51,974 nt of DNA from Streptomyces coryli (GTDB lineage: Bacteria; Actinomycetota; Actinomycetes; Streptomycetales; Streptomycetaceae), in NCBI RefSeq assembly GCF_011044975.1, contig NZ_JAAKZV010000027.1:1-51974 (forward strand), in the 5' to 3' direction. The stretch's first letter is position 1. Every line of letters starts with the position of its first letter. The position numbers and the translations under genes are program-made. The notes beneath the pieces are model-generated. The model saw only the letters and a program-made list of their open reading frames with translations, did no database searches and was not told the origin of the DNA. Below are positions 1 to 51,974 of this stretch, piece by piece.

Positions 1-623
1 AGAGACAGCCCCTCTCCCAGTCCGACCTGCGCTACCCGGACAAGCGCCTCGCCCCCGGCGCGGACGATCCGGTCGCGGCGAAGGACGACCGACGCGTGAA
101 GACCGACGGGGATCTGCGCAAGCTGCTCGTCGACGCCCCCGCGGGCGCGGACCAGGACGCGCCGGAGAGCGCCCTGCCCGCCGGTCGCGACGGCTGGCTG
201 GCGGCGGATCAGCTGGCGGCGGAGTTCCCGCGGGCCGAGCCGGTGTTCAAGGCGTTCGTCGGCATGGGCTTCCGGCGGACGGCGCAGGTCGTGTGGAAGG
301 AGGGACAGGCGCGGGTGGTGCTGGTGCGGCTGTATCAGTTCCACGACGACGCCGGCCTCAGCTCGTACTCCTTCCAGCAGCAGGAGCACCAGCTCGTACG
401 GGCCGCCAAGGGCGGCACCGGCACCCGGATCCCCGGCTCCGGCAACGGCCGCGTCTACACCGGCCTGCCGCCGGCGGCCAAGCCCGGCTACCAGTCGCTC
501 AACCAGGTCCTCGCCATCGCCCGGCGCGGCGACATCGTGATGGAGATCGTCATCGTCGGCCCCGGCTCGATCAGCGGCTCGTACGCCATGGGCCTCGCCA
601 AGAAGCAGCTGGGGCGGCTGTGA
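1..623 (+). CDS. Extracytoplasmic hypothetical protein, 5'-truncated
   Basis: The reading frame is open from base 3, so the gene begins before the window and only the C-terminal part is visible. No catalytic motif is recognised. A stretch reading DLRKLLVDAPAGA followed by GWLAADQLA is closely echoed in the gene at 1324-2196 (DLRDLLLPAPAGA, GWLSSAGYA), so the two are paralogues. The C-terminal pattern, a hydrophobic strand then GP-S and KQL near the end, recurs in the gene between them. The stop overlaps the next GTG start (GTGA at 620-623), which indicates translational coupling. Function is unknown; a cell-envelope role is only an inference from the membrane anchors of the two following genes. 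Confidence 0.7.
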   Translation, partial: RQPLSQSDLRYPDKRLAPGADDPVAAKDDRRVKTDGDLRKLLVDAPAGADQDAPESALPAGRDGWLAADQLAAEFPRAEPVFKAFVGMGFRRTAQVVWKEGQARVVLVRLYQFHDDAGLSSYSFQQQEHQLVRAAKGGTGTRIPGSGNGRVYTGLPPAAKPGYQSLNQVLAIARRGDIVMEIVIVGPGSISGSYAMGLAKKQLGRL

Positions 624-1327
624 GCGCGCGCACGCGGGTGCTGCCCGTGATCGTCGCCGTCCTCGTCCTGGCCGCCGTCGCCGGCGCGATCGGCTATACG
701 TCGCTGCAGGTCAAGGACGCGGACCGGACCGTATCGACGAAGCTGTGGCGGACCACGAAGGCCCGCCCGCCCAAGGCCCCGGCCCCGGCACACGCCCTCG
801 GCGGCAAGCAGCTGCCGCCGCCGGCCGGCTACCGGCTCGGCCCGGACATCCAGGAGTACGGCAACGACACCGTGCTCACCAGCCGGCAGGCCACCGCCGT
901 GTTCAAGGCGAGCGGCCGCGGCCTGCCGCCCGCGCAGCGGCAGGCGCAGGGCGCGGCGGTGGAGAAGCTGCGGCTCAAGGGCATCGGCATGCGGTCGTAC
1001 GCGGCCGAGCGCGGCGGCCTCGTCGCCGAGGTGCAGCTGGCGCAGATGGAGAACAAGGCAGCCGCGGCCGGCATCGCCGCGTACCGCGCCCAGGTCGCCA
1101 ACTCGCTGCGCGGCTTCCGCAAGGGCCCGCGGATCGAGGGCCACCGCGGCGCGGAGTGCTTCCTGCTGCCGACGTCGAAGAACGCGCCGATCGACGCGAT
1201 GTACTGCACGGCCACGGAGGGGGACCTGCTGGTGACGATGACCGCGTACGGCGGCCCGCGGTCGGACGCCGCGACGCTGCTGGGCAAGCAGCTCGAGCAC
1301 GTCGAGGGGCCGGGTGAGTCGGTGTGA
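620..1327 (+). CDS. Membrane-anchored hypothetical protein
   Basis: This protein of 235 residues starts at a GTG that overlaps the previous stop by four bases. Residues about 5-27 form one hydrophobic segment (VLPVIVAVLVLAAVAGAIGY), consistent with a signal anchor, followed by a Pro/Ala/Lys-rich linker and an extracytoplasmic domain. The GDLLVTMTAYGGP stretch and terminal KQLEH resemble the ends of its neighbours. It is the middle member of a three-gene chain of related proteins with 4-base overlaps at both ends, so the products are probably made in balanced amounts and may act together. No family function is recognised. Confidence 0.75.
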   Translation: MSARTRVLPVIVAVLVLAAVAGAIGYTSLQVKDADRTVSTKLWRTTKARPPKAPAPAHALGGKQLPPPAGYRLGPDIQEYGNDTVLTSRQATAVFKASGRGLPPAQRQAQGAAVEKLRLKGIGMRSYAAERGGLVAEVQLAQMENKAAAAGIAAYRAQVANSLRGFRKGPRIEGHRGAECFLLPTSKNAPIDAMYCTATEGDLLVTMTAYGGPRSDAATLLGKQLEHVEGPGESV

Positions 1328-2196
1328 GCGAGTATCCGCCGGAGCAGTACGGCAGCACGGGTGCGCAGCCGCCGTACCAGCCGTATCAGCCGTACGCGTC
1401 CCCGCCGCCCCCGCCGCCGGTCGCTCCTCCCGCGCCGCCCCGTCGCGGCAAAGGCCCCTGGCTGCGTGCCGCCGCCGCGCTGCTCGCCCTCGCGCTCGCG
1501 GGCGGCGGCAGCTACTACGCCACCACCGAGGCCGACCGCGGCGATCTCCCGGCCCTGACCACGAAGAGCGACGACCGCTGGGACTACCCGGAGCTGAAGC
1601 TCCCCACGCTCCCGGCGGGCGCCCCGGCCCCCTTCGCGAAGGCCAACACCGGACACATCCACCACGCCGACCTCCGCGATCTGCTTCTCCCAGCCCCCGC
1701 GGGCGCCGAGCCGGACCCGGACCTGCCCGGCAAGAACGGCTGGCTGTCCAGTGCCGGGTACGCGAAGGCGTACGCCAAGGACGACCGCGACGAGCTGCTG
1801 CAGGAGCTCTCGGACAACGCCGTCCGGCACATCGCGGCCACCGGCTGGACCACCCCCGACGGCACCCGCACCCGCATCTACCTGCTGCGCTTCAACACCG
1901 CCGCGACCGCCCTGCACTTCCACGAGCAGTGCCTCCAGGGCGCCCTGGAGCCGGAGAGCCGGCTGCTCGGGGCGCCGACCGCCGAGGTCGACGAGAGCTG
2001 GCGGGACGAGGACGAGCTGGACGACCTCGAGCTGGACGTCTACGACGAAGCCAAGCCACGCGGCGCCGAGCACGTCCGCCAGGCGTACATCGTCGCAGGG
2101 GACACCATCGCCCTCGTCGCCCAGTCCCGGAAGGGTGAGGCGCCGCGGGTGCCGTTCCGGCAGGCGCTGGTGTTGCAGCAGCAGCTGCTGGGGTGA
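1324..2196 (+). CDS. Proline-rich membrane-anchored hypothetical protein
   Basis: This protein of 290 residues starts at GTG 1324, inside a GTGA overlap with the preceding gene. The first 40 residues are Pro/Tyr/Gln-rich with a run of prolines. A single membrane helix follows (residues about 47-65, LRAAAALLALALAGGG), then a globular domain with the DLRDLLLPAPAGA motif shared with the first gene. Proline-rich cytoplasmic tails of this kind are common in actinobacterial envelope proteins. No enzyme motif is visible. It probably ends the three-gene operon; a GC-rich inverted repeat follows it. Confidence 0.75.
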   Translation: MSEYPPEQYGSTGAQPPYQPYQPYASPPPPPPVAPPAPPRRGKGPWLRAAAALLALALAGGGSYYATTEADRGDLPALTTKSDDRWDYPELKLPTLPAGAPAPFAKANTGHIHHADLRDLLLPAPAGAEPDPDLPGKNGWLSSAGYAKAYAKDDRDELLQELSDNAVRHIAATGWTTPDGTRTRIYLLRFNTAATALHFHEQCLQGALEPESRLLGAPTAEVDESWRDEDELDDLELDVYDEAKPRGAEHVRQAYIVAGDTIALVAQSRKGEAPRVPFRQALVLQQQLLG

Positions 2197-2199
2197 CCC

Positions 2200-2232
2200 C
2201 CCGGGCGGCCGACCTCGGGAGGAGAGCCCGGG
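2200..2232 (+). terminator. Possible weak terminator hairpin
   Basis: CCCGGGC at 2200-2206 can pair with GCCCGGG at 2226-2232, a few bases after the stop of the three-gene chain. The loop is long (19 nt) and there is no U-run, so this is a weak candidate. Confidence 0.3.
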
Positions 2233-2292
2233 CGCGGGCGGTTAGACTCGGCACCGGTTCATGACCCCCGTACCCGCTCAAGGAGCGCCCCC

Positions 2293-2394
2293 GTGCTCGA
2301 GGCTTTCTTCACCGCACTGCTCGTCCTGGTCGCCGTCGCCACCGCGGGCTTCGCGGCACTGACCGTGAAGAAGCTCTACCAGGGACAGCGCTGA
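2293..2394 (+). CDS. 33-residue single-pass membrane peptide
   Basis: A short reading frame starts at GTG 2293 behind a good ribosome site (AAGGAG at 2279-2284) and ends at TGA 2392-2394. The product is 33 residues: almost the whole chain is one hydrophobic helix (FFTALLVLVAVATAGFAAL) and it closes with a basic, polar tail (KKLYQGQR). It lies 6 bases before the nitrobindin-like gene on the same strand, so the two are likely co-transcribed. Similar tiny membrane proteins are common in Streptomyces, but no function is known to me. The case rests on the ribosome site and the membrane-helix composition. Confidence 0.6.
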   Translation: MLEAFFTALLVLVAVATAGFAALTVKKLYQGQR

Positions 2395-2400
2395 CCACTC

Positions 2401-2964
2401 ATGATCGAGATTCCCTCCGACCTGCACCCCGACCTGGTCCCCCTGGCGTTCCTGCTGGGCAACTGGGAGGGCGCGGGCGTATCGGACTTCCCCGGCGGCG
2501 AGAAGTGCAACTTCGGCCAGGAAGTCACCTTCACCCACGACGGCCGCGACTTCCTCGAGTACACGTCCCGCACCTGGGTGCTGGACGACGAGGGCAAGAA
2601 GGTCAAGCCGCTGGAGACCGAGTCCGGCTACTGGCGGATCGACAAGGACCGCAAGGTCGACGTCGTCATGATCCGTGACGGCGGCGTGGCCGAGGTCTGG
2701 GCCGGCGAGATGGCCGAGGGCAAGCCGCAGATCGACCTGGCCACGGACGCGGTGGCGCGGACGGCGGCCTCGGAGCCGTACACGGGCGGCAAGCGGCTCT
2801 ACGGCTACGTCAAGAGCGACCTGATGTGGGTCGGCGAGAAGGCGACGCCCGAGGTGCCGCTGCGGCCGTACATGTCGGCGCACCTGAAGAAGGTCGTCGA
2901 CCCGAGTGAATGGGCCAAGGACATCAAGGACCTGCCGGACGACGGCATCGCCTTTTTCCGCTAG
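2401..2964 (+). CDS. FABP-like / nitrobindin-like beta-barrel protein
   Basis: This 187-residue protein has the family hallmark near its N-terminus, GNWEGAGV at about residues 20-27, which matches the GxWxGxG signature of the actinobacterial FABP/nitrobindin (THAP4-like) heme-binding barrel. A His in YMSAHLKK near the C-terminus (about residue 163) is at a plausible place for the proximal heme ligand, which is a C-terminal His in the mycobacterial member. The family is linked to binding of heme, nitric oxide or peroxynitrite isomerisation. Length is a little longer than typical. It sits just upstream of nur; a functional link is not evident. Heme binding here is inference. Confidence 0.8.
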   Translation: MIEIPSDLHPDLVPLAFLLGNWEGAGVSDFPGGEKCNFGQEVTFTHDGRDFLEYTSRTWVLDDEGKKVKPLETESGYWRIDKDRKVDVVMIRDGGVAEVWAGEMAEGKPQIDLATDAVARTAASEPYTGGKRLYGYVKSDLMWVGEKATPEVPLRPYMSAHLKKVVDPSEWAKDIKDLPDDGIAFFR

Positions 2965-2982
2965 TCCATACACTTGGGCACT

Positions 2983-3408
2983 GTGGAGACCAAGGACTGG
3001 AAGACCGACCTGCGCGAGCGGGGCTACCGGCTGACGCCGCAGCGCCAGCTCGTGCTGGAGGCGGTCGACGCGCTGGAGCACGCGACCCCGGAGGACATCC
3101 TCACCGAGGTCCGCAAGACGGCGTCGTCGGTCAACATCTCCACGGTCTACCGCACCCTGGACCTGCTCCAGGAGCTCGGCCTGGTCAGCCACGCCCACAT
3201 CAGCCACGGCGCGCCGACGTACCACATCGCCTCCCGGCACAACCATCTCCACCTGGTCTGCCGCGGCTGCGACGAGGTGCTGGAGGCCGACGCCGCCATC
3301 GCGGCCCCCTTCGCGGCCTCGCTCCGCGAGACCTTCGGCTTCGAGACGGACCTCAAGCATTTCGCCATCTACGGCCGCTGCGGGAAGTGCGCTGCCAAGG
3401 AGTCATAG
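2983..3408 (+). CDS. nur: Nickel-responsive Fur-family repressor Nur
   Basis: Counted from GTG 2983, this 141-residue Fur-family protein has His at 33, 70, 72, 86, 88, 90 and 126. These are exactly the positions of the M-site (33, 86, 88, 90) and nickel site (70, 72, 126) known for Streptomyces coelicolor Nur, which also decides the start over the TTG nine bases upstream. The N-terminal winged helix (RLTPQRQLVLEAV, then NISTVYRTLDLL) binds DNA. CxxC pairs occur at 93/96 and 133/136. Nur represses nickel uptake and Fe-SOD genes when nickel is bound. ygfZ follows 20 bases downstream, an order I recall from other streptomycetes. Confidence 0.92.
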   Translation: METKDWKTDLRERGYRLTPQRQLVLEAVDALEHATPEDILTEVRKTASSVNISTVYRTLDLLQELGLVSHAHISHGAPTYHIASRHNHLHLVCRGCDEVLEADAAIAAPFAASLRETFGFETDLKHFAIYGRCGKCAAKES

Positions 3409-3428
3409 CCGAGTCGTAGGCTGGTCGT

Positions 3429-4415
3429 ATGGGCGATACTCCGACATCGACAGGCTCCCCGCTGCTGTCCCTCCCCGGCGCGGTCGCCGCCGAGGCCCCG
3501 GACGAGGGCGTCGCGGCGCACTACGGCGACCTCTTCCGTGAGCAGCGCGCGCTGGCGGCGGGCGACGGCTTCGTCGACCTGTCGCACCGCGGCATCGTCA
3601 CGATCACCGGCGACGACCGCCTCTCCTGGCTGCACCTGCTGCTCACGCAGCATGTCGAGCAGCTCCAGCCCGGCGTCGCCACCGAGTCGCTGATCCTCTC
3701 CGCCAACGGCCACATCGAGCACGCGCTCTACCTGGTCGACGACGGCACCACGACGTGGGCGCATGTGGAGCCGGGCACGGCGGGCGATCTGATCGCCTAT
3801 CTGGAGAGCATGAAGTTCTTCTACCGGGTCGAGGTTACGGACCGCACCGAGGAGTATGCGGTGGTCCACCTCCCCGCAGGCTCGATCGCGCCGGTCCCGG
3901 CGGATGCGGCGGTACGGGAGACGGCGTACGGCCGCGACGTCTTCCTGCCGCGTACGGAGCTGAAGTCCTTCGCGGCGGAGGCCGGCCCGCCGGCCGGGGT
4001 GCTGGCGTACGAGGCGCTGCGCGTCGAGGCGCACCGGCCGCGGCTGGGCCGCGAGACGGACCACCGCACGATTCCGCACGAGGTCGGCTGGATCGGCTCC
4101 GCGGTGCATCTGCAGAAGGGCTGCTATCGCGGCCAGGAGACGGTCGCCCGCGTCCACAACCTGGGGAAGCCCCCGCGCCGCCTGGTCTTCCTGCACCTGG
4201 ACGGCAGCGAGGTGACCCTGCCGGGCCACGGCGCCCCGATCCGGCTGGCCGCGGACGGCGAGGAGGGCCGCCAGCTCGGCTTCGTCACGACGTCGGCGCG
4301 CCATCACGAGCTGGGTCCGATCGCCCTGGCCCTGGTGAAGCGGAACGTTCCGGCGGACGCGCAGCTCCTGGCGGAGGGCACACCGGCGGCACAGGAGATC
4401 GTCGTCGAGCCGTAA
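3429..4415 (+). CDS. ygfZ: YgfZ/GcvT-fold folate-binding protein
   Basis: This 328-residue protein has the diagnostic YgfZ motif K-G-C-Y-R-G-Q-E at about residues 228-236, including the conserved Cys. The fold is that of the glycine-cleavage T-protein aminomethyltransferase, with an N-terminal tetrahydrofolate-binding region (DLSHRGIVTITGDDRLSWLH). YgfZ proteins support repair or assembly of certain Fe-S enzymes and use folate. The gene lies 20 bases after nur on the same strand and probably shares its transcript. It converges with dtd, the two stops being about 40 bases apart. Confidence 0.9.
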   Translation: MGDTPTSTGSPLLSLPGAVAAEAPDEGVAAHYGDLFREQRALAAGDGFVDLSHRGIVTITGDDRLSWLHLLLTQHVEQLQPGVATESLILSANGHIEHALYLVDDGTTTWAHVEPGTAGDLIAYLESMKFFYRVEVTDRTEEYAVVHLPAGSIAPVPADAAVRETAYGRDVFLPRTELKSFAAEAGPPAGVLAYEALRVEAHRPRLGRETDHRTIPHEVGWIGSAVHLQKGCYRGQETVARVHNLGKPPRRLVFLHLDGSEVTLPGHGAPIRLAADGEEGRQLGFVTTSARHHELGPIALALVKRNVPADAQLLAEGTPAAQEIVVEP

Positions 4416-4456
4416 AGGGCGGAAAGAGGCCCGGACAGAGCCCCGGAAAGAGCCCT

Positions 4457-4882
4457 TTACATCTCCAGCAGCACCGTGAACGGCCCGTCGTTCGTCAGAC
4501 CCACGCGCATTGACGCGCCGAAGCGCCCGGTGTGTACCTCGGCGCCGAGCTCCCGCAGCTGCTTGACCACCTCGTCGACCAGCGGCTCGGCCACATCGCC
4601 GGGCGCGGCGGCGTTCCAGGTCGGGCGGCGGCCCTTGCGCGCGTCACCGTAAAGCGTGAACTGGCTGACGACGAGCAGCGCCGCGCCCGTATCCGAACAG
4701 GATTTCTCTCCCGCAAGAATCCGAAGCGTCCACAGCTTCCGCGCCAGCTGCGCCGCCTTGGCCGGCGTGTCGTCATGCGTGACCCCGACCAGCACACACA
4801 GCCCCTCGCCGACCACCTCCCCGGTCGTCTCCCCGTCGACCGTGACCGCCGCGCCGTCCACCCTCTGCACTACTGCTCGCAT
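4457..4882 (-). CDS. dtd: D-aminoacyl-tRNA deacylase
   Basis: This 141-residue protein starts at the ATG giving MRAVVQRV, the invariant N-terminus of the family; the in-frame upstream extension is rejected. It has the two DTD signatures: SQFTL (adenosine/D-aminoacyl pocket) and NDGPFT near the C-terminus, with the Gly-Pro pair that enforces chirality. It hydrolyses D-amino acids from mischarged tRNA and also Gly from tRNA-Ala. The loop after [11 protein letters not shown] differs from the E. coli type but looks standard for Streptomyces. Divergent to rsiG, with a 12-bp palindrome ATGCCCGGGCAT at 4893-4904 between them. Confidence 0.93.
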
Positions 4883-4993
4883 GCCGCCCATCATGCCCGG
4901 GCATGCCCATTCGGGCGCAGGTGGCTGCGACCGCACGCTCCGTAGTGGCACGATGTCGCTTACGTGTCCGGACGAAGGGGACGGAAAACACGC

Positions 4994-5569
4994 ATGAGTT
5001 CACCCAGCGGGCCGGTGCCCACCGCCCGCGCCGAAAACGCCTCGCGCCATCCGCGCACACCGGCGCCGCGGCTCCCCGAGACCGAACCGCAGGGCCCGCC
5101 CCTGGGCGGCCTCAGCCTCCCGGAGCTGCGCGAGCTGCGCCGTTCCTCCCAGCAGGAGGAGGCCGACCTCTCCTACGTCCGCCGGCTGCTGCACGGCCGC
5201 ATCGACATCCTGCGCGCCGAGCTGGCCCGCCGCACCGACCCGCAGACCCCCGTGCTGGACCGGCTGCCGGAGATCCTCACCGACGCCCCTTCTCCGGTAC
5301 GGTCCTCCGCCCGCCATGTCACGCTCGGCACCCCGCTGCGCGAGGAGTACCGCGAGCTGGCCGAGCGGATGCTCGACGAGGTGGGTCTCTCCGACCTCGT
5401 CGCCCGGACGGAGGACGAGCTGCACGAAGGTCTGCGCCGCCTCGCCCGCTACGAGCAGCAGGTCTCCCGCCGCCGTCAGCAGCTGCAGCGCACGGCGGAC
5501 GAGTGCAGCACCGAGATCGCCCGCCGGTACCGTGAAGGGGAAGCACAGGTCGACGACCTGCTGCCCTGA
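4994..5569 (+). CDS. rsiG: c-di-GMP-dependent anti-sigma factor RsiG
   Basis: This 191-residue protein is predicted to be an antiparallel coiled coil. It carries the duplicated c-di-GMP signature of RsiG, E(X)3S(X)2R(X)3Q(X)3D. The second copy is perfect (E154, S158, R161, Q165, D169); the first has His in place of Gln (E56, S60, R63, H67, D71). In Streptomyces RsiG loaded with a c-di-GMP dimer holds sigma WhiG inactive and so blocks late sporulation genes. ATG 4994 is preferred over an in-frame GTG at 4964 because a purine-rich GAAGGGGA lies upstream. The Gln-to-His change is noted as a finding. Confidence 0.9.
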
Positions 5570-5596
5570 GCACGTACCGGAAAGGCCACCGCCCTC

Positions 5597-6586
5597 ATGC
5601 ACGACAACGCCCCGATATCCGGGATAGACCGGCCCGCGATATCCCAGCCCGCCCCCGTCCTGGCCGAGGTCGTCCGCTCCGGCTTCACCGAGGGGCGGCA
5701 CCGGGGCTCGCTGGTGCTGCTGGCCGCCGACGGCAGCGTGCTGGAGTCCCTGGGCGATGTGACGGCGCCGGTCTTCCCCCGCTCGTCGAACAAGCCGCTG
5801 CAGGCCGCCGCCGTGCTCCGCGCCGGCCTCGACCTCTCCGGCGAGCGCCTCGCGCTGGCCGCCGCCAGCCACTCGGGCGAGGGCTTCCACCTCGACCTGG
5901 TGCAGAAGATGCTCGCCGAGCACGGCCTCACCGAGTCCGACCTGCAGTGCCCGCCCGACCTCCCGCTCGACTCCGTCGAGAAGGAGACGTACCTGGCGGC
6001 GGGCCGCGGCCGGGAGCGCGTGACCATGAACTGCTCCGGCAAGCACGCCGCCATGCTCGCCGCCTGCAAGCAGAACAGCTGGCCGCTGGAGAACTACCTC
6101 GCCGCCGAGCACCCGCTGCAGCGCCTCGTCCACGACGTGGTGGAGGACGCGAGCGGCGAGCAGGTGGCCGCGGTCGGCACGGACGGCTGCGGGGCCCCGC
6201 TGATGGCGATATCCCTGACCGGCCTGGCCCGCGCCTTCCGCAGCTTCGTGCTCGCGGATCCGGCGACGCCGGAGCGGCGGGTGGCGGACGCGATGCGGGC
6301 GCATCCCGAGTACGTGGCCGGGACCCGGCGCGCCGACACCTGGCTGATGCAGGGGGTGCCGGGCGCGCTGTCGAAGATGGGCGCGGAGGCGGTGCAGGCG
6401 GTGGCGCTGCCGGACGGCCGGGCGCTCGCCTTCAAGGTCGACGACGGCGGGCTGCGGGCGCTGGGGCCCGTACTGGCGCGGGCGCTGACGCGGCTCGGCG
6501 TCTCCGGCCCGGTGCTGGACCGGATCGGCTCGGCGCCGCTGCTGGGCGGCGGGGAGCGGGTCGGAGAAATCCGCGCGACTTTCTGA
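5597..6586 (+). CDS. Asparaginase II family (type III-like) L-asparaginase
   Basis: This 329-residue protein belongs to the Asparaginase_II family (thermolabile, Rhizobium ReAIV/ReAV type), not the classical EcAI/EcAII fold. Two Ser-Lys features are visible: S63-x-x-K66 in RSSNKPLQ, and the SHSGE Ser with Lys 280 in LAFKVDDGG. The zinc-site residues C146 and K149 (NCSGKH) and C198 (DGCGAP) match the spacing known for ReAV. It should hydrolyse L-asparagine to aspartate and ammonia in the cytoplasm, as no signal peptide is visible. It follows rsiG by 27 bases on the same strand and may be co-transcribed. Confidence 0.88.
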
Positions 6587-6611
6587 GCCCGTCCCGCTTA
6601 GCGTAAGCAGC

Positions 6612-7871
6612 ATGAGCCGTGACACCGCTTTCCGCCCGATCACCGACGACGAGTACCCGGCCTGGCTGACCGCCCTCGCCACCGGCTTTCTGCGGCCACC
6701 GGTGATCACCGACGAGGAAGTGGCGCTGCGGCGGAAGTGGTTCGCGGCCGACCGGGTGTACGGGGCCTTCGACGGCGCGCGGTGCGTGGGCACGTATCGC
6801 AGCTTCGACCAGCAGGTGACGGTCCCGGGCGGCGCCTTCGTCAGCGCGAACGCGGTCTCGAACGTCACCGTCTCCGCCACCCACCGCCGCCGCGGCCTGC
6901 TCAGCAAGGTGATCGCGGAGGACCTGGCGGCGGCCAAGGAGCGCGGCGACGTGGTGTCCACGCTGATCGCCGCCGAGTACCCGATCTACGGCCGCTACGG
7001 CTTCGGCCCGGCCGCGCATGCCGCGGAATGGGCGGTCGACCTGACCCGGGCCGGCCTCGACCCGCGCTACGCGGCGCCGCCGCAGGGTGCGGTCGAGCTG
7101 GTGGACGGGGCGGCGGTACGGGAGCTCGGCCCCGAGGTGCACGAGCGGTTCCGCGCGGTGCAGCCCGGCGCGGTCAGCCGCCGGCCCGGCTGGTGGACGG
7201 CGGCCACCGGCACGGAGGGGGCGGCGCCGGGCTGGAAGCAGCCGTTCTACGCGGTCTACCGGGACGCGGCCGGCGAGGTGCAGGGCCTGGTCTCGTACAC
7301 GGTCGACGTGGAATGGGAGCGCAGCGGGCTGCAGCCGACCGGGAAGGCCGAGGTGCACGCGCACTTCGCCACCACCCCGGAGGCGGACCGCGCCCTGTGG
7401 CTCTATCTCTTCTCGGTCGACTGGGTGACCGAGGTCGTCACGGGCCACCGGGCGCCCGACGATCTCCTCCCCTCCTACCTGGGAGATCCCCGGGCGGCCC
7501 GGATGGCCCTGCACGCGGACACCCTGTGGATCCGTCCACTGGACGTCCCGCGACTGCTGGAGTCCCGTACCTACGGAACCCCCGGCTCGCTCGTCCTCGA
7601 CCTGCACGACAAGGCGGGCCTAGCGAGCGGCCGCTTCCTCCTGGAGGCCGAAGGCCCGGCGGGCGCGGCGCAGGCGACCTGCACCCCGACCACCAGGACC
7701 GCCGACCTCACCCTCGGCGCCGGCGACCTCGCGGCGCTGAGCCTGGGCGACGAGTCCGCGGTACGGCTCGCCGCGCTCGGCCGGGTCACGGAGGAGCGCG
7801 CGGGGGCGGCGGCAGCGGCGGATGGGCTGCTGCGTACGTCCCGGCGCCCGTGGTGCCCCGACATCTTCTGA
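6612..7871 (+). CDS. Eis-like GNAT N-acetyltransferase
   Basis: This 419-residue protein has the Eis architecture: an N-terminal GNAT domain with the acetyl-CoA loop [10 protein letters not shown] (about residues 91-100), a second degenerate GNAT domain, and an SCP2-like C-terminal domain. It ends in Phe (CPDIF); in mycobacterial Eis the C-terminal Phe carboxylate is the general base, so that feature is kept. Relatives acetylate aminoglycosides and other amines at several positions. The native substrate is unknown. It starts at ATG 6612, 25 bases after the asparaginase stop. Confidence 0.88.
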
Positions 7872-7887
7872 GTCCCTTCGTACGCTG

Positions 7888-8013
7888 CTAGCTGAGGTAA
7901 CCGACGGCGGTCAGCACCACGATCCCGATCGTCAGCAGGATCAGGCACCCGCCCCCGAAGTCCTCGTCGAGCACGAGGAGGATGAGGATGAGCAGGAATA
8001 TGGCGTAGAGCAT
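7888..8013 (-). CDS. 41-residue membrane protein
   Basis: A short reading frame starts at ATG 8013 behind a strong ribosome site (GAGGAGG, reading the minus strand) and stops at TAG 7888. It encodes two hydrophobic stretches (LYAIFLLILILLVL and CLILLTIGIVVLTAVGYL) split by an acidic-glycine turn (DEDFGGG), as in a helical hairpin. It has no recognised family. It lies 31 bases downstream of a second small membrane protein on the same strand and converges with the Eis-like gene. Confidence 0.6.
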   Translation of the reverse strand: MLYAIFLLILILLVLDEDFGGGCLILLTIGIVVLTAVGYLS

Positions 8014-8044
8014 GTGATCAGCCTCCTCATCCCCCGAGCTCCTC

Positions 8045-8230
8045 TTAGATCAGCTGGGCGACCAGCACGGCAAGCATCGCCGCCCCGACGCAACTGCATG
8101 CGGTGTGCCCTGCCTTCAACCCCACCGCCAGGAAGACCAGCGCCACGACCCCGACCGGGCCGAACGACGCCTGTACGAACCACTCGAACCCGACGACGAG
8201 GGCCGCCATGGCGAGACCGAATACCGGCAT
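8045..8230 (-). CDS. 61-residue membrane protein
   Basis: ATG 8230 is chosen because AAGGGGGGAG lies just upstream on the minus strand; a longer in-frame extension lacks support. The 61-residue product is mostly two hydrophobic helices (FGLAMAALVVGFEWFV and VGVVALVFLAVGL), followed by a short Cys-containing third segment (ACSCVGAAMLAVLVAQLI). Probably one transcript with the 41-residue membrane protein downstream. The function is not known. Confidence 0.65.
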   Translation of the reverse strand: MPVFGLAMAALVVGFEWFVQASFGPVGVVALVFLAVGLKAGHTACSCVGAAMLAVLVAQLI

Positions 8231-8357
8231 GGTGCTCCCCCCTTCATCACCGTCTGGCCACGTGCACTCTGGGTGCCGCCCATGCGCCGTTGAACGGGCG
8301 GGGAGATCGCGGAGCGGGTCTGTGTGCCAACCCACCCCGACCTTGCCTAGATGGTCA

Positions 8358-8372
8358 AGTTGGCAACCAACT
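8358..8372. promoter_or_regulatory. Palindromic operator candidate upstream of regulator A
   Basis: AGTTGGCAACCAACT is a perfect 6-3-6 palindrome about 90 bases before the GTG of the GntR-headed regulator. Another CAGTTGG half-site follows at 8389-8395. It fits a binding site for that regulator; no matching site was seen upstream of its paralogue. Confidence 0.4.
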
Positions 8373-8447
8373 CCACTGACTATGTGCCCAGTTGGTCACG
8401 ACTCCAAAACAACTACCAAACAACTCCCGCTGATTGGCCGGAAGGAA

Positions 8448-8461
8448 TACTGTTGGCAGCG
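8448..8461 (+). promoter_or_regulatory. Minus-10 element set for a leaderless start
   Basis: TACTGT at 8448-8453 lies 7 bases before the GTG start, which is where transcription would begin. The paralogue at 12153 has TACCGT at 12141-12146, 6 bases before its GTG. A clear minus-35 box was not recognised. Confidence 0.45.
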
Positions 8462-9351
8462 TGAGCGCGAACGAACCCTCCGTAAACGGCGCCAGACGCA
8501 CCCCCGAGGGCGTGGCGGATGTCCTCCGAGCGCGCATCCGCTCGGGGGAACTGGCGCCAGGCGCGAGCCTGCCGACGCAAAAAGAGCTGGAAGACGAGTT
8601 CCACGTGACCCGCGGCACGGTCCGCCAGGCGCTGGCCCGGCTCAAGCAGGAGAAGCTCCTCGCGGACGTCGGCCGGGGCTCGCCACCGACCGTGGCGACT
8701 ACGCTCGGTGACGCGCCGCAGTCGGCGGGAGTGGCTCTGGCTGACCGGATCGGGGCGGCTTTCCAGGCCAAGCACGTGACCCTGGACGTCTATTCGCTGA
8801 CGACAGAGACCCTGAACAAGGCGATCGCGACGCAGATACTCGACATCGAATCCGGCGAGTCGGAGGCGCCGGAGTCGATCAAGGTACGCATCATGCTCCC
8901 GTCACCCGAGACCCGCCTGGCACTCCCGAAGTCGACCGCCGATCCGGACGACGAACGGCCGGGCAAGCGCCTGCACAGCCTGATCCGGCTGAACGCCACC
9001 AACCTGCAGCACGCGCTTCTCGACCTCCAGGAGCGCGGCGTGGTGCCCGAAGTGAAGATCGAGATCAAGTCCCTCGACATGACCCCGACCCACAAGCTCT
9101 ATCTGCTCAACGGCACCGAGGCGCTGTTCAGTCCGTACGCCGTCGAGATCCGCAAGGTCAAGATCGCCCCCGGCACGCGCGGCGAGCAGCTCGAGATCTA
9201 CGACGTCATGGGCCTGGAAGCCAAGCTCTTCCGCTTCTCCGCCGCTCAGGACGCCCGGGACGAGCAGGACATGGCGCTGGTCGAGTACTGGCAACTCTGG
9301 TTCGAGTCGTACTGGTCAACGATCTCTTCGTCCTGGACACTTGGCCCTTGA
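8461..9351 (+). CDS. GntR-headed regulator with PLD-like sensor domain (module A)
   Basis: This 296-residue protein has an N-terminal GntR winged helix (TQKELEDEFHVTRGTVRQALARLKQEKLL, in two parts, about residues 39-67). The remaining 200 residues are not FadR, HutC or MocR type. They contain IKVRIMLPSPETRLALP and HKLYLLNGTEALFSPY, which resemble the strand-loop pattern of phospholipase-D domains with the catalytic HxK(x)4D lost; TrmB-type regulators use such a fold to sense ligands. That assignment is inference. The stop overlaps a possible TTG start of the HAD gene. GTG 8461 has no clear ribosome site and may be leaderless. Confidence 0.8.
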   Translation: MSANEPSVNGARRTPEGVADVLRARIRSGELAPGASLPTQKELEDEFHVTRGTVRQALARLKQEKLLADVGRGSPPTVATTLGDAPQSAGVALADRIGAAFQAKHVTLDVYSLTTETLNKAIATQILDIESGESEAPESIKVRIMLPSPETRLALPKSTADPDDERPGKRLHSLIRLNATNLQHALLDLQERGVVPEVKIEIKSLDMTPTHKLYLLNGTEALFSPYAVEIRKVKIAPGTRGEQLEIYDVMGLEAKLFRFSAAQDARDEQDMALVEYWQLWFESYWSTISSSWTLGP

Positions 9352-9380
9352 CCAGCGGCCAACCGACGGACGGGACAGAT

Positions 9381-10073
9381 GTGACCCATCTGCAGACGCT
9401 CCTGGAGTCCGCCGAGTGCGTGCTCTTCGACTTCGACGGTCCCGTATGCCAGCTGTTCGCCGCCCACTCGGCGGCGGATGTCACCGCCACGCTGGCAGCC
9501 GCCGTGGACAGGTCAGAACCGGACCTGCTCACGGACGAACAGCGGCAAGGCGCCGACCCCTTGGGGATCCTGAGGTCCGTCGCCGCAGCGAGACCTGGCA
9601 GTCCTCTGGTGCGGCAGGTCGAGCAGTTGCTGGCGCGGGAGGAGCGGCGGGCCGCCGTGCATGCCCGGCCCACGGAGTACGCGGACCCCCTCATCCGCAC
9701 GCTGGCCAGTAGCCACACCCTGGCCATCACGTCCAACAACTCCCCCGGCGCCATACACGAATACCTCAACACCCGTGCCGGCGTCGGCTCGTGCTTCGAG
9801 TCCGTCTACGGACGCGCCGAGTCGGCCGAGCACCTCAAGCCCGACCCGTACTGCCTCGTGTGCGCTCTCGACTCGACGGGTGCGGCTCGCGACCAGACGC
9901 TGATGATCGGCGATGCGCCGGCCGACTACGAAGCCGCCCGGCGGGCCGGGGTGGGTTTCATCGGCTTCGCATCGCAGGAGTCCCGGGAGCACGCGCTGCG
10001 CGAAGCGGGCGCCCGCACGATCGTGACCTCACTGGAGGAGCTGCTCGAAGCCGCCAGAACCGTGCGGCACTAG
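9381..10073 (+). CDS. HAD-family phosphatase (module A)
   Basis: This 230-residue HAD hydrolase has motif I at VLFDFDGPV (nucleophile D17, acid D19), motif II at TSNNS, the Lys of motif III in HLKPDP, and motif IV at GDAPADYEAA. It resembles phosphoglycolate-type phosphatases but the substrate is unknown. GTG 9381 is chosen because GACGGGAC precedes it; TTG 9348, overlapping the regulator stop, is an alternative that would couple translation. It is one of a pair: the paralogue lies at 11216-12010. The expected role is to remove a phosphate that the neighbouring kinase may add. Confidence 0.88.
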   Translation: MTHLQTLLESAECVLFDFDGPVCQLFAAHSAADVTATLAAAVDRSEPDLLTDEQRQGADPLGILRSVAAARPGSPLVRQVEQLLAREERRAAVHARPTEYADPLIRTLASSHTLAITSNNSPGAIHEYLNTRAGVGSCFESVYGRAESAEHLKPDPYCLVCALDSTGAARDQTLMIGDAPADYEAARRAGVGFIGFASQESREHALREAGARTIVTSLEELLEAARTVRH

Positions 10074-10086
10074 CCCACCGTCCGGT

Positions 10087-10102
10087 CGCCGGGCGCCCGG
10101 CG
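10087..10102. other. 16-bp perfect palindrome between HAD A and kinase A
   Basis: CGCCGGGCGCCCGGCG is fully self-complementary and lies 14 bases after the HAD stop. It could weaken read-through into the kinase gene or act as a protein site; there is no U-run. Confidence 0.3.
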
Positions 10103-10183
10103 CCCACAACTGCCCCGCAACCCATTCGTTGTTCCATACGCGGGAGAACCCTCCCACCGACCAGCACTCCGGAAGCCACGGCA

Positions 10184-11272
10184 ATGACACCAATGGAGCA
10201 GACGATCGCCCGCCTCAATGTCGTGCCCGGAGACATTGTAGGTCCGCTCAAGGGGAACCACCACGAAACCTACGCGGTACGGCTGGGCCCCGATTCAGGC
10301 CTGCCGCCTCATTTCGCCTGGGTGAAGTTCAAGGATCCCCGCGCGCACGTGTTCTGGTTCGACCGCCGCTGCTTCAAATCCGAGGGTTTGCTGCTCAAAT
10401 CCCTGCGCGGCAGGATCAATAACGTACCCGACGTCGAATCGCTGTCCGGCGCCACCGTCCAGCAGTTCATCGAGGGCCATACGCTGGGGTCGACCCGAAG
10501 TCCCGGCGAAACGGTTCCCAAGCAGTACATCGACCAGATCCTGGAAAGAATCAACCAGGCGGTATCGGTCGAGCCGTACGAGTTGAGCCACCTCGAACGC
10601 ATCTGCAGCAAGAGGGACCGGGCCGGCGCCGGGAATACGGGCGACTTTCTGCTCGGCCTGCTGCGCTACACGGACAAGAAAGTGTACCGCCAGTTCAGAG
10701 GCGAATACGGCCAGCTCTTCGACGCTCTGAGCATTCGGCGCCCGTTATTTCGGCGGTTCAGGAAAACCGTCAAGTCCCACAGGATGGCGTCGCGGAGTTT
10801 TTCGCTGCTGCACGCGGATCTGCACAGCGAGAACTTCATCATCGACGACTTCGATCAATTGTGGGTCATCGACTGGGAGCTCGCCATGATCGGCGACCCC
10901 CTCTACGAGCTGGCAACTCATCTCCATCTGATGAAGTACCCGGGCGAGCAGGAGAAAGAGGTCCGCGAGCGCTGGCGTGAAGCCGCAGGGGACACGCGCT
11001 TCGATGCCACGGCCGGCATGGACGAGGATCTGCCCCTCCTCCTGGCCTACAAGCAGTTGCAGTCCTTGTGCACCGATGTCGTCCGCCAGGCGATGACCCT
11101 CCGGACCACTCGGCCACTGGAGCGGGAAGAGCAGTTGGCGAAGTCGGCGGGGGTCATCCACGAAGTCCTTCACCAGGCCGGCGAGTCTCTGAAACTGCCG
11201 ATCGACACCGTGCCGTCACCGGCGGCGGTGAACAGCATCTGCGCGAACTGGCTGACCCGGACGTCGCGCTAG
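10184..11272 (+). CDS. APH/choline-kinase-fold phosphotransferase (module A)
   Basis: This 362-residue kinase has a Brenner motif HADLHSEN (H210, D212, N217) and the metal-binding Asp of VIDWE at D230, followed by DPLYELATHL, as in aminoglycoside and choline/thiamine kinases. Its N-terminal loop G-N-H-H-x-x-Y matches the loop of the module B kinase. It should transfer the gamma-phosphate of ATP to a small hydroxyl compound; the substrate is unknown. ATG 10184 has GGAAG about 8 bases upstream. Its last 57 bases overlap the 3' end of the converging module B HAD gene. Confidence 0.85.
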   Translation: MTPMEQTIARLNVVPGDIVGPLKGNHHETYAVRLGPDSGLPPHFAWVKFKDPRAHVFWFDRRCFKSEGLLLKSLRGRINNVPDVESLSGATVQQFIEGHTLGSTRSPGETVPKQYIDQILERINQAVSVEPYELSHLERICSKRDRAGAGNTGDFLLGLLRYTDKKVYRQFRGEYGQLFDALSIRRPLFRRFRKTVKSHRMASRSFSLLHADLHSENFIIDDFDQLWVIDWELAMIGDPLYELATHLHLMKYPGEQEKEVRERWREAAGDTRFDATAGMDEDLPLLLAYKQLQSLCTDVVRQAMTLRTTRPLEREEQLAKSAGVIHEVLHQAGESLKLPIDTVPSPAAVNSICANWLTRTSR

Positions 11273-12010
11273 CCGCAGCACATCGGAAATCTCCCCCATC
11301 GAACGGACAATCACGTCCGCACCGGCATTCCGCAGCCTCAGGAACTTCGCATCATTGTGCGCGAAGCCGACGAACGGCACCCCTGCCGCGCCCGCCGCGG
11401 CCAAGTCGGATGGCTGATCGCCGATGAACAGGCAGGCTTCAGCCGGGAGATCGAGGCTGCTGAGCGCGCTCAGCAGGCTCCGCGGGTGAGGTTTCATCAG
11501 CAACGGCTCGTTCGGCAGCCGGCCATGAATGCTGTGTACGCCGCCGAGCAGCCATTGCCGCACCAAGTACTGCAATACGGCCTTGGGCGCGTTGTTGGTC
11601 ACGATTGCCTGCCGGACCGATTTCTCGGCCAGTCCGGCGAACAGATCGGCGAATCCGGGAGTGGGCTCGGCCGTACGGGCAGCGATGAGCTCATGCGCTT
11701 CGATGACGGCGTCCAGCCTGCGCAGGAAGGAGTCCGGATGCTTCTCCAGCAGACCGACCCCGAGCCGTAGCGATCTGACCTGCAGCAGAACCCCGTGCGG
11801 ATCCTCCGACTCCTCCATCACGGCAGGCAGCGGCCCGCCGAGCCACGCCCTGACGATCTCCTTGACTTCCTTGGCGGCAACCAGCGTTGGGTACCCATGG
11901 AAAAGCCTGGTCACCGGACCGTCGAAGTCGTAGAGCACCGCCTCACACCGCGTCAGCTGCTCGGCCAGCAGTCCCGCGCCAACCGTCGTCCCGCACCGCT
12001 CGTGACCCAT
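11216..12010 (-). CDS. HAD-family phosphatase (module B)
   Basis: This 264-residue HAD protein is a paralogue of the 9381-10073 product: motif I AVLYDFDGPV (D28, D30), motif II VTNNA, Lys of LMKPHP, and motif IV IGDQPSDLAAA. It is transcribed away from the module B regulator rather than behind it. The start is uncertain: ATG 12010 is used, while GTG 12040 lies directly against an AGGGGAGG and is too close to use it. Substrate unknown. The conserved grouping of regulator, phosphatase and kinase in two different layouts suggests one functional system. Confidence 0.85.
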   Translation of the reverse strand: MGHERCGTTVGAGLLAEQLTRCEAVLYDFDGPVTRLFHGYPTLVAAKEVKEIVRAWLGGPLPAVMEESEDPHGVLLQVRSLRLGVGLLEKHPDSFLRRLDAVIEAHELIAARTAEPTPGFADLFAGLAEKSVRQAIVTNNAPKAVLQYLVRQWLLGGVHSIHGRLPNEPLLMKPHPRSLLSALSSLDLPAEACLFIGDQPSDLAAAGAAGVPFVGFAHNDAKFLRLRNAGADVIVRSMGEISDVLRLARRPGQPVRADAVHRRR

Positions 12011-12088
12011 CTGCACGGTGCCAGTGTGATCGATACGCACCCTCCCCTAACGACCGGGCGGGGTGTACGTGTCGTAGCTCCCACCAAT

Positions 12089-12114
12089 GGCGTCAACAAC
12101 CCCACTATGACGCC
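12089..12114. promoter_or_regulatory. Inverted repeat in divergent promoter of module B
   Basis: GGCGTCA at 12089-12095 pairs with TGACGCC at 12108-12114 across 12 bases. It sits in the 112-142 base space between the divergent HAD B and regulator B genes and could be a shared operator. Confidence 0.35.
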
Positions 12115-12140
12115 CCGTAGAGACCCACGCCCACAAGCCC

Positions 12141-12153
12141 TACCGTTGGCCCG
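12141..12153 (+). promoter_or_regulatory. Minus-10 element set for a leaderless start
   Basis: TACCGT at 12141-12146 lies 6 bases before GTG 12153, with no purine-rich ribosome site between. The arrangement mirrors that of the paralogous regulator at 8461. Confidence 0.45.
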
Positions 12154-13034
12154 TGAGCACCGAACGGTCGAACGGCTCGCCCTCTCCCGAGGCAGTCGCG
12201 GACGCCCTGCGCAACCGCATCCGCTCGGGTGCGCTGGTGCCGGGCGATCCCTTGCCTACGCAGAAGGAGCTGACGGAACAGTTCGGCGTGGAGCGGGCTG
12301 CGGTGCGGCTGGCACTGGAGCGGCTCAAGGCCGAGAAGCTGCTGACGAATGTCGGGCGAGGCGCACCGCCGAAGGTCGCCGAGCTGCCGACGGGCCAGCA
12401 GGTGGACCCGGAGCCCGCTATCACTGCTCTGGAGGAGCGAATCATCGCGGCCTTCCGGCAGAAGCACGTGGTGCTCGACGCGTTCACCCTCACCACCGAG
12501 ACCCTCAACACAGCCCTGCGGAACACGCACACCGCCGTGACCATGGGCGAGCTCACCCAGCCCGCCTCGCTCAAGGTGCGGCTCATGGTGCCCACTGCGG
12601 ACACCCGGCTCGCGCTGCCGAAACTGGTCGACGACCCCGACGATCCGCGACCGCTGCGCCGCCTGCAGCAGCTCATGCGTAGCCAGCTCAGCCTCTTCGA
12701 GCACAACGTCACCTCACTCGCCCGGCCCGGGGACGTGGACCTCGCGATCAAGACCGTTCCGGTGACGCCGTCGTTCAAGCTGTACCTGATCAACAAGATC
12801 GAGGCACTGATGGGGTACTACCCAGTGCTCCGGCACGAGGTATCCGACAGCTCGCCGACCGGCAGCGAGATGGAGATCTACGACTTCAAGGGTCACACCA
12901 CCAAGCTCTTCCGCTCTCGCGCCGACGAGCTGCAGGTCGGCAGCCACGACACGGCGTTCGTGCAGGAGTCCCAGGCATGGTTCAACTCCTGGTGGGACAC
13001 CATTGCCCAGGATTACGACCCTGGAGTCCCATGA
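12153..13034 (+). CDS. GntR-headed regulator with PLD-like sensor domain (module B)
   Basis: This 293-residue paralogue of the 8461-9351 regulator has a winged helix beginning TQKELTEQFGVERAAVRLAL. Its sensor domain shares FTLTTETLNTALR, LKVRLMVPTADTRLALP and FKLYLINKIEALMGYYPV with the other copy. The HxK pair expected in an active phospholipase-D domain is absent here (FK instead of HK), so an enzymatic role is unlikely and ligand sensing is more plausible. The stop overlaps the kinase ATG (ATGA at 13031-13034), tying kinase production to the regulator. Confidence 0.8.
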   Translation: MSTERSNGSPSPEAVADALRNRIRSGALVPGDPLPTQKELTEQFGVERAAVRLALERLKAEKLLTNVGRGAPPKVAELPTGQQVDPEPAITALEERIIAAFRQKHVVLDAFTLTTETLNTALRNTHTAVTMGELTQPASLKVRLMVPTADTRLALPKLVDDPDDPRPLRRLQQLMRSQLSLFEHNVTSLARPGDVDLAIKTVPVTPSFKLYLINKIEALMGYYPVLRHEVSDSSPTGSEMEIYDFKGHTTKLFRSRADELQVGSHDTAFVQESQAWFNSWWDTIAQDYDPGVP

Positions 13035-14116
13035 GTCGCGGCATTCCACGGCGGCCCGCGCGCGGCAGTCTGCGGCTTCGGTTGCGGTTTGAGTTGAACA
13101 AGCGGCATCCCGGGCGGAGGCTGCTTGCCGGGTATCACAACCGGAATTACGTTGCGCCGCTGGGGAAGGGGCTCGCTGCGATAGCGGGGTGTGCGCCGGG
13201 TACGTACGCGAAGTTCCGGATACCGCTGCGCACCCTCGAAGTCGTGCCGCGCTGCTGGGAGGACGAGCAGGACGTGCTGGACGCGGTGCAGGGTCACGTG
13301 CGGCACGTACCGACGCCGCTGGCCCGGGTGGGCAAGAAGCAGGCGCTGCACACGTACGTCGAAGGCCTGCCGCTCGGCTATCGCTACGCCCGCGGGGACC
13401 GCATCGACCAGCGCGTACTGGTGCGGATCGTCGAGGTGATGAAGCAGATCGCGGACGTGCCGTCAGCGGCCGTGCCACCGCGCCCCCAGGGCTGGCCCAA
13501 GAGCGGCGACAGCCCGGAATTCCTGCGGCAGCTGGTCCGCTTCGCGGAGCAGCGGGTGCGGCAGCGCTACCGGTCCGACTTCGGCGGGCTCTTCGACAGC
13601 GTCGGCATACCGCACGACGTCGTGACCCGCTTCGACAAGCCGGCCGCCGGCCTCGCCCGCCGCGACTTCTGCCTGCTGCACACCGACCTCCACCGCGGCA
13701 ATCTCGTGCTGCTGCCCGGCGGCGACGAGCTCCTCGTCATCGACTGGGAGATCGCCCTGTACGGCGACCCGCTGCACGAACTCGCCACCCACCTGGTCCG
13801 GATGGGCTACCGCGACGAGGAGTGGGAGACCGTGGTCGAGCTGTGGAAGCAGCGGTTCGGACGCGGCCACGAGATCGACTACGACCTCGCCGTCTACGTC
13901 GCCTTCGAGCGCGCGCAGTCCGTACTCACCGACACCATGCGCGCGGCTCAGAGCCTGAAGTCCCACCCGTCGCCCTGGGCGCTGGCAGGCGCCGCCGAGA
14001 ACATCTCCCGCGCCCTGGCCGTGGCCGAGATTCAGCCCCCGAAGCAGCGGGAGATCAGCCAAGCGCTGCGCGCCTGGCTGCGCCACCGCAGCGCCCCCGC
14101 TCCGAGCCGCACCTGA
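13031..14116 (+). CDS. APH/choline-kinase-fold phosphotransferase (module B)
   Basis: This 361-residue kinase has HTDLHRGN (H217, D219, N224) and the IDWE Asp at D238, followed by DPLHELATHL. The N-terminal loop G-Y-H-N-x-x-Y is typical of phosphotransferases of this kind, and YAKFRIP supplies a likely ATP-binding Lys. It is a paralogue of the module A kinase, of nearly the same length, but its N-terminus is Arg-rich. It is translationally coupled to regulator B by a 4-base overlap. Substrate unknown. Confidence 0.87.
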   Translation: MSRGIPRRPARGSLRLRLRFELNKRHPGRRLLAGYHNRNYVAPLGKGLAAIAGCAPGTYAKFRIPLRTLEVVPRCWEDEQDVLDAVQGHVRHVPTPLARVGKKQALHTYVEGLPLGYRYARGDRIDQRVLVRIVEVMKQIADVPSAAVPPRPQGWPKSGDSPEFLRQLVRFAEQRVRQRYRSDFGGLFDSVGIPHDVVTRFDKPAAGLARRDFCLLHTDLHRGNLVLLPGGDELLVIDWEIALYGDPLHELATHLVRMGYRDEEWETVVELWKQRFGRGHEIDYDLAVYVAFERAQSVLTDTMRAAQSLKSHPSPWALAGAAENISRALAVAEIQPPKQREISQALRAWLRHRSAPAPSRT

Positions 14117-14146
14117 GATCCGGGCGCCGGTGCGTAAGGTGGAGGC

Positions 14147-14563
14147 ATGACCGACGCATCGCCCGAGAACACCGAGCACGCGCACGATCCTGAGGTGCTG
14201 GAGCTGGCCGGGAAGGTGTTTGATCTGGCGCGGCAGGGGGAGGCGGACACCCTTGCGGCGTATGTGGATGCCGGGGTGCCGGCCACGCTGACCAATGACA
14301 AGGGGGACACCCTCGTCATGCTGGCCGCCTATCACGGGCATGCCGCCGCCGTGCGGGTGCTGCTCGAGCGCGGGGCGGATGCCGATCAGGCCAATGACCG
14401 CGGGCAGACGCCGCTGGCCGGGGCCGTCTTCAAGGGGGCGGATGACGTGGTGCGGGTGCTGGTCGAGTACGGGGCCGATCCTGGCGCCGGGACACCGTCG
14501 GCCGTCGATACGGCGCGGATGTTCGGGAAGGACGGGCTCGTCGAGCTCTTCGAGGGGAAGTAA
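14147..14563 (+). CDS. Ankyrin-repeat protein
   Basis: This 138-residue protein consists of about three ankyrin repeats. The repeats are recognisable from KGDTLVMLAAYHGHAAAVRVLLERGADAD and RGQTPLAGAVFKGADDVVRVLVEYGADPG (each given in part), preceded by a degenerate helix pair. Ankyrin repeats mediate protein binding; no catalytic part is present and no signal peptide is seen. The codon choice includes more unusual third positions (GCG, GGG, CTC mixed) than its neighbours but remains streptomycete. It starts 30 bases after the kinase stop. Confidence 0.85.
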   Translation: MTDASPENTEHAHDPEVLELAGKVFDLARQGEADTLAAYVDAGVPATLTNDKGDTLVMLAAYHGHAAAVRVLLERGADADQANDRGQTPLAGAVFKGADDVVRVLVEYGADPGAGTPSAVDTARMFGKDGLVELFEGK

Positions 14564-14564
14564 C

Positions 14565-14583
14565 TCGCGATACAGTCGCGATA
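14565..14583. promoter_or_regulatory. TCGCGATA direct repeat
   Basis: TCGCGATA occurs at 14565-14572 and again at 14576-14583, about 70 bases before the XRE gene. TCGCGA is itself palindromic, so each copy is a potential protein site. Confidence 0.35.
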
Positions 14584-14602
14584 TGTGGCGTGTGACACAG
14601 TA

Positions 14603-14630
14603 GCTAGCAAGTGCTTGCAATAGTTAGCAC
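14603..14630. promoter_or_regulatory. Operator candidate upstream of XRE/HbhA operon
   Basis: GCAAGTGCTTGC at 14607-14618 is an inverted repeat (GCAAG, 2 bases, CTTGC). It is flanked by TAGC and TTAGC elements, giving extended dyad symmetry. It lies 30-45 bases before the XRE start and is a likely autoregulatory site. Confidence 0.5.
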
Positions 14631-14649
14631 GGCGCGGCAGCCTTGAGGC

Positions 14650-15060
14650 ATGGCTTCACTCAATCCCGGCGGTATCGGCGAGTTCCTGAAGGAGCAGCGG
14701 CGCAACGCGCAGCTGAGCCTGCGGCAGCTCGCCGATGCCGCCGGGGTGTCCAATCCGTATCTGAGCCAGATCGAGCGCGGCCTGCGCAAGCCGAGCGCCG
14801 AGATCCTGCAGCAGCTGGCGAAGGCGCTGCGGATCTCCGCGGAGACGCTGTATGTGCGGGCCGGGATCCTCGAGCCCGAGCGGGAGGGGGAGGGCGAGAC
14901 GCCGGCCGGTGCCGCGGTGCGGCACGCGATTCTCGTCGACCCCTCGATCAATGAGCGGCAGAAGCACGCGCTGCTGCAGATCTACGACTCCTTCCGCAAG
15001 GAGAACGAGCACCAAGATCACGCCGACGCAGGCGATTCCTCAGGGAGGGAACCCTCATGA
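14650..15060 (+). CDS. XRE-family regulator (Rv0474-like)
   Basis: This 136-residue protein has an N-terminal HTH_3 domain (LKEQRRNAQLSLRQLADAAG then SNPYLSQIERGLRKPS, residues about 12-60) and a short helical C-terminal part. The following two genes are HbhA-like and DUF2516, the same order as Rv0474, Rv0475 (hbhA) and Rv0476 in Mycobacterium tuberculosis, so it is probably the local repressor. The stop overlaps the next ATG by four bases. Regulation by the dyad at 14607-14618 is inferred. Confidence 0.85.
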   Translation: MASLNPGGIGEFLKEQRRNAQLSLRQLADAAGVSNPYLSQIERGLRKPSAEILQQLAKALRISAETLYVRAGILEPEREGEGETPAGAAVRHAILVDPSINERQKHALLQIYDSFRKENEHQDHADAGDSSGREPS

Positions 15061-15692
15061 CCATTCAGGACGACGTCCGCAAGACGCTCTCCGACCCGAC
15101 CCCGCTCTACGCCGTGGCCGGCACCGCCGACCTCGCCATCGAGAAGCTGCGGGAGGTGCCCGCGCTGGTCGAGAAGCTGCGCGAGCAGGCCCCGGACCGT
15201 ATCGAGGCCGTGCGCAAGACCGACCCGAAGGTCTACCAGGAGCGCGCGACCGAGCGGGCCAAGGAGGCGCAGGCCAAGCTGAGCGACGCGCTCGGCACCC
15301 TGGACACCGACATCAAGAAGCTGCGCGAGTCCGCCCAGGACCTGGCGCTGCAGGGTGTCGGCCGGGCCGCGGAGTACGCGGTCAAGGCGCGGGAGACGTA
15401 CGACGAGCTGGCCGAGCGCGGGCAGAAGGCCGTCAAGGAGTGGCGCGGTGAGGCCGCCGAGAAGATCGAGGTGACCACCGAGGTCGTCCGGCCGGCGCCG
15501 GAGCCCGAGGTCGCCCCGAAGGCCGAGCCGAAGCCGGAGCCCAAGGCCGCCGACGAGCCGAAGCCGGCCGCCGCCAAGCCCGCGGCGAAGAAGACCAGCG
15601 CCGCGAAGAAGCCGGCCGCGAAGAAGACGACGACCGCCAAGGCGACCCAGACCCCCGCCAAGAAGACGGCGTCCCCCAAGAACGACAGCTGA
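15057..15692 (+). CDS. HbhA-like coiled-coil protein with Lys/Ala/Pro tail
   Basis: This 211-residue protein has a long amphipathic helical domain (residues about 10-140), rich in Glu, Lys and Arg, followed by a tail made of Pro/Glu/Ala then repeated AAKK-type lysine blocks. This is the architecture of mycobacterial heparin-binding haemagglutinin HbhA, whose basic tail binds heparan sulfate or anionic polymers. It has no signal peptide, as is true of HbhA. In a non-pathogenic streptomycete the role is more likely in envelope, DNA or lipid association; this is inference. The ATG overlaps the XRE stop. Confidence 0.8.
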   Translation: MTIQDDVRKTLSDPTPLYAVAGTADLAIEKLREVPALVEKLREQAPDRIEAVRKTDPKVYQERATERAKEAQAKLSDALGTLDTDIKKLRESAQDLALQGVGRAAEYAVKARETYDELAERGQKAVKEWRGEAAEKIEVTTEVVRPAPEPEVAPKAEPKPEPKAADEPKPAAAKPAAKKTSAAKKPAAKKTTTAKATQTPAKKTASPKNDS

Positions 15693-15788
15693 GCGAGACC
15701 GCAGCCGTCGGCGGGCCGGGCACATACCCTGTGTCCGGCCCGTTGTACGGGTACGGTTTCCTAAGCTGAGGCCCTCAATTTTCTGGCG

Positions 15789-16133
15789 GTGGTTCGGGTG
15801 CTGGTCAACGGCTTCTACTCGGTGGTGAGCTGGATCTTCCTGGCTCTCACCGTGTTCGCGGGCGTGGCGCTCGTGATGGCGGCGATCGCCCGCGAGGACG
15901 CGTACCGCGCCGCGAGCAAGAACACCAAGCAGTTCTGGCTGATCATTCTGGGCGTGGCCTTCGCCATCATGCTGCTGGTGCCGATGATGTTCCTGCAGAT
16001 CATCGCCGTGATCGCGGCCATCGTCTTCATGGTGGACGTGCGCCCGGCGCTGCGGCAGGTCTCCGGCAAGGGCGGCGGCCGGCGCGGCTCCAGCTCGGAC
16101 GGGCCGTACGGGCCGTACAACGGTGGCCGGTAG
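15789..16133 (+). CDS. DUF2516 membrane protein (Rv0476-like)
   Basis: This 114-residue protein has two to three membrane helices (VSWIFLALTVFAGVALVM, then FWLIILGVAFAIMLLV and MFLQIIAVIAAIVFMV) and a Gly/Ser/Arg-rich cytoplasmic tail. It matches the DUF2516 family found next to hbhA in mycobacteria. GTG 15789 is used; GTG 15798 in the same frame is possible. It is separated from the HbhA-like gene by 96 bases and so may have its own promoter. The function is not known. Confidence 0.78.
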   Translation: MVRVLVNGFYSVVSWIFLALTVFAGVALVMAAIAREDAYRAASKNTKQFWLIILGVAFAIMLLVPMMFLQIIAVIAAIVFMVDVRPALRQVSGKGGGRRGSSSDGPYGPYNGGR

Positions 16134-16150
16134 CAGACCCCACCGAACAG

Positions 16151-16175
16151 CCCGTAGCAGATAGTCCGCTACGGG
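16151..16175. promoter_or_regulatory. MarR operator, site 1
   Basis: CCCGTAGC and GCTACGGG form a perfect 8-bp inverted repeat with a 9-base centre, 22 bases before the marR-type gene. The 14-mer CCGTAGCAGATAGT (16152-16165) recurs in reverse orientation at 16713-16726 in front of the transporter gene. Confidence 0.6.
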
Positions 16176-16197
16176 ACGGAACCCTACACTGGGCGCC

Positions 16198-16686
16198 ATG
16201 ACCGCCATGGCGCCCCATCGCAGCGAGCCCGACCTCTCCTTTCTGCTGGATCACACCAGCCACGTCCTGCGCACCCGCATGTCCGCCGCGCTCGCCGAGC
16301 TCGGCCTGACCGCGCGCATGCACTGCGTGCTGGTGCACGCCATCGGCGAGGAGCGCACCCAGGCGCAGCTCGCCGAGATCGGCGACATGGACAAGACCAC
16401 GATGGTGGTCACCGTCGACGCCCTCGAGAAGGCCGGCCTGGCCGAGCGGCGCCCGTCCAGTACGGACCGGCGCGCGCGGATCATCGCGGTCACCGAGGAG
16501 GGCGCCCGGATGGCCGAGCGCAGCCAGGAGGTCGTGGACCAGGTCCACCACGACGCGCTCGACTCTCTCCCCGCCACCGATCGCAAGGCGCTGCTGCATG
16601 CCTTGAAATTGCTGGTCAGCGGGCATCTCTCCACCCCCGCCGAATCCCCCCGCCCGGCCCGCCGGGCACGTCAGCGCGAGAAGTGA
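16198..16686 (+). CDS. MarR-family transcriptional regulator
   Basis: This 162-residue winged-helix protein has the MarR core: TQAQLAEIGDMDKTTMVVTVDALEKAGL (helices 3-4, given in parts) followed by the wing RRPSSTDRRARIIAVTEEG with the conserved D-x-R. It is expected to repress its own gene and the multidrug transporter 90 bases downstream until a ligand binds. The matching operator sequences before both genes support this. A basic tail (RPARRARQREK) follows the final helix. Confidence 0.88.
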   Translation: MTAMAPHRSEPDLSFLLDHTSHVLRTRMSAALAELGLTARMHCVLVHAIGEERTQAQLAEIGDMDKTTMVVTVDALEKAGLAERRPSSTDRRARIIAVTEEGARMAERSQEVVDQVHHDALDSLPATDRKALLHALKLLVSGHLSTPAESPRPARRARQREK

Positions 16687-16695
16687 TGCACAGAT

Positions 16696-16726
16696 AGATA
16701 GTCTGCAACAGAACTATCTGCTACGG
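16696..16726. promoter_or_regulatory. MarR operator, site 2, before the MFS gene
   Basis: AGATAGT (16696-16702) and ACTATCT (16713-16719) form a perfect 7-bp inverted repeat. The right half extends to ACTATCTGCTACGG, the reverse complement of the 14-mer at site 1. Confidence 0.6.
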
Positions 16727-16776
16727 TCTTTCCTGTCGCCCGCTACTGCTCCACCCACCGACAGGAGAGATCGCCC

Positions 16777-18240
16777 ATGTCTCGCCAGCTCGCCCTTGGT
16801 GTCCTATCCACCGGCATGCTGATGACCATCCTCGACGGCAGCATCGTCACCGTGGCCATGCCGGCCATGCAGACCGACCTCGGCTTCACCCCGGCCGGGC
16901 TCAGCTGGGTCGTCAACGCGTACTTGATCGCCTTCGGCAGCACCCTGCTGCTCGCCGGGCGGCTCGGTGATCTGATCGGCCGCAAGCGGATGTTCCTGGC
17001 GGGGGTCGGGGTCTTCACCGCCGCCTCGCTGGTGGCCGGCGCGGCCACCTCGCCCGCGGTGCTGATCGCCGGTCGGTTCCTGCAGGGGATCGGCAGCGCG
17101 ATGTCGTCGGCGGTCAGCCTCGGCATCCTGATCACGCTCTTCACCAAGCCCGCCGAACGCGCCAAGGCCATCGCCGTGTTCAGCTTCACCGGCGCCGCCG
17201 GGGCGTCGATCGGGCAGGTGCTCGGCGGCGTCCTCACCGACGCGCTGAACTGGCACTGGATCTTCTTCATCAACCTGCCGATCGGCATCGCGGCGCTCGC
17301 CCTGGCCGTCCGCGCCCTGCCCGCCGACCGCGGGCTCGGCCTCGCCGCCGGCGCGGATGTCGCGGGGGCCGTGCTGGTCACCGCCGGGCTGATGACCGGC
17401 ATCTACAGCGTCGTCAAGGTCGAGTCGTACGGCTGGACTTCGGCGCACACGCTCGGCTTCGGCGGCCTCGCCGCGGTGCTGCTGACCGGCTTCGTGGTGC
17501 GGCAGGCGACGGCGGCGACCCCGCTGATGCCGCTGCGGATCCTCCGCTCGCGCAATGTCTCCGGGGCCAACGCGGTCCAGGCGCTCATGGTCGCCGCGCT
17601 CTTCTCCTTCCAGGTGCTCGTCGCGCTGTACCTGCAGAAGGTGCTCGGTTACGGCGCCGCCGAGACCGGCCTCGCGATGCTGCCGGCCGCGGTGATCATC
17701 GGCGTGGTGTCGCTGGGCGTCTCCACCCGGCTGATCGGCCGCTACGGCGAGCGCGCCGTGCTGCTGACCGGGCTCGCGCTGCTGACGGTGCTGCTCGGGC
17801 TGCTCACCCGGCTGCCGGTGCAGGCGAATTACGTCACCGACCTGCTGCCGGTGATGCTGCTGGCGGCCGGCTTCGGGCTCGCCCTCCCCGCGCTGACGTC
17901 GCTCGGCATGTCAGGCGCCTCGGAGAGCGACGCGGGGCTGGCGTCCGGGCTGTTCAACACGACCCAGCAGATCGGCATGGCGGCGGGCGTCGCGGTGCTC
18001 ACGACGCTGGCGGCGTCCCGTACCGAGGGCCGGCTGGCAGCGGGCGGCAACGAGGCCGAGGCGCTGACCAGCGGCTATCACCTGGCCTTCGGGGTGGGGG
18101 CCGGGCTGATGGCGGTCGCCTTCCTGGTGGCGCTGGTGGTGCTGCGGCCCGCGCGGGCCGCGGGCCGGGCCCAGGACCTCAGCGGCCCTCGCGATCGAGC
18201 AGCAGCACCGCGACGTCGTCCGTCAGCTCTCCGCCGTTGA
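16777..18240 (+). CDS. DHA2-type MFS multidrug transporter
   Basis: This 487-residue polytopic protein has about 14 hydrophobic segments, as in the EmrB/QacA drug:H+ antiporter group. The motif-A equivalent GRLGDLIGRKR lies after the second helix and motif C-like GAAGASIGQVLGGVL (about residues 146-160) marks an antiporter. The N-terminal DGSIVTVAMPAM is typical for DHA2 pumps. It is preceded by AGGAGAG and by the MarR operator. The last 62 bases overlap the converging phosphatase gene. The exported compound is unknown. Confidence 0.88.
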   Translation: MSRQLALGVLSTGMLMTILDGSIVTVAMPAMQTDLGFTPAGLSWVVNAYLIAFGSTLLLAGRLGDLIGRKRMFLAGVGVFTAASLVAGAATSPAVLIAGRFLQGIGSAMSSAVSLGILITLFTKPAERAKAIAVFSFTGAAGASIGQVLGGVLTDALNWHWIFFINLPIGIAALALAVRALPADRGLGLAAGADVAGAVLVTAGLMTGIYSVVKVESYGWTSAHTLGFGGLAAVLLTGFVVRQATAATPLMPLRILRSRNVSGANAVQALMVAALFSFQVLVALYLQKVLGYGAAETGLAMLPAAVIIGVVSLGVSTRLIGRYGERAVLLTGLALLTVLLGLLTRLPVQANYVTDLLPVMLLAAGFGLALPALTSLGMSGASESDAGLASGLFNTTQQIGMAAGVAVLTTLAASRTEGRLAAGGNEAEALTSGYHLAFGVGAGLMAVAFLVALVVLRPARAAGRAQDLSGPRDRAAAPRRRPSALRR

Positions 18241-19489
18241 GCTCGCGGACCTGTCGTACCGCCGCGTCCAGCAGTGCTTCACCACCGAGGCCCTCCTCCC
18301 GGAGGGCCTCGATCATTTCCACCATGCCGTCCTGGCCGAGGCGCTGTTTGCCCTCGCCGATGCGGCCCTCGATCAGGCCGTCGGTGTACATCATCAGGCT
18401 CCAGGCGCCGCCGAGCTCCACCTGCTCCCGGGGCCAGCGGGCGTTCGGCAGCAGGCCGAGCGCCGGGCCGCCCTTGTCGTACGGGAGCAGCTGCGGCGCC
18501 TGGCCGGGGCGGGTGAGGAGCGGGGCCGGGTGGCCGGCGAGGCAGAGGCCGGCGCGGCGGCCGTCGGGGGCGATGTCGACCGTGCACAGGGTGGCGAAGA
18601 TCTCGTCGTCGGAGCGCTCGTTCTCCAGCACCTGCTGGAGGGTGGAGAGCAGCTCGTCGCCGCAGAGGCCGGCGAAGGTGAGCGCCCGCCAGGCGATGCG
18701 CAGCTCGACGCCGAGGGCGGCCTCGTCCGGGCCGTGGCCGCAGACGTCGCCGATCATCACGTGCACCGAGCCGTCGGCGGTACGCACCGTGTCGTAGAAG
18801 TCGCCGCCGAGGAGGGCGCGGCTGCGGCCCGGGCGGTAGCGGGCGGCGAAGCGCAGCCCGGAGCCCTCCAGCAGCGGGGTGGGCAGGAGGCCGCGCTCGA
18901 GGCGGGCGTTCTCCTGGGCGCGCAGCCGGGTGGCGGTGAGCTGGCGCTGGGCCAGGTCGGCGCGCTTGCGCTCGACGGCGTAGCGGATGGCGCGGCCGAG
19001 CAGCCGCCCGTCGAGCTCGTCGCGGTAGAGGAAGTCCTGGGCGCCGACCCGTACCGCCTCGGCGCCGCGCTCGGCGTCGTCCTCGCCGGTGAGGGCGAGG
19101 ACGGCGTGCGCGGGGGCCATGCGCAGCACGGCGCGGAGCGTGTCGAGCTGGTCGTCCACGGCGGGCTCGGACGACTCGGCCTCCGCCTGAACAGCGCCGC
19201 TCTCGGCGCGCTCGGCGCTCGCGCCGCTGGTCAGGTCGAGGTCGAGCAGGATGCAGTGCACGTCGTGGGTGAGCAGCCGCGCGGCCTCGGTGAGGTTACG
19301 GGCGGTGCGGATGCGGATGCTGTCATCGCGGCGCACCCCGCCGGCCTGCTCCAGCATCCGGGGGACGCTGATGCCGCCTTCGGGGTCATTCTCGATGAGC
19401 AGCACGGTGAGCGGCCCGGTCGCGAGCTGCGCTCGACCGGCCGCGGGGCGCTGCCTCGGCAGCACAGAGGGCCGCCCGGTAACGGGCAT
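18179..19489 (-). CDS. SpoIIE/PP2C-type phosphatase with receiver-like domain
   Basis: This 436-residue protein starts at ATG 19489 behind GGAAGGAAG. Its N-terminal 170 residues resemble a response-regulator receiver: HCILLDLDL gives the phosphate-accepting Asp, and LALTGEDD the conserved Thr, but the expected Lys is Arg (GAQDFLYRDE). A coiled segment leads into a PP2C/SpoIIE domain with GGDFYD, GDVCGHGPDEAAL and TDDVAVLLL, which bind the two metals. Such proteins dephosphorylate anti-anti-sigma factors. It overlaps the MFS gene at its 3' end. Confidence 0.87.
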   Translation of the reverse strand: MPVTGRPSVLPRQRPAAGRAQLATGPLTVLLIENDPEGGISVPRMLEQAGGVRRDDSIRIRTARNLTEAARLLTHDVHCILLDLDLTSGASAERAESGAVQAEAESSEPAVDDQLDTLRAVLRMAPAHAVLALTGEDDAERGAEAVRVGAQDFLYRDELDGRLLGRAIRYAVERKRADLAQRQLTATRLRAQENARLERGLLPTPLLEGSGLRFAARYRPGRSRALLGGDFYDTVRTADGSVHVMIGDVCGHGPDEAALGVELRIAWRALTFAGLCGDELLSTLQQVLENERSDDEIFATLCTVDIAPDGRRAGLCLAGHPAPLLTRPGQAPQLLPYDKGGPALGLLPNARWPREQVELGGAWSLMMYTDGLIEGRIGEGKQRLGQDGMVEMIEALREEGLGGEALLDAAVRQVRELNGGELTDDVAVLLLDREGR

Positions 19490-19620
19490 TGCGGTCTTCC
19501 TTCCCTCCCCCCGAGGGTCGACGGCCGCCGTTCGGCGGACCGCCAGGGTGGACCCTAGCGGTTTCGCACACCGGTACGGAACGCCTGACGGCGATTCGCC
19601 GCTGTCATATGCCGGGATCT

Positions 19621-19640
19621 GCTGGGGTTTTGCCCCCAGC
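19621..19640 (-). terminator. Hairpin downstream of the NlpC/P60 gene
   Basis: GCTGGGG and CCCCAGC form a 7-bp stem with a 6-base loop, 65 bases after the NlpC/P60 stop. There is no U-run, so terminator function is tentative. Confidence 0.3.
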
Positions 19641-19704
19641 CATGACATTCCTCACGTGATGGAGGACGCATGCGGCGATCTCGGGGTTGATTGCGGAAGC
19701 CCGC

Positions 19705-20751
19705 CTACGCGTCCGGGCGCACCACCGACTTGATCGGCAGCGATCCGGCGCCCGCGACCGTGACCTGGCGGCCCGGCCGTGGCGCGTGGATCATTGCGCC
19801 CTTGCCCACATATATGCCGACGTGAGAGGCGTCACCCTTGTAGATGATGAGGTCGCCGGGGCGCATCTCCTTGATGTTGATGTGCTGCAGCTGCCGGTCC
19901 TGCTCCTGCGAGGTGCGCGGGATCGTGTGGCCCGCGGACTGCCAGGCGCGCAGGGTCAGGCCTGAGCAGTCGAAGGTGTCGGGTCCCTCGGCGCCCCACA
20001 CATAGTCCTTGCCGAGCTGCTCGGTGGCGTACTTCACCGCCTGCTTGCCGGCCTTGCTGGCCTTGCCGTTGATCTCGTCCAATATCCCGGAGTCGAGCCA
20101 TTTGGCCTGCGCGTCCCGCGCCTTCTGCTCGTCCAGCTCCTTGAGCCGGGCGCGCTCCTCCGCCGCCAGCCGCTGCTCCAGCTTCTTTGCGGCGGCCAGC
20201 TGGGACTTGATCTCCTTCTTGGCCTTCTCCTTGGCCTTGCGCTTGCTCTCGAACCGCTCCCAGCGATCGGCGGCGTCCGCCGTATACCCCTCCAACTGGC
20301 TCTTCGTCGTGACCAGTTGGTTCAGCAGCCGCCCGGCGCCGGCCTGCCCCTTGCGGGCGAGCTGCAGATCGTCGACGAAATTCTCCGGATTGCGGCTGAG
20401 GAGGAGCTGGGCCTCGGCGGGCAGCCCGCCGCCGCGGTACTGCGCGCGAGCCGCGGCGCCGGCCTTCTTCTGCAGCCGCTCGAGCTTCGCCTGCGCCGAA
20501 GCCGCCGCCCTGGCCAGCTTCACCACCGCCGCCGACTGCTTCTTCGCCTGCTCCTCCGCGGCGTTGTACGCCTCGGTGGCGGCCTCCGCCTTCTCGTACA
20601 ACTCGGTCACCTTGGCGTGGACTTCCTCTATGGAAAGCGTCTGCGTAGGCGTCGGTTCCGGTCTCGGTTCGGCCGAGGCGCTGGGCACGGCCCAGCCGCC
20701 GACCAGGCCGATGACCAGGGCGGTACTCACGGCGACGCTTCCCCCACGCAT
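19705..20751 (-). CDS. Secreted NlpC/P60 peptidoglycan endopeptidase
   Basis: ATG 20751 follows GGAGGT by 5 bases. The 348-residue product has a signal peptide ending ...VPSASA (about residue 27), a long Ala/Lys/Glu-rich coiled coil, and a C-terminal NlpC/P60 domain with catalytic Cys 262 in FDCSGL, His in SHVGIYVG and a third polar residue in MIHAP. It should cut peptide stems of peptidoglycan between D-Glu and diaminopimelate, as in RipA-type enzymes. The upstream space of about 120 bases is too short for a c-di-AMP riboswitch of the kind seen before some such genes. Confidence 0.9.
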   Translation of the reverse strand: MRGGSVAVSTALVIGLVGGWAVPSASAEPRPEPTPTQTLSIEEVHAKVTELYEKAEAATEAYNAAEEQAKKQSAAVVKLARAAASAQAKLERLQKKAGAAARAQYRGGGLPAEAQLLLSRNPENFVDDLQLARKGQAGAGRLLNQLVTTKSQLEGYTADAADRWERFESKRKAKEKAKKEIKSQLAAAKKLEQRLAAEERARLKELDEQKARDAQAKWLDSGILDEINGKASKAGKQAVKYATEQLGKDYVWGAEGPDTFDCSGLTLRAWQSAGHTIPRTSQEQDRQLQHINIKEMRPGDLIIYKGDASHVGIYVGKGAMIHAPRPGRQVTVAGAGSLPIKSVVRPDA

Positions 20752-20871
20752 GTGACCTCCGGTCCAAAGATCCCGTAACTGCGGTCCAGTTGGGGATGCT
20801 GCCATGCGGAGGTGACGATTTACAGAGCGTGTGGATAACCCGAGGAACGAGCGGCGGTTCGGTTCAAGCCC

Positions 20872-22413
20872 CTACCGGCAGCCGCAGTTGGCGACCGCCG
20901 CCGCCATCGCGTCCAGCGCCTGCTGCGCCGCGCCGCGGTCCTTCGTCCCGTTGGTCATGAAGGCGAACGCCAGCAGCCGCCCGTCGGCGTCCACCACCGT
21001 GCCGGCAAGCGAGTTGACCCCCGTGAGCGTCCCGGTCTTCGCCCGTACGAGCCCGGTCCCCGCCTCCGCGCCCGAGTCGGCGTACCGGTTCTTCAGCGTC
21101 CCGTTGAAGCCCGCCACCGGCAGCCCGGTCAGGAGCGGGCGCAGGTCGGGCTGCTTCGGTGAGGAGGCGAGCACCAGCAGCTGGGTCAGCAGCTCCGCCG
21201 ACACCTTGTCCGCGCGGTCGATGCCGCTGCCGTCGGCGAAGCGGGCGCCCTTCAGCGGCAGCTTCAGCTTCTTCAGCTCGGCCGCGACCGCGTCCTCGCC
21301 GCCCTTGAAGCTGGCCGGCTTCCCGGCCTTCAGGGCGACCTGGCGGGCCAGGTGCTCGGCGATGTCGTTGTCGCTGTGCACCAGCATCCGCTCGACCAGG
21401 TCGGCGACCTTGGGCGAGCTGGTCACCGCGAGCCGGTCGGCGCCCTTGGGCGTGCCCTGCTCCTTCGGTGCGCCGTCCGCGACCTTCACGCCCGCCTTGC
21501 GCAGTGCGTCCGCGAAGGCCGTGGCGGCGTCCTTCGCCGGGTCCATGGCGCGCGGGGCGGGGCCGTGGCCGCTGCCGTCGAGCCGGCCCTCGTTGATCAT
21601 CAGGGGGACGACCGGGGCGAGGTTGTCGTTGCGGCCGAGCGAGGGGTGCAGGTCGGGCCCCGAGTACGCGCCGGTGTCGTACCGGACCCGGACCGGGTCC
21701 TTCGCGCCCTTCAGCTCCCCCGCGGCCTCCTTCGCCAGGTCGCCGATCCGCTCCTTGCTCAGCACCGGGTCGCCCGCGCCGGCCAGCCAGACATCGCGGC
21801 TCCCGCTGCCCAGCACCTCGGTCTCGATCCGGTGCCCTGGCCCGAGCGCCGCCAGCGCGGCCGCGCCCGTCGCCAGCTTCACCGTGGAGGCGGGGACCGC
21901 CGCCTTGCCCTCGCCCTGACCGAAGAGCTCCCGGCCGGTCGCGACGTCCCACACCGCGGCGGTACGGACCTGGCCGAGGGCCTTGTCCTTCAGCAGCGGC
22001 TCCAGCGCGCTCTTCAGGCCGGTGGCCGTCGGCGCCGGGGCGCCGCTGCGCGCGCCGTCGGCGGCGCCCGCGGGGGCGCCGAGGCCGGGGCCGAGCGCCG
22101 TCAGCACGCCCGGAGCCTGCGGCGCCTCGGGCAGCACCTCGGTACCCGATCGGCCGTGACGCCCGTCACCCGTGTGGTCCTGGGCGTACGCCCGGTCCCG
22201 CTCGGCCGTACGCTGACCGTTGTCCCAGGGGCCGGCCAGCGCGGCCGTCCCGGCCGCGATGACGAGGCCGAGCGCGGCTGAGCCCGCTGTGAGCTGCAGG
22301 GTGCGCCGTTCCTGCCGCTCCTGCGCCGCCCACCACGCCGTGAGGCGCTGCCGCTGCCTGACCGTCAACGCGGACCAGCCCCTTTCGCCACCACACACTC
22401 TCGTGGGGGACAC
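20872..22413 (-). CDS. dacB: PBP4-type D-Ala-D-Ala carboxypeptidase/endopeptidase
   Basis: This 513-residue S13-family enzyme has the three penicillin-binding motifs: S176-T-V-K179, a S-D-N triad ([12 protein letters not shown]), and K-T-G ([10 protein letters not shown]). The N-terminus has one hydrophobic segment ([16 protein letters not shown]) and a 70-residue Ala/Gly/Pro linker, so the catalytic part is outside the membrane. It trims or cuts peptidoglycan cross-links. The GTG start at 22413 is the longest option and uncertain. It diverges from ppa with only about 40 bases between the starts. The order dacB-ppa is one I recall from other streptomycetes. Confidence 0.88.
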
Positions 22414-22454
22414 TTAATCACCCGAAGTATGTGCTGATCATGGAGGAGCCACCC

Positions 22455-22946
22455 GTGGAGTTCGACGTCACCATCGAGATCCCGAAGGGTTCGCGGAACA
22501 AGTACGAGGTGGATCACGAGACCGGTCGGATCCGCCTGGACCGTCGACTCTTCACATCAACCAGCTACCCGGCAGACTACGGCTTCATCGAGGACACGCT
22601 CGGCGAGGACGGCGACCCGCTGGACGCGCTGGTCCTTCTGGACGAGCCGACCTTCCCCGGATGCCTCATCAAGTGCCGGGCGATCGGCATGTTCCGGATG
22701 ACCGATGAGGCGGGCGGCGACGACAAGGTGCTGTGCGTGCCGGCGTCCGACCCCCGGGTCGAGCACCTCCGCGACATCCACCATGTGTCGGAGTTCGACC
22801 GCCTGGAGATCCAGCACTTCTTCGAGGTCTACAAGGACCTGGAGCCCGGCAAGTCCGTAGAGGGCGCCAACTGGGTCGGCCGCGTCGACGCCGAACTCGA
22901 GGTCGAGGCCTCGTACAAGCGACTCCAGGCGTCGGGCGGTCACTGA
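22455..22946 (+). CDS. ppa: Inorganic pyrophosphatase, 3' end supplied by the element
   Basis: This 163-residue soluble family I pyrophosphatase starts at GTG 22455, with GGAGGAG 7 bases upstream. It has the metal-binding motif [20 protein letters not shown] with D-x-D-P-x-D, and the YKD motif near the C-terminus. It hydrolyses PPi to two phosphates. The last 41 codons (from 22821) match a second copy at 37346-37474. After the shared 38 bp all changes are synonymous (GTA, GAA, CGA, CTC, GCG, TCG for GTC, GAG, CGC, CTG, GCC, TCC) plus loss of one Gly codon. Thus the protein is a chromosomal body with an element-borne tail, and should be functional. Confidence 0.95.
22821..22858. repeat. attL core
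   Basis: This 38-bp segment inside ppa, from the Phe codon of FEVYKDL to the Val codon of GKSV, is identical to 37346-37383. Sequence to the left is chromosomal ppa; sequence to the right is the element's replacement tail. The crossover lies within these bases. Confidence 0.9.
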
Positions 22947-22949
22947 CCC

Positions 22950-22963
22950 TGACCTGCGGTTTT
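22950..22963 (+). repeat. TGACCTGCGGTTTT repeat, copy 1
   Basis: This copy lies just after the ppa stop. Identical bases occur at 24770-24783 and a near-identical inverted copy at 24863-24876 beside the candidate origin. Possible site for Xis, Int or a replication protein. Confidence 0.45.
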
Positions 22964-22990
22964 ACCTCCATTTCGGGGTGACACGCTGAA

Positions 22991-23041
22991 GGCATGGGCC
23001 TGCCGCCGTACCCGATCACGGGACGGCGGCAGGCCCATGCC
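22991..23041. terminator. Strong bidirectional terminator between ppa and int
   Basis: A perfect 19-bp stem (22991-23009 with 23023-23041) encloses a 13-base loop. It sits between the converging ppa and int genes and can stop transcripts from both sides, which would shield the chromosome and the element from each other. Confidence 0.8.
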
Positions 23042-23062
23042 TGTCGTGGCCGCGTAGGCCGA

Positions 23063-24319
23063 TCAGGCGGCTTGGGCCGTCTCTGGGCCGTCAGAGCCGT
23101 ACAGAGTGCGATCCACGGCCTTGCGGACGCGGCCTTCGCTGCTCGGCATCAGGTGCGCGTACACCCGCAGGGTGAGCGCCGGATCGTGGTGTCCGAGGTA
23201 CTGGCTGAGCGCCTTAACGTTCTCGCCCGCGTCCAGCAGAACCGAGGCGTACATGTGGCGCAGCGCATGCATCCCGTGCTCGCGCGCCGCGGCGTATCGC
23301 CCATCCTTGACCTCGTCCGGGATGACGTCGGCCTTGGCTAGGGCCCGCTTCCACACGTCCTTGTTGAAGACGTTGCGGTGCACGACCAGGGCCTTGCCGT
23401 CCCGGAGGAACAGCAGCTCCCGGGTCACTGGCGGTCCGTCCGGGGTCTGCCACGGCAGGGTGACCGGCTGAGGAGGGAACTGCGCCATGTGCGCGGCCAG
23501 CCGTTCCGCGACTGCCGGCGCCAGGGGTACATCGCGCTCTTTGCCGCCCTTGGGCAGGCCGAACATCAGGTGTCGCCCGACCTGCTTCACCGAGCACGTC
23601 ACGTGCAGCCATCCGGCCTCGGGGTCGATGCTGTCGACCGCCAGGGCGAACACCTCCCCCTGCCGCAGGCCACAGCCCCCAGCCGCGTCGACCATGGCCC
23701 GGTACCGCTCGGGCAGCGCCTCGCGTACGGCACGGGCCGTCTCCGGCAGCCACGGGCGCACCCGAGTGCTGATCGCCTTCGGCGGGCGCACGCTGCGGGC
23801 GCGGCACGGGTTCGCCTTCAGGTAGCCGTCGTCCACGGCGGCGCTGAGCACCGTCGAAGTGATCCGGAAGATGGCCGACCGATACGAGGCGGACACCACG
23901 TTCTGTTCCAGCTCGGAGAGCCATGTACGAATGTGCTCCGGGCGGAATGAGGTGAGCGGCCTCGATCCCAGGTAGGGCACCGCGTGCCGCCGCACACAGG
24001 TGGCTGCGGACGAACGAGTCGTCACCTCGCCACCCTGTGATTCGAGCCACTGTTCCGCGTACTGCCCGAACGTGACCCGACTGGCCGATGGGGCGATGTA
24101 CGTGCCGTCGGCCATGTCGGCCTCGATCTTGTTGAGCCACTTTTCTGCCAGCCGCTTTTGCCCATCGGCAAAGCTCTTGGACTGCTCGGTGCCGTCCGGT
24201 CCGATGTAGCGGGCGCGGTAGCGGTTGCCCTTCCCATACCGGTCGGTCTTGGTCTTGCGGGGCTTGCCGTCAGCGTCGGTGACGGTCTTGTACCAGCGGT
24301 CTTGGACGTGCCCAGCCAT
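23063..24319 (-). CDS. int: Tyrosine site-specific integrase
   Basis: This 418-residue tyrosine recombinase starts at ATG 24319 (MAGHVQDRWYK). It has an N-terminal arm-binding domain, a SAM-like core-binding domain (about residues 70-160), and a catalytic domain with Arg in GGCGLRQGE, H-x-L-R in HALRH, His in LGHHDPAL and the nucleophile Tyr in RVYAHL. It should recombine attP with the ppa attB to insert the element, and with Xis to excise it. It ends 204 bases from the attL core. A 20-bp repeat within its own 3' coding end matches one near attR. Confidence 0.93.
   Translation of the reverse strand: MAGHVQDRWYKTVTDADGKPRKTKTDRYGKGNRYRARYIGPDGTEQSKSFADGQKRLAEKWLNKIEADMADGTYIAPSASRVTFGQYAEQWLESQGGEVTTRSSAATCVRRHAVPYLGSRPLTSFRPEHIRTWLSELEQNVVSASYRSAIFRITSTVLSAAVDDGYLKANPCRARSVRPPKAISTRVRPWLPETARAVREALPERYRAMVDAAGGCGLRQGEVFALAVDSIDPEAGWLHVTCSVKQVGRHLMFGLPKGGKERDVPLAPAVAERLAAHMAQFPPQPVTLPWQTPDGPPVTRELLFLRDGKALVVHRNVFNKDVWKRALAKADVIPDEVKDGRYAAAREHGMHALRHMYASVLLDAGENVKALSQYLGHHDPALTLRVYAHLMPSSEGRVRKAVDRTLYGSDGPETAQAA
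23074..23093. repeat. Candidate integrase arm site, left
   Basis: GGGCCGTCTCTGGGCCGTCA lies in the last codons of int and is repeated exactly at 37221-37240 near the other end. It is itself two GGGCCGTC units separated by TCT. Both copies are in the same orientation. Confidence 0.6.
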
Positions 24320-24432
24320 GGGTCTGAAGCCTTTCGCGCAGGGGCGGGGCAGAGGCGTTGGGTTCGCCCCGCCACAGGGAATCGGTCGAGGTTCATGAGC
24401 GGGGGTGAGGCATCGCCCCACCCCCGCTTTGG

Positions 24433-24675
24433 TCAGGCCGCTTCGTCCAGGTCGCGCCCCTCTTGCTCGCGCGCCCATGCCCGCACGGCAGCGGGGTCGT
24501 AGCGGAGGTGCTTACCCACCCGGAATCCGGGCGGGCCGATGCGCCGCTTGCGCCAGTAGTAGACGGTCTCTACGGGGACGACGAAGGTGACGGAGATGTC
24601 CTCCGGCGTCAGGTAGCGGTCCGGCAGTCCGGCCCGCAGTGTGTTCACGGCCTCGGGGATCGGGGCGGCGGTCAT
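24433..24675 (-). CDS. xis: Excisionase, MerR/AlpA-like HTH
   Basis: This 80-residue protein starts at ATG 24675 behind CCAGGAGGACC. It has a winged HTH_17 fold: LTPEDISVTFVVPVETVYYWRK, then GPPGFRVGKHLRYDPAAVRAW, typical of actinomycete Xis proteins. It should bend DNA near the attachment sites and direct Int towards excision. It lies 113 bases upstream of int on the same strand, the usual xis-int order. The leader contains the CTCTCGCCA motif seen before other genes of the element. Confidence 0.87.
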   Translation of the reverse strand: MTAAPIPEAVNTLRAGLPDRYLTPEDISVTFVVPVETVYYWRKRRIGPPGFRVGKHLRYDPAAVRAWAREQEGRDLDEAA

Positions 24676-24745
24676 TGGGTCCTCCTGGCGAGAGATTTGG
24701 TCAGCGAAGGCATGCGGGAGAGGTCGAGCCACATTCCTGTGGGAC

Positions 24746-24901
24746 GCGGCCCATCGCGGCCCAAGGCTGTGACCTGCGGTTTTTCGCCTGCTCTGTGCGG
24801 CCCATCGCGGCCCGCGCTGCCACGGGTCTTTGGGCCGCGGTGGGCCATACGAGATGCCAGGGAAAGCCGCAGGTCAGAATGGGTGGGCCGCGATGGGCCG
24901 C
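24746..24901. repeat. Origin-like repeat cluster between xis and replication genes
   Basis: The 17-mer GCGGCCCATCGCGGCCC occurs at 24746-24762 and 24797-24813 and, inverted, at 24885-24901; a related GGGCCGCGGTGGGCC is at 24832-24846. Two TGACCTGCGG-type repeats (24770-24784 and inverted 24863-24876) are interleaved. The layout of interleaved direct and inverted repeats beside the primase genes fits a replication origin or Xis-binding region. No coding sequence is seen in 24676-24909. Confidence 0.55.
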
Positions 24902-24909
24902 GCCCCTGG

Positions 24910-26307
24910 CTAATGTGGTTCGGACGGGTTGAGCGTGATCCCGGTGTAGATGGGCATCCGTCGGCCGTAGTCGTCGCGCGGCTTGGCCCGGTGCAGTTGG
25001 GGCACGACGGACAGCAGGTTGCGGCCGAACATTTGCTTGGTGCCGGTGCCGCGTACGCCGTTGTCCTCGGCCCAGTCGCGCCAGGCGTCCCACAGCGCGT
25101 CGACGGGCACCGTGCAGGCGGGCCCGACGGTGCAGCGTTCGCGGACGAAGGCGCTGGTGGGTGAGGCGGTGTCCTGCATGGTGGTGACCGCTTCGCGGCT
25201 GGAGGCAGGTTCCGTGATCCGGCCCTTGGCCTCCAGCCGGGTCAGCCCGTCCAGCGCCCAGTTGAGGATGCCGGGCATCTCGGAGCACAGCCGCGCGAAC
25301 AGCGTCGGGTCTTCCTTGCCGAGCCACGACACCGTCATGTTCAGCAGTACGAAGCGGCGCGCGATGACGCCGGAGGCGTCGCCGAAGTGCGGCAGCTCGT
25401 TGGACAGGATCACCAGCCGGGTGGGCAGCTTGCCGGTCCACACCTCCCGGTACTTCCGGTCGATGTCGATGGTGTCCTCACCAGAAATCGTCAGCAGCCG
25501 CTCCACTACTTGGCTGTTGTCGTTGCCCGACAGCCGCGCGTCGGCAATGACCGCGAGCGGCTTGCCGATCAGGGTGGACAGCCCGAAGTTCGTCCCCAGC
25601 CCGGCCAGGGTCGGTCCGGCCAGGTTCTCCTTGCCGACCAGCTCCTTCAGCACCCGGGCGATGGTGCCCTTGCCCGAGCGGGACGGGCCGACCATGAGCA
25701 GGATCTTCTGCTGGTCGGTGCGCCCGGACAGCACGTAGCCGAACCACTCCTGCAGCGCCGCGATGGCGTCCGGGTCGTCCGGCCAGATCTGCCGCAGGAA
25801 GCCATCCCAGGTCGGGGCGGTGGCCTGCGGGTCGTAGGCGAACGGCACGGAGACGAGGTTGAAGAACTCCGGGCTGTGCACCAGCAGCCGCCGATCCCGG
25901 ATGCGCAGCAGCCCGTTCTGACAGGCCACGATCGGACTGCCGTCCTGCGCGGCCGACTGCCGGCCGATCCAGGCCGGGGCATCGGTGTCGGTGGGCAGCA
26001 GCGTCACCGCCCCGAGTGCATCCAGCAGATTGCCGAGCTTCTGCTTCGTCGGGGCCCAGTCGCGGAATTCGGGCTGCCCGTCCTTGTCGGTCCCGGCCCG
26101 GTAGGTGACGTACTCCAGGCGCGCGTACAGGGCGGCGCGCAACTGCGGTTCGTCCAGCTCCCGCCAGCAGGTGCCAGACCAGCGCATCCACGAGCCGCGC
26201 CAGCGGCGGCAGACCAGGTGCCCGCCGTCGTTCTGCCAGTCGGGCAGCAGCCGCCGCGCGACCGCGAGGGGGTTGGAGGGTGCGGGGAGTTCTTCGGTGC
26301 CGGTCAT
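24910..26307 (-). CDS. P4-type primase/SF3 helicase
   Basis: This 465-residue protein starts at ATG 26307 behind GGAGGG. It contains a D5/P4 N-terminal region and an SF3 helicase core with Walker A GPSRSGKGT, Walker B-like LAVIADARL, and motif C LVILSNELP, as in phage/plasmid P4 primases. The C-terminal part is a helical DNA-binding region. With the Prim-Pol made from the same operon it forms a replication initiator resembling RepPP AICEs. The start overlaps the preceding zinc-binding gene by four bases. Confidence 0.88.
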   Translation of the reverse strand: MTGTEELPAPSNPLAVARRLLPDWQNDGGHLVCRRWRGSWMRWSGTCWRELDEPQLRAALYARLEYVTYRAGTDKDGQPEFRDWAPTKQKLGNLLDALGAVTLLPTDTDAPAWIGRQSAAQDGSPIVACQNGLLRIRDRRLLVHSPEFFNLVSVPFAYDPQATAPTWDGFLRQIWPDDPDAIAALQEWFGYVLSGRTDQQKILLMVGPSRSGKGTIARVLKELVGKENLAGPTLAGLGTNFGLSTLIGKPLAVIADARLSGNDNSQVVERLLTISGEDTIDIDRKYREVWTGKLPTRLVILSNELPHFGDASGVIARRFVLLNMTVSWLGKEDPTLFARLCSEMPGILNWALDGLTRLEAKGRITEPASSREAVTTMQDTASPTSAFVRERCTVGPACTVPVDALWDAWRDWAEDNGVRGTGTKQMFGRNLLSVVPQLHRAKPRDDYGRRMPIYTGITLNPSEPH

Positions 26308-26657
26308 GCGGCCCTCCTCTCGTGTGGATGGCGCAGCGGGCAGCTCCCCCGGTGCTCCTCGTGGTCTGCGATCAGGTGCAGCACCCGCCTGCGGCCTGCC
26401 GCCCGGCGCTCGCGCCCGCATAGGCAGTGCGATGACGCGGTGGGTGTGGCGCCCTTCGGGGCGCGGATGGTCAGCCAGGCGATCGGCTCGCGTCCGTCGC
26501 CCGGTCGCTGCGCGACCGGAGGAGGGGCTGAGAGGACGGCCTGACGGCCGCCGCCTTTTCGGGCGCCTGCGTCAGCGGTCACCACCGTGTTGCGCGCGGC
26601 TGCGGTGTCGTCGGGGGTGGCGTTGGGGCTCTTAGTGGGGGGAGGTTCGTGGTTCAT
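26304..26657 (-). CDS. Small Cys/His protein in the replication operon
   Basis: This 117-residue protein has a disordered, Pro/Thr/Gly-rich N-terminus and a C-terminal cluster (CLCGRE, then HLIADHEEH, then SCPLRH) with Cys and His spacing that would suit one zinc ion. The gene overlaps both neighbours by four bases (ATGA at 26654-26657 and 26304-26307), so it is translated in step with Prim-Pol and the P4 primase. No family is recognised. A role as a replication accessory is inferred from position only. Confidence 0.65.
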   Translation of the reverse strand: MNHEPPPTKSPNATPDDTAAARNTVVTADAGARKGGGRQAVLSAPPPVAQRPGDGREPIAWLTIRAPKGATPTASSHCLCGRERRAAGRRRVLHLIADHEEHRGSCPLRHPHERRAA

Positions 26658-27565
26658 GCCGTCTGCCGCCCCCGCGGGTTGTGCGCGATGGACCAGTCCA
26701 GGCCGCGAGCAATCACGTCGTCGTAGTAGCGCTGCGGCTGAGTCGCGTTGGCAGCCGCCGCCCCACTAAGAGCCTGCTCAGCCTCGGCGCGGCTCAGGTC
26801 GCCAGCGGCGATGAACCGCCCCAGGGCCCGCGCGGCCCGCAGCAGCGTCGCGTTCCGGGCGCCATCGGGCGCGGTGGCCACGTTGTGCACCTCACTGCGC
26901 AGGGCAGCGAGAACGTACCGAGGCGCGTTGCCCGGCTGGGGCATGGCCACGACTCCCGTGGGGCGCGGCGCAGGTGCCAGGGCGGCCCGGAGCCACGCGG
27001 GCAGCGGAACGGGCGGGGTGAGGTCGGTGACCTCGTAGGCGCGGCCGTCGACCACGCTGCCGGGGGCGACGACGTAGCCGCCCCAAGCGCGGGTGTCGAT
27101 GCGCGCGGCGAGCTTGCCCGCCGTGTTCCCCAGCCGCAGGCCGGGCGGGGTGGTGAAGTACCGGTGCTGGCCCCCGCTCGCGGTCCGCAGCGTGAAGGTA
27201 GCCGGGGCAGGCTGGCCGGTGCGCTCGCAGAGCGCCGCAAAGGACGTCGCGCCGCTAGGCGCGTCCTTCTCGTCCTTCCTGTTCTTGGGAAGGTCCAGGT
27301 CGATGACGACCAGCCCGGCCGGGCCGGTGGCGATACCGACGTTGAACGCCTCGGACTGCCACGTGCGGCGGATCAGCTCGGGGTCTGTGGTGGCGCGCTG
27401 CTCCCACGTGGCGTGAACGGCCGTGCAGGGGCCGGTGCGCGGGCACCTGTCCTTGCCGTGCAGCGCGGGCCGCTTGGTGCCGGGGCGGAGGGGGAAGACG
27501 GGCCAGCCGCGTCGCGCTGCGTCAAGCGCAGCGGCGAGCTGGGCGGAGACGGGTGGATGCGTCAT
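26654..27565 (-). CDS. Bifunctional DNA primase/polymerase (Prim-Pol)
   Basis: This 303-residue protein starts at ATG 27565 behind AGGAGA. The archaeo-eukaryotic primase fold is shown by VVIDLDLP (catalytic D-x-D), GGQHRYFTTP (the sGxH motif) and GGYVVAPGS, and the N-terminal GWPVFPL is typical of plasmid/phage Prim-Pol proteins. It can prime and extend DNA at the element's origin. It begins the replication operon. The leader has the 21-base motif shared with the gene at 33141-33425. Confidence 0.9.
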   Translation of the reverse strand: MTHPPVSAQLAAALDAARRGWPVFPLRPGTKRPALHGKDRCPRTGPCTAVHATWEQRATTDPELIRRTWQSEAFNVGIATGPAGLVVIDLDLPKNRKDEKDAPSGATSFAALCERTGQPAPATFTLRTASGGQHRYFTTPPGLRLGNTAGKLAARIDTRAWGGYVVAPGSVVDGRAYEVTDLTPPVPLPAWLRAALAPAPRPTGVVAMPQPGNAPRYVLAALRSEVHNVATAPDGARNATLLRAARALGRFIAAGDLSRAEAEQALSGAAAANATQPQRYYDDVIARGLDWSIAHNPRGRQTA

Positions 27566-27613
27566 GCTGGTGTTCTCCTGTTCTGTGGTTGGAGCAGAGG
27601 GAGAGAGGGCGGG

Positions 27614-27634
27614 CGCGGTCTTTGGCGAGAGAGC
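27614..27634 (-). promoter_or_regulatory. Shared leader motif, copy 1
   Basis: On the minus strand GCTCTCTCGCCAAAGACCGCG lies about 50 bases before the Prim-Pol start; here given as GCTCTCTCGCC then AAAGACCGCG. The same bases with one change occur before the gene at 33425. Both are followed by CTCCAACC and then the ribosome site. Confidence 0.5.
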
Positions 27635-27667
27635 GCCCGTCCTCACCTGCAAAAGGGTCCGGACAAT

Positions 27668-27688
27668 CCCCGGTTTCGGTAACCGGGG
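27668..27688. other. Perfect 8-bp hairpin upstream of Prim-Pol
   Basis: CCCCGGTT and AACCGGGG flank a 5-base centre about 105 bases upstream of the Prim-Pol start. It could be an operator or an RNA stem in the leader. Confidence 0.4.
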
Positions 27689-27736
27689 ATCTGCTGCTAT
27701 AAGGGCTCGCGTTGCGTGATCCCGGCTGTTCGACGG

Positions 27737-27818
27737 GGCGAGCAAGATGGAGGCTCGGAGTGTCCGAGCCGCGCCGCCCGAGGGCGAGCAAGTTAGCGGC
27801 GAAGACACTCTTCGCCGC
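27737..27818. other. Two hairpins with repeated lead-in, intergenic
   Basis: GGGCGAGCAAG occurs at 27737-27747 and 27782-27792. The first is followed by a stem GGCTCGGA/TCCGAGCC (27752-27770, 3-base loop), the second by GCGGCGAAGA/TCTTCGCCGC (27796-27818, 3-base loop). They fill the 286-base gap between the Cys-rich gene and Prim-Pol and may end or attenuate the transcript. No gene is seen in this gap. Confidence 0.5.
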
Positions 27819-27851
27819 CGCTTTCGCCCCGGGGGTGGCGGAAGCGGTTCA

Positions 27852-28337
27852 TCAGTCGTCGACCCAGCAGAACGGGCAGTCGCAGTCCTCGTCGTGCGGG
27901 CAATCGCACCCGCACGGGTGGCGGGCGCCGACGCAGTAGCAGATGCACATGCCTTCGCCGCAGGGCTCTTCCTCGTCGCTGGTGTCGTAGCCGAGCGGGG
28001 AAAGAGCGGAGTGAGCACGCTCCAGGTGTTCCGCCAGGGTCTGCGCGATGAGCGCGGATGAGGCGAGAGCGGAGCAGGCATCGCCCAGGTGCTCCTTGGC
28101 CTCGCCGTGATCGGCGGTGACCGCACCGGCCTTGGACAGGCCAACCAGGAAGCTGGACAGCTGCGCGAAGCTCTGCGGCAGGCGCATGGCGAGCTGATTG
28201 AGCGGCCCGACGACCTCGTATGCGTCGCTGGGATAGTCGAAGCCGTCCTTGCGGGCCTGCGTGGTGTGGTTGAGCGCACGGACGGCTTCGGCGGCGGCCT
28301 CAGCATGGTGGGCCGGGGGCTTGAGATGCGGATTCAT
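27852..28337 (-). CDS. Helical protein with a Cys-rich metal-binding tail
   Basis: This 161-residue protein starts at ATG 28337 behind AAGGAG. The first 120 residues are predicted helical, with no known domain. The last 36 residues contain ten Cys in paired C-x-C and C-x-x-C spacings (CGEGMCICYC, then CGCDC, CDCPFC) among acidic residues, ending WVDD. This would suit two or more zinc or Fe-S sites. The ATG overlaps the stop of the preceding small membrane gene. Function unknown; it lies between the spread and replication genes of the element. Confidence 0.7.
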   Translation of the reverse strand: MNPHLKPPAHHAEAAAEAVRALNHTTQARKDGFDYPSDAYEVVGPLNQLAMRLPQSFAQLSSFLVGLSKAGAVTADHGEAKEHLGDACSALASSALIAQTLAEHLERAHSALSPLGYDTSDEEEPCGEGMCICYCVGARHPCGCDCPHDEDCDCPFCWVDD

Positions 28338-28570
28338 CGGGTGGACTCCTTGTCCGGCAGTGGCTGAATGCTCGGGTCGCGGGTGGTGCTGTGCGCTGGG
28401 CCTGGGGTGGGGTGGTGGCCGGGGTCGGCGGCAGTGCCGGTGCACTCGTGGCACAGCCACATGCCGAGCAGCAGGCAGGTGATCCCGTAGACCTGATGGC
28501 GATGGAGGCGCCACCACCCAGGGACGGCCGGTTCGGTGATCACGTACTTCACCTGGGGCGGCTTGGGCAC
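28334..28570 (-). CDS. Small membrane protein of the element
   Basis: This 78-residue protein starts at GTG 28570 after GAGGAGGAAG. It has one hydrophobic stretch (VYGITCLLLGMWLCHECTG) and a polar, Pro/Thr-rich tail. The ATGA overlap at 28334-28337 couples it to the Cys-rich protein. It may be one of the small spread proteins common in AICE transfer regions, but there is no sequence signature. An alternative 27-residue frame at 28549-28632 lacks a ribosome site. Confidence 0.55.
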   Translation of the reverse strand: MPKPPQVKYVITEPAVPGWWRLHRHQVYGITCLLLGMWLCHECTGTAADPGHHPTPGPAHSTTRDPSIQPLPDKESTR

Positions 28571-28816
28571 AGCTCTTCCTCCTCATCTCGCGGACGGGTC
28601 GTGGCACGCGGAACGGGGTGATCGTGAGACATGAAGGTGCGCTTGGGCAGGCTCCGGGTCCCGTGATATGCGCGCGTGCGGGCCGCGCGAGCGCGGAGCA
28701 AGTTGTGAGCTTGGAAACTCCGCTGGGGCGGTGTTTCCTGCGCTCGCTCCGCGCCCGGGCGCGACCGGCCAGGGGGCCGGGACGGTTCGAGGGCGGCAAC
28801 GTTGCGCCGCCGCCAC

Positions 28817-29287
28817 TCAGCCGCGGAAGTGGTTGTTCTTGAAGACCGCCTTGCGGGCGTTAACCGTGACGCCGCCCCGACCGCCGCCGCTGCCGAAGAG
28901 CTGCACGGCGACGTACAGGCCGAAGACGATCGCCACCAGGATGATGAGCTGGTGGAGCAGCGCGGCGAGCGCGGCAATGAACGAGGTGAGCAGGATCAGC
29001 CCGCCGCAGATGGCGGCGAACCCGATCCCGCCCAGCGCGATGTTCACCGCCGTACGCGACACCACCGGCCGGGACTGCACCACGGCCGGGGCCGCGGACG
29101 CGGCCGGGGCGATGGCGTAGCCGGTGACGACGCGGCCGTCCGGCAGCACGACGCTCTGCACGGCCGGCACTTGGCCGGGCGCCACCGGAACAAGCGGCGC
29201 CGCCGTGTCGGCGGGCGGTATCGGGGTCGGGTGGTGGACGGTCACGGGCCGTTCCACGGACCCGTGTTCGTACCGTTCGGGGTACAT
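28817..29287 (-). CDS. DUF6251-like spread-type membrane protein
   Basis: This 156-residue protein starts at ATG 29287 (MYPERYEHG) behind GAAGGGAT. After a Pro/Ala-rich segment, two hydrophobic helices follow (INIALGGIGFAAICGGLILL, with INIALG read as VNIALG, and LIILVAIVFGLYVAVQLF), then a basic end (NARKAVFKNNHFRG). This pattern matches small AICE membrane proteins (DUF6251, SpdB-like) that act with TraB in spreading DNA within mycelium. It is the next gene after traB on the transcript, across a repeat-rich 200-base gap. Confidence 0.7.
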   Translation of the reverse strand: MYPERYEHGSVERPVTVHHPTPIPPADTAAPLVPVAPGQVPAVQSVVLPDGRVVTGYAIAPAASAAPAVVQSRPVVSRTAVNIALGGIGFAAICGGLILLTSFIAALAALLHQLIILVAIVFGLYVAVQLFGSGGGRGGVTVNARKAVFKNNHFRG

Positions 29288-29324
29288 GCGAGATCCCTTC
29301 TCACGATTACAGAGCGTGCAGGGA

Positions 29325-29454
29325 GGGAGGCAGAGCACGCCCCGGAGAGACAGCGTTTCCGGGGGTTTTGCAGGCCAGCGGCGGGCCGCCTCCCTGCCTC
29401 CCTAACGGGGTGTCACCGCAGGTAGGGCGAGGGAGGCAGGGCGAGGGAGGCAGG
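29325..29454. repeat. Candidate clt/TraB recognition repeats
   Basis: GGGAGGCAG occurs at 29325-29333, 29431-29439 and 29445-29453, and inverted at 29394-29402. The last two direct copies are part of a 14-bp tandem repeat (29427-29440 and 29441-29454). They lie just past the traB stop, which is where clt loci with short TraB-binding repeats are found in Streptomyces plasmids. The gap 29288-29488 holds no gene. Confidence 0.55.
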
Positions 29455-29488
29455 TAGGGAGAACTCCCCGCCTCCCCGGCCAACTCCC

Positions 29489-31588
29489 TCACTCAGCGTC
29501 ACTGAGCGAGGTGTCGTCGTCCCGGGCGCGAAGCGCGGCGCGGACGCGGTCGCGGCTGACGACCATGACGCCGCCGGACTTGTACGGGGCCGCGCCGACT
29601 TCCTGCAGAACCCGGGTCAGCTCCGAGGCGGTCCAGCTGCGGTATTCGGCCGGGTTGCGCTCGGCGAGCAGCTGCCGCACCACGTCGGTACGCGGCCGCT
29701 CCACGTCGCCCACCACGGCGACGATGTCGGCGAGGTGGTCCACCGGCTCATCCACAGGCTGTGCGGGAGCCGGAGTGATGCCCTCACGCAGGCCCATGGC
29801 CCGCTCAACGACGGGCGTGATCTGGTCGCGTTCGGCGTCCTTGCGGACGTAGTGCGCGCGGACCAGCTCGAAGTTGTTGCGGGTGAACCCGACCGTCAGG
29901 CAGGTGCCGATGTCCTCGGCCGGATTCAGGTTGGTGGCGGTGATGCCGGCACGATGCTTGCCGGTGCCCAGCAGCCCATCGTTGGCGATGTGGTCACCAA
30001 CGGCGAACGCCACCCGGTGCGAGGTGTTGCGGGTGACCTCCTTCGGGATGCTGTCCGCCGTAGGCGACACGGTGACCCAGATCAGGGTGATGCCGACCTT
30101 GCGGGCCTTCTTCATCACCTGCTCCGCCAGTTCGGCCGCCTCGGCGCCGTACTTCTTGTGCATGAACAGCTCGTGGCACTCATCGAAGACAACGACCTTG
30201 GGCCGCATCCGCGGGTCCCGCTCAGCAAGCTCACGAGTCAGCCGGACCTCGTCACCGCCGAACGCTTCGAGAAGCTTGCCGCGCTCAGTGACCTCACCGC
30301 GCAGATTGCGCAGGGCCTTGACCGCGGCCTCGATCTGCTCGTCATCATCGCCCTTGACCAGGGTGTTCAACCGGCGCTTCATCGGGTCGTAGTCGACGTT
30401 GAAGGCCATCACGTACACGTCGATCTCGACCAGCGGATCGAGCATCGCACCCAGCAGCAGCGAGACGACCAGCGACGACTTACCCGAGCCCATGATGCCG
30501 CCGACCATGTAGTTCGAGGCCATCAGCTTGCCGTGCACGGTGTCACCGCGCTGCGAGACGCCGACCGGCACGCCCTTGAAGTAGTCGGTGGTGCCCTCGG
30601 TCAGCAGCGGCCAGTCCGGCACCTTCCCGGACAGCGAGCCCTGGTCAGCCACCCACAGATCGAGAATCCCGGGCTGGTCGCGGGGTTCGGTCGGCCATAC
30701 CTCGATCGGCAGGCGCAGCAGGTTGTGCGCGAGCACCGGCTTCTTGCCGTTGATCATCTCGACCGTGACGCCCATCGGCAGCTGCAGCCGGGAGTGGTAG
30801 CCGTTGCCCAACCTGACGGTGCCCTGCGACCAGCGCGGCTGCCAGCCGTCCTTGAACGCCTGGTTCAGCTTCGGGATCGACAGGTGCTTGAGGCTGTGAA
30901 GGATCGCCCCCTCATCAGGCACCACGTCCCGCTTCTCCTCGACCGGCAGCGCCCATCGAGGGGCCGCCTGCCGCTGCCGACCGACATTCCAGATCGACCC
31001 GATCGCGAGGAACGGCAGCGCGATCAGCAGCGGATTCCAGATGAAGCCGACTATGAACGCGATCCAGCCGATGAGCTGGATCACGGTCGCAATCGGGGCG
31101 AGGACCAGGCCAACGTCCTTGCTGGCCACGGCCAGGATGATGCCAAGCACCAGCAGCGCCCCGGCCGCAGCAGCGGTCCCGTAGGCGATGGCCTTCGGTG
31201 CATACAGCATGGCCTTGAGCAGGTCCATGCGCCGCTTGTGCCGCGCCTTGCGGAACGCGGCGGCGCGCTTCTCCCACTCCTTGATTTCCTCGTAGTTCCC
31301 GGCCGCTTCCGCGCCCCGGATCATCCGGGCATAGCGGGCGGTGGTGCGGTCATCCCACGCACGACGGGTCAGAATCCGCACGCCACCGAGCAGGTACGCG
31401 CTGTGGCGGACCGTCGGCCGCACGATGGTGCCCACCCGCTTGTGGGTGGCAGCCGCACGAAGGAACCGGCCGGCACTCGACCACCAGCGGGTCGGTACGT
31501 GGTCCGGCACCAGGGCGAGGTCGACCGGCGGCGGCACGTCGGCCACATCGGGCGGGGCTTTGAAGAGGGGAACGACGTTATCGGGCAT
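29489..31588 (-). CDS. traB: TraB/TraSA-type FtsK DNA translocase
   Basis: This 699-residue protein starts at ATG 31588 behind AAGGAG. Residues about 125-200 hold membrane helices (AAAGALLVLGIILAVAS, IGWIAFIVGFIWNPLLIALPFLAIG). The motor has Walker A GGIMGSGKSSL and Walker B KVVVFDECHEL. The C-terminal winged helix would bind clt repeats. Streptomyces TraB proteins form a hexameric pore and move double-stranded DNA between mycelia without a relaxase. It is the main transfer gene of the element. The leader holds CTCTCGCGACAAGGAG, a variant of the shared leader motif. Confidence 0.93.
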   Translation of the reverse strand: MPDNVVPLFKAPPDVADVPPPVDLALVPDHVPTRWWSSAGRFLRAAATHKRVGTIVRPTVRHSAYLLGGVRILTRRAWDDRTTARYARMIRGAEAAGNYEEIKEWEKRAAAFRKARHKRRMDLLKAMLYAPKAIAYGTAAAAGALLVLGIILAVASKDVGLVLAPIATVIQLIGWIAFIVGFIWNPLLIALPFLAIGSIWNVGRQRQAAPRWALPVEEKRDVVPDEGAILHSLKHLSIPKLNQAFKDGWQPRWSQGTVRLGNGYHSRLQLPMGVTVEMINGKKPVLAHNLLRLPIEVWPTEPRDQPGILDLWVADQGSLSGKVPDWPLLTEGTTDYFKGVPVGVSQRGDTVHGKLMASNYMVGGIMGSGKSSLVVSLLLGAMLDPLVEIDVYVMAFNVDYDPMKRRLNTLVKGDDDEQIEAAVKALRNLRGEVTERGKLLEAFGGDEVRLTRELAERDPRMRPKVVVFDECHELFMHKKYGAEAAELAEQVMKKARKVGITLIWVTVSPTADSIPKEVTRNTSHRVAFAVGDHIANDGLLGTGKHRAGITATNLNPAEDIGTCLTVGFTRNNFELVRAHYVRKDAERDQITPVVERAMGLREGITPAPAQPVDEPVDHLADIVAVVGDVERPRTDVVRQLLAERNPAEYRSWTASELTRVLQEVGAAPYKSGGVMVVSRDRVRAALRARDDDTSLSDAE

Positions 31589-31690
31589 GGTGGAGACTCC
31601 TTGTCGCGAGAGATGGCGCGAGGACGGGTCCGGCCGCGTGCTGTAGGAGGTGGGCGGCCGGGCCCGGTTGATGGATTGTTCGTGCAGCAG

Positions 31691-32068
31691 TCACGCGGCA
31701 CGGTCGGCAGAGGCACACAGCAGGCACATGCCGAGCGAGCGCGGCAGGCAGTAGCTGTAGGTGATCCGGCACTTGGGGCAGGTACGGCGGGCGAGCATGG
31801 CTAGGGCCAGCGCGCCCCACTTCCGCGAGGTCATCGGCCGCACGGGCCGGGCCAGGTCTTCGCGGTAGAGGTAGGCCACGCTCACCCCGCCTGCGCGCCG
31901 GTTTTGCCGCATGAGCTGCGCGGCGATGTCCTGCCCGCCCGGCCGCAGTCCGCGGGCCCGTAGCTGCCGGCGCGTGGCCAGCCCGTCCGGGGCGTACTTC
32001 CACGGGTAGGTGGGCACGCCGTAGCGGGCACCGTGCGGGTCGTAGCACTTGCCGAACGCCGCCGACAT
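31691..32068 (-). CDS. RRQRL-type zinc-binding AICE protein
   Basis: This 125-residue protein matches a small family found in Streptomyces AICEs: MSAAFGKCYDPHGARYGVPTYPWKYAPDGL is close to the family N-terminus (given in part), followed by LATRRQLRARGLRPGGQ, which contains the characteristic RRQ-L motif. The C-terminus has CPKC and CLLC pairs that should hold one zinc. Its role is not established; it always appears close to traB. It overlaps the DUF2637 gene stop by three bases, so it is coupled to it. Confidence 0.8.
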   Translation of the reverse strand: MSAAFGKCYDPHGARYGVPTYPWKYAPDGLATRRQLRARGLRPGGQDIAAQLMRQNRRAGGVSVAYLYREDLARPVRPMTSRKWGALALAMLARRTCPKCRITYSYCLPRSLGMCLLCASADRAA

Positions 32069-33144
32069 CAGGCAGCCCGCTCAGCGCGCAGAGCGTCCCG
32101 CAGCATCCGGGCATTGGCCGGGGAGGTGTGCACCGCCCGGCGGATGCCCTCCGCCGTGATCTTGGCGTCGGGCCAACCGGCGGTCACCGTACGGGCCTCG
32201 GCAAGCAGCTGCTCCGGTGTGCGCTTGGTCCGCGGAGTACGTGCAGCGTCGGGCACCCGACCGGTGGCACGCCGCGGACGGCGCACATCGGCCGCCACGG
32301 TCCGCGGCCCGATCGGCGGGGCGATCGAGGGCAGCGGCTTGAGCGTAGGAGTCGACTTCAGGCAGTCGACCGCAGCCGGGGCGGGCAGCCGTTCCACCGT
32401 CGCCGTGATCGGAGCAGGGTCCGATTCAGGCAGCTCGCCGGTAGACCGTTCCGGGTCGGTCTTAGCCGGTGTCCCGGTGTCCGCGGTGGTGATGGCGAAC
32501 ATGCCAGCCAGGGCCGCGTCCGCGCCCGTGACGACGCGTTCGCGCTGCACCGTCAACAGCCGCTCACCCAGCACCACATCGCCGCCGCCGACCTGGCGGG
32601 CCAGCCGCCACGACTTGCGCTCGGAGCGCCCCCGAACCTTGTCTACGGGGTGGTTGGCCGCGCGGGCCTGGTGGTAGGCCAGGGCCCGCACGATCGTGGC
32701 GGCCTTGCGCTCGGCTTCCGCGTCCCGGCCGGCGGTGTGCACCACGATCCGGCGGGCCAGGAAGGCCATGCCTTCCGCCGATACGCACATGCCCATCGGG
32801 GTCACGGCGTAGATGACGGTGCGGCCCGCATCCGGGCCCGCCATCGCAGCCATCACCGCGGCCGCGGTCGGCAGCGCCCACAGACCGGCCCTGATCGGCC
32901 ACGGCGAGGACTGTCCGAGCATGGTCAGTCCGAGCAGCACCAGCGCGAGTACAGCGGTGGCGCCCTCACCGGCGGCAACCGCACCCAGCGCGGTCCCGGT
33001 GCCGTAGGCGTGGGAGATGTTGCTGAACGTGCCCACAGCCCCGGTGATGCCGGTGGCCAGCATGGGCAGGAAGGCGATGGTCAGTACGGCCTTTTGCGGG
33101 CCGGTCAGGCGGCGCGCGACGCTCGCACGGTCGTCGGTAGTCAT
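32068..33144 (-). CDS. DUF2637 membrane protein (SpdB-like)
   Basis: This 358-residue protein starts at ATG 33144 (MTTDDRAS). Its N-terminal 150 residues have four membrane helices (AVLTIAFLPMLATGITGAVG, AVLALVLLGLTMLG, AGLWALPTAAAVMAAMAG, and a fourth), as in DUF2637 proteins. The remaining part is cytoplasmic, Pro/Thr-rich, and ends in a helical DNA-binding-like region (ITAEGIRRAVHTSPANARMLRDAL, given in part) resembling a winged helix. Such proteins are encoded next to TraB and are thought to assist spread between hyphal compartments. It overlaps the genes on either side. Confidence 0.82.
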   Translation of the reverse strand: MTTDDRASVARRLTGPQKAVLTIAFLPMLATGITGAVGTFSNISHAYGTGTALGAVAAGEGATAVLALVLLGLTMLGQSSPWPIRAGLWALPTAAAVMAAMAGPDAGRTVIYAVTPMGMCVSAEGMAFLARRIVVHTAGRDAEAERKAATIVRALAYHQARAANHPVDKVRGRSERKSWRLARQVGGGDVVLGERLLTVQRERVVTGADAALAGMFAITTADTGTPAKTDPERSTGELPESDPAPITATVERLPAPAAVDCLKSTPTLKPLPSIAPPIGPRTVAADVRRPRRATGRVPDAARTPRTKRTPEQLLAEARTVTAGWPDAKITAEGIRRAVHTSPANARMLRDALRAERAA

Positions 33145-33425
33145 GCCGCTGCCCCCTTCCGGGAGCGCGGGCGCCGCCGGTCCGGACGCGGCAGAGTGAT
33201 GATCTCCGCAAGATCCGGATTGTCGATCACGTCGGCGATCCGGTCCGCGCGCCACGGCAGAGCGGGGTTGTCAGTGAGGATGTCGCGGCCCGCGTCCAGG
33301 CGGGCCGCTCGTTCCTCGGCCGTCTCTCCCTCGGCACCGAGCCACAGCTCAAGCGGGGTACCGAGCGCCAGCTCTGCGAAGTCTTCATCGGTCACGGCCT
33401 GGTGGCCGCTGACGTACGAACGCAT
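33141..33425 (-). CDS. 94-residue AICE hypothetical protein
   Basis: This protein starts at ATG 33425 behind CAGGAGA. It is acidic in the first two thirds and ends in an Arg-rich basic tail (RPDRRRPRSRKGAAA). There is no known domain. The ATGA overlap at 33141-33144 couples it to DUF2637. Its leader has the same motif and following CTCCAACC as the Prim-Pol leader. Its place at the start of the coupled transfer genes suggests a transfer-related role, but this is inference. Confidence 0.7.
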   Translation of the reverse strand: MRSYVSGHQAVTDEDFAELALGTPLELWLGAEGETAEERAARLDAGRDILTDNPALPWRADRIADVIDNPDLAEIITLPRPDRRRPRSRKGAAA

Positions 33426-33479
33426 GATCTGTCTCCTGTAGTTGGCTGGGTTGGAGCAGGTGGAACCGGGACGGCCGCG

Positions 33480-33500
33480 GTCATTGGCGAGAGAGCGGCC
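33480..33500 (-). promoter_or_regulatory. Shared leader motif, copy 2
   Basis: On the minus strand GCTCTCTCGCC followed by AATGACCGCG lies about 55 bases before ATG 33425. It matches copy 1 at 27614-27634 at 20 of 21 bases. A partial version (CTCTCGCCA, then GACCGCGG) occurs around 34741-34764. Confidence 0.5.
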
Positions 33501-33509
33501 GTCTCGGGG

Positions 33510-33896
33510 TCAGCGGTGAACGACGGGCTTGGCCAGGTCGAGGTCATTGACGGTGACCTCGAAGCCCAGCGCGCGCAGCTGCGCGGCCAGCGCCATAGCG
33601 AACGTCGGGGCGCGGTGCCGGCCGCCCGCGCAGCCGACGGCCACGCGGACCTTCTGCGCGCTCGGACCGAGGGCGAACGCCGCAACGGCCATCGCGGTGG
33701 AGTCGACCAGTGCGCCGATGCCGGGCGTGTTCAGCACCGTGGTGCGAACCTCCGCGTCGTGCGCCGTCAGGTACTTCATGGCCGGACTGACGTGCGGGTC
33801 ACGGAAGTGATGCCGCAGGTCGATGGTCAGGTGCGCGGCCGGCGGCGCGGCGTGCAGATAGCCGAACGACGTGATCTCAACGCACGGGAAAGCCAT
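33510..33896 (-). CDS. RapZ C-terminal-like domain protein
   Basis: This 128-residue protein is a free-standing version of the RapZ C-terminal domain: VAVGCAGGRHRAP corresponds to the IAIGCTGGKHRSV motif of RapZ, and the flanking strands (SFGY near the start, DLRHHFRDP, VEVTVNDL-like end) also agree. The RapZ domain binds amino-sugar phosphate or RNA in other bacteria. The N-terminal kinase-like part is absent. It is common as an extra gene in Streptomyces AICEs; its job there is unknown. It is 14 bases after the DUF4097 gene. Confidence 0.8.
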   Translation of the reverse strand: MAFPCVEITSFGYLHAAPPAAHLTIDLRHHFRDPHVSPAMKYLTAHDAEVRTTVLNTPGIGALVDSTAMAVAAFALGPSAQKVRVAVGCAGGRHRAPTFAMALAAQLRALGFEVTVNDLDLAKPVVHR

Positions 33897-33910
33897 GGCG
33901 GAACCTGCTC

Positions 33911-34684
33911 TCAGTGAGTGCGGACGTGGCCGCTGACGGAGTGGGTGTTCACCCGCAAGTGCCGGGTGCCGTCCGCGTGGATGTCGCCGGAAACGGTGCT
34001 GGCGCTGAACAGCCCGGACGATGCCGGGGTGGCCTGCGCGATGATGTCGCCGGAGGTGCTGTCCAGCTCTGCGTGGCTGCCGTCGTAGAGGCGGATGCTG
34101 ATGTCACCGGAGACGGTGCGCGCGGCCAGACGCTCGGTGACGCGCCCGGCATGGATGTCGCCGGAGGTGCTGGAGGCGATCAGCTGACGGGCGCCGTCAA
34201 GGTGCAGGTCGCCGGAGACGGAGCGGAACTCCACCCGCTCCAGGTAGCCGAAGACCTCCACGGTGGAGGAGGTGGACACCGCAGCCAGCGAGCTGCCCGC
34301 GGGCAAGTACACGCTGGCTTCGATGGCGCTCACCGTCGGCACGGAGCTGCCGCCCACGACGCGGCCGTTGACCATGGTCATACCGCCGGAGATGACGACG
34401 CCGGACACGACGTTGCCGGAACCCCGCACGAAGATGCCGCCCGTGCTCTGCCCGCTCACGTCGCCCGACATCTCGGGAACCTCGATCGCCAGGGCCTGCC
34501 CGTCCTGACGGCTACGAGCCTGGGCAACGGCGTCGGCGGCCGGGCCGCTGGCGTCCTTCGTGCGGAGCACCACACGGGCACTGGTGAGGCTGTCGAGCAC
34601 CTGGACACGGACGCTGCCAACCGGCAGGTCCAGCCCCAGCACGACCGGGCCGGCGGAAGCAGAGGTGAAGGTGCGCTCAGTCAT
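33911..34684 (-). CDS. DUF4097 beta-strand repeat protein
   Basis: This 257-residue protein starts at ATG 34684 behind AAGGAGA. After an N-terminal strand-rich part it has repeating units of the type SGD-I-A/H followed by a strand (FRSVSGDLHLDGA, ASSTSGDIHAGR, ARTVSGDISIRL, LDSTSGDIIAQA, ASTVSGDIHADG), which build a right-handed beta helix. There is no signal peptide, so it is likely cytoplasmic or membrane-associated by partners. It is the first gene of the long minus-strand transfer operon. The function in AICEs is unknown. Confidence 0.85.
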   Translation of the reverse strand: MTERTFTSASAGPVVLGLDLPVGSVRVQVLDSLTSARVVLRTKDASGPAADAVAQARSRQDGQALAIEVPEMSGDVSGQSTGGIFVRGSGNVVSGVVISGGMTMVNGRVVGGSSVPTVSAIEASVYLPAGSSLAAVSTSSTVEVFGYLERVEFRSVSGDLHLDGARQLIASSTSGDIHAGRVTERLAARTVSGDISIRLYDGSHAELDSTSGDIIAQATPASSGLFSASTVSGDIHADGTRHLRVNTHSVSGHVRTH

Positions 34685-35111
34685 AGCGATCTCCTTGACT
34701 TGCTGCGGAATGGGAAGAGGCGGGCGAAGCACCGGGCCGCCGCGGTCGAAGCAGTGGCGAGAGGCAGCGGCCCGGGCAAGTGCGGAGCAGAGCAGGAATC
34801 GTCCGGCTCCCCTCAGCCCCGCCCGTACGAGACGGACGGAGGAGGCAACCGGCCGCCGCGAGATCGCGGCGGAACAGTGAGGTCGTGCAGGTGTCTCCTT
34901 CAGGCGGCAGCTCAGGTAGAGCCGCCATGCCTGGCGAAGGCGTATGGAGACATGACCTTTCGGTCTCAGCCCTCCGGTTAATGACCAGGCGCCGGGCCGC
35001 CTCGGCCCGCTCTGTCCCGGGCCCCTTACCGCCGTTGAGCAGCCCAAAGAAGGGCCTCAATGGCCGGTCGTCAGTGGCACAGTGGATACTTGATCCTGTT
35101 GCACCACTCGT

Positions 35112-35133
35112 TCAACTTATTGGAACAAGTTGA
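35112..35133. promoter_or_regulatory. GntR operator 1
   Basis: TCAACTT and AAGTTGA form a perfect 7-bp inverted repeat with 8 central bases. The right half with flanks, AACAAGTTGA, repeats at 35193-35202. Confidence 0.6.
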
Positions 35134-35190
35134 TGCTGTGATGGTGCACCGACGGAGAGTGAAGCGTCAAGGGGTTGAGGCAAACATGTA

Positions 35191-35204
35191 CCAACAAGTT
35201 GACC
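35191..35204. promoter_or_regulatory. GntR operator 2
   Basis: CCAACAAGTTGACC lies about 20 bases before ATG 35225 and shares AACAAGTTGA with operator 1, 69 bases away. It includes the TTGACC that could serve as a minus-35 box. Confidence 0.55.
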
Positions 35205-35224
35205 GAGTGCGTCATGATGGGCGC

Positions 35225-35998
35225 ATGAGCAAGCAACCGAAGTACCGGCTGGTGGCCGACGCGCTACGCCGCGAGATCGAAGACGGCAGCCTGCCCCCCG
35301 GGGCGCGTGTGCCGTCAGAGAACAAGCTGATGGAGCGCTTCGAGGTCTCGCGGAACACTGCCCGCTCGGGCCTACACCTGCTGGTCTCGGAAGGGCTGAT
35401 TTCATCAAGCCAGGGACTCGGCTATGAGGTGCACGCCAACGAGATCTTCGAGCTGAACGCGTCCCGGTTCGAGAACCTGGAGTTTCCGCAGGACGGTGAC
35501 GCCTACAGCACGGACGTGAAGAGTGCCGGCCGTCGGCCGCACCAGACGTTCCGCGTTGAGGTGCAACCGGCGTCGAAGGACGTCGCCAAGCGCCTTGAGG
35601 TAGAGCCTGGCGCTACGGCGGTGCTGCGGTTCTGCCACCGGTTCGTGGATGACGTCCCGTGGTCCACCCAGGCCACCTACTACCCCGAATGGCTGGTCTC
35701 CGCTGCACCACGTCTCGCTGAGCCGGGGGACATCGAGGAAGGCACCACGAGGTACCTCGCTGCGCGCGGGACCGTGCAGGACAGGTACTTCGATGAGATC
35801 GCAACGCGCATGCCGACTCCGGACGAAGCGCGTCTACTGGAGGTCGGGGCGGGTGTCCCGGTGCTCCTCTGGACACGAACTGGGTACTCGGGCGAGCGCC
35901 CGGTTCGGTGCACCGTCACCACGCTCCGCGGCGACCTGAACCGCATGAACTACGAGATTGACAATCTCTCGGGGCGAAGCGAGAACGAACCTAAGTGA
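35225..35998 (+). CDS. GntR/HutC-type regulator of the element (KorSA-like)
   Basis: This 257-residue protein starts at ATG 35225 (MSKQPKYRLVADAL). It has an N-terminal GntR winged helix (PSENKLMERFEVSRNTARSGL) and a UTRA effector domain (residues about 90-245, with TFRVEVQPASKDVAKRL and PVLLWTRTGYS). AICE regulators such as KorSA of pSAM2 are of this kind and hold transfer and replication genes off. Matching inverted repeats just upstream point to self-regulation. The stop overlaps the GNAT start (GTGA). Confidence 0.87.
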   Translation: MSKQPKYRLVADALRREIEDGSLPPGARVPSENKLMERFEVSRNTARSGLHLLVSEGLISSSQGLGYEVHANEIFELNASRFENLEFPQDGDAYSTDVKSAGRRPHQTFRVEVQPASKDVAKRLEVEPGATAVLRFCHRFVDDVPWSTQATYYPEWLVSAAPRLAEPGDIEEGTTRYLAARGTVQDRYFDEIATRMPTPDEARLLEVGAGVPVLLWTRTGYSGERPVRCTVTTLRGDLNRMNYEIDNLSGRSENEPK

Positions 35999-36555
35999 AG
36001 ATCGTCCCTGCCCAACCGAACGACGTAGCCAAGCTGCTGGCCTTCCGTGAGGAGGCCGCAGCTTGGCTGTCGCGCCTCGGTTCTGATCAGTGGCAGCGTC
36101 CGTATCCCGCAGACAAGCTGTTGGCCACCATCGAGGCCGGCACCGTCTTCATGGTCCGAGACCGCGATGCGACTGCCGCAACCATCACCCTCACGCCAGA
36201 GGCGGAGGCTGGGCTGTGGACAGCCGATGAGCTCCGAGAGCCTTCGCTCTTCATCAATAAGCTCACCGTCGCCCGGACCCACGCTGGCCAAGACCTCGGC
36301 GGCCGCCTACTCGACTGGGCGGGAGACCGCGCCTACAGAGCGGGTGCCAAATGGCTCCGGCTTGACGCCTGGACCAGCAATACAGCCCTCCAGAGGTATT
36401 ACCTCCAGCACGGCTTTCAGTACGTACGAACGGTGCTCGAAGGCACTGCCGTGAACGGCGGACCACGCGTCTCAGGATGGCTCGCGCAGCGTCCAGCACG
36501 CCCGTGCGCGCATGGCTTCACCGACGAGACGCCACCGCCTGCTCAACCCAGGTAA
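35995..36555 (+). CDS. GNAT acetyltransferase paired with the GntR regulator
   Basis: This 186-residue protein starts at GTG 35995 within a GTGA overlap, so it is coupled to the GntR gene. It has the GNAT fold: FINKLTVARTHAGQDLGGRLLDW is the acetyl-CoA strand and loop (with a variant Q/R-x-x-G-x-G/A), and LRLDAWTSNTALQRYYLQHGF completes it (parts shown). The substrate is unknown. Its tight link with the regulator suggests it may modify the regulator or its ligand, or be a passenger. Confidence 0.82.
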   Translation: MKIVPAQPNDVAKLLAFREEAAAWLSRLGSDQWQRPYPADKLLATIEAGTVFMVRDRDATAATITLTPEAEAGLWTADELREPSLFINKLTVARTHAGQDLGGRLLDWAGDRAYRAGAKWLRLDAWTSNTALQRYYLQHGFQYVRTVLEGTAVNGGPRVSGWLAQRPARPCAHGFTDETPPPAQPR

Positions 36556-36788
36556 CTCAGCTGGAGAACCGTCAGCGTCTTTGTGACATCGCCGACTAGG
36601 AGCACGGCAATCACGTGCTCCGTGATCAGCATCCGCACCACTCCGTCGTCTTCGCCGTACGGTTCCGTGGCGCCGATCGGGTCGTCACAGGCTGCGGCAA
36701 GGGCTAAGGACAGTTGCTCGCTCGCCTCGGACGGCAGAGCGTCGTGTACCGCTTCGGCGGCACGGTCGTACTTGAGCCGGTAGGTCAT
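36543..36788 (-). CDS. RelE/ParE-like toxin candidate
   Basis: This 81-residue protein resembles RelE/ParE toxins: MTYRLKYDRAAEAVHDALP at the start, two helices, then strand pattern VVRMLITEHVIAVLLV and a terminal LTVLQLSYLG. The classical basic catalytic residues are few, so activity is uncertain. It begins one base within the stop of the upstream partner (TGATG at 36786-36790), as toxins do behind antitoxins. It converges with the GNAT gene with a 13-base overlap. Confidence 0.6.
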   Translation of the reverse strand: MTYRLKYDRAAEAVHDALPSEASEQLSLALAAACDDPIGATEPYGEDDGVVRMLITEHVIAVLLVGDVTKTLTVLQLSYLG

Positions 36789-37072
36789 CAGGCAGCGCCT
36801 CGGCTGCGCGCCGCAGCAGCCTCAGCCTGAATCCGCTCGGTCACGTCGACCCATTCGCCCGGTACTTCCCCTGTGGCAGCTTCAACCTCGGCAAGGCTCC
36901 GTCCGCGCTCCCCCGCCGCCGACATGCCGGCAGCGATGCCCTGCCACTTCGCGAACACCGTCAGCAGCTCGTGGGCAGGCGCGCGGTTGATCTCGCCCAA
37001 GAACTTCTTGCTGAGCATGGGGTTCCCCAGCGCCTCACAGATGGATTCAATGGTCCATGTACGGTCGCTCAC
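36788..37072 (-). CDS. Antitoxin-like partner protein
   Basis: This 94-residue protein starts at GTG 37072 behind GGGAGG. The N-terminal WTIESICEALGNPMLSKKFLGEINRAP is helical and could bind DNA or the partner; the C-terminal part (VTERIQAEAAAARSRGAA) is a charged, probably flexible tail as in many antitoxins. No family assignment is certain. Position directly before the RelE-like gene, overlapping it, and at the end of a mobile element supports a toxin-antitoxin addiction pair. Confidence 0.55.
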   Translation of the reverse strand: MSDRTWTIESICEALGNPMLSKKFLGEINRAPAHELLTVFAKWQGIAAGMSAAGERGRSLAEVEAATGEVPGEWVDVTERIQAEAAAARSRGAA

Positions 37073-37220
37073 GGTTCGCGCCTCCCGGCACTCGTTTACG
37101 CTCGGGTCCTACCGTACGCGCGGCTCTCGCTGTCCGTCAGTCGCTCCGGTAGCTGTCACTACAGCGCGTTCAGGGGTGGGCCGTCGGCCGCCCATTCACG
37201 CGGTCTCTGGGCCCCGACTC

Positions 37221-37240
37221 GGGCCGTCTCTGGGCCGTCA
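37221..37240. repeat. Candidate integrase arm site, right
   Basis: GGGCCGTCTCTGGGCCGTCA is an exact copy of 23074-23093. A half-site GGTCTCTGGGCC precedes it at 37202-37213. The non-coding stretch 37073-37345 between the antitoxin-like gene and attR otherwise holds no gene that I can see. Confidence 0.6.
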
Positions 37241-37345
37241 AGGCACCGCCACGGGTCGCCAACAACCACCATTGACCGCCCTATCGCCGCTCGCTTTCCC
37301 AGCGCGTATAACGCTGCGCCATGGCGCCCCGGGAGCCGGTACCAA

Positions 37346-37383
37346 TTCGAGGTCTACAAGGACCTGGAGCCCGGCAAGTCCGT
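37346..37383. repeat. attR core
   Basis: These 38 bp are identical to 22821-22858. To the left lies element DNA unrelated to ppa; to the right lies the original chromosomal ppa tail. Confidence 0.9.
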
Positions 37384-37474
37384 CGAGGGCGCCAACTGGG
37401 TCGGCCGCGTCGACGCCGAGCTCGAGGTCGAGGCCTCGTACAAGCGCCTGCAGGCCTCCGGCGGCGGTCACTGA
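37346..37474 (+). pseudogene. ppa: Displaced native 3' end of ppa
   Basis: This fragment encodes the last 42 residues of pyrophosphatase (FEVYKDL to RLQASGGGH) with a stop at 37472-37474 but no start or body. It is the tail of the original gene, pushed 14.5 kb away by integration. It keeps the host-preferred codons (GTC, GAG, CGC, CTG) and one extra Gly relative to the tail now in use. On excision it would rejoin ppa. Confidence 0.92.
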
Positions 37475-37487
37475 CCGACGGACCACC

Positions 37488-37544
37488 GGCCCCGGAGGGA
37501 CCTAGAAGCCGCGTGTACGCTTCGCGCCCTTCCGCTCCGGGGCC
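37488..37544. terminator. Possible terminator after the original ppa
   Basis: GGCCCCGGAG (37488-37497) can pair with CTCCGGGGCC (37535-37544) across 37 bases, spanning the converging end of the exporter gene. Tentative because of the long loop. Confidence 0.3.
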
Positions 37545-39199
37545 GCCGTTTCCAGGCCCGGGCGCTTGATGAAGAGCCGGGCCAGCTCGCCGCCCAGGTT
37601 CACGCCGACCGCGATCGCCAGGGCCAGCGCCACCGCCGTCAGCAGCGAGCCGATCCCGTGCGTGACCCGGCCCTGGGTCAGGCCCAGCAGACCGAAGTAC
37701 GTCGCGGAGCCCGGCAGCAGCGGGCCGATCGCGGCCGTCACATACGGCAGCGCCGAGGCGTAGCGGTAGCGGGAGAAGAGCTGGCCGAACAGGCCGACCA
37801 GGCCCGCCGCGATCGCCGTCGAGAAGACCGGCGACAGATTGCCGACGTGGTGCATCGCGCCGAAGATCAGCCAGGCCACCCCGCCGTTCAGGGTCACCGC
37901 GACCACCGTCGAGCGCTCCTGCTGCAGCAGGATGGCGAAGGCCACCGTCAGCGCCATCGAGGCGAGCAGCGCCGCCACCGGATACTCGGCCCGGCTCAGG
38001 CCCCCCTCGGGGTTGAGGTTCGCGCCCAGCTCCTCGCCCGCGTACAACACGAGCAGCACGCCGATGACGATGCCCGTGAAGAGATAGACCATCTCCAGCA
38101 ATCGGGCCGAAGCCGTCATGTAATAGCCGGTCAGGCCGTCCTGCACCGCCGCCACCAGCGCCCGCCCCGGGATCAGCGCGAACAGCCCACCGGTGATCAC
38201 CGCGGACGCCTGCAGCCCCGCGTCCGCCAGCGTCAGCGCCACCCCGATCGCCGCCGGCGGCATCGCCGCGAACACGAACTGGTAGAACTCCGGCAGCCCG
38301 CGCCCCGACGCCAGCCACGCGAGCCGGTCGCCGAGCATCGCGCCGATGGCCGCCGCGAAGAAGACCGCGATCTCGCCGCCCACCAGCACGGACGCCGAGC
38401 CCGCGAGGAGACCACTGGCGGCGGTAAGGACCCAGGTGGGGTACGGGTGCCGGTTGCGGCGCATCTCCGCGAGGCGGCGGTACGCCTCCTCCAGCGTGAC
38501 GTCCACCTCCGGCTCCGCGATGTCGTCGACCAGGCGGTAGACGGCGGACAGCCGGGTGTAGTCGGTGCCGCGGCGGCGGACGGTGCGGTTGACCGTCACC
38601 GGGTCGTCGACCAGCGACGGCTGGTACGTGCAGGACAGCAGCGTGAAGGTCACCGTCGTCTCGCACCGGTCGAGGCCGAAGGCGTGCGCCACCGCGTACA
38701 TCGCCGCCTCGACGTCCTCCGCGCCCTCGCCGCCGGCCAGCAGCAGCTCGCCGATGCGGAGGGTGAGGTCGAGGATCCGGGGCACCGGCAGCGGCACCTC
38801 GTCGGTGATGTAGGCGCGCTCCGGCGTCACCCGCTCCGCCGACGGGGTGCGCAGCATCACCCGCATCCGGTCCTGCCAGGGCTGGCCCGCCTTCGCCAGC
38901 GGCCCGGTCGCGGGCTCCGGGCGGGACAGCGCGGAGAGCGCCGTGGCGCCCGGAGGCATGAACGCCGAGGCCTCCGCCTCGGGCTCGGGAAGGTCGCGCA
39001 GGCCCTCCGGAATCGCGAACTCCGAGGTCGGGTGCTCGTCCTCGGGCACCGGCGGCATCGGCACGCCGTGCGGCGGCGTGAACGCGCTGTGCACCTCGTC
39101 CGATACCGGCTTGTCCTCGCCGTCCTCGGGATCGAGCCCGTTCCGTATGGCCTCCCCAGCCACGCCCACATCACCCCCAACTCTCGGATACGGGTCCAC
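37502..39199 (-). CDS. Threonine/serine exporter family (ThrE-like)
   Basis: This 565-residue protein has an acidic, Pro-rich N-terminal extension of about 130 residues, then a ThrE/DUF1212 domain (IGELLLAGGEGAEDVEAAMYAVAHAFGL with conserved Gly, Glu; parts shown) and about ten membrane helices made of the paired N- and C-terminal ThrE halves. It should export threonine or serine. The start is uncertain: GTG 39199 is the longest; GTG 39169 has GGGGG upstream and may be used instead. It would have been the direct neighbour of ppa before the element inserted. Confidence 0.83.
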   Translation of the reverse strand: MDPYPRVGGDVGVAGEAIRNGLDPEDGEDKPVSDEVHSAFTPPHGVPMPPVPEDEHPTSEFAIPEGLRDLPEPEAEASAFMPPGATALSALSRPEPATGPLAKAGQPWQDRMRVMLRTPSAERVTPERAYITDEVPLPVPRILDLTLRIGELLLAGGEGAEDVEAAMYAVAHAFGLDRCETTVTFTLLSCTYQPSLVDDPVTVNRTVRRRGTDYTRLSAVYRLVDDIAEPEVDVTLEEAYRRLAEMRRNRHPYPTWVLTAASGLLAGSASVLVGGEIAVFFAAAIGAMLGDRLAWLASGRGLPEFYQFVFAAMPPAAIGVALTLADAGLQASAVITGGLFALIPGRALVAAVQDGLTGYYMTASARLLEMVYLFTGIVIGVLLVLYAGEELGANLNPEGGLSRAEYPVAALLASMALTVAFAILLQQERSTVVAVTLNGGVAWLIFGAMHHVGNLSPVFSTAIAAGLVGLFGQLFSRYRYASALPYVTAAIGPLLPGSATYFGLLGLTQGRVTHGIGSLLTAVALALAIAVGVNLGGELARLFIKRPGLETAAPERKGAKRTRGF

Positions 39200-39388
39200 T
39201 CAAGGCGAAGCATAAGATGACGGTCATCACACCGCCTCTTCCGCCTGTGGCCACCTCTCCTACCCTGCGCCCGCGGAGCCGCTTCCGTCACGGGGGCGTC
39301 GCGCTCGCGCATGGGGCGTGAGGAGTCTCACTGTCCGTCAGGCGGAACTCATTGGCTTCCCACAGATCCGGCGTGTGAACCTGATCCG

Positions 39389-40078
39389 GTGTTTGGAGTC
39401 ACCGACCTTTCGACGTATCTCGCCGGGCTCGCCCTGATCATTCTGCTGCCCGGGCCCAATTCGCTGTACGTCGTCTCCGTCGCCGCCCGCCGCGGCGTGC
39501 GGCCCGCGTACCGGGCCGCCGGCGGCGTGATGTGCGGCGACATGGTGCTGATGGCGCTCTCCGCGGGCGGTGTCGCCTCGCTGCTGCAGGCCTCGTCGGC
39601 CGCCTTCGCCGTGGTGAAGTTCGCCGGGGCCGGCTATCTGACCTGGCTGGCGGTCGGGATGCTGCGCGGCGCGTGGGCGCTGTGGCGCCGTAAGGGCGGG
39701 GCGCAGGCGGCGGTCGCCGAGCAGACCGAGGCGGACGCCTCCGCCTCCGCCGAGACCGCGGCCGCGGGCGCACCCGAGCGGCCGTACCGCCGGGCCTTCG
39801 TGGTCTCACTGCTGAACCCGAAGGCGATCCTCTTCTTCATCTCCTTCTTCGTGCAGTTCGTGGACCCGTCGTACGCCCATCCGGCGGTGTCGTTCGCGGT
39901 GCTGGCGGCCTGGGCGCAGCTGTTCTCCATTACGTATCTGTCGGTGCTGATCTTCAGCGGGACCCGGCTCGCCTCGGTCTTCCGCCGCCGCAAGCGGCTG
40001 ACCGCGGGCGCCTCCGCGGCCGCGGGCACGGCCTTCCTGGGCTTCGCGGCGAAGCTCTCGATGAGCAGCGCGGGCTGA
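39389..40078 (+). CDS. LysE-family amino-acid exporter
   Basis: This 229-residue protein has the LysE/RhtB pattern of six hydrophobic segments, starting LSTYLAGLALIILLPGPNSLYVV with the family motif PGPN. A charged, Ala/Glu-rich cytoplasmic loop (residues about 115-140) interrupts the middle. LSLLNPKAI-type VVSLLNPKAILFFISFFVQF is also diagnostic. GTG 39389 is chosen as the nearest start before the first helix; no strong ribosome site is seen. The substrate could be leucine or other neutral amino acids. Confidence 0.82.
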   Translation: MFGVTDLSTYLAGLALIILLPGPNSLYVVSVAARRGVRPAYRAAGGVMCGDMVLMALSAGGVASLLQASSAAFAVVKFAGAGYLTWLAVGMLRGAWALWRRKGGAQAAVAEQTEADASASAETAAAGAPERPYRRAFVVSLLNPKAILFFISFFVQFVDPSYAHPAVSFAVLAAWAQLFSITYLSVLIFSGTRLASVFRRRKRLTAGASAAAGTAFLGFAAKLSMSSAG

Positions 40079-40097
40079 TCGTCCTTAATCTGCGGGT

Positions 40098-40718
40098 ATG
40101 AGCAACTCGCCCGTACGCGTCGCCGTCATCTACTACTCGTCGACCGGCACCAACGCCGCCGTCGCCCAGGAGATCGCCAAGACCGCCGAGGCCGAGGGCG
40201 CGGAGGTGCGGCTGCGCCGCTGCACGGAGCTGGCGCCGCAGGCCGCGATCGACTCCAACGCCGCCTGGAAGGCGAACGCCGAGGCCACCGCTCATATCGA
40301 GGAGGCCTCGCCGGACGACATGGAGTGGGCGGACGCGGTGATCTTCGGGTCGCCGACGCGCTTCGGGAACGTGACGTCGCAGCTGAAGCAGTTCATCGAC
40401 ACCCTGGGCGGGCTGTGGCAGCAGGGGAAGCTGGCGGACAAGGTCTACAGCGGTTTCACCTCATCGGCGACCAAGCACGGCGGCCAGGAGTCGACGCTGC
40501 TGGCGCTGTACAACACGGTGCATCACTTCGGCGGCATCCTCGTCGCCCCTGGCTACACCGACCCGGAGAAGTTCACCGACGGCAATCCGTACGGCACCTC
40601 GCACGTCGACGGCCAGGGCTCACTGCCCGTGGACGACACGGCCCGCGCCGCCGCACGGGTGCAGGCGACGCGGGTCGTGAAGGTGGCCAAGGCGGTGAAG
40701 GCGGGGCTCAGCGGCTGA
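40098..40718 (+). CDS. wrbA: WrbA-type NAD(P)H:quinone oxidoreductase
   Basis: This 206-residue flavodoxin-like protein has the FMN phosphate loop [12 protein letters not shown] (S-T-G-T-N), [18 protein letters not shown] for the isoalloxazine contact, and [18 protein letters not shown] typical of WrbA. It reduces quinones by two electrons and protects from redox stress. It starts at ATG 40098, 20 bases after the LysE gene, and probably shares its transcript. Its last 11 bases overlap the converging ABC permease gene. Confidence 0.92.
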
Positions 40719-41547
40719 GGCGCTGGTACTTCCGTACCGCCAGCGGGAAGAACACCGCGATCAGCAGCACCGGCCACACCGCCGCCATCAGCACCGCGTG
40801 CTCGACCACCCACGAGCCGCCGGTCGCGCCGAGGTCGTTGCCGAAGAGGTCGCGGGCGGCGGTGGCGGTGGCGGACATCGGGTTCCACTCGGCGATCGTG
40901 CCGAGCCAGCCCGGCATCATCCCCGGCGACGTGATCGCGCTGGACAGGAAGCCGATCGGCCACACCAGGATCTGCACGGCCATCACCATCTCAGGCCGCC
41001 CCGCGACCAGGCCGAGGAAGATGCCCAGCCACAGCATCGCGAAGCGGAGCAGGAGCAGCAGGCCCACCGCGGCGAGGGCCGCGCCCGCCGAGCCGTGCCA
41101 GCGCCAGCCCATCGCGAGGCCCGCGCCGATCAGCACCAGCAGGCCGACGACCGACTGCGCCATGTCCGTAAGACTGCGGCCGACCAGCACGGCTGAGCGG
41201 GCCATCGGCATGGAGCGGAAGCGGTCGATGACGCCCTTGTTGAGGTCCTGGGTGAGCTCGGTCATCGTCGTCTCGAGGCCGAAGGCCATGGTCAGCGCGA
41301 GCATGCCGGGGATCAGGAACTCCTTGTAGTCCCCGCCGCCCTCGATGGTCATGCCACCGCCGAAGAGGTAGTAGAAGACCGTCAGCAGCATCACCGAGAA
41401 CAGCAGCCCGGCGATCTGCGGCCCGGGCTGCCGCGCCCAGTGCGCGAAGCCGCGGCGGGTCATGGTCCAGCCGTCGACGACGGCCCACGTGAGCGCGCTG
41501 CCGCGCGCGGGCTTGCCGGGGATGGTGGCGTCCGTCTGCAGGCTCAT
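40708..41547 (-). CDS. ABC-2 type permease (DrrB-like)
   Basis: This 279-residue ABC-2 permease has six hydrophobic segments and the family region [44 protein letters not shown] (parts), typical of DrrB/daunorubicin resistance and NodJ transporters. It pairs with the ATPase whose stop overlaps its ATG by four bases (41544-41547). Together they should pump a hydrophobic compound out of the cell. The drug is not predictable from sequence. Confidence 0.88.
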
Positions 41548-42512
41548 GCCCGTACCTCCTCGGTGTCGGCGGGTCCGCCGTCCGTCAGATGGATGAAGAC
41601 CTCGTCCAGCGTCGGCCGCCGCAGGGCGATGTCCTCCGCCTCGATGCCCGCCGCGGCCAGGCCCTGGACCGTCTCGGTCAGGGCGCCGATGCGGTCCGCC
41701 ACCGGAGCGCTGACGCGGCGCGCGTCCGGGTCGGTCTCGATCTCGTACTCCGGCGCCTTCGCGGCCTTGCCCACCACGGCCGCCGCGGCGACGAGCCGAG
41801 CCGCGTCGTGCACCACCACATCGATCCGGTCCCCGCCGAGCTCAGCCTTGAGCTCGGCGGCCGTGCCGTCGGCGATCACCCGGCCGTGGTCGACCACCGA
41901 GATACGGTCCGCGAGCTGGTCGGCCTCCTCCAGGTACTGCGTGGTGAGCAGCACCGTCGTGCCGCCGTCGACCAGCGAGCGGACCGCCTGCCACACCTCC
42001 GTACGGCCGCGGGGGTCGAGGCCCGTCGTCGGCTCGTCCAGGAAGAGGATCTTCGGCGCCATGATCAGGCTGGCGGCGAGGTCGAGGCGGCGGCGCATGC
42101 CGCCGCTGTACTGGGCGATGGCCTTGCGGCCGGTCTCCCCGAGGCCGAACTGCTCCAGCAGCTCGGCCGCGCGGGCGCGGGCCGCCTTGCCGCCCAGGTG
42201 GTAGAGGCGGCCGAACATCTCCAGGTTCTGCAGGCCGCTCAGCTGCTCGTCCACCGCGGCGTGCTGGCCGAGCAGGCCGATGCGGTAGCGGACCTCGTCC
42301 GGGTGGGCGGTCACGTCGTAACCGGCCACCTCGGCGCGGCCCGAGTCCGGGCGGAGCAGCGTCGACAGGATCCGTACCAGCGTGGACTTGCCGGCCCCGT
42401 TGGGGCCCAGCACCCCGTGCACGGCGCCCTGCGGGACGGTCAGGTCGAGACCGTCGAGCGCCGCTTTCGGCCCGTACGCCTTCTGCAGTCCTTCGACCGT
42501 GATGGCGGTCAT
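41544..42512 (-). CDS. ABC transporter ATPase (DrrA-like)
   Basis: This 322-residue ATPase starts at ATG 42512 behind GAGGAGG. It has Walker [10 protein letters not shown], signature YSGGMRRR and Walker [17 protein letters not shown], with a C-terminal regulatory domain of the DrrA type (residues about 225-320, [22 protein letters not shown], shown in part). It energises the neighbouring permease. Two PadR operator candidates (42532-42547 and 42577-42594) lie directly upstream, so it should be repressed by the PadR protein encoded next to it. Confidence 0.92.
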
Positions 42513-42531
42513 GTGCCTCCTCCTCGATCAG

Positions 42532-42547
42532 TAGTCAAACTTGACCA
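42532..42547. promoter_or_regulatory. PadR operator, site 1
   Basis: TAGTCAAACTTGACCA reads as TAGTCAA-N2-TTGACCA, a dyad 20 bases before the ABC ATPase start. Confidence 0.65.
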
Positions 42548-42576
42548 CTGGAGCGAAGGTAAACCCGGCCCCGCCA

Positions 42577-42594
42577 TTAGTCAAACTTGATTAA
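42577..42594. promoter_or_regulatory. PadR operator, site 2, overlapping the padR stop
   Basis: TTAGTCAAACTTGATTAA reads as TTAGTCAA-N2-TTGATTAA. It includes the stop codon of the PadR gene (42591-42593), so coding and operator bases overlap. Confidence 0.6.
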
Positions 42595-43220
42595 GAGTGC
42601 TCCGCGTCACCCTGGCGCCGCGGGTCCTCCTCGGCGATGAAGCCGCCGGCGCCCCACGGGTCGCCCTCGCCCGCCATCACGAAGGACCCCTTCTCCAGCC
42701 GGTCCACCAGGCCGCGGGTCCACTCCATGCCGGACTCGGCGGTGTGCAGCCAGAGCCGCATGATCTCCCCGATGTGCCCGAAGTCCTCGTCGTCCTGCGG
42801 CGAGTAGTGCTGCAGCACGGCGGCGCGCCACTCCTCCATCGCCGCGATCCGCTCCTTGAGCAGGCCGATCGCCTCGGCGCGGGGCAGGTCGACGATGAAG
42901 CCGACACCGGCCGCGAGGGATTCGAGCTTCTCGTCACGGCTGCGCAGCGCCTCCCGCAGCAGCGCGAAATACGTCTCCTCGCCGGCCTCGGTCAGCTCGT
43001 ACTCGGTGCGCGGCGGGCCGCCCGCGGTGGACGGGGCGACGTCGTGCGCGAGCAGCAGGCCCTGCTTGGCCATCTGCTTCAGGGCGTGATAGATCGACCC
43101 CGGCTTGACGTTCGACCAGTCGTCGGCGCCCCAGTACTGCAGGTCATTGCGCACCTGATAGCCGTGCGCCCGCCCGTGCAGCCGCACCGCGCCCAGGACC
43201 AGCAGCCGCGTCGCCGACAT
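42591..43220 (-). CDS. PadR-family repressor
   Basis: This 209-residue protein starts at ATG 43220 (MSATRLLVLGAVRLHGRAHGYQVRNDL, in part) behind GGGAGG. It has the PadR winged helix (VKPGSIYHALKQMAKQGLL, then YELTEAGEETYFALL) and a C-terminal Vir_act_alpha helical dimer region. Same-strand position just before the pump genes and three matching dyads, two before the pump and one before its own start, show that it controls both. Such repressors release DNA on binding the pumped compound. Confidence 0.9.
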   Translation of the reverse strand: MSATRLLVLGAVRLHGRAHGYQVRNDLQYWGADDWSNVKPGSIYHALKQMAKQGLLLAHDVAPSTAGGPPRTEYELTEAGEETYFALLREALRSRDEKLESLAAGVGFIVDLPRAEAIGLLKERIAAMEEWRAAVLQHYSPQDDEDFGHIGEIMRLWLHTAESGMEWTRGLVDRLEKGSFVMAGEGDPWGAGGFIAEEDPRRQGDAEHS

Positions 43221-43268
43221 TCCGCCTCCCTTGCGTACGGACTTGCATACGGACCCGAGGATCACCTC

Positions 43269-43284
43269 TAGTCAACTTTGACCA
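43269..43284. promoter_or_regulatory. PadR operator, site 3, upstream of padR
   Basis: TAGTCAACTTTGACCA reads as TAGTCAA-N2-TTGACCA, 48 bases before the PadR start. It also lies about 80 bases before the surface-protein gene on the other strand. Confidence 0.6.
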
Positions 43285-43366
43285 TACGTCAGGCGACTGG
43301 CTCTCGACACGCGCCCGGGCCAGCGATTCAGAAGCGGAATGCCGGAATTGCCGTATTTTCCCGACC

Positions 43367-45460
43367 ATGGCACTCCCCTCCAGACTCCGCAGGGCCGCCC
43401 AAGGCGCCCTGATCGCCACGGCGGCCGCGGCCGCCGGGCTGACGGGCATGGCACCACCGGCCGCCGCCGAGGTGACCAAGCCCTTCGAGAAGGTCTACGA
43501 CGACGCCGTCTACGGCGACTTCATCACCGGCGGCAATACGGTGCTCGGCTGTGACGGCTCCCCGGACCAGGCGGACTGCGAGCGCGCCACCGAGTCCGAC
43601 ACCACGAACAACAACACGCTCTACATGGCCCAGTTGGACCGCGCGGGCCTGTCGACCGCGACCTTCAACTCCAGCAGCGGCCAGTACGAGATCCCGCCGG
43701 GCTCCAAGATCGTGCACGCCCAGCTGATGTGGGGCGGCAACGACGGCACGTACGGCTCGAACAACCGCGTCCTCTGCGACATCGGCAGCGGCAACACCGC
43801 GAAGCACCCGAGCGCGCCGGGCCCGCAGGGCGCGGCACCGATCCTGCGGGTGGACGGCGGCCCTGAGGAGAAGGTGTCGATCGACGACTTCACCCAGGAC
43901 TCCGGGAACGGCCCGCACTACTACTCGGCCCGCAGCGACGTGACGTCGCTCTTCCAGAACGCCCCCGACGGGACGCCCTTCCGCGTCGACGTCGGCGACG
44001 TCTGGGCCCCCGAGGGCCAGGGCTGCGTCGGCGGCTGGTCGCTGACGCTCGTCTACGCCTTCGACGAGGCCAACGCGGACTACGCCCCGCAGCGCCGCGC
44101 GGTCGACCTCTACTACGGGCACGTCAAGCAGGGCTCCCGGGACACCCCGACCACCGTCGAGATCTGCGACTTCTACAAGTCCGGCAGCGAGCCGCCGCGC
44201 GCCTCCACCTCCATCCTGGAGGGCGACCGGGGCGTGAAGGGCGACCAGTTCCGGGTCAACGGCACGGCGGTGCGCAACGCCCGCGGCGAGATCGACAACT
44301 TCTTCGACTCCACCGTGGACCACGCGCTCGACCCCGACTACGACAACGCGCTCGGCATGGACGCCAAGGAGTTCGAGCTCCCGGAGGGGGCGATCAAGCC
44401 CGGCGACACGTGCGCCGACCTGACGTTCTCCACCCGCGGCGACACGTACGTGCCGTTCCAGGTGGCGCTGTCGGTGCCGGTCCCGGACCTGAAGTACACC
44501 AAGTCGGCCGAGCCGACGACGGTACGGCCCGGGGACACGGTCACGTACACGGTCGAGGTGCAGAACGTCAGTGATGTCGACTACCCGAACGCCCAGTTCA
44601 GCGACGATCTGTCGGACAACCTCGACCAGGCGGAGTACAACGACGACGCCGACGCCAGCACCGGCACGGCCACGTACGAGGAGCCGCGGGTGCGCTGGAA
44701 GGGCGACCTGAAGGCGCACGAGACGGCCACCATCACCTACTCGGTCACCGTCAACGACCCGCCGACCGGCGACGACAAGCTGCGCAACAACGTGATCGTC
44801 GAGGCCCCGGGCCCGGGCGAGCCGGGGAAGGACATCACCGAGGTCGTCAACTGCGCCGAGAACAGCGAGGACCCGGCCTGCGGCACCGAGCCGAAGCCGG
44901 CACCGCCGGAGGCGGACGTCGCCGGTGGCAAGGAGGTCAGGACGGACGGCCCGGTGGCCCCGGGCGGCGCCTTCCGGTACCTGGTGACCGCGACCAACAA
45001 CGGCCCGGACCCGGCCGAGGACGTCACCGCCACCGACACCCTCCCGGACGGGCTGATCTTCCAGTCCGGCGCCGACTGCACCGCCGAGGGCCAGAAGGTC
45101 ACCTGCGGGCCGGTCGACGAGCTGGCGAAGGACGAGAAGAAGTCGTGGACCCTGATCGTCCGCCTGGACCCGGACTACACCGGTGACGGCAGCGACCTCG
45201 GCAACAAGGTCACCGTCAAGGCCAAGACCCCCGAGGACCCGAAGCCGGGCAACAACACCAGCAAGCCGGTGACCGTGCCGGTGGCGCCGCCCGACAAGGA
45301 CAAGGACGACGCCAAGGCGCTGCCGCGTCCGCAGGGCGAGCGGGCCCAGCTCGCGGCGACCGGGACGTCCTCGCCACTCGCGCCGGCGGGCCTGTCCGCC
45401 GGGGCGCTGGTGGTGGGCGCCGGTGCGCTGGCGGCCGGCAGGCGGCTGGGGCGCGACTGA
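43367..45460 (+). CDS. Sortase-anchored DUF11-type surface protein
   Basis: This 697-residue protein has a signal peptide (ending GMAPPAAAE, about residue 34), a large N-terminal adhesin-like domain with several Cys, and two DUF11-type beta-sandwich repeats: KSAEPTTVRPGDTVTYTVEVQN, then GKEVRTDGPVAPGGAFRYLVTATNNGPD (each shown in part). The C-terminus has LAATG at residues 662-666, a hydrophobic helix and an Arg-rich end, which is the class E sortase signal of streptomycetes. It should be linked to the cell wall and point outwards. A strong terminator follows. Confidence 0.88.
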   Translation: MALPSRLRRAAQGALIATAAAAAGLTGMAPPAAAEVTKPFEKVYDDAVYGDFITGGNTVLGCDGSPDQADCERATESDTTNNNTLYMAQLDRAGLSTATFNSSSGQYEIPPGSKIVHAQLMWGGNDGTYGSNNRVLCDIGSGNTAKHPSAPGPQGAAPILRVDGGPEEKVSIDDFTQDSGNGPHYYSARSDVTSLFQNAPDGTPFRVDVGDVWAPEGQGCVGGWSLTLVYAFDEANADYAPQRRAVDLYYGHVKQGSRDTPTTVEICDFYKSGSEPPRASTSILEGDRGVKGDQFRVNGTAVRNARGEIDNFFDSTVDHALDPDYDNALGMDAKEFELPEGAIKPGDTCADLTFSTRGDTYVPFQVALSVPVPDLKYTKSAEPTTVRPGDTVTYTVEVQNVSDVDYPNAQFSDDLSDNLDQAEYNDDADASTGTATYEEPRVRWKGDLKAHETATITYSVTVNDPPTGDDKLRNNVIVEAPGPGEPGKDITEVVNCAENSEDPACGTEPKPAPPEADVAGGKEVRTDGPVAPGGAFRYLVTATNNGPDPAEDVTATDTLPDGLIFQSGADCTAEGQKVTCGPVDELAKDEKKSWTLIVRLDPDYTGDGSDLGNKVTVKAKTPEDPKPGNNTSKPVTVPVAPPDKDKDDAKALPRPQGERAQLAATGTSSPLAPAGLSAGALVVGAGALAAGRRLGRD

Positions 45461-45481
45461 CACTGCCCCGCGTACGGCAAG

Positions 45482-45513
45482 CGGCCGGGCTCCCTGTGAC
45501 GGGAGCCCGGCCG
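45482..45513 (+). terminator. Strong intrinsic-type terminator
   Basis: CGGCCGGGCTCCC and GGGAGCCCGGCCG form a perfect 13-bp stem with a 6-base loop, followed by TTGT. It lies 20 bases after the surface-protein stop and 27 bases from the converging CBS gene end, so it may serve both. Confidence 0.85.
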
Positions 45514-45539
45514 TTGTCCGTCTGTCGTGGGGTACGGCC

Positions 45540-45971
45540 TCAGACGCCGTACACCGCATTGCAGAACGCCGCCACGTCGTCCCGGCCCAGGCCGCGGACC
45601 AGGTCGCATTCGCTGATCATGCCGACCAGCTGGCCGTTCTCGACCACCGGCAGCCGGCGCACCTGGTGCTCGCCCATGACGGACAGCACCTCCTCCTTGG
45701 AGGCGTTCACATCCACGTGGTACGGCTGGCCGCCGGCCAGCTCGCCGGCCGTGACGGTGGCGATGTCCTTCCCCTCGGCGACGCACTGGACCACGATGTC
45801 GCGGTCGGTGATGATGCCGGTCAGCCCGCCGTCGGGGCCGGCTACGGGCATACAGCCGACGTCCAGCGCGCGCATCCGGCGGGCGGCGTCGGCCACGGAG
45901 TCGGTGTCCTGTACGCATTCGACGCCCGGGTTCATCAGATCGCGGGCGGTGGTGGCGGTCGGGGCGGTCAT
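45540..45971 (-). CDS. Two-CBS-domain protein
   Basis: This 143-residue protein is a pair of CBS domains: the first runs from RDLMNPGVECVQDTDSVADAARRM to LTGIITDRDIVVQC, the second from VNASKEEVLSVMGEHQVRRLPVV to LVGMISECDLVRGLG (parts shown). GIITDRDI and GMISECDL are the nucleotide-contact strands. Free CBS pairs sense adenine nucleotides or c-di-AMP and act on partners. It has no effector domain. It is a typical stress-related small gene of streptomycetes. Confidence 0.92.
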   Translation of the reverse strand: MTAPTATTARDLMNPGVECVQDTDSVADAARRMRALDVGCMPVAGPDGGLTGIITDRDIVVQCVAEGKDIATVTAGELAGGQPYHVDVNASKEEVLSVMGEHQVRRLPVVENGQLVGMISECDLVRGLGRDDVAAFCNAVYGV

Positions 45972-46077
45972 CGGCGGTCTCCTCGGGCTGTCGGCACCGT
46001 TCTCCCGCCATGCTGAGCGCCCCCGCGGACGGCGGCGAGCGGCCCGCCGCCGGGCGAGTGAAGATCGCCCGGCCCGC

Positions 46078-47550
46078 TCAGAAGGGGAAGTGCGTCCTGC
46101 CGTGCTGGATGGAGATCCACTTGAGCGCCGTGAAGGCGTCCACCGTCGCCTCCCCGCCGAGCCGGCCGAGCCCGGAGGCCTTCTCCCCGCCGAAGGGCAC
46201 CACGGCCTCGTCGTGGATCGTGCCGTCGTTGACGTGGAACATCCCGGTCTCGATCCGCCGCGCCACCCGCACCCCGCGCTCGATGTCCGCGGTGTGCACG
46301 GCGCCGCTGAGCCCGAAGGGGCTGTCGTTGGCCGCGGCGACGGCCTCGTCCTCGCCGTCGAACGGCAGGATCATCACCACCGGCCCGAAGAGCTCCCGCC
46401 GCCTGATCGCGGCGTCCTGCGGCACGTCGGTGAGCACCGTCGGCTCCACCAGCGCACCGCGCGTAGCGCCCCGTACCACCGCCGTCGCGCCCTCGGCGAG
46501 CGCCCGCTCGACCTGATCGGCCAGCGCGCCCGCCTGCCGGGTGGAGATCAGTGGTCCGATACGGGTCGCCGGGTCCGCGGGATCGCCGACGGTGAGGGTG
46601 CGGACCTTGGCTGCGAACTTCTGTGTGAATTCGTCTTGAACCGATCGGTCCACGAGCAGCCGGTTCGCCGCCATGCAGACCTGTCCCTGATGGGCGAAGC
46701 GGCTGAAGGCGGCGGCGTCGACGGCGTAATCGATGTCCGCGTCGTCGAGGACGAGGAGCGCGCTGTTGCCGCCGAGCTGCAGCACGGTGCGCTTGAACTG
46801 CCGCGCGGCGATGGCCGCGACGTGCTTGCCGACCTCGAAGGAGCCGGTGAAGGAGAGCACCTTGGGGACCGGGTGCTCGAGGAAGGCGTCGCCGATCTCG
46901 GCGATGTCGGAGACCACGACGTTCAGCAGTCCTGGCGGCAGGCCGGCCTCGTCGAAGATCTTCGCGAGCAGGGTGCCGCCGGTGATGGGCGCCTGCTGGT
47001 GCGGCTTGAGGACCACGCCGTTGCCGAGCGCGAGCGCCGGGGCGACGGACTTCATGGCGAGGAAGAGCGGGAAGTTGTGCGCGGTGATGACGCCGACGAC
47101 GCCGACCGGGACCCGGTAGACCCGGTTCTCCTTGCCGGCCTGCGGCGATGGCAGCACCTCGCCCTCCGGGCGCAGCGCCAGGCGGATCGATTCTCTGAGC
47201 GCGTCCTTGGTCAGCGCCAGCTCGAAGCCGGAGGTCAGCTGGGTGCCGCCGACCTCGGCGGTGATGGCCGCGGCGATCTCGGCCTCGCGGTGCTCGACCA
47301 CCCTTAACGCGCGCTCCAGCACCTGCCTGCGGGCGTACGCGGTCGTCTTGGCCCACTCGCGCTGGGCGCGCTCGGCCGCGCGGTAGGCCTGGTCGACCTC
47401 CGCGGCCGTGGCGACCGTCAGCGCCGCGAGCCTCTCACCGGTGTACGGGTTGACGTCGATGAGGTCCCATGAGCCGGCGCCCGGCCGCCACTTGCCGTCA
47501 ATATACTGGCAGGCCAGTTCCCCGAAGTAGGCCCCATCTCCAGACCGCAT
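46078..47550 (-). CDS. Benzaldehyde-type aldehyde dehydrogenase
   Basis: This 490-residue NAD(P)-dependent enzyme has the catalytic Cys in QGQVCMAANR, the oxyanion Asn in TAHNFPLF, the cofactor Lys in VLKPHQQAP and the nucleotide loop SFTGSFEVG. It aligns with benzaldehyde/aromatic aldehyde dehydrogenases. The usual general base is the Glu of LELGG, but here the motif reads LQLGGNSALLVL, with Gln. This could slow deacylation or shift the base to another residue. It starts at ATG 47550 with GGAGATG just upstream. No pathway partner lies next to it. Confidence 0.88.
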   Translation of the reverse strand: MRSGDGAYFGELACQYIDGKWRPGAGSWDLIDVNPYTGERLAALTVATAAEVDQAYRAAERAQREWAKTTAYARRQVLERALRVVEHREAEIAAAITAEVGGTQLTSGFELALTKDALRESIRLALRPEGEVLPSPQAGKENRVYRVPVGVVGVITAHNFPLFLAMKSVAPALALGNGVVLKPHQQAPITGGTLLAKIFDEAGLPPGLLNVVVSDIAEIGDAFLEHPVPKVLSFTGSFEVGKHVAAIAARQFKRTVLQLGGNSALLVLDDADIDYAVDAAAFSRFAHQGQVCMAANRLLVDRSVQDEFTQKFAAKVRTLTVGDPADPATRIGPLISTRQAGALADQVERALAEGATAVVRGATRGALVEPTVLTDVPQDAAIRRRELFGPVVMILPFDGEDEAVAAANDSPFGLSGAVHTADIERGVRVARRIETGMFHVNDGTIHDEAVVPFGGEKASGLGRLGGEATVDAFTALKWISIQHGRTHFPF

Positions 47551-47612
47551 GCCATCTCCGTGCTCGTCGTTGAGTTAACGACCCCCGATGGCACGCCATG
47601 CTACTGACTGGT

Positions 47613-48476
47613 CTAGAGCTGTTGAGCGATTCCGGCCAGCAACTGCCTTGTTTCTTCCGGATTTTGGGCAACGCGCTGCAGCCGGCCGATCGCTGCGCGA
47701 TACTTCCCGACGTCCTCGGGCTTGTCGAGGTACAGCGCGCTCGTCAGATGCTCGACATACGCCACGTCCGGCAGATCGCTCTCGGAGAAGCCGAGCACGG
47801 TGAAGGCGCCCGACTCCGCGGCATGGCCGCCGTACGAGAACGGCACCAGCTGCACGGTGACATTGGGCATGTGCGACAGGTCGATGAGGTGCCGCAGCTG
47901 GCGCCGCATGACCTCGCGGCCGCCGTAAGGCCGGGCGATGGACGCCTCGTCCAGCACCACCTTGAACTCCGGCGCGTCCTCCGCGACCAAGCGCTTCTGC
48001 CGCTCCAGGCGCACCCCCACGCGGCGCTCGAGCTCCGCCCGCGGGGCGTCCGGCTGGCCGGCCGTGATTACGGCGTGCGCGTACTCCTCCGTCTGCAGCA
48101 GGCCGTGCACGAACTGCACCTCGTAGGCGTCGATCGCCGTGGCCGCCGACTCCAGACCCACATAGGTGGGGAACCAGCCGGGAAGCACGTCGCTGTAACT
48201 GTGCCACCAGCCCGCGACATTGGCCTGCCGCACCAGCCCGACCAGGGCCTCGCGCTCGCGCTCGTCCGTGACTCCGTAGAGCGTCAGCAGGTCCTCCACG
48301 TCGCGCGTCTTGAAGCTCACCCTCCCCAGCTCCATCCTGCTGATCTTGGACTCGGACGCCCGGATCGCATAGCCGGCGGCGTCCCGCGTGATGCCGCGCT
48401 CCTCGCGCAGCCGTCTGAGCTGGGACCCCAGCAGGATCCGGCGCACAACGGAACCGCTCGACGAGTCCATGGCCAT
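47613..48476 (-). CDS. XRE/DUF5753 regulator, WhiJ-like
   Basis: This 287-residue protein starts at ATG 48476 behind GGGAGGG. It has an N-terminal HTH (LGSQLRRLREERGITRDAAGYAI, then ASESKISRMELGRVSFKTRDVEDLLTLYGV, in parts) and a DUF5753 domain (VQFVHGLLQTEEYAHAV, VVLDEASIARPYGG, VPFSYGGHA). This is the WhiJ-like regulator class, which in Streptomyces comes with a DUF397 protein and often an anti-sigma-like ATPase; both are present next door. Such sets act in development and antibiotic control. It is divergent from the ATPase gene. Confidence 0.9.
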   Translation of the reverse strand: MAMDSSSGSVVRRILLGSQLRRLREERGITRDAAGYAIRASESKISRMELGRVSFKTRDVEDLLTLYGVTDEREREALVGLVRQANVAGWWHSYSDVLPGWFPTYVGLESAATAIDAYEVQFVHGLLQTEEYAHAVITAGQPDAPRAELERRVGVRLERQKRLVAEDAPEFKVVLDEASIARPYGGREVMRRQLRHLIDLSHMPNVTVQLVPFSYGGHAAESGAFTVLGFSESDLPDVAYVEHLTSALYLDKPEDVGKYRAAIGRLQRVAQNPEETRQLLAGIAQQL

Positions 48477-48646
48477 CAGAGCCCTCCCACCACCTCGACT
48501 TAGGCCCCTTCTCAGCTGGCTCCCCCGAAGCCATCGGCCAAGTGTGCCATGTTTACGCTCCATTGCGTGCCCGAATGATTACTCAAGTGGATTCCCTTGG
48601 GGCAGGCATGACTCCCAGACCTGGACAGGGGTACGCATTACGGCGG

Positions 48647-48693
48647 GTGCACGTGCATCTGCCCTTGCATCTGTCGTACGCATTCGGAACGAT
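48647..48693 (+). promoter_or_regulatory. Operator/promoter before the ATPase gene
   Basis: A 24-base motif at 48647-48670 starts GTGCACGTGCAT, continues CTGCCC and ends TTGCAT. TTGCAT could act as a minus-35 box; AACGAT (48688-48693) lies 17 bases on. The same motif in the opposite orientation is at 49608-49631 before the DUF397 gene, 22 of 24 bases alike. Confidence 0.6.
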
Positions 48694-48749
48694 GGGCCAC
48701 CGCACAGCATGTGAAGGGTGACGTCAGCCGCGACCTGGGAGTGCCTCGC

Positions 48750-49289
48750 ATGAAGGCCATGGGGACCGAAGCATCGATCATGCTCGACCCCTTATGGCAG
48801 GGTCTGCCGCCGATCGACCCTGGAGCGGTGTCCGGCGCGGCCTCGTGCGCGCTGCCGGCGGCGTATGAAGCGGTGGGCGGCGCCCGCGAGTTCACCCGCG
48901 ACACGCTGCACCACTGGGAGCTGGACGGCCTGAGCGACGATGTCGCGCTGGTGGTGTCCGAGCTGGTGACGAACGCGCTGCGGCACGCGCTGCCGCACGA
49001 TGCGCCCGAGGGGGCGCAATCCCCCGATGAGCTCGCGTCGGATTCCGATATGCCGCCGGTGCGGCTGCACTTGATGCGCTGGGCCTCACGGCTGGTGTGC
49101 GCCGTGCGCGACCCGAGCGCCGACAGCCCGGTCGCCGGGGAGGCGGACTTCTCCGCCGAGTCCGGGCGCGGGCTCTTTCTCGTGGACTCCTTCAGCGACA
49201 GCTGGGGCTGGCACCCGCTCGCCGGGTCGCTGCGCGGAAAGGTCGTCTGGGCGCTGTTCTCGCTGCCCGGCGGGCCGGAGCCCGCGTAA
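48750..49289 (+). CDS. Anti-sigma-like ATP-binding protein
   Basis: This 179-residue protein starts at ATG 48750 behind GGGAG. It has a HATPase_c fold of the RsbW/SpoIIAB type: N-box VSELVTNALRHA (E-x-x-x-N) and G-box GRGLFLVDSFSDSWGW. Between them VRLHLMRWASRLVCAVRDPS makes the D-box region (its Asp in RDPS). Streptomyces has many such proteins encoded beside WhiJ-like regulators. No sigma factor is in the window; the target is unknown. A longer start at GTG 48711 is less supported. Confidence 0.86.
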   Translation: MKAMGTEASIMLDPLWQGLPPIDPGAVSGAASCALPAAYEAVGGAREFTRDTLHHWELDGLSDDVALVVSELVTNALRHALPHDAPEGAQSPDELASDSDMPPVRLHLMRWASRLVCAVRDPSADSPVAGEADFSAESGRGLFLVDSFSDSWGWHPLAGSLRGKVVWALFSLPGGPEPA

Positions 49290-49306
49290 CAGCAGGGTGT
49301 GTCCGC

Positions 49307-49546
49307 TCAGTTCTCGACCAGGTGGTCGAACTCTCCGTCCTTGATGCCGAGCAGCATCGCCTCTATCTCTGCCGGGGTGTAGACGAGAGCCGGGCTGTCC
49401 GGGAACCGGGAGTTGCGCACGGCGACTTCCCCGCCCGGCAGCTTCGCGAACTCCACGCAGGTGCCCTGGGAGTTGCTGTGCCTGCTCTTCTGCCACACGG
49501 CGCCCCGGAGATCCCTGGCCGCCATGCCGTTATATGCGTGGATCAC
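49307..49546 (-). CDS. DUF397 protein
   Basis: This 79-residue protein has the DUF397 core: WQKSRHSNSQGTCVEFAKLPGGEVAVRNSRFPDSPALVYTPAEIEAML (shown in two parts: WQKSRHSNSQGTCVEFA and VAVRNSRFPDSPALVYT). GTG 49546 has GGAGAG just before it; ATG 49525 (MAARDLRG) is an alternative. In Streptomyces DUF397 proteins are paired with WhiJ-like XRE regulators and are thought to relieve their repression. It converges with the ATPase gene, 17 bases from its stop. Confidence 0.88.
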   Translation of the reverse strand: MIHAYNGMAARDLRGAVWQKSRHSNSQGTCVEFAKLPGGEVAVRNSRFPDSPALVYTPAEIEAMLLGIKDGEFDHLVEN

Positions 49547-49584
49547 GGTCTCTCCAAGCTCGTTGCCGGGGTCAACTGTCGTGG

Positions 49585-49631
49585 ATCATAGCCGTGTTGA
49601 CGTGCGTATGCACGGGCAAATGCACGTGCAC
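49585..49631 (-). promoter_or_regulatory. Operator/promoter before the DUF397 gene
   Basis: On the minus strand the 24-base motif at 49608-49631 reads GTGCACGTGCAT, TTGCCC, GTGCAT, followed after 17 bases by TATGAT (49585-49590), a good minus-10 box. It is the second copy of the motif at 48647-48670, in the same relation to the gene it precedes. Confidence 0.65.
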
Positions 49632-49718
49632 GCGTGGTGAACGAGTGATTCCGCTGTGTTCCCGATGTGGCGTGTTGGTGCGGATGTGACGCGCGTGGCA
49701 AAGGAGGCGAGCTGCTCC

Positions 49719-50561
49719 TCAGCTGTCGCCGCCCTCGTCAATCAAGCGGCGTACCTCACGTGCGACCAGCCCGAGCCGTGCCTCTGCGACGAGCGGGACG
49801 GCCCGGCGGTTCCGTCGCGCCTCGTGTACGTCGATGTCCACCGTCACCAGCGCCGGCTCCCACTTCGGGGCCTGGGCGACGACATTCCCGCGCGGGTCGA
49901 TGACGCGGGAGCCGCCCCAGAAGGAGGCTCCGTGCTCATTGCCCACGCGGTTCACCATGACGACCCAGCACTGGAGCATGATCGCGGTGTACGACAGCAG
50001 GGTGTCCCAGTACCGCTCGGTGTCCATGGACTCCGGGTCCAGGCTGGCCGCGCTGTTCACCGGGATGAAGAGCACCTCGGCGCCGTCCTGGACGGCGGTC
50101 CAGGGGATGACCGGCTGCCAGGCGTCGTTGCAGATCAGCGTGGCGGCGCGGCCGCCGGCGACGGTGGGCAGGTCGAAGGCGCGCATGCTCTGGCCCGGGC
50201 TGACGTGCTTGCGCTCCTCCCAGGCGAGGTAGTTCGGCAGGTAGAGCTTGCGGTGCGCGTGCACGACATCGCCCGCGGCGTAGTAAGCGGAGGTGTTGTA
50301 CGCGCGCAGGCTGGTGTGCTCGTGAAACCCGGCGACGACGCCGGGACCCTGCGAGCTGAGCTCGAGCAGCCGCGGATCCTTCAGCTCGAGGGAGGTGTCC
50401 TGGCGGAGGGCGCCGAGGTGGTAGCCGTTGACACTGAGCTCGGGAAAGACGACGAGATCGGCGTTCTGGGCGGCGGCCTGGGCGATCTGCTCGCGATGAA
50501 CCTCGAGGTTCCCCTCGACGTCTCCAAGGGTGGAATCGGTCTGCGCGAGCGCGATGCGCAT
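49719..50561 (-). CDS. Carbon-nitrogen hydrolase (nitrilase superfamily)
   Basis: This 280-residue enzyme has the catalytic triad of the family: Glu in VVFPELSVNG, Lys in HRKLYLPNY and Cys in ATLICNDAWQP. It acts on C-N bonds of amides or nitriles, as amidase, carbamoylase or NAD synthetase-type glutaminase relatives do. The exact substrate cannot be told. It starts at ATG 50561 (MRIALAQTDSTLGDVEGN), a standard start for the family, with GGGCAG upstream. It lies 84 bases downstream of the polymerase gene on the same strand. Confidence 0.9.
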   Translation of the reverse strand: MRIALAQTDSTLGDVEGNLEVHREQIAQAAAQNADLVVFPELSVNGYHLGALRQDTSLELKDPRLLELSSQGPGVVAGFHEHTSLRAYNTSAYYAAGDVVHAHRKLYLPNYLAWEERKHVSPGQSMRAFDLPTVAGGRAATLICNDAWQPVIPWTAVQDGAEVLFIPVNSAASLDPESMDTERYWDTLLSYTAIMLQCWVVMVNRVGNEHGASFWGGSRVIDPRGNVVAQAPKWEPALVTVDIDVHEARRNRRAVPLVAEARLGLVAREVRRLIDEGGDS

Positions 50562-50645
50562 GAGCTGCCCGCCTTTCCTGCGATGCTTCGGTATTTCCGC
50601 ATCAAATGATGCCAGAACGGGCCGAAGCGGGCTGAGCGGGGCGGA

Positions 50646-51974
50646 CTACTTGGCCTCCGCATACGAGCCGCAGGTCACCGTCGTGAACGGGAACGACACC
50701 GGCGTATCGCCGAAGGCGACCCGCGCCGCGGCCCGCGAGGCCTCGGCGATCGCCTCCACCACGAAGGCGGCCTCCCCCTCCGGGCAGTGCACGATCACCT
50801 CGTCGTGCTGGAAGAAGACCAGCTCCGCCTCCCGGTCCGCCAGCAGCCCGCGCAGCTGGGCCAGCACGCACACCGCCCAGTCCGCCGCGCTGCCCTGCAC
50901 CACGAAATTCCGCGTGAAACGGCCCCGGGCCCGGGCCGTCGGACTGCTGCGCGGCGCCCCGCCCCCGTCCGCGTCCGCATCGCCCTCCGCCTCCTGCGGC
51001 AGCCCCGCCTCCCCCGACACCGATTCGGCGGCGGCCGACGGCGGGCAGGTCCGGCCCAGGTGCGTACGGACCAGGCGGTCCTCCTCCCCGGCCCGGGCCG
51101 CCTCGTCGACATACGCGATCGCCGCCGGATAGCGCCGCCGCAGCACCGCCATGTGCTTCAGCGCGTCGCCCGACGTCTGTCCGTAGATGGCCCCGAGCAG
51201 CGCCAGCTTCGCCTCGTCCCGGCCGCCTGGGAGCTGGCCGTACAGATCGCGGTCCGTCGAGGCCGCCTGCATCAGCCCCGGGTCCCGGGAGATCGCCGCC
51301 AGCACCCGGGGCTCCATCTGCGCCGCGTCCGCCACCACCAGGCGCCAGCCGGGGTCCGCGACCACCGCCTGCCGGATCACCTTCGGGATCTGCAGCGCGC
51401 CGCCGCCGTTCGTCGTCCAGCGGCCCGACACGGTGCCGCCGGGCACGTACTCCGGGCGGAAGCGGCCGTCGGCGTCCACCCACTGGCGCAGCCAGGACCA
51501 GCCGTGCGCGGTGTGCAGGCGGTAGAGGCGCTTGTACTCCAGCAGCGGGGCGACCGCGGGGTGGTCGATCTCCATCAGCTCCCACTTGCGGGTGGAGCGC
51601 AGCTTCACGCCCGCTTTCGCGAAGCCGCGGAGCACGTCCGCGGGCAGGTCGGGGCGGACCCGTACGCCCAGCGCGGCGGAGATCTCGGCGGCCAGCTCGG
51701 CCAGCCGCGGGGGCTCGAGGCCGCCGGGATAGCGGCCGCCGAGCAGCTCCGTCAGCAGCGCGTCGTGGATGTCGGCGCACCAGGGGAGGCCGGCGCGCCG
51801 CATCTCGGCCGCCACCAGCCAGCCGGCGGACTCCGCCGCGATGAGGAGGGCCATGCGGTCGGGATGCGGCGTGGCCTGGGCGCGGGCGAGCTGTCCCGCA
51901 TAGACCTCCAGCAGGGCGTCGAGGGCGGTCGCGCCCTGCGGCAGCGGGGGCGGGGCCGGGTCGAAGAGCGACGG
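50646..51974 (-). CDS. PolA-like bifunctional 3'-5' exonuclease/DNA polymerase, 5'-truncated
   Basis: The frame is open to the window edge, so the N-terminal (exonuclease) part is outside. The visible 442 residues are a family A polymerase: VVADAAQMEPRVLA is motif A (D-Y-S-Q-I-E in PolA), RDEAKLALLGAIYGQTSGDAL holds the motif B Lys and Tyr (parts), and VFFQHDEVIVH is motif C (HDE). Between motifs B and C there is an acidic, Gly/Ser-rich insert (about 45 residues) not seen in ordinary PolA. This is the second, non-essential PolA-type enzyme of streptomycetes; a role in repair is likely. Confidence 0.85.
   Translation of the reverse strand, partial: PSLFDPAPPPLPQGATALDALLEVYAGQLARAQATPHPDRMALLIAAESAGWLVAAEMRRAGLPWCADIHDALLTELLGGRYPGGLEPPRLAELAAEISAALGVRVRPDLPADVLRGFAKAGVKLRSTRKWELMEIDHPAVAPLLEYKRLYRLHTAHGWSWLRQWVDADGRFRPEYVPGGTVSGRWTTNGGGALQIPKVIRQAVVADPGWRLVVADAAQMEPRVLAAISRDPGLMQAASTDRDLYGQLPGGRDEAKLALLGAIYGQTSGDALKHMAVLRRRYPAAIAYVDEAARAGEEDRLVRTHLGRTCPPSAAAESVSGEAGLPQEAEGDADADGGGAPRSSPTARARGRFTRNFVVQGSAADWAVCVLAQLRGLLADREAELVFFQHDEVIVHCPEGEAAFVVEAIAEASRAAARVAFGDTPVSFPFTTVTCGSYAEAK

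Follow-up and report, generated by a model that had tools for sequence, protein, structure and literature searches.

The window, the whole 51,974-nt stretch of Streptomyces coryli DNA analysed, very probably carries an AICE-type element of 14.5 kb, a class of mobile DNA known to pass among soil bacteria, in the 3' portion of ppa (inorganic pyrophosphatase), its attB being part of that gene's coding sequence. We base this reading on the gene content, the boundaries, a tail that keeps the ppa reading frame, an empty site in relatives and arm-like sites at the ends (Table 1). The initial annotation had proposed an AICE with its attachment site in ppa, and the same evidence, including the substitute tail, bears this out. 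It had also described a 38-bp perfect repeat within ppa at both ends (confirmed at 22821–22858 and 37346–37383), a length of 14.5 kb (14,525 bp between the repeat starts), a content of int, xis, Prim-Pol, P4 primase and TraB genes (upheld by HMM matches for int, the xis-like HTH protein, Prim-Pol, D5/P4 and FtsK_SpoIIIE) and the lack of a tRNA at either end.

Boundaries of the element and the empty site

The direct repeat was the only long one found in the window. Its homology extends to both ppa stop codons (22821–22946, 126 nt, and 37346–37475, 130 nt), and its other edge is sharp, positions 22820 and 37345 already being different. Not only the 38 bp but the entire 3' end of ppa is duplicated. 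An inverted repeat, AGGTC-N6-GACCT (22825–22840), lies within the int-proximal core. The left ppa (22431–22946) is a complete ORF with a Pyrophosphatase domain. In a codon comparison of the two tails, 6 of 39 codons differed, all at synonymous third positions, in addition to one Gly codon, the displaced tail being 4 nt longer than that borne by the element. The differences being only synonymous, the element would therefore have brought a substitute tail and kept the frame. Site-specific direct repeats, attL and attR, thus delimit the ppa element as they do the AICEs defined by Ghinet et al. 2011 (PMC3218068), but attB lies in ppa rather than at the 3' end of a tRNA gene. No tRNA or tmRNA was found in the whole window, and Rfam yielded zero matches in it at the gathering threshold.

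The genes dacB, ppa and thrE occurred together in all 30 of the best ppa loci, and the ppa–thrE gap was 90–612 bp in the 45 relatives' loci having both genes (45/45). The initial annotation had regarded a duplicated ppa tail in relatives without int as contrary to its proposal; none was seen, all 48 ppa loci, of which two are paralogous ppa genes, having a single tail, although most of these loci span about 3.1 kb and a more distant second tail would escape this count. In two of the genomes with two tail matches (L054 and L055), the second match was a paralogous ppa gene. The displaced tail outscored the element-borne tail in 10 of 10 loci taken from genomes with top-ranking thrE matches, as expected if the displaced tail is the native one; in a wider set of 38 ppa loci it scored higher in 28, lower in nine and equally in one. 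The best thrE-region matches among 392 Streptomyces genomes were 78–79% identical. A search of phage records for carriers of the ppa tail gave no match, and 11 records of a plasmid collection matched it, the two inspected both containing whole ppa genes.

Table 1. Positions of the features of the element and its attachment sites in the window
Feature	Positions	Strand	Basis and remarks
ppa, intact hybrid	22431..22946	+	5' part chromosomal, last 126 nt from element; Pfam Pyrophosphatase 2e-56, codon comparison
int-proximal att core, 38 bp	22821..22858	+	identical to distal copy; crossover presumably within block
remaining element-borne ppa tail (attP tail)	22859..22946	+	synonymous differences only, one Gly codon fewer; codon comparison
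int, tyrosine recombinase	23063..24319	-	Pfam Phage_integrase 9e-14, phrog_1 8e-57; ORF open from 24478
int-end arm-type site (candidate)	23068..23093	-	GACGGCCC pair 11 bp apart, in last int codons; putative binding
xis-like HTH_17 protein	24433..24675	-	Pfam HTH_17; phrog_66 excisionase
P4/D5-family primase-helicase	24910..26421	-	TIGR01613 3e-53; DUF5906, D5_N; possible start 26307
Prim-Pol, bifunctional primase-polymerase	26654..27565	-	Pfam Prim-Pol 2e-47
small hypothetical protein with hydrophobic stretch	28817..29338	-	ORF with coding-like GC pattern; no Pfam match
TraB-like FtsK/SpoIIIE DNA translocase	29489..31588	-	Pfam FtsK_SpoIIIE 2e-7
putative membrane protein	32068..33144	-	phrog_16651 4e-40, family of unknown function; ORF open to 33255
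stand-alone RapZ C-terminal domain protein, cargo	33510..33896	-	Pfam PapZ_C 8e-23
DUF4097 protein, cargo	33911..34684	-	Pfam DUF4097 8e-11; ORF open to 35047, start uncertain
GntR-UTRA regulator	35060..35998	+	Pfam GntR and UTRA; true start probably further in
GNAT acetyltransferase, cargo	35995..36555	+	Pfam Acetyltransf_1
small hypothetical ORF, 81 aa	36543..36788	-	ORF only
small hypothetical ORF, 94 aa	36788..37072	-	ORF only
distal arm-type sites (candidate)	37177..37240	-	GACGGCCC pair 37221-37240, further copy at 37177
distal att core, 38 bp	37346..37383	+	repeat search
host ppa's displaced original 3' end, now without 5' part	37384..37475	+	repeat reading, codon comparison

Gene content, end sites and competing readings

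The start of int is likely to be at 24319 (Met 54), because the matches of many relatives begin at residues 46–56; those of others begin at residues 12–34, so not all support Met 54. Residues R272, K310, H404, R407 and H430 (numbering of the open ORF) were retained in all 138 aligned integrases and Y440 in 137 of them, and we take these six to be the catalytic residues. Int, which has these conserved positions, scored 52.1 bits with PF00589 (cut-off 27.1) and corresponds to the tyrosine or serine integrase of AICEs as defined in PMC3218068. Prim-Pol PF09250 (162.1 bits) with the adjoining D5/P4 helicase, and PF01580 (31.4 bits against a cut-off of 24), likewise correspond to the replication protein (RepSA, RepAM or Prim-Pol) and the FtsK/SpoIIIE transfer protein by which AICEs are recognized. 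The match of the translocase to FtsK models is modest. No type IV secretion system or relaxase family was among those matched by the scanned ORFs in general Pfam, TIGR and PHROGs scans. The putative membrane protein, which has homologues in 25 of 124 relatives' loci, is perhaps an accessory of spread or transfer, and the xis-like protein has homologues in 116 of the 124. The element resembles the Prim-Pol type AICEs (PMC3218068) in combining Prim-Pol and a neighbouring replication gene with an FtsK-domain transfer protein and a tyrosine integrase; one AICE in that study has a Poxvirus_D5 protein. The same gene order, DUF4097 – Zot/FtsK-like – Prim-Pol – hypothetical – HTH – int, was found in pCM32 of Saccharopolyspora endophytica (NZ_KM260754), whose Zot-domain protein is 40.5% identical to the FtsK-like protein over 53% of the query.

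The 52 kb contain two GACGGCCC pairs, one per element end, and the distal copies sit 106, 117 and 160 bp inward from the distal att. Of the 33 relatives with a repeat score of at least 24 (window excluded), 31 had GACGGCCC inside the distal att and one just outside it, and 24 had a GACGGCC site close to the int stop. Across 441 kb of element DNA there were 47 GACGGCCC pairs, 44 of them at ends, versus one in 217 kb outside. These end sites are common to most of the Int clade, GACGGCCC near the int stop being absent in 43 of 148 relatives, and the ppa element fits this clade by Int homology and by having a pair at each end, at the distance typical of the clade. A circular relative of 18.5 kb (NZ_CP107792) carries the 3' tail of PMT, the target of its clade, with GACGGCCC sites nearby, a layout that is predicted for an excised form.

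The sequence itself shows the boundaries, both tails, the empty site of relatives, the end sites and the gene content; the crossover point, Int binding, the role of Xis, excision, replication and transfer are what we infer. The tyrosine integrase would have recombined attP with attB at the core inside ppa codons 131–143. The attP would hold a stretch that fully replaces the last 41 ppa codons and the stop codon, so that integration would leave a complete ppa and displace the native tail of the host to the opposite end. At either end of the element, Int would bridge the core and the paired GACGGCCC arm-type sites, the HTH protein acting as excision factor. The excised circle would be replicated by Prim-Pol together with the D5/P4 helicase and moved as double-stranded DNA by the FtsK-like protein.

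A decayed, immobile AICE, integrated as proposed but having lost excision and transfer, seems unlikely, and overlaps with the best explanation, so that the odds of the two are not exclusive. Decay is frequent among published AICEs (Choufa et al. 2022, PMC9513070) and several ORFs here lack a domain match, but the int, xis-like, Prim-Pol, helicase and FtsK-like ORFs are all open, Int retains the positions conserved among integrases, and the cores are identical over 38 bp, with a GACGGCCC pair at each end. Improbable to a greater degree is a non-conjugative phage satellite or integrative plasmid of the P4-like kind (int, xis, Prim-Pol, P4 helicase). The translocase is best matched by FtsK/SpoIIIE models, FtsK chains and actinomycete plasmid proteins, including that of pCM32, with which the gene order is shared, and no capsid or portal family was found among the matches of the scanned ORFs (PHROGs covered 10 ORFs); these observations stand against the matches of Prim-Pol and the helicase to phage primase families and the weak match of the FtsK-like protein to the terminase family phrog_2666. 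It is scarcely credible that ordinary homologous events duplicated the ppa end and that the mobile genes adjoin it by coincidence: a duplicated gene end alone is no proof of site-specific recombination, but the copies lie 14.5 kb apart with int adjoining the intact gene, clade-typical sites lie within each end at their usual distance, and relatives have neither second tail nor insert.

The integrase clade and its targets

No described ppa-targeting AICE was known to the initial annotation, and this holds: our literature searches found no publication with ppa as an integration target, the main texts of PMC9513070 and PMC3218068 contain no occurrence of 'pyrophosph' and 'pyrophosphatase', respectively, and ppa was found in none of the loci of 148 Int relatives, so that only one ppa occupant is known. 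However, a target other than a tRNA gene is less exceptional than that annotation implied. In one Streptomyces population, 14 of 51 AICE-type elements were in protein-coding genes, the targets named including rlmN and a phospholipid carrier-dependent glycosyltransferase (PMC9513070), and the pSLS integrase subfamily is a stated non-tRNA exception among AICEs (PMC3218068). The elements of PMC9513070 likewise have int, rep and traB and are bounded by direct repeats, and their targets rlmN and a PMT-type glycosyltransferase are also targets within the present Int clade. Streptococcal ICEs insert in the 3' or 5' ends of housekeeping genes, related integrases sharing a target (Ambroset et al. 2016, PMC4701971), and PAISt integrates at the 3' end of bacA (PMC4057263). 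These share with the ppa element a tyrosine integrase, the end of a conserved gene and direct repeats, but they are other elements in other hosts, with targets including rplL, rpsI, guaA, rpmG, lysS and bacA. Thus, ppa would be a new target for a kind of insertion that is already known.

The annotation had also held that Int homologues integrating elsewhere would count against ppa targeting. In a sense this was found, but, since the relatives are at most 64% identical to the window Int and targets cluster by subclade in the integrase tree, ppa targeting looks like a separate specificity. By neighbour or motif, 115 of the 148 relatives were assigned to other protein-coding genes, including glutamine synthetases, gpmA, nusG, dapD, PMT, rlmN and more, and 33 were unlabelled. 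The labels derive from the gene or motif adjoining int, with an HMM check on one representative per label; glnA2 and popD are ad hoc names, the popD family having no Pfam match. A two-ended repeat with a score of at least 24 was found in only 33 relatives. The 149 loci, counting that of the window, yield 142 different int sequences, some genomes being present twice; 100 regions were taken from about 135 Int places, mostly the best-scoring, and several end early at contig ends. One locus (L047) was left out of the census, having no Int match at 1e-40, and the ARAGORN scan of relatives covered the first 47. Module homologues in 124 relatives' loci numbered 13 for Prim-Pol, four for the D5 protein and 34 for the TraB-like protein, so the clade may not consist of AICEs throughout.

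Two candidate core features were rejected as general. The motif TCGAG-N9-RAC, seen by eye in ppa, glnA2, gpmA, nusG, glnA and murA, followed int in 22 of 148 relatives, versus 3.4% of random 310-bp windows, but this excess was confined to three homologous gene ends (8/19 glnA2, 9/23 gpmA and 4/5 nusG, with 1/33 unlabelled and none in the others, including glnA and murA). Anchoring on the distal arm pairs also put the core of glnA2 in a different part of its repeat, and the gpmA repeat proved too short for the motif. An inverted repeat in the core, as in ppa, was absent from 14 of 16 other loci (exact arms of at least 5 bp, spacing 5–8 bp).

We lean towards the view that this single clade of actinomycete tyrosine integrases is a natural retargeting series, with the ppa element as one tip. 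The Xis partner and the paired GACGGCCC arm sites would have been kept, whereas the core specificity would have shifted between roughly a dozen conserved genes (two glutamine synthetases, gpmA, nusG, hisN, dapD, murA, miaA, PMT, the rlmN start, the ettA leader and ppa), each gene being preserved by the piece of the target that attP contains. The lack of correlation between integrase sequence and site that was remarked on for one element set (PMC9513070) is qualified within this clade by the clustering of targets on the integrase tree.

The ppa attB may serve as a further integration site for Streptomyces vectors, at which a presumably essential gene is left intact. The clade, with its constant arm sites and many targets, is of more interest than the ppa target itself: with about 140 related integrases, mostly constant end sites and many mappable core sites, target change could be tested by comparison and domain swaps. 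If true, the retargeting series would show which integrase residues set the choice of core.

Proposed attachment site and ppa tails

A scan of the window for direct repeats revealed a single long one, its two copies starting 14,525 bp apart. When both ends were read, the perfect block had exactly the coordinates proposed in the initial annotation. In both copies, homology runs on as far as the stop codon of ppa, and the opposite edge is abrupt. The left ppa is a complete gene. Of the first 39 codons, six differ between the two ppa tails, all at the third position and all synonymously, and the right tail has one extra Gly codon beyond the codons compared and is 4 nt longer overall. The element thus carries a functional ppa end from a different source, and integration has placed that end on the host gene. 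The host's own tail is taken, mainly from geometry, to be the displaced one, and the tail adjoining int is assigned to the element. The sequence comparison supports in part this assignment of the displaced tail to the host: it outscored the element-borne tail in 10/10 ppa loci of genomes that ranked high in the thrE comparison, and in 38 other ppa loci it scored higher in 28, lower in nine and equally in one.

The ppa tail was matched in 389 of 392 Streptomyces genomes, and dacB, ppa and thrE were found together in 30/30 of the best ppa loci. The ppa-thrE gap was 90–612 bp in all 45 loci holding both genes; in the window, these genes are split by the 14.5-kb insert. A comparison with strains without the element, as initially suggested, showed one copy of the tail per locus in 48/48 ppa loci (two of these being paralogous ppa genes), and a duplicated tail was not found. 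The best thrE-region matches among the 392 genomes were only 78–79% identical, so there is no near sibling of the host among the genomes compared. To the left of dacB, the window carries NlpC/P60 and SpoIIE genes, whereas dacB of a Tsukamurella record adjoins a metalloprotease gene, tilS and hpt, which may point to a rearrangement in the window's host.

Features of the element and its flanks in the window
Feature	Coordinates	Remark
NlpC/P60 and SpoIIE genes	18179-20805	left of dacB
Perfect repeat, left	22821-22858	38 bp
ppa tail, left	22821-22946	126 nt; element-borne
GACGGCCC-N3-GACGGCC pair	23075	int end
55-nt direct repeat, copy 1	27587-27641	directly upstream of Prim-Pol start
14-bp tandem repeat	29420-29454	2.5 copies; adjoins FtsK-like gene
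94-aa ORF	33141-33425	
55-nt direct repeat, copy 2	33449-33503	directly upstream of 94-aa ORF
RapZ C-terminal domain protein	33510-33896	stand-alone
GACGGCCC-N3-GACGGCC pair	37222	distal end
Perfect repeat, right	37346-37383	38 bp
ppa tail, right	37346-37475	130 nt; displaced

Gene content and module sharing

From the int end, the element encodes a tyrosine integrase, an xis-like HTH_17 protein, a P4/D5 primase-helicase, a Prim-Pol, a small ORF, an FtsK/SpoIIIE-type translocase, a putative membrane protein, a RapZ C-terminal domain protein (also phage family phrog_18111), a DUF4097 protein, a GntR-UTRA regulator, a GNAT acetyltransferase and two small ORFs. The int, xis, Prim-Pol, P4 primase and TraB genes initially annotated were all matched. 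No tRNA or tmRNA was found in the whole window, in agreement with the reported absence of a tRNA at either end, and no Rfam family reached the gathering threshold there. A PADLOC scan of ten element ORFs gave no match. The layout agrees with the published AICE definition (PMC3218068), and the module order of plasmid pCM32 is identical, DUF4097 included. The copies of the 55-nt repeat are 82% identical and possibly serve as a common operator or leader; the tandem repeat is a candidate clt-type transfer site.

The helicase was 84% identical to that of L138, a PMT-targeting integrase relative, whereas the integrases of this pair were 57% identical, and modules therefore appear exchangeable. Same-strand homologues were counted in the 124 loci of relatives that extended at least 9 kb beyond int on its upstream side: xis-like in 116, TraB-like in 34, membrane protein in 25, Prim-Pol in 13, D5 protein in four and RapZ_C in none. 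Int and xis thus travel together, and the remainder is variable. Some of the relatives may therefore not be AICEs.

Integrase relatives and their targets

A single scan of the species-genome collection with exact peptide patterns yielded 47 loci (best segment identity to the window's integrase 63–64%). Integrase matches at 1e-90 or better were found in 105 of 246 Streptomyces genomes, from which 100 regions were taken. With one locus (L047) dropped, 148 relatives were usable. In this search for Int homologues, as initially proposed, ppa was present in 0/148 loci. ARAGORN identified tRNAs in seven of the first 47 loci, all of them more than 1.3 kb away from the int stop.

Targets were labelled by neighbouring gene or motif, in our own grouping, with gene names verified by HMM for one representative per label: gpmA (23), glnA2 (our name for a glutamine synthetase, 19), upstream of ettA (13), rlmN start (11), dapD end (11), PMT end (10), CAP-domain protein (8), nusG (5), hisN (5), glnA (4), an unnamed family (4; no Pfam match for its representative), miaA (1) and murA (1), with 33 unlabelled. 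Two groups lie at gene starts rather than ends (L152, L146, L169 and L175, oriented int +), at the rlmN start codon region and directly upstream of ettA. In many gpmA loci (including L121, L133, L120 and L127), the gene end lies ~650–850 bp from int (~990 in L119) instead of ~80, which suggests that an additional gene separates int from att.

When 15 target labels ('other' as one label) were mapped onto 138 integrases in a quick maximum-likelihood tree, 30 label changes were required, against a mean of 96.7 with shuffled labels. PMT (6 changes), rlmN (4) and CAP (4) were scattered, partly from unlabelled rows among them. The window's integrase stood alone on a long branch (0.88) next to the groups of glnA2, ettA and PMT, in a position without starred support; ppa specificity is thus separate and so far seen once.

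Candidate arm-type sites and published targets

Four of the five copies of GACGGCCCA in the window lie at the element's ends, and there are exactly two occurrences of the tight pair GACGGCCC-N3-GACGGCC. GACGGCCC lay no more than 150 bp from the int stop in 105/148 relatives (11.1 expected with random placement in the same loci) and was absent from this interval in 43. Its offset from the stop codon is not constant (e.g., -30/-19, -2/+9, -53/-42), which argues against mere codon conservation. Among 33 two-ended relatives (repeat score of at least 24), 24 had a same-strand GACGGCC site at the int end, and six of the other nine have att 550–1,074 bp from int. GACGGCCC was inside the distal att in 31/33 and directly outside in one. 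The element DNA of these relatives (441 kb) contained 47 site pairs, of which 44 were at the ends, versus one in 217 kb outside. The window's distal sites lie 106, 117 and 160 bp inward from the repeat, near the glnA2 group range (104–116). By position, these are candidate arm-type sites, which we infer the integrase to bind.

The circular record NZ_CP107792 (18,451 bp), with an integrase in the PMT subclade, has a PMT carboxy-terminal tail spanning its origin (82–84% identity) and GACGGCCC at 168, 179 and 18299, with one copy elsewhere (8711). This is the layout that our model would predict for an excised element of this integrase clade.

In published work, 14 of 51 AICEs of one population lie in protein-coding genes, among them rlmN and a gene for a glycosyltransferase (PMC9513070), and tRNA targeting has an exception in the pSLS integrase subfamily (PMC3218068). 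Streptococcal ICEs commonly target the ends of housekeeping genes (PMC4701971), and PAISt integrates at the bacA end (PMC4057263). No description of ppa or inorganic pyrophosphatase as an integration target was found in searches of open-licence papers. The reading as an AICE with its attachment site in the ppa coding sequence holds, and ppa is apparently an undescribed target gene for an otherwise known element type. For specialists, the value may lie mostly in the clade pattern, with largely constant end sites and many conserved target genes within one integrase clade.
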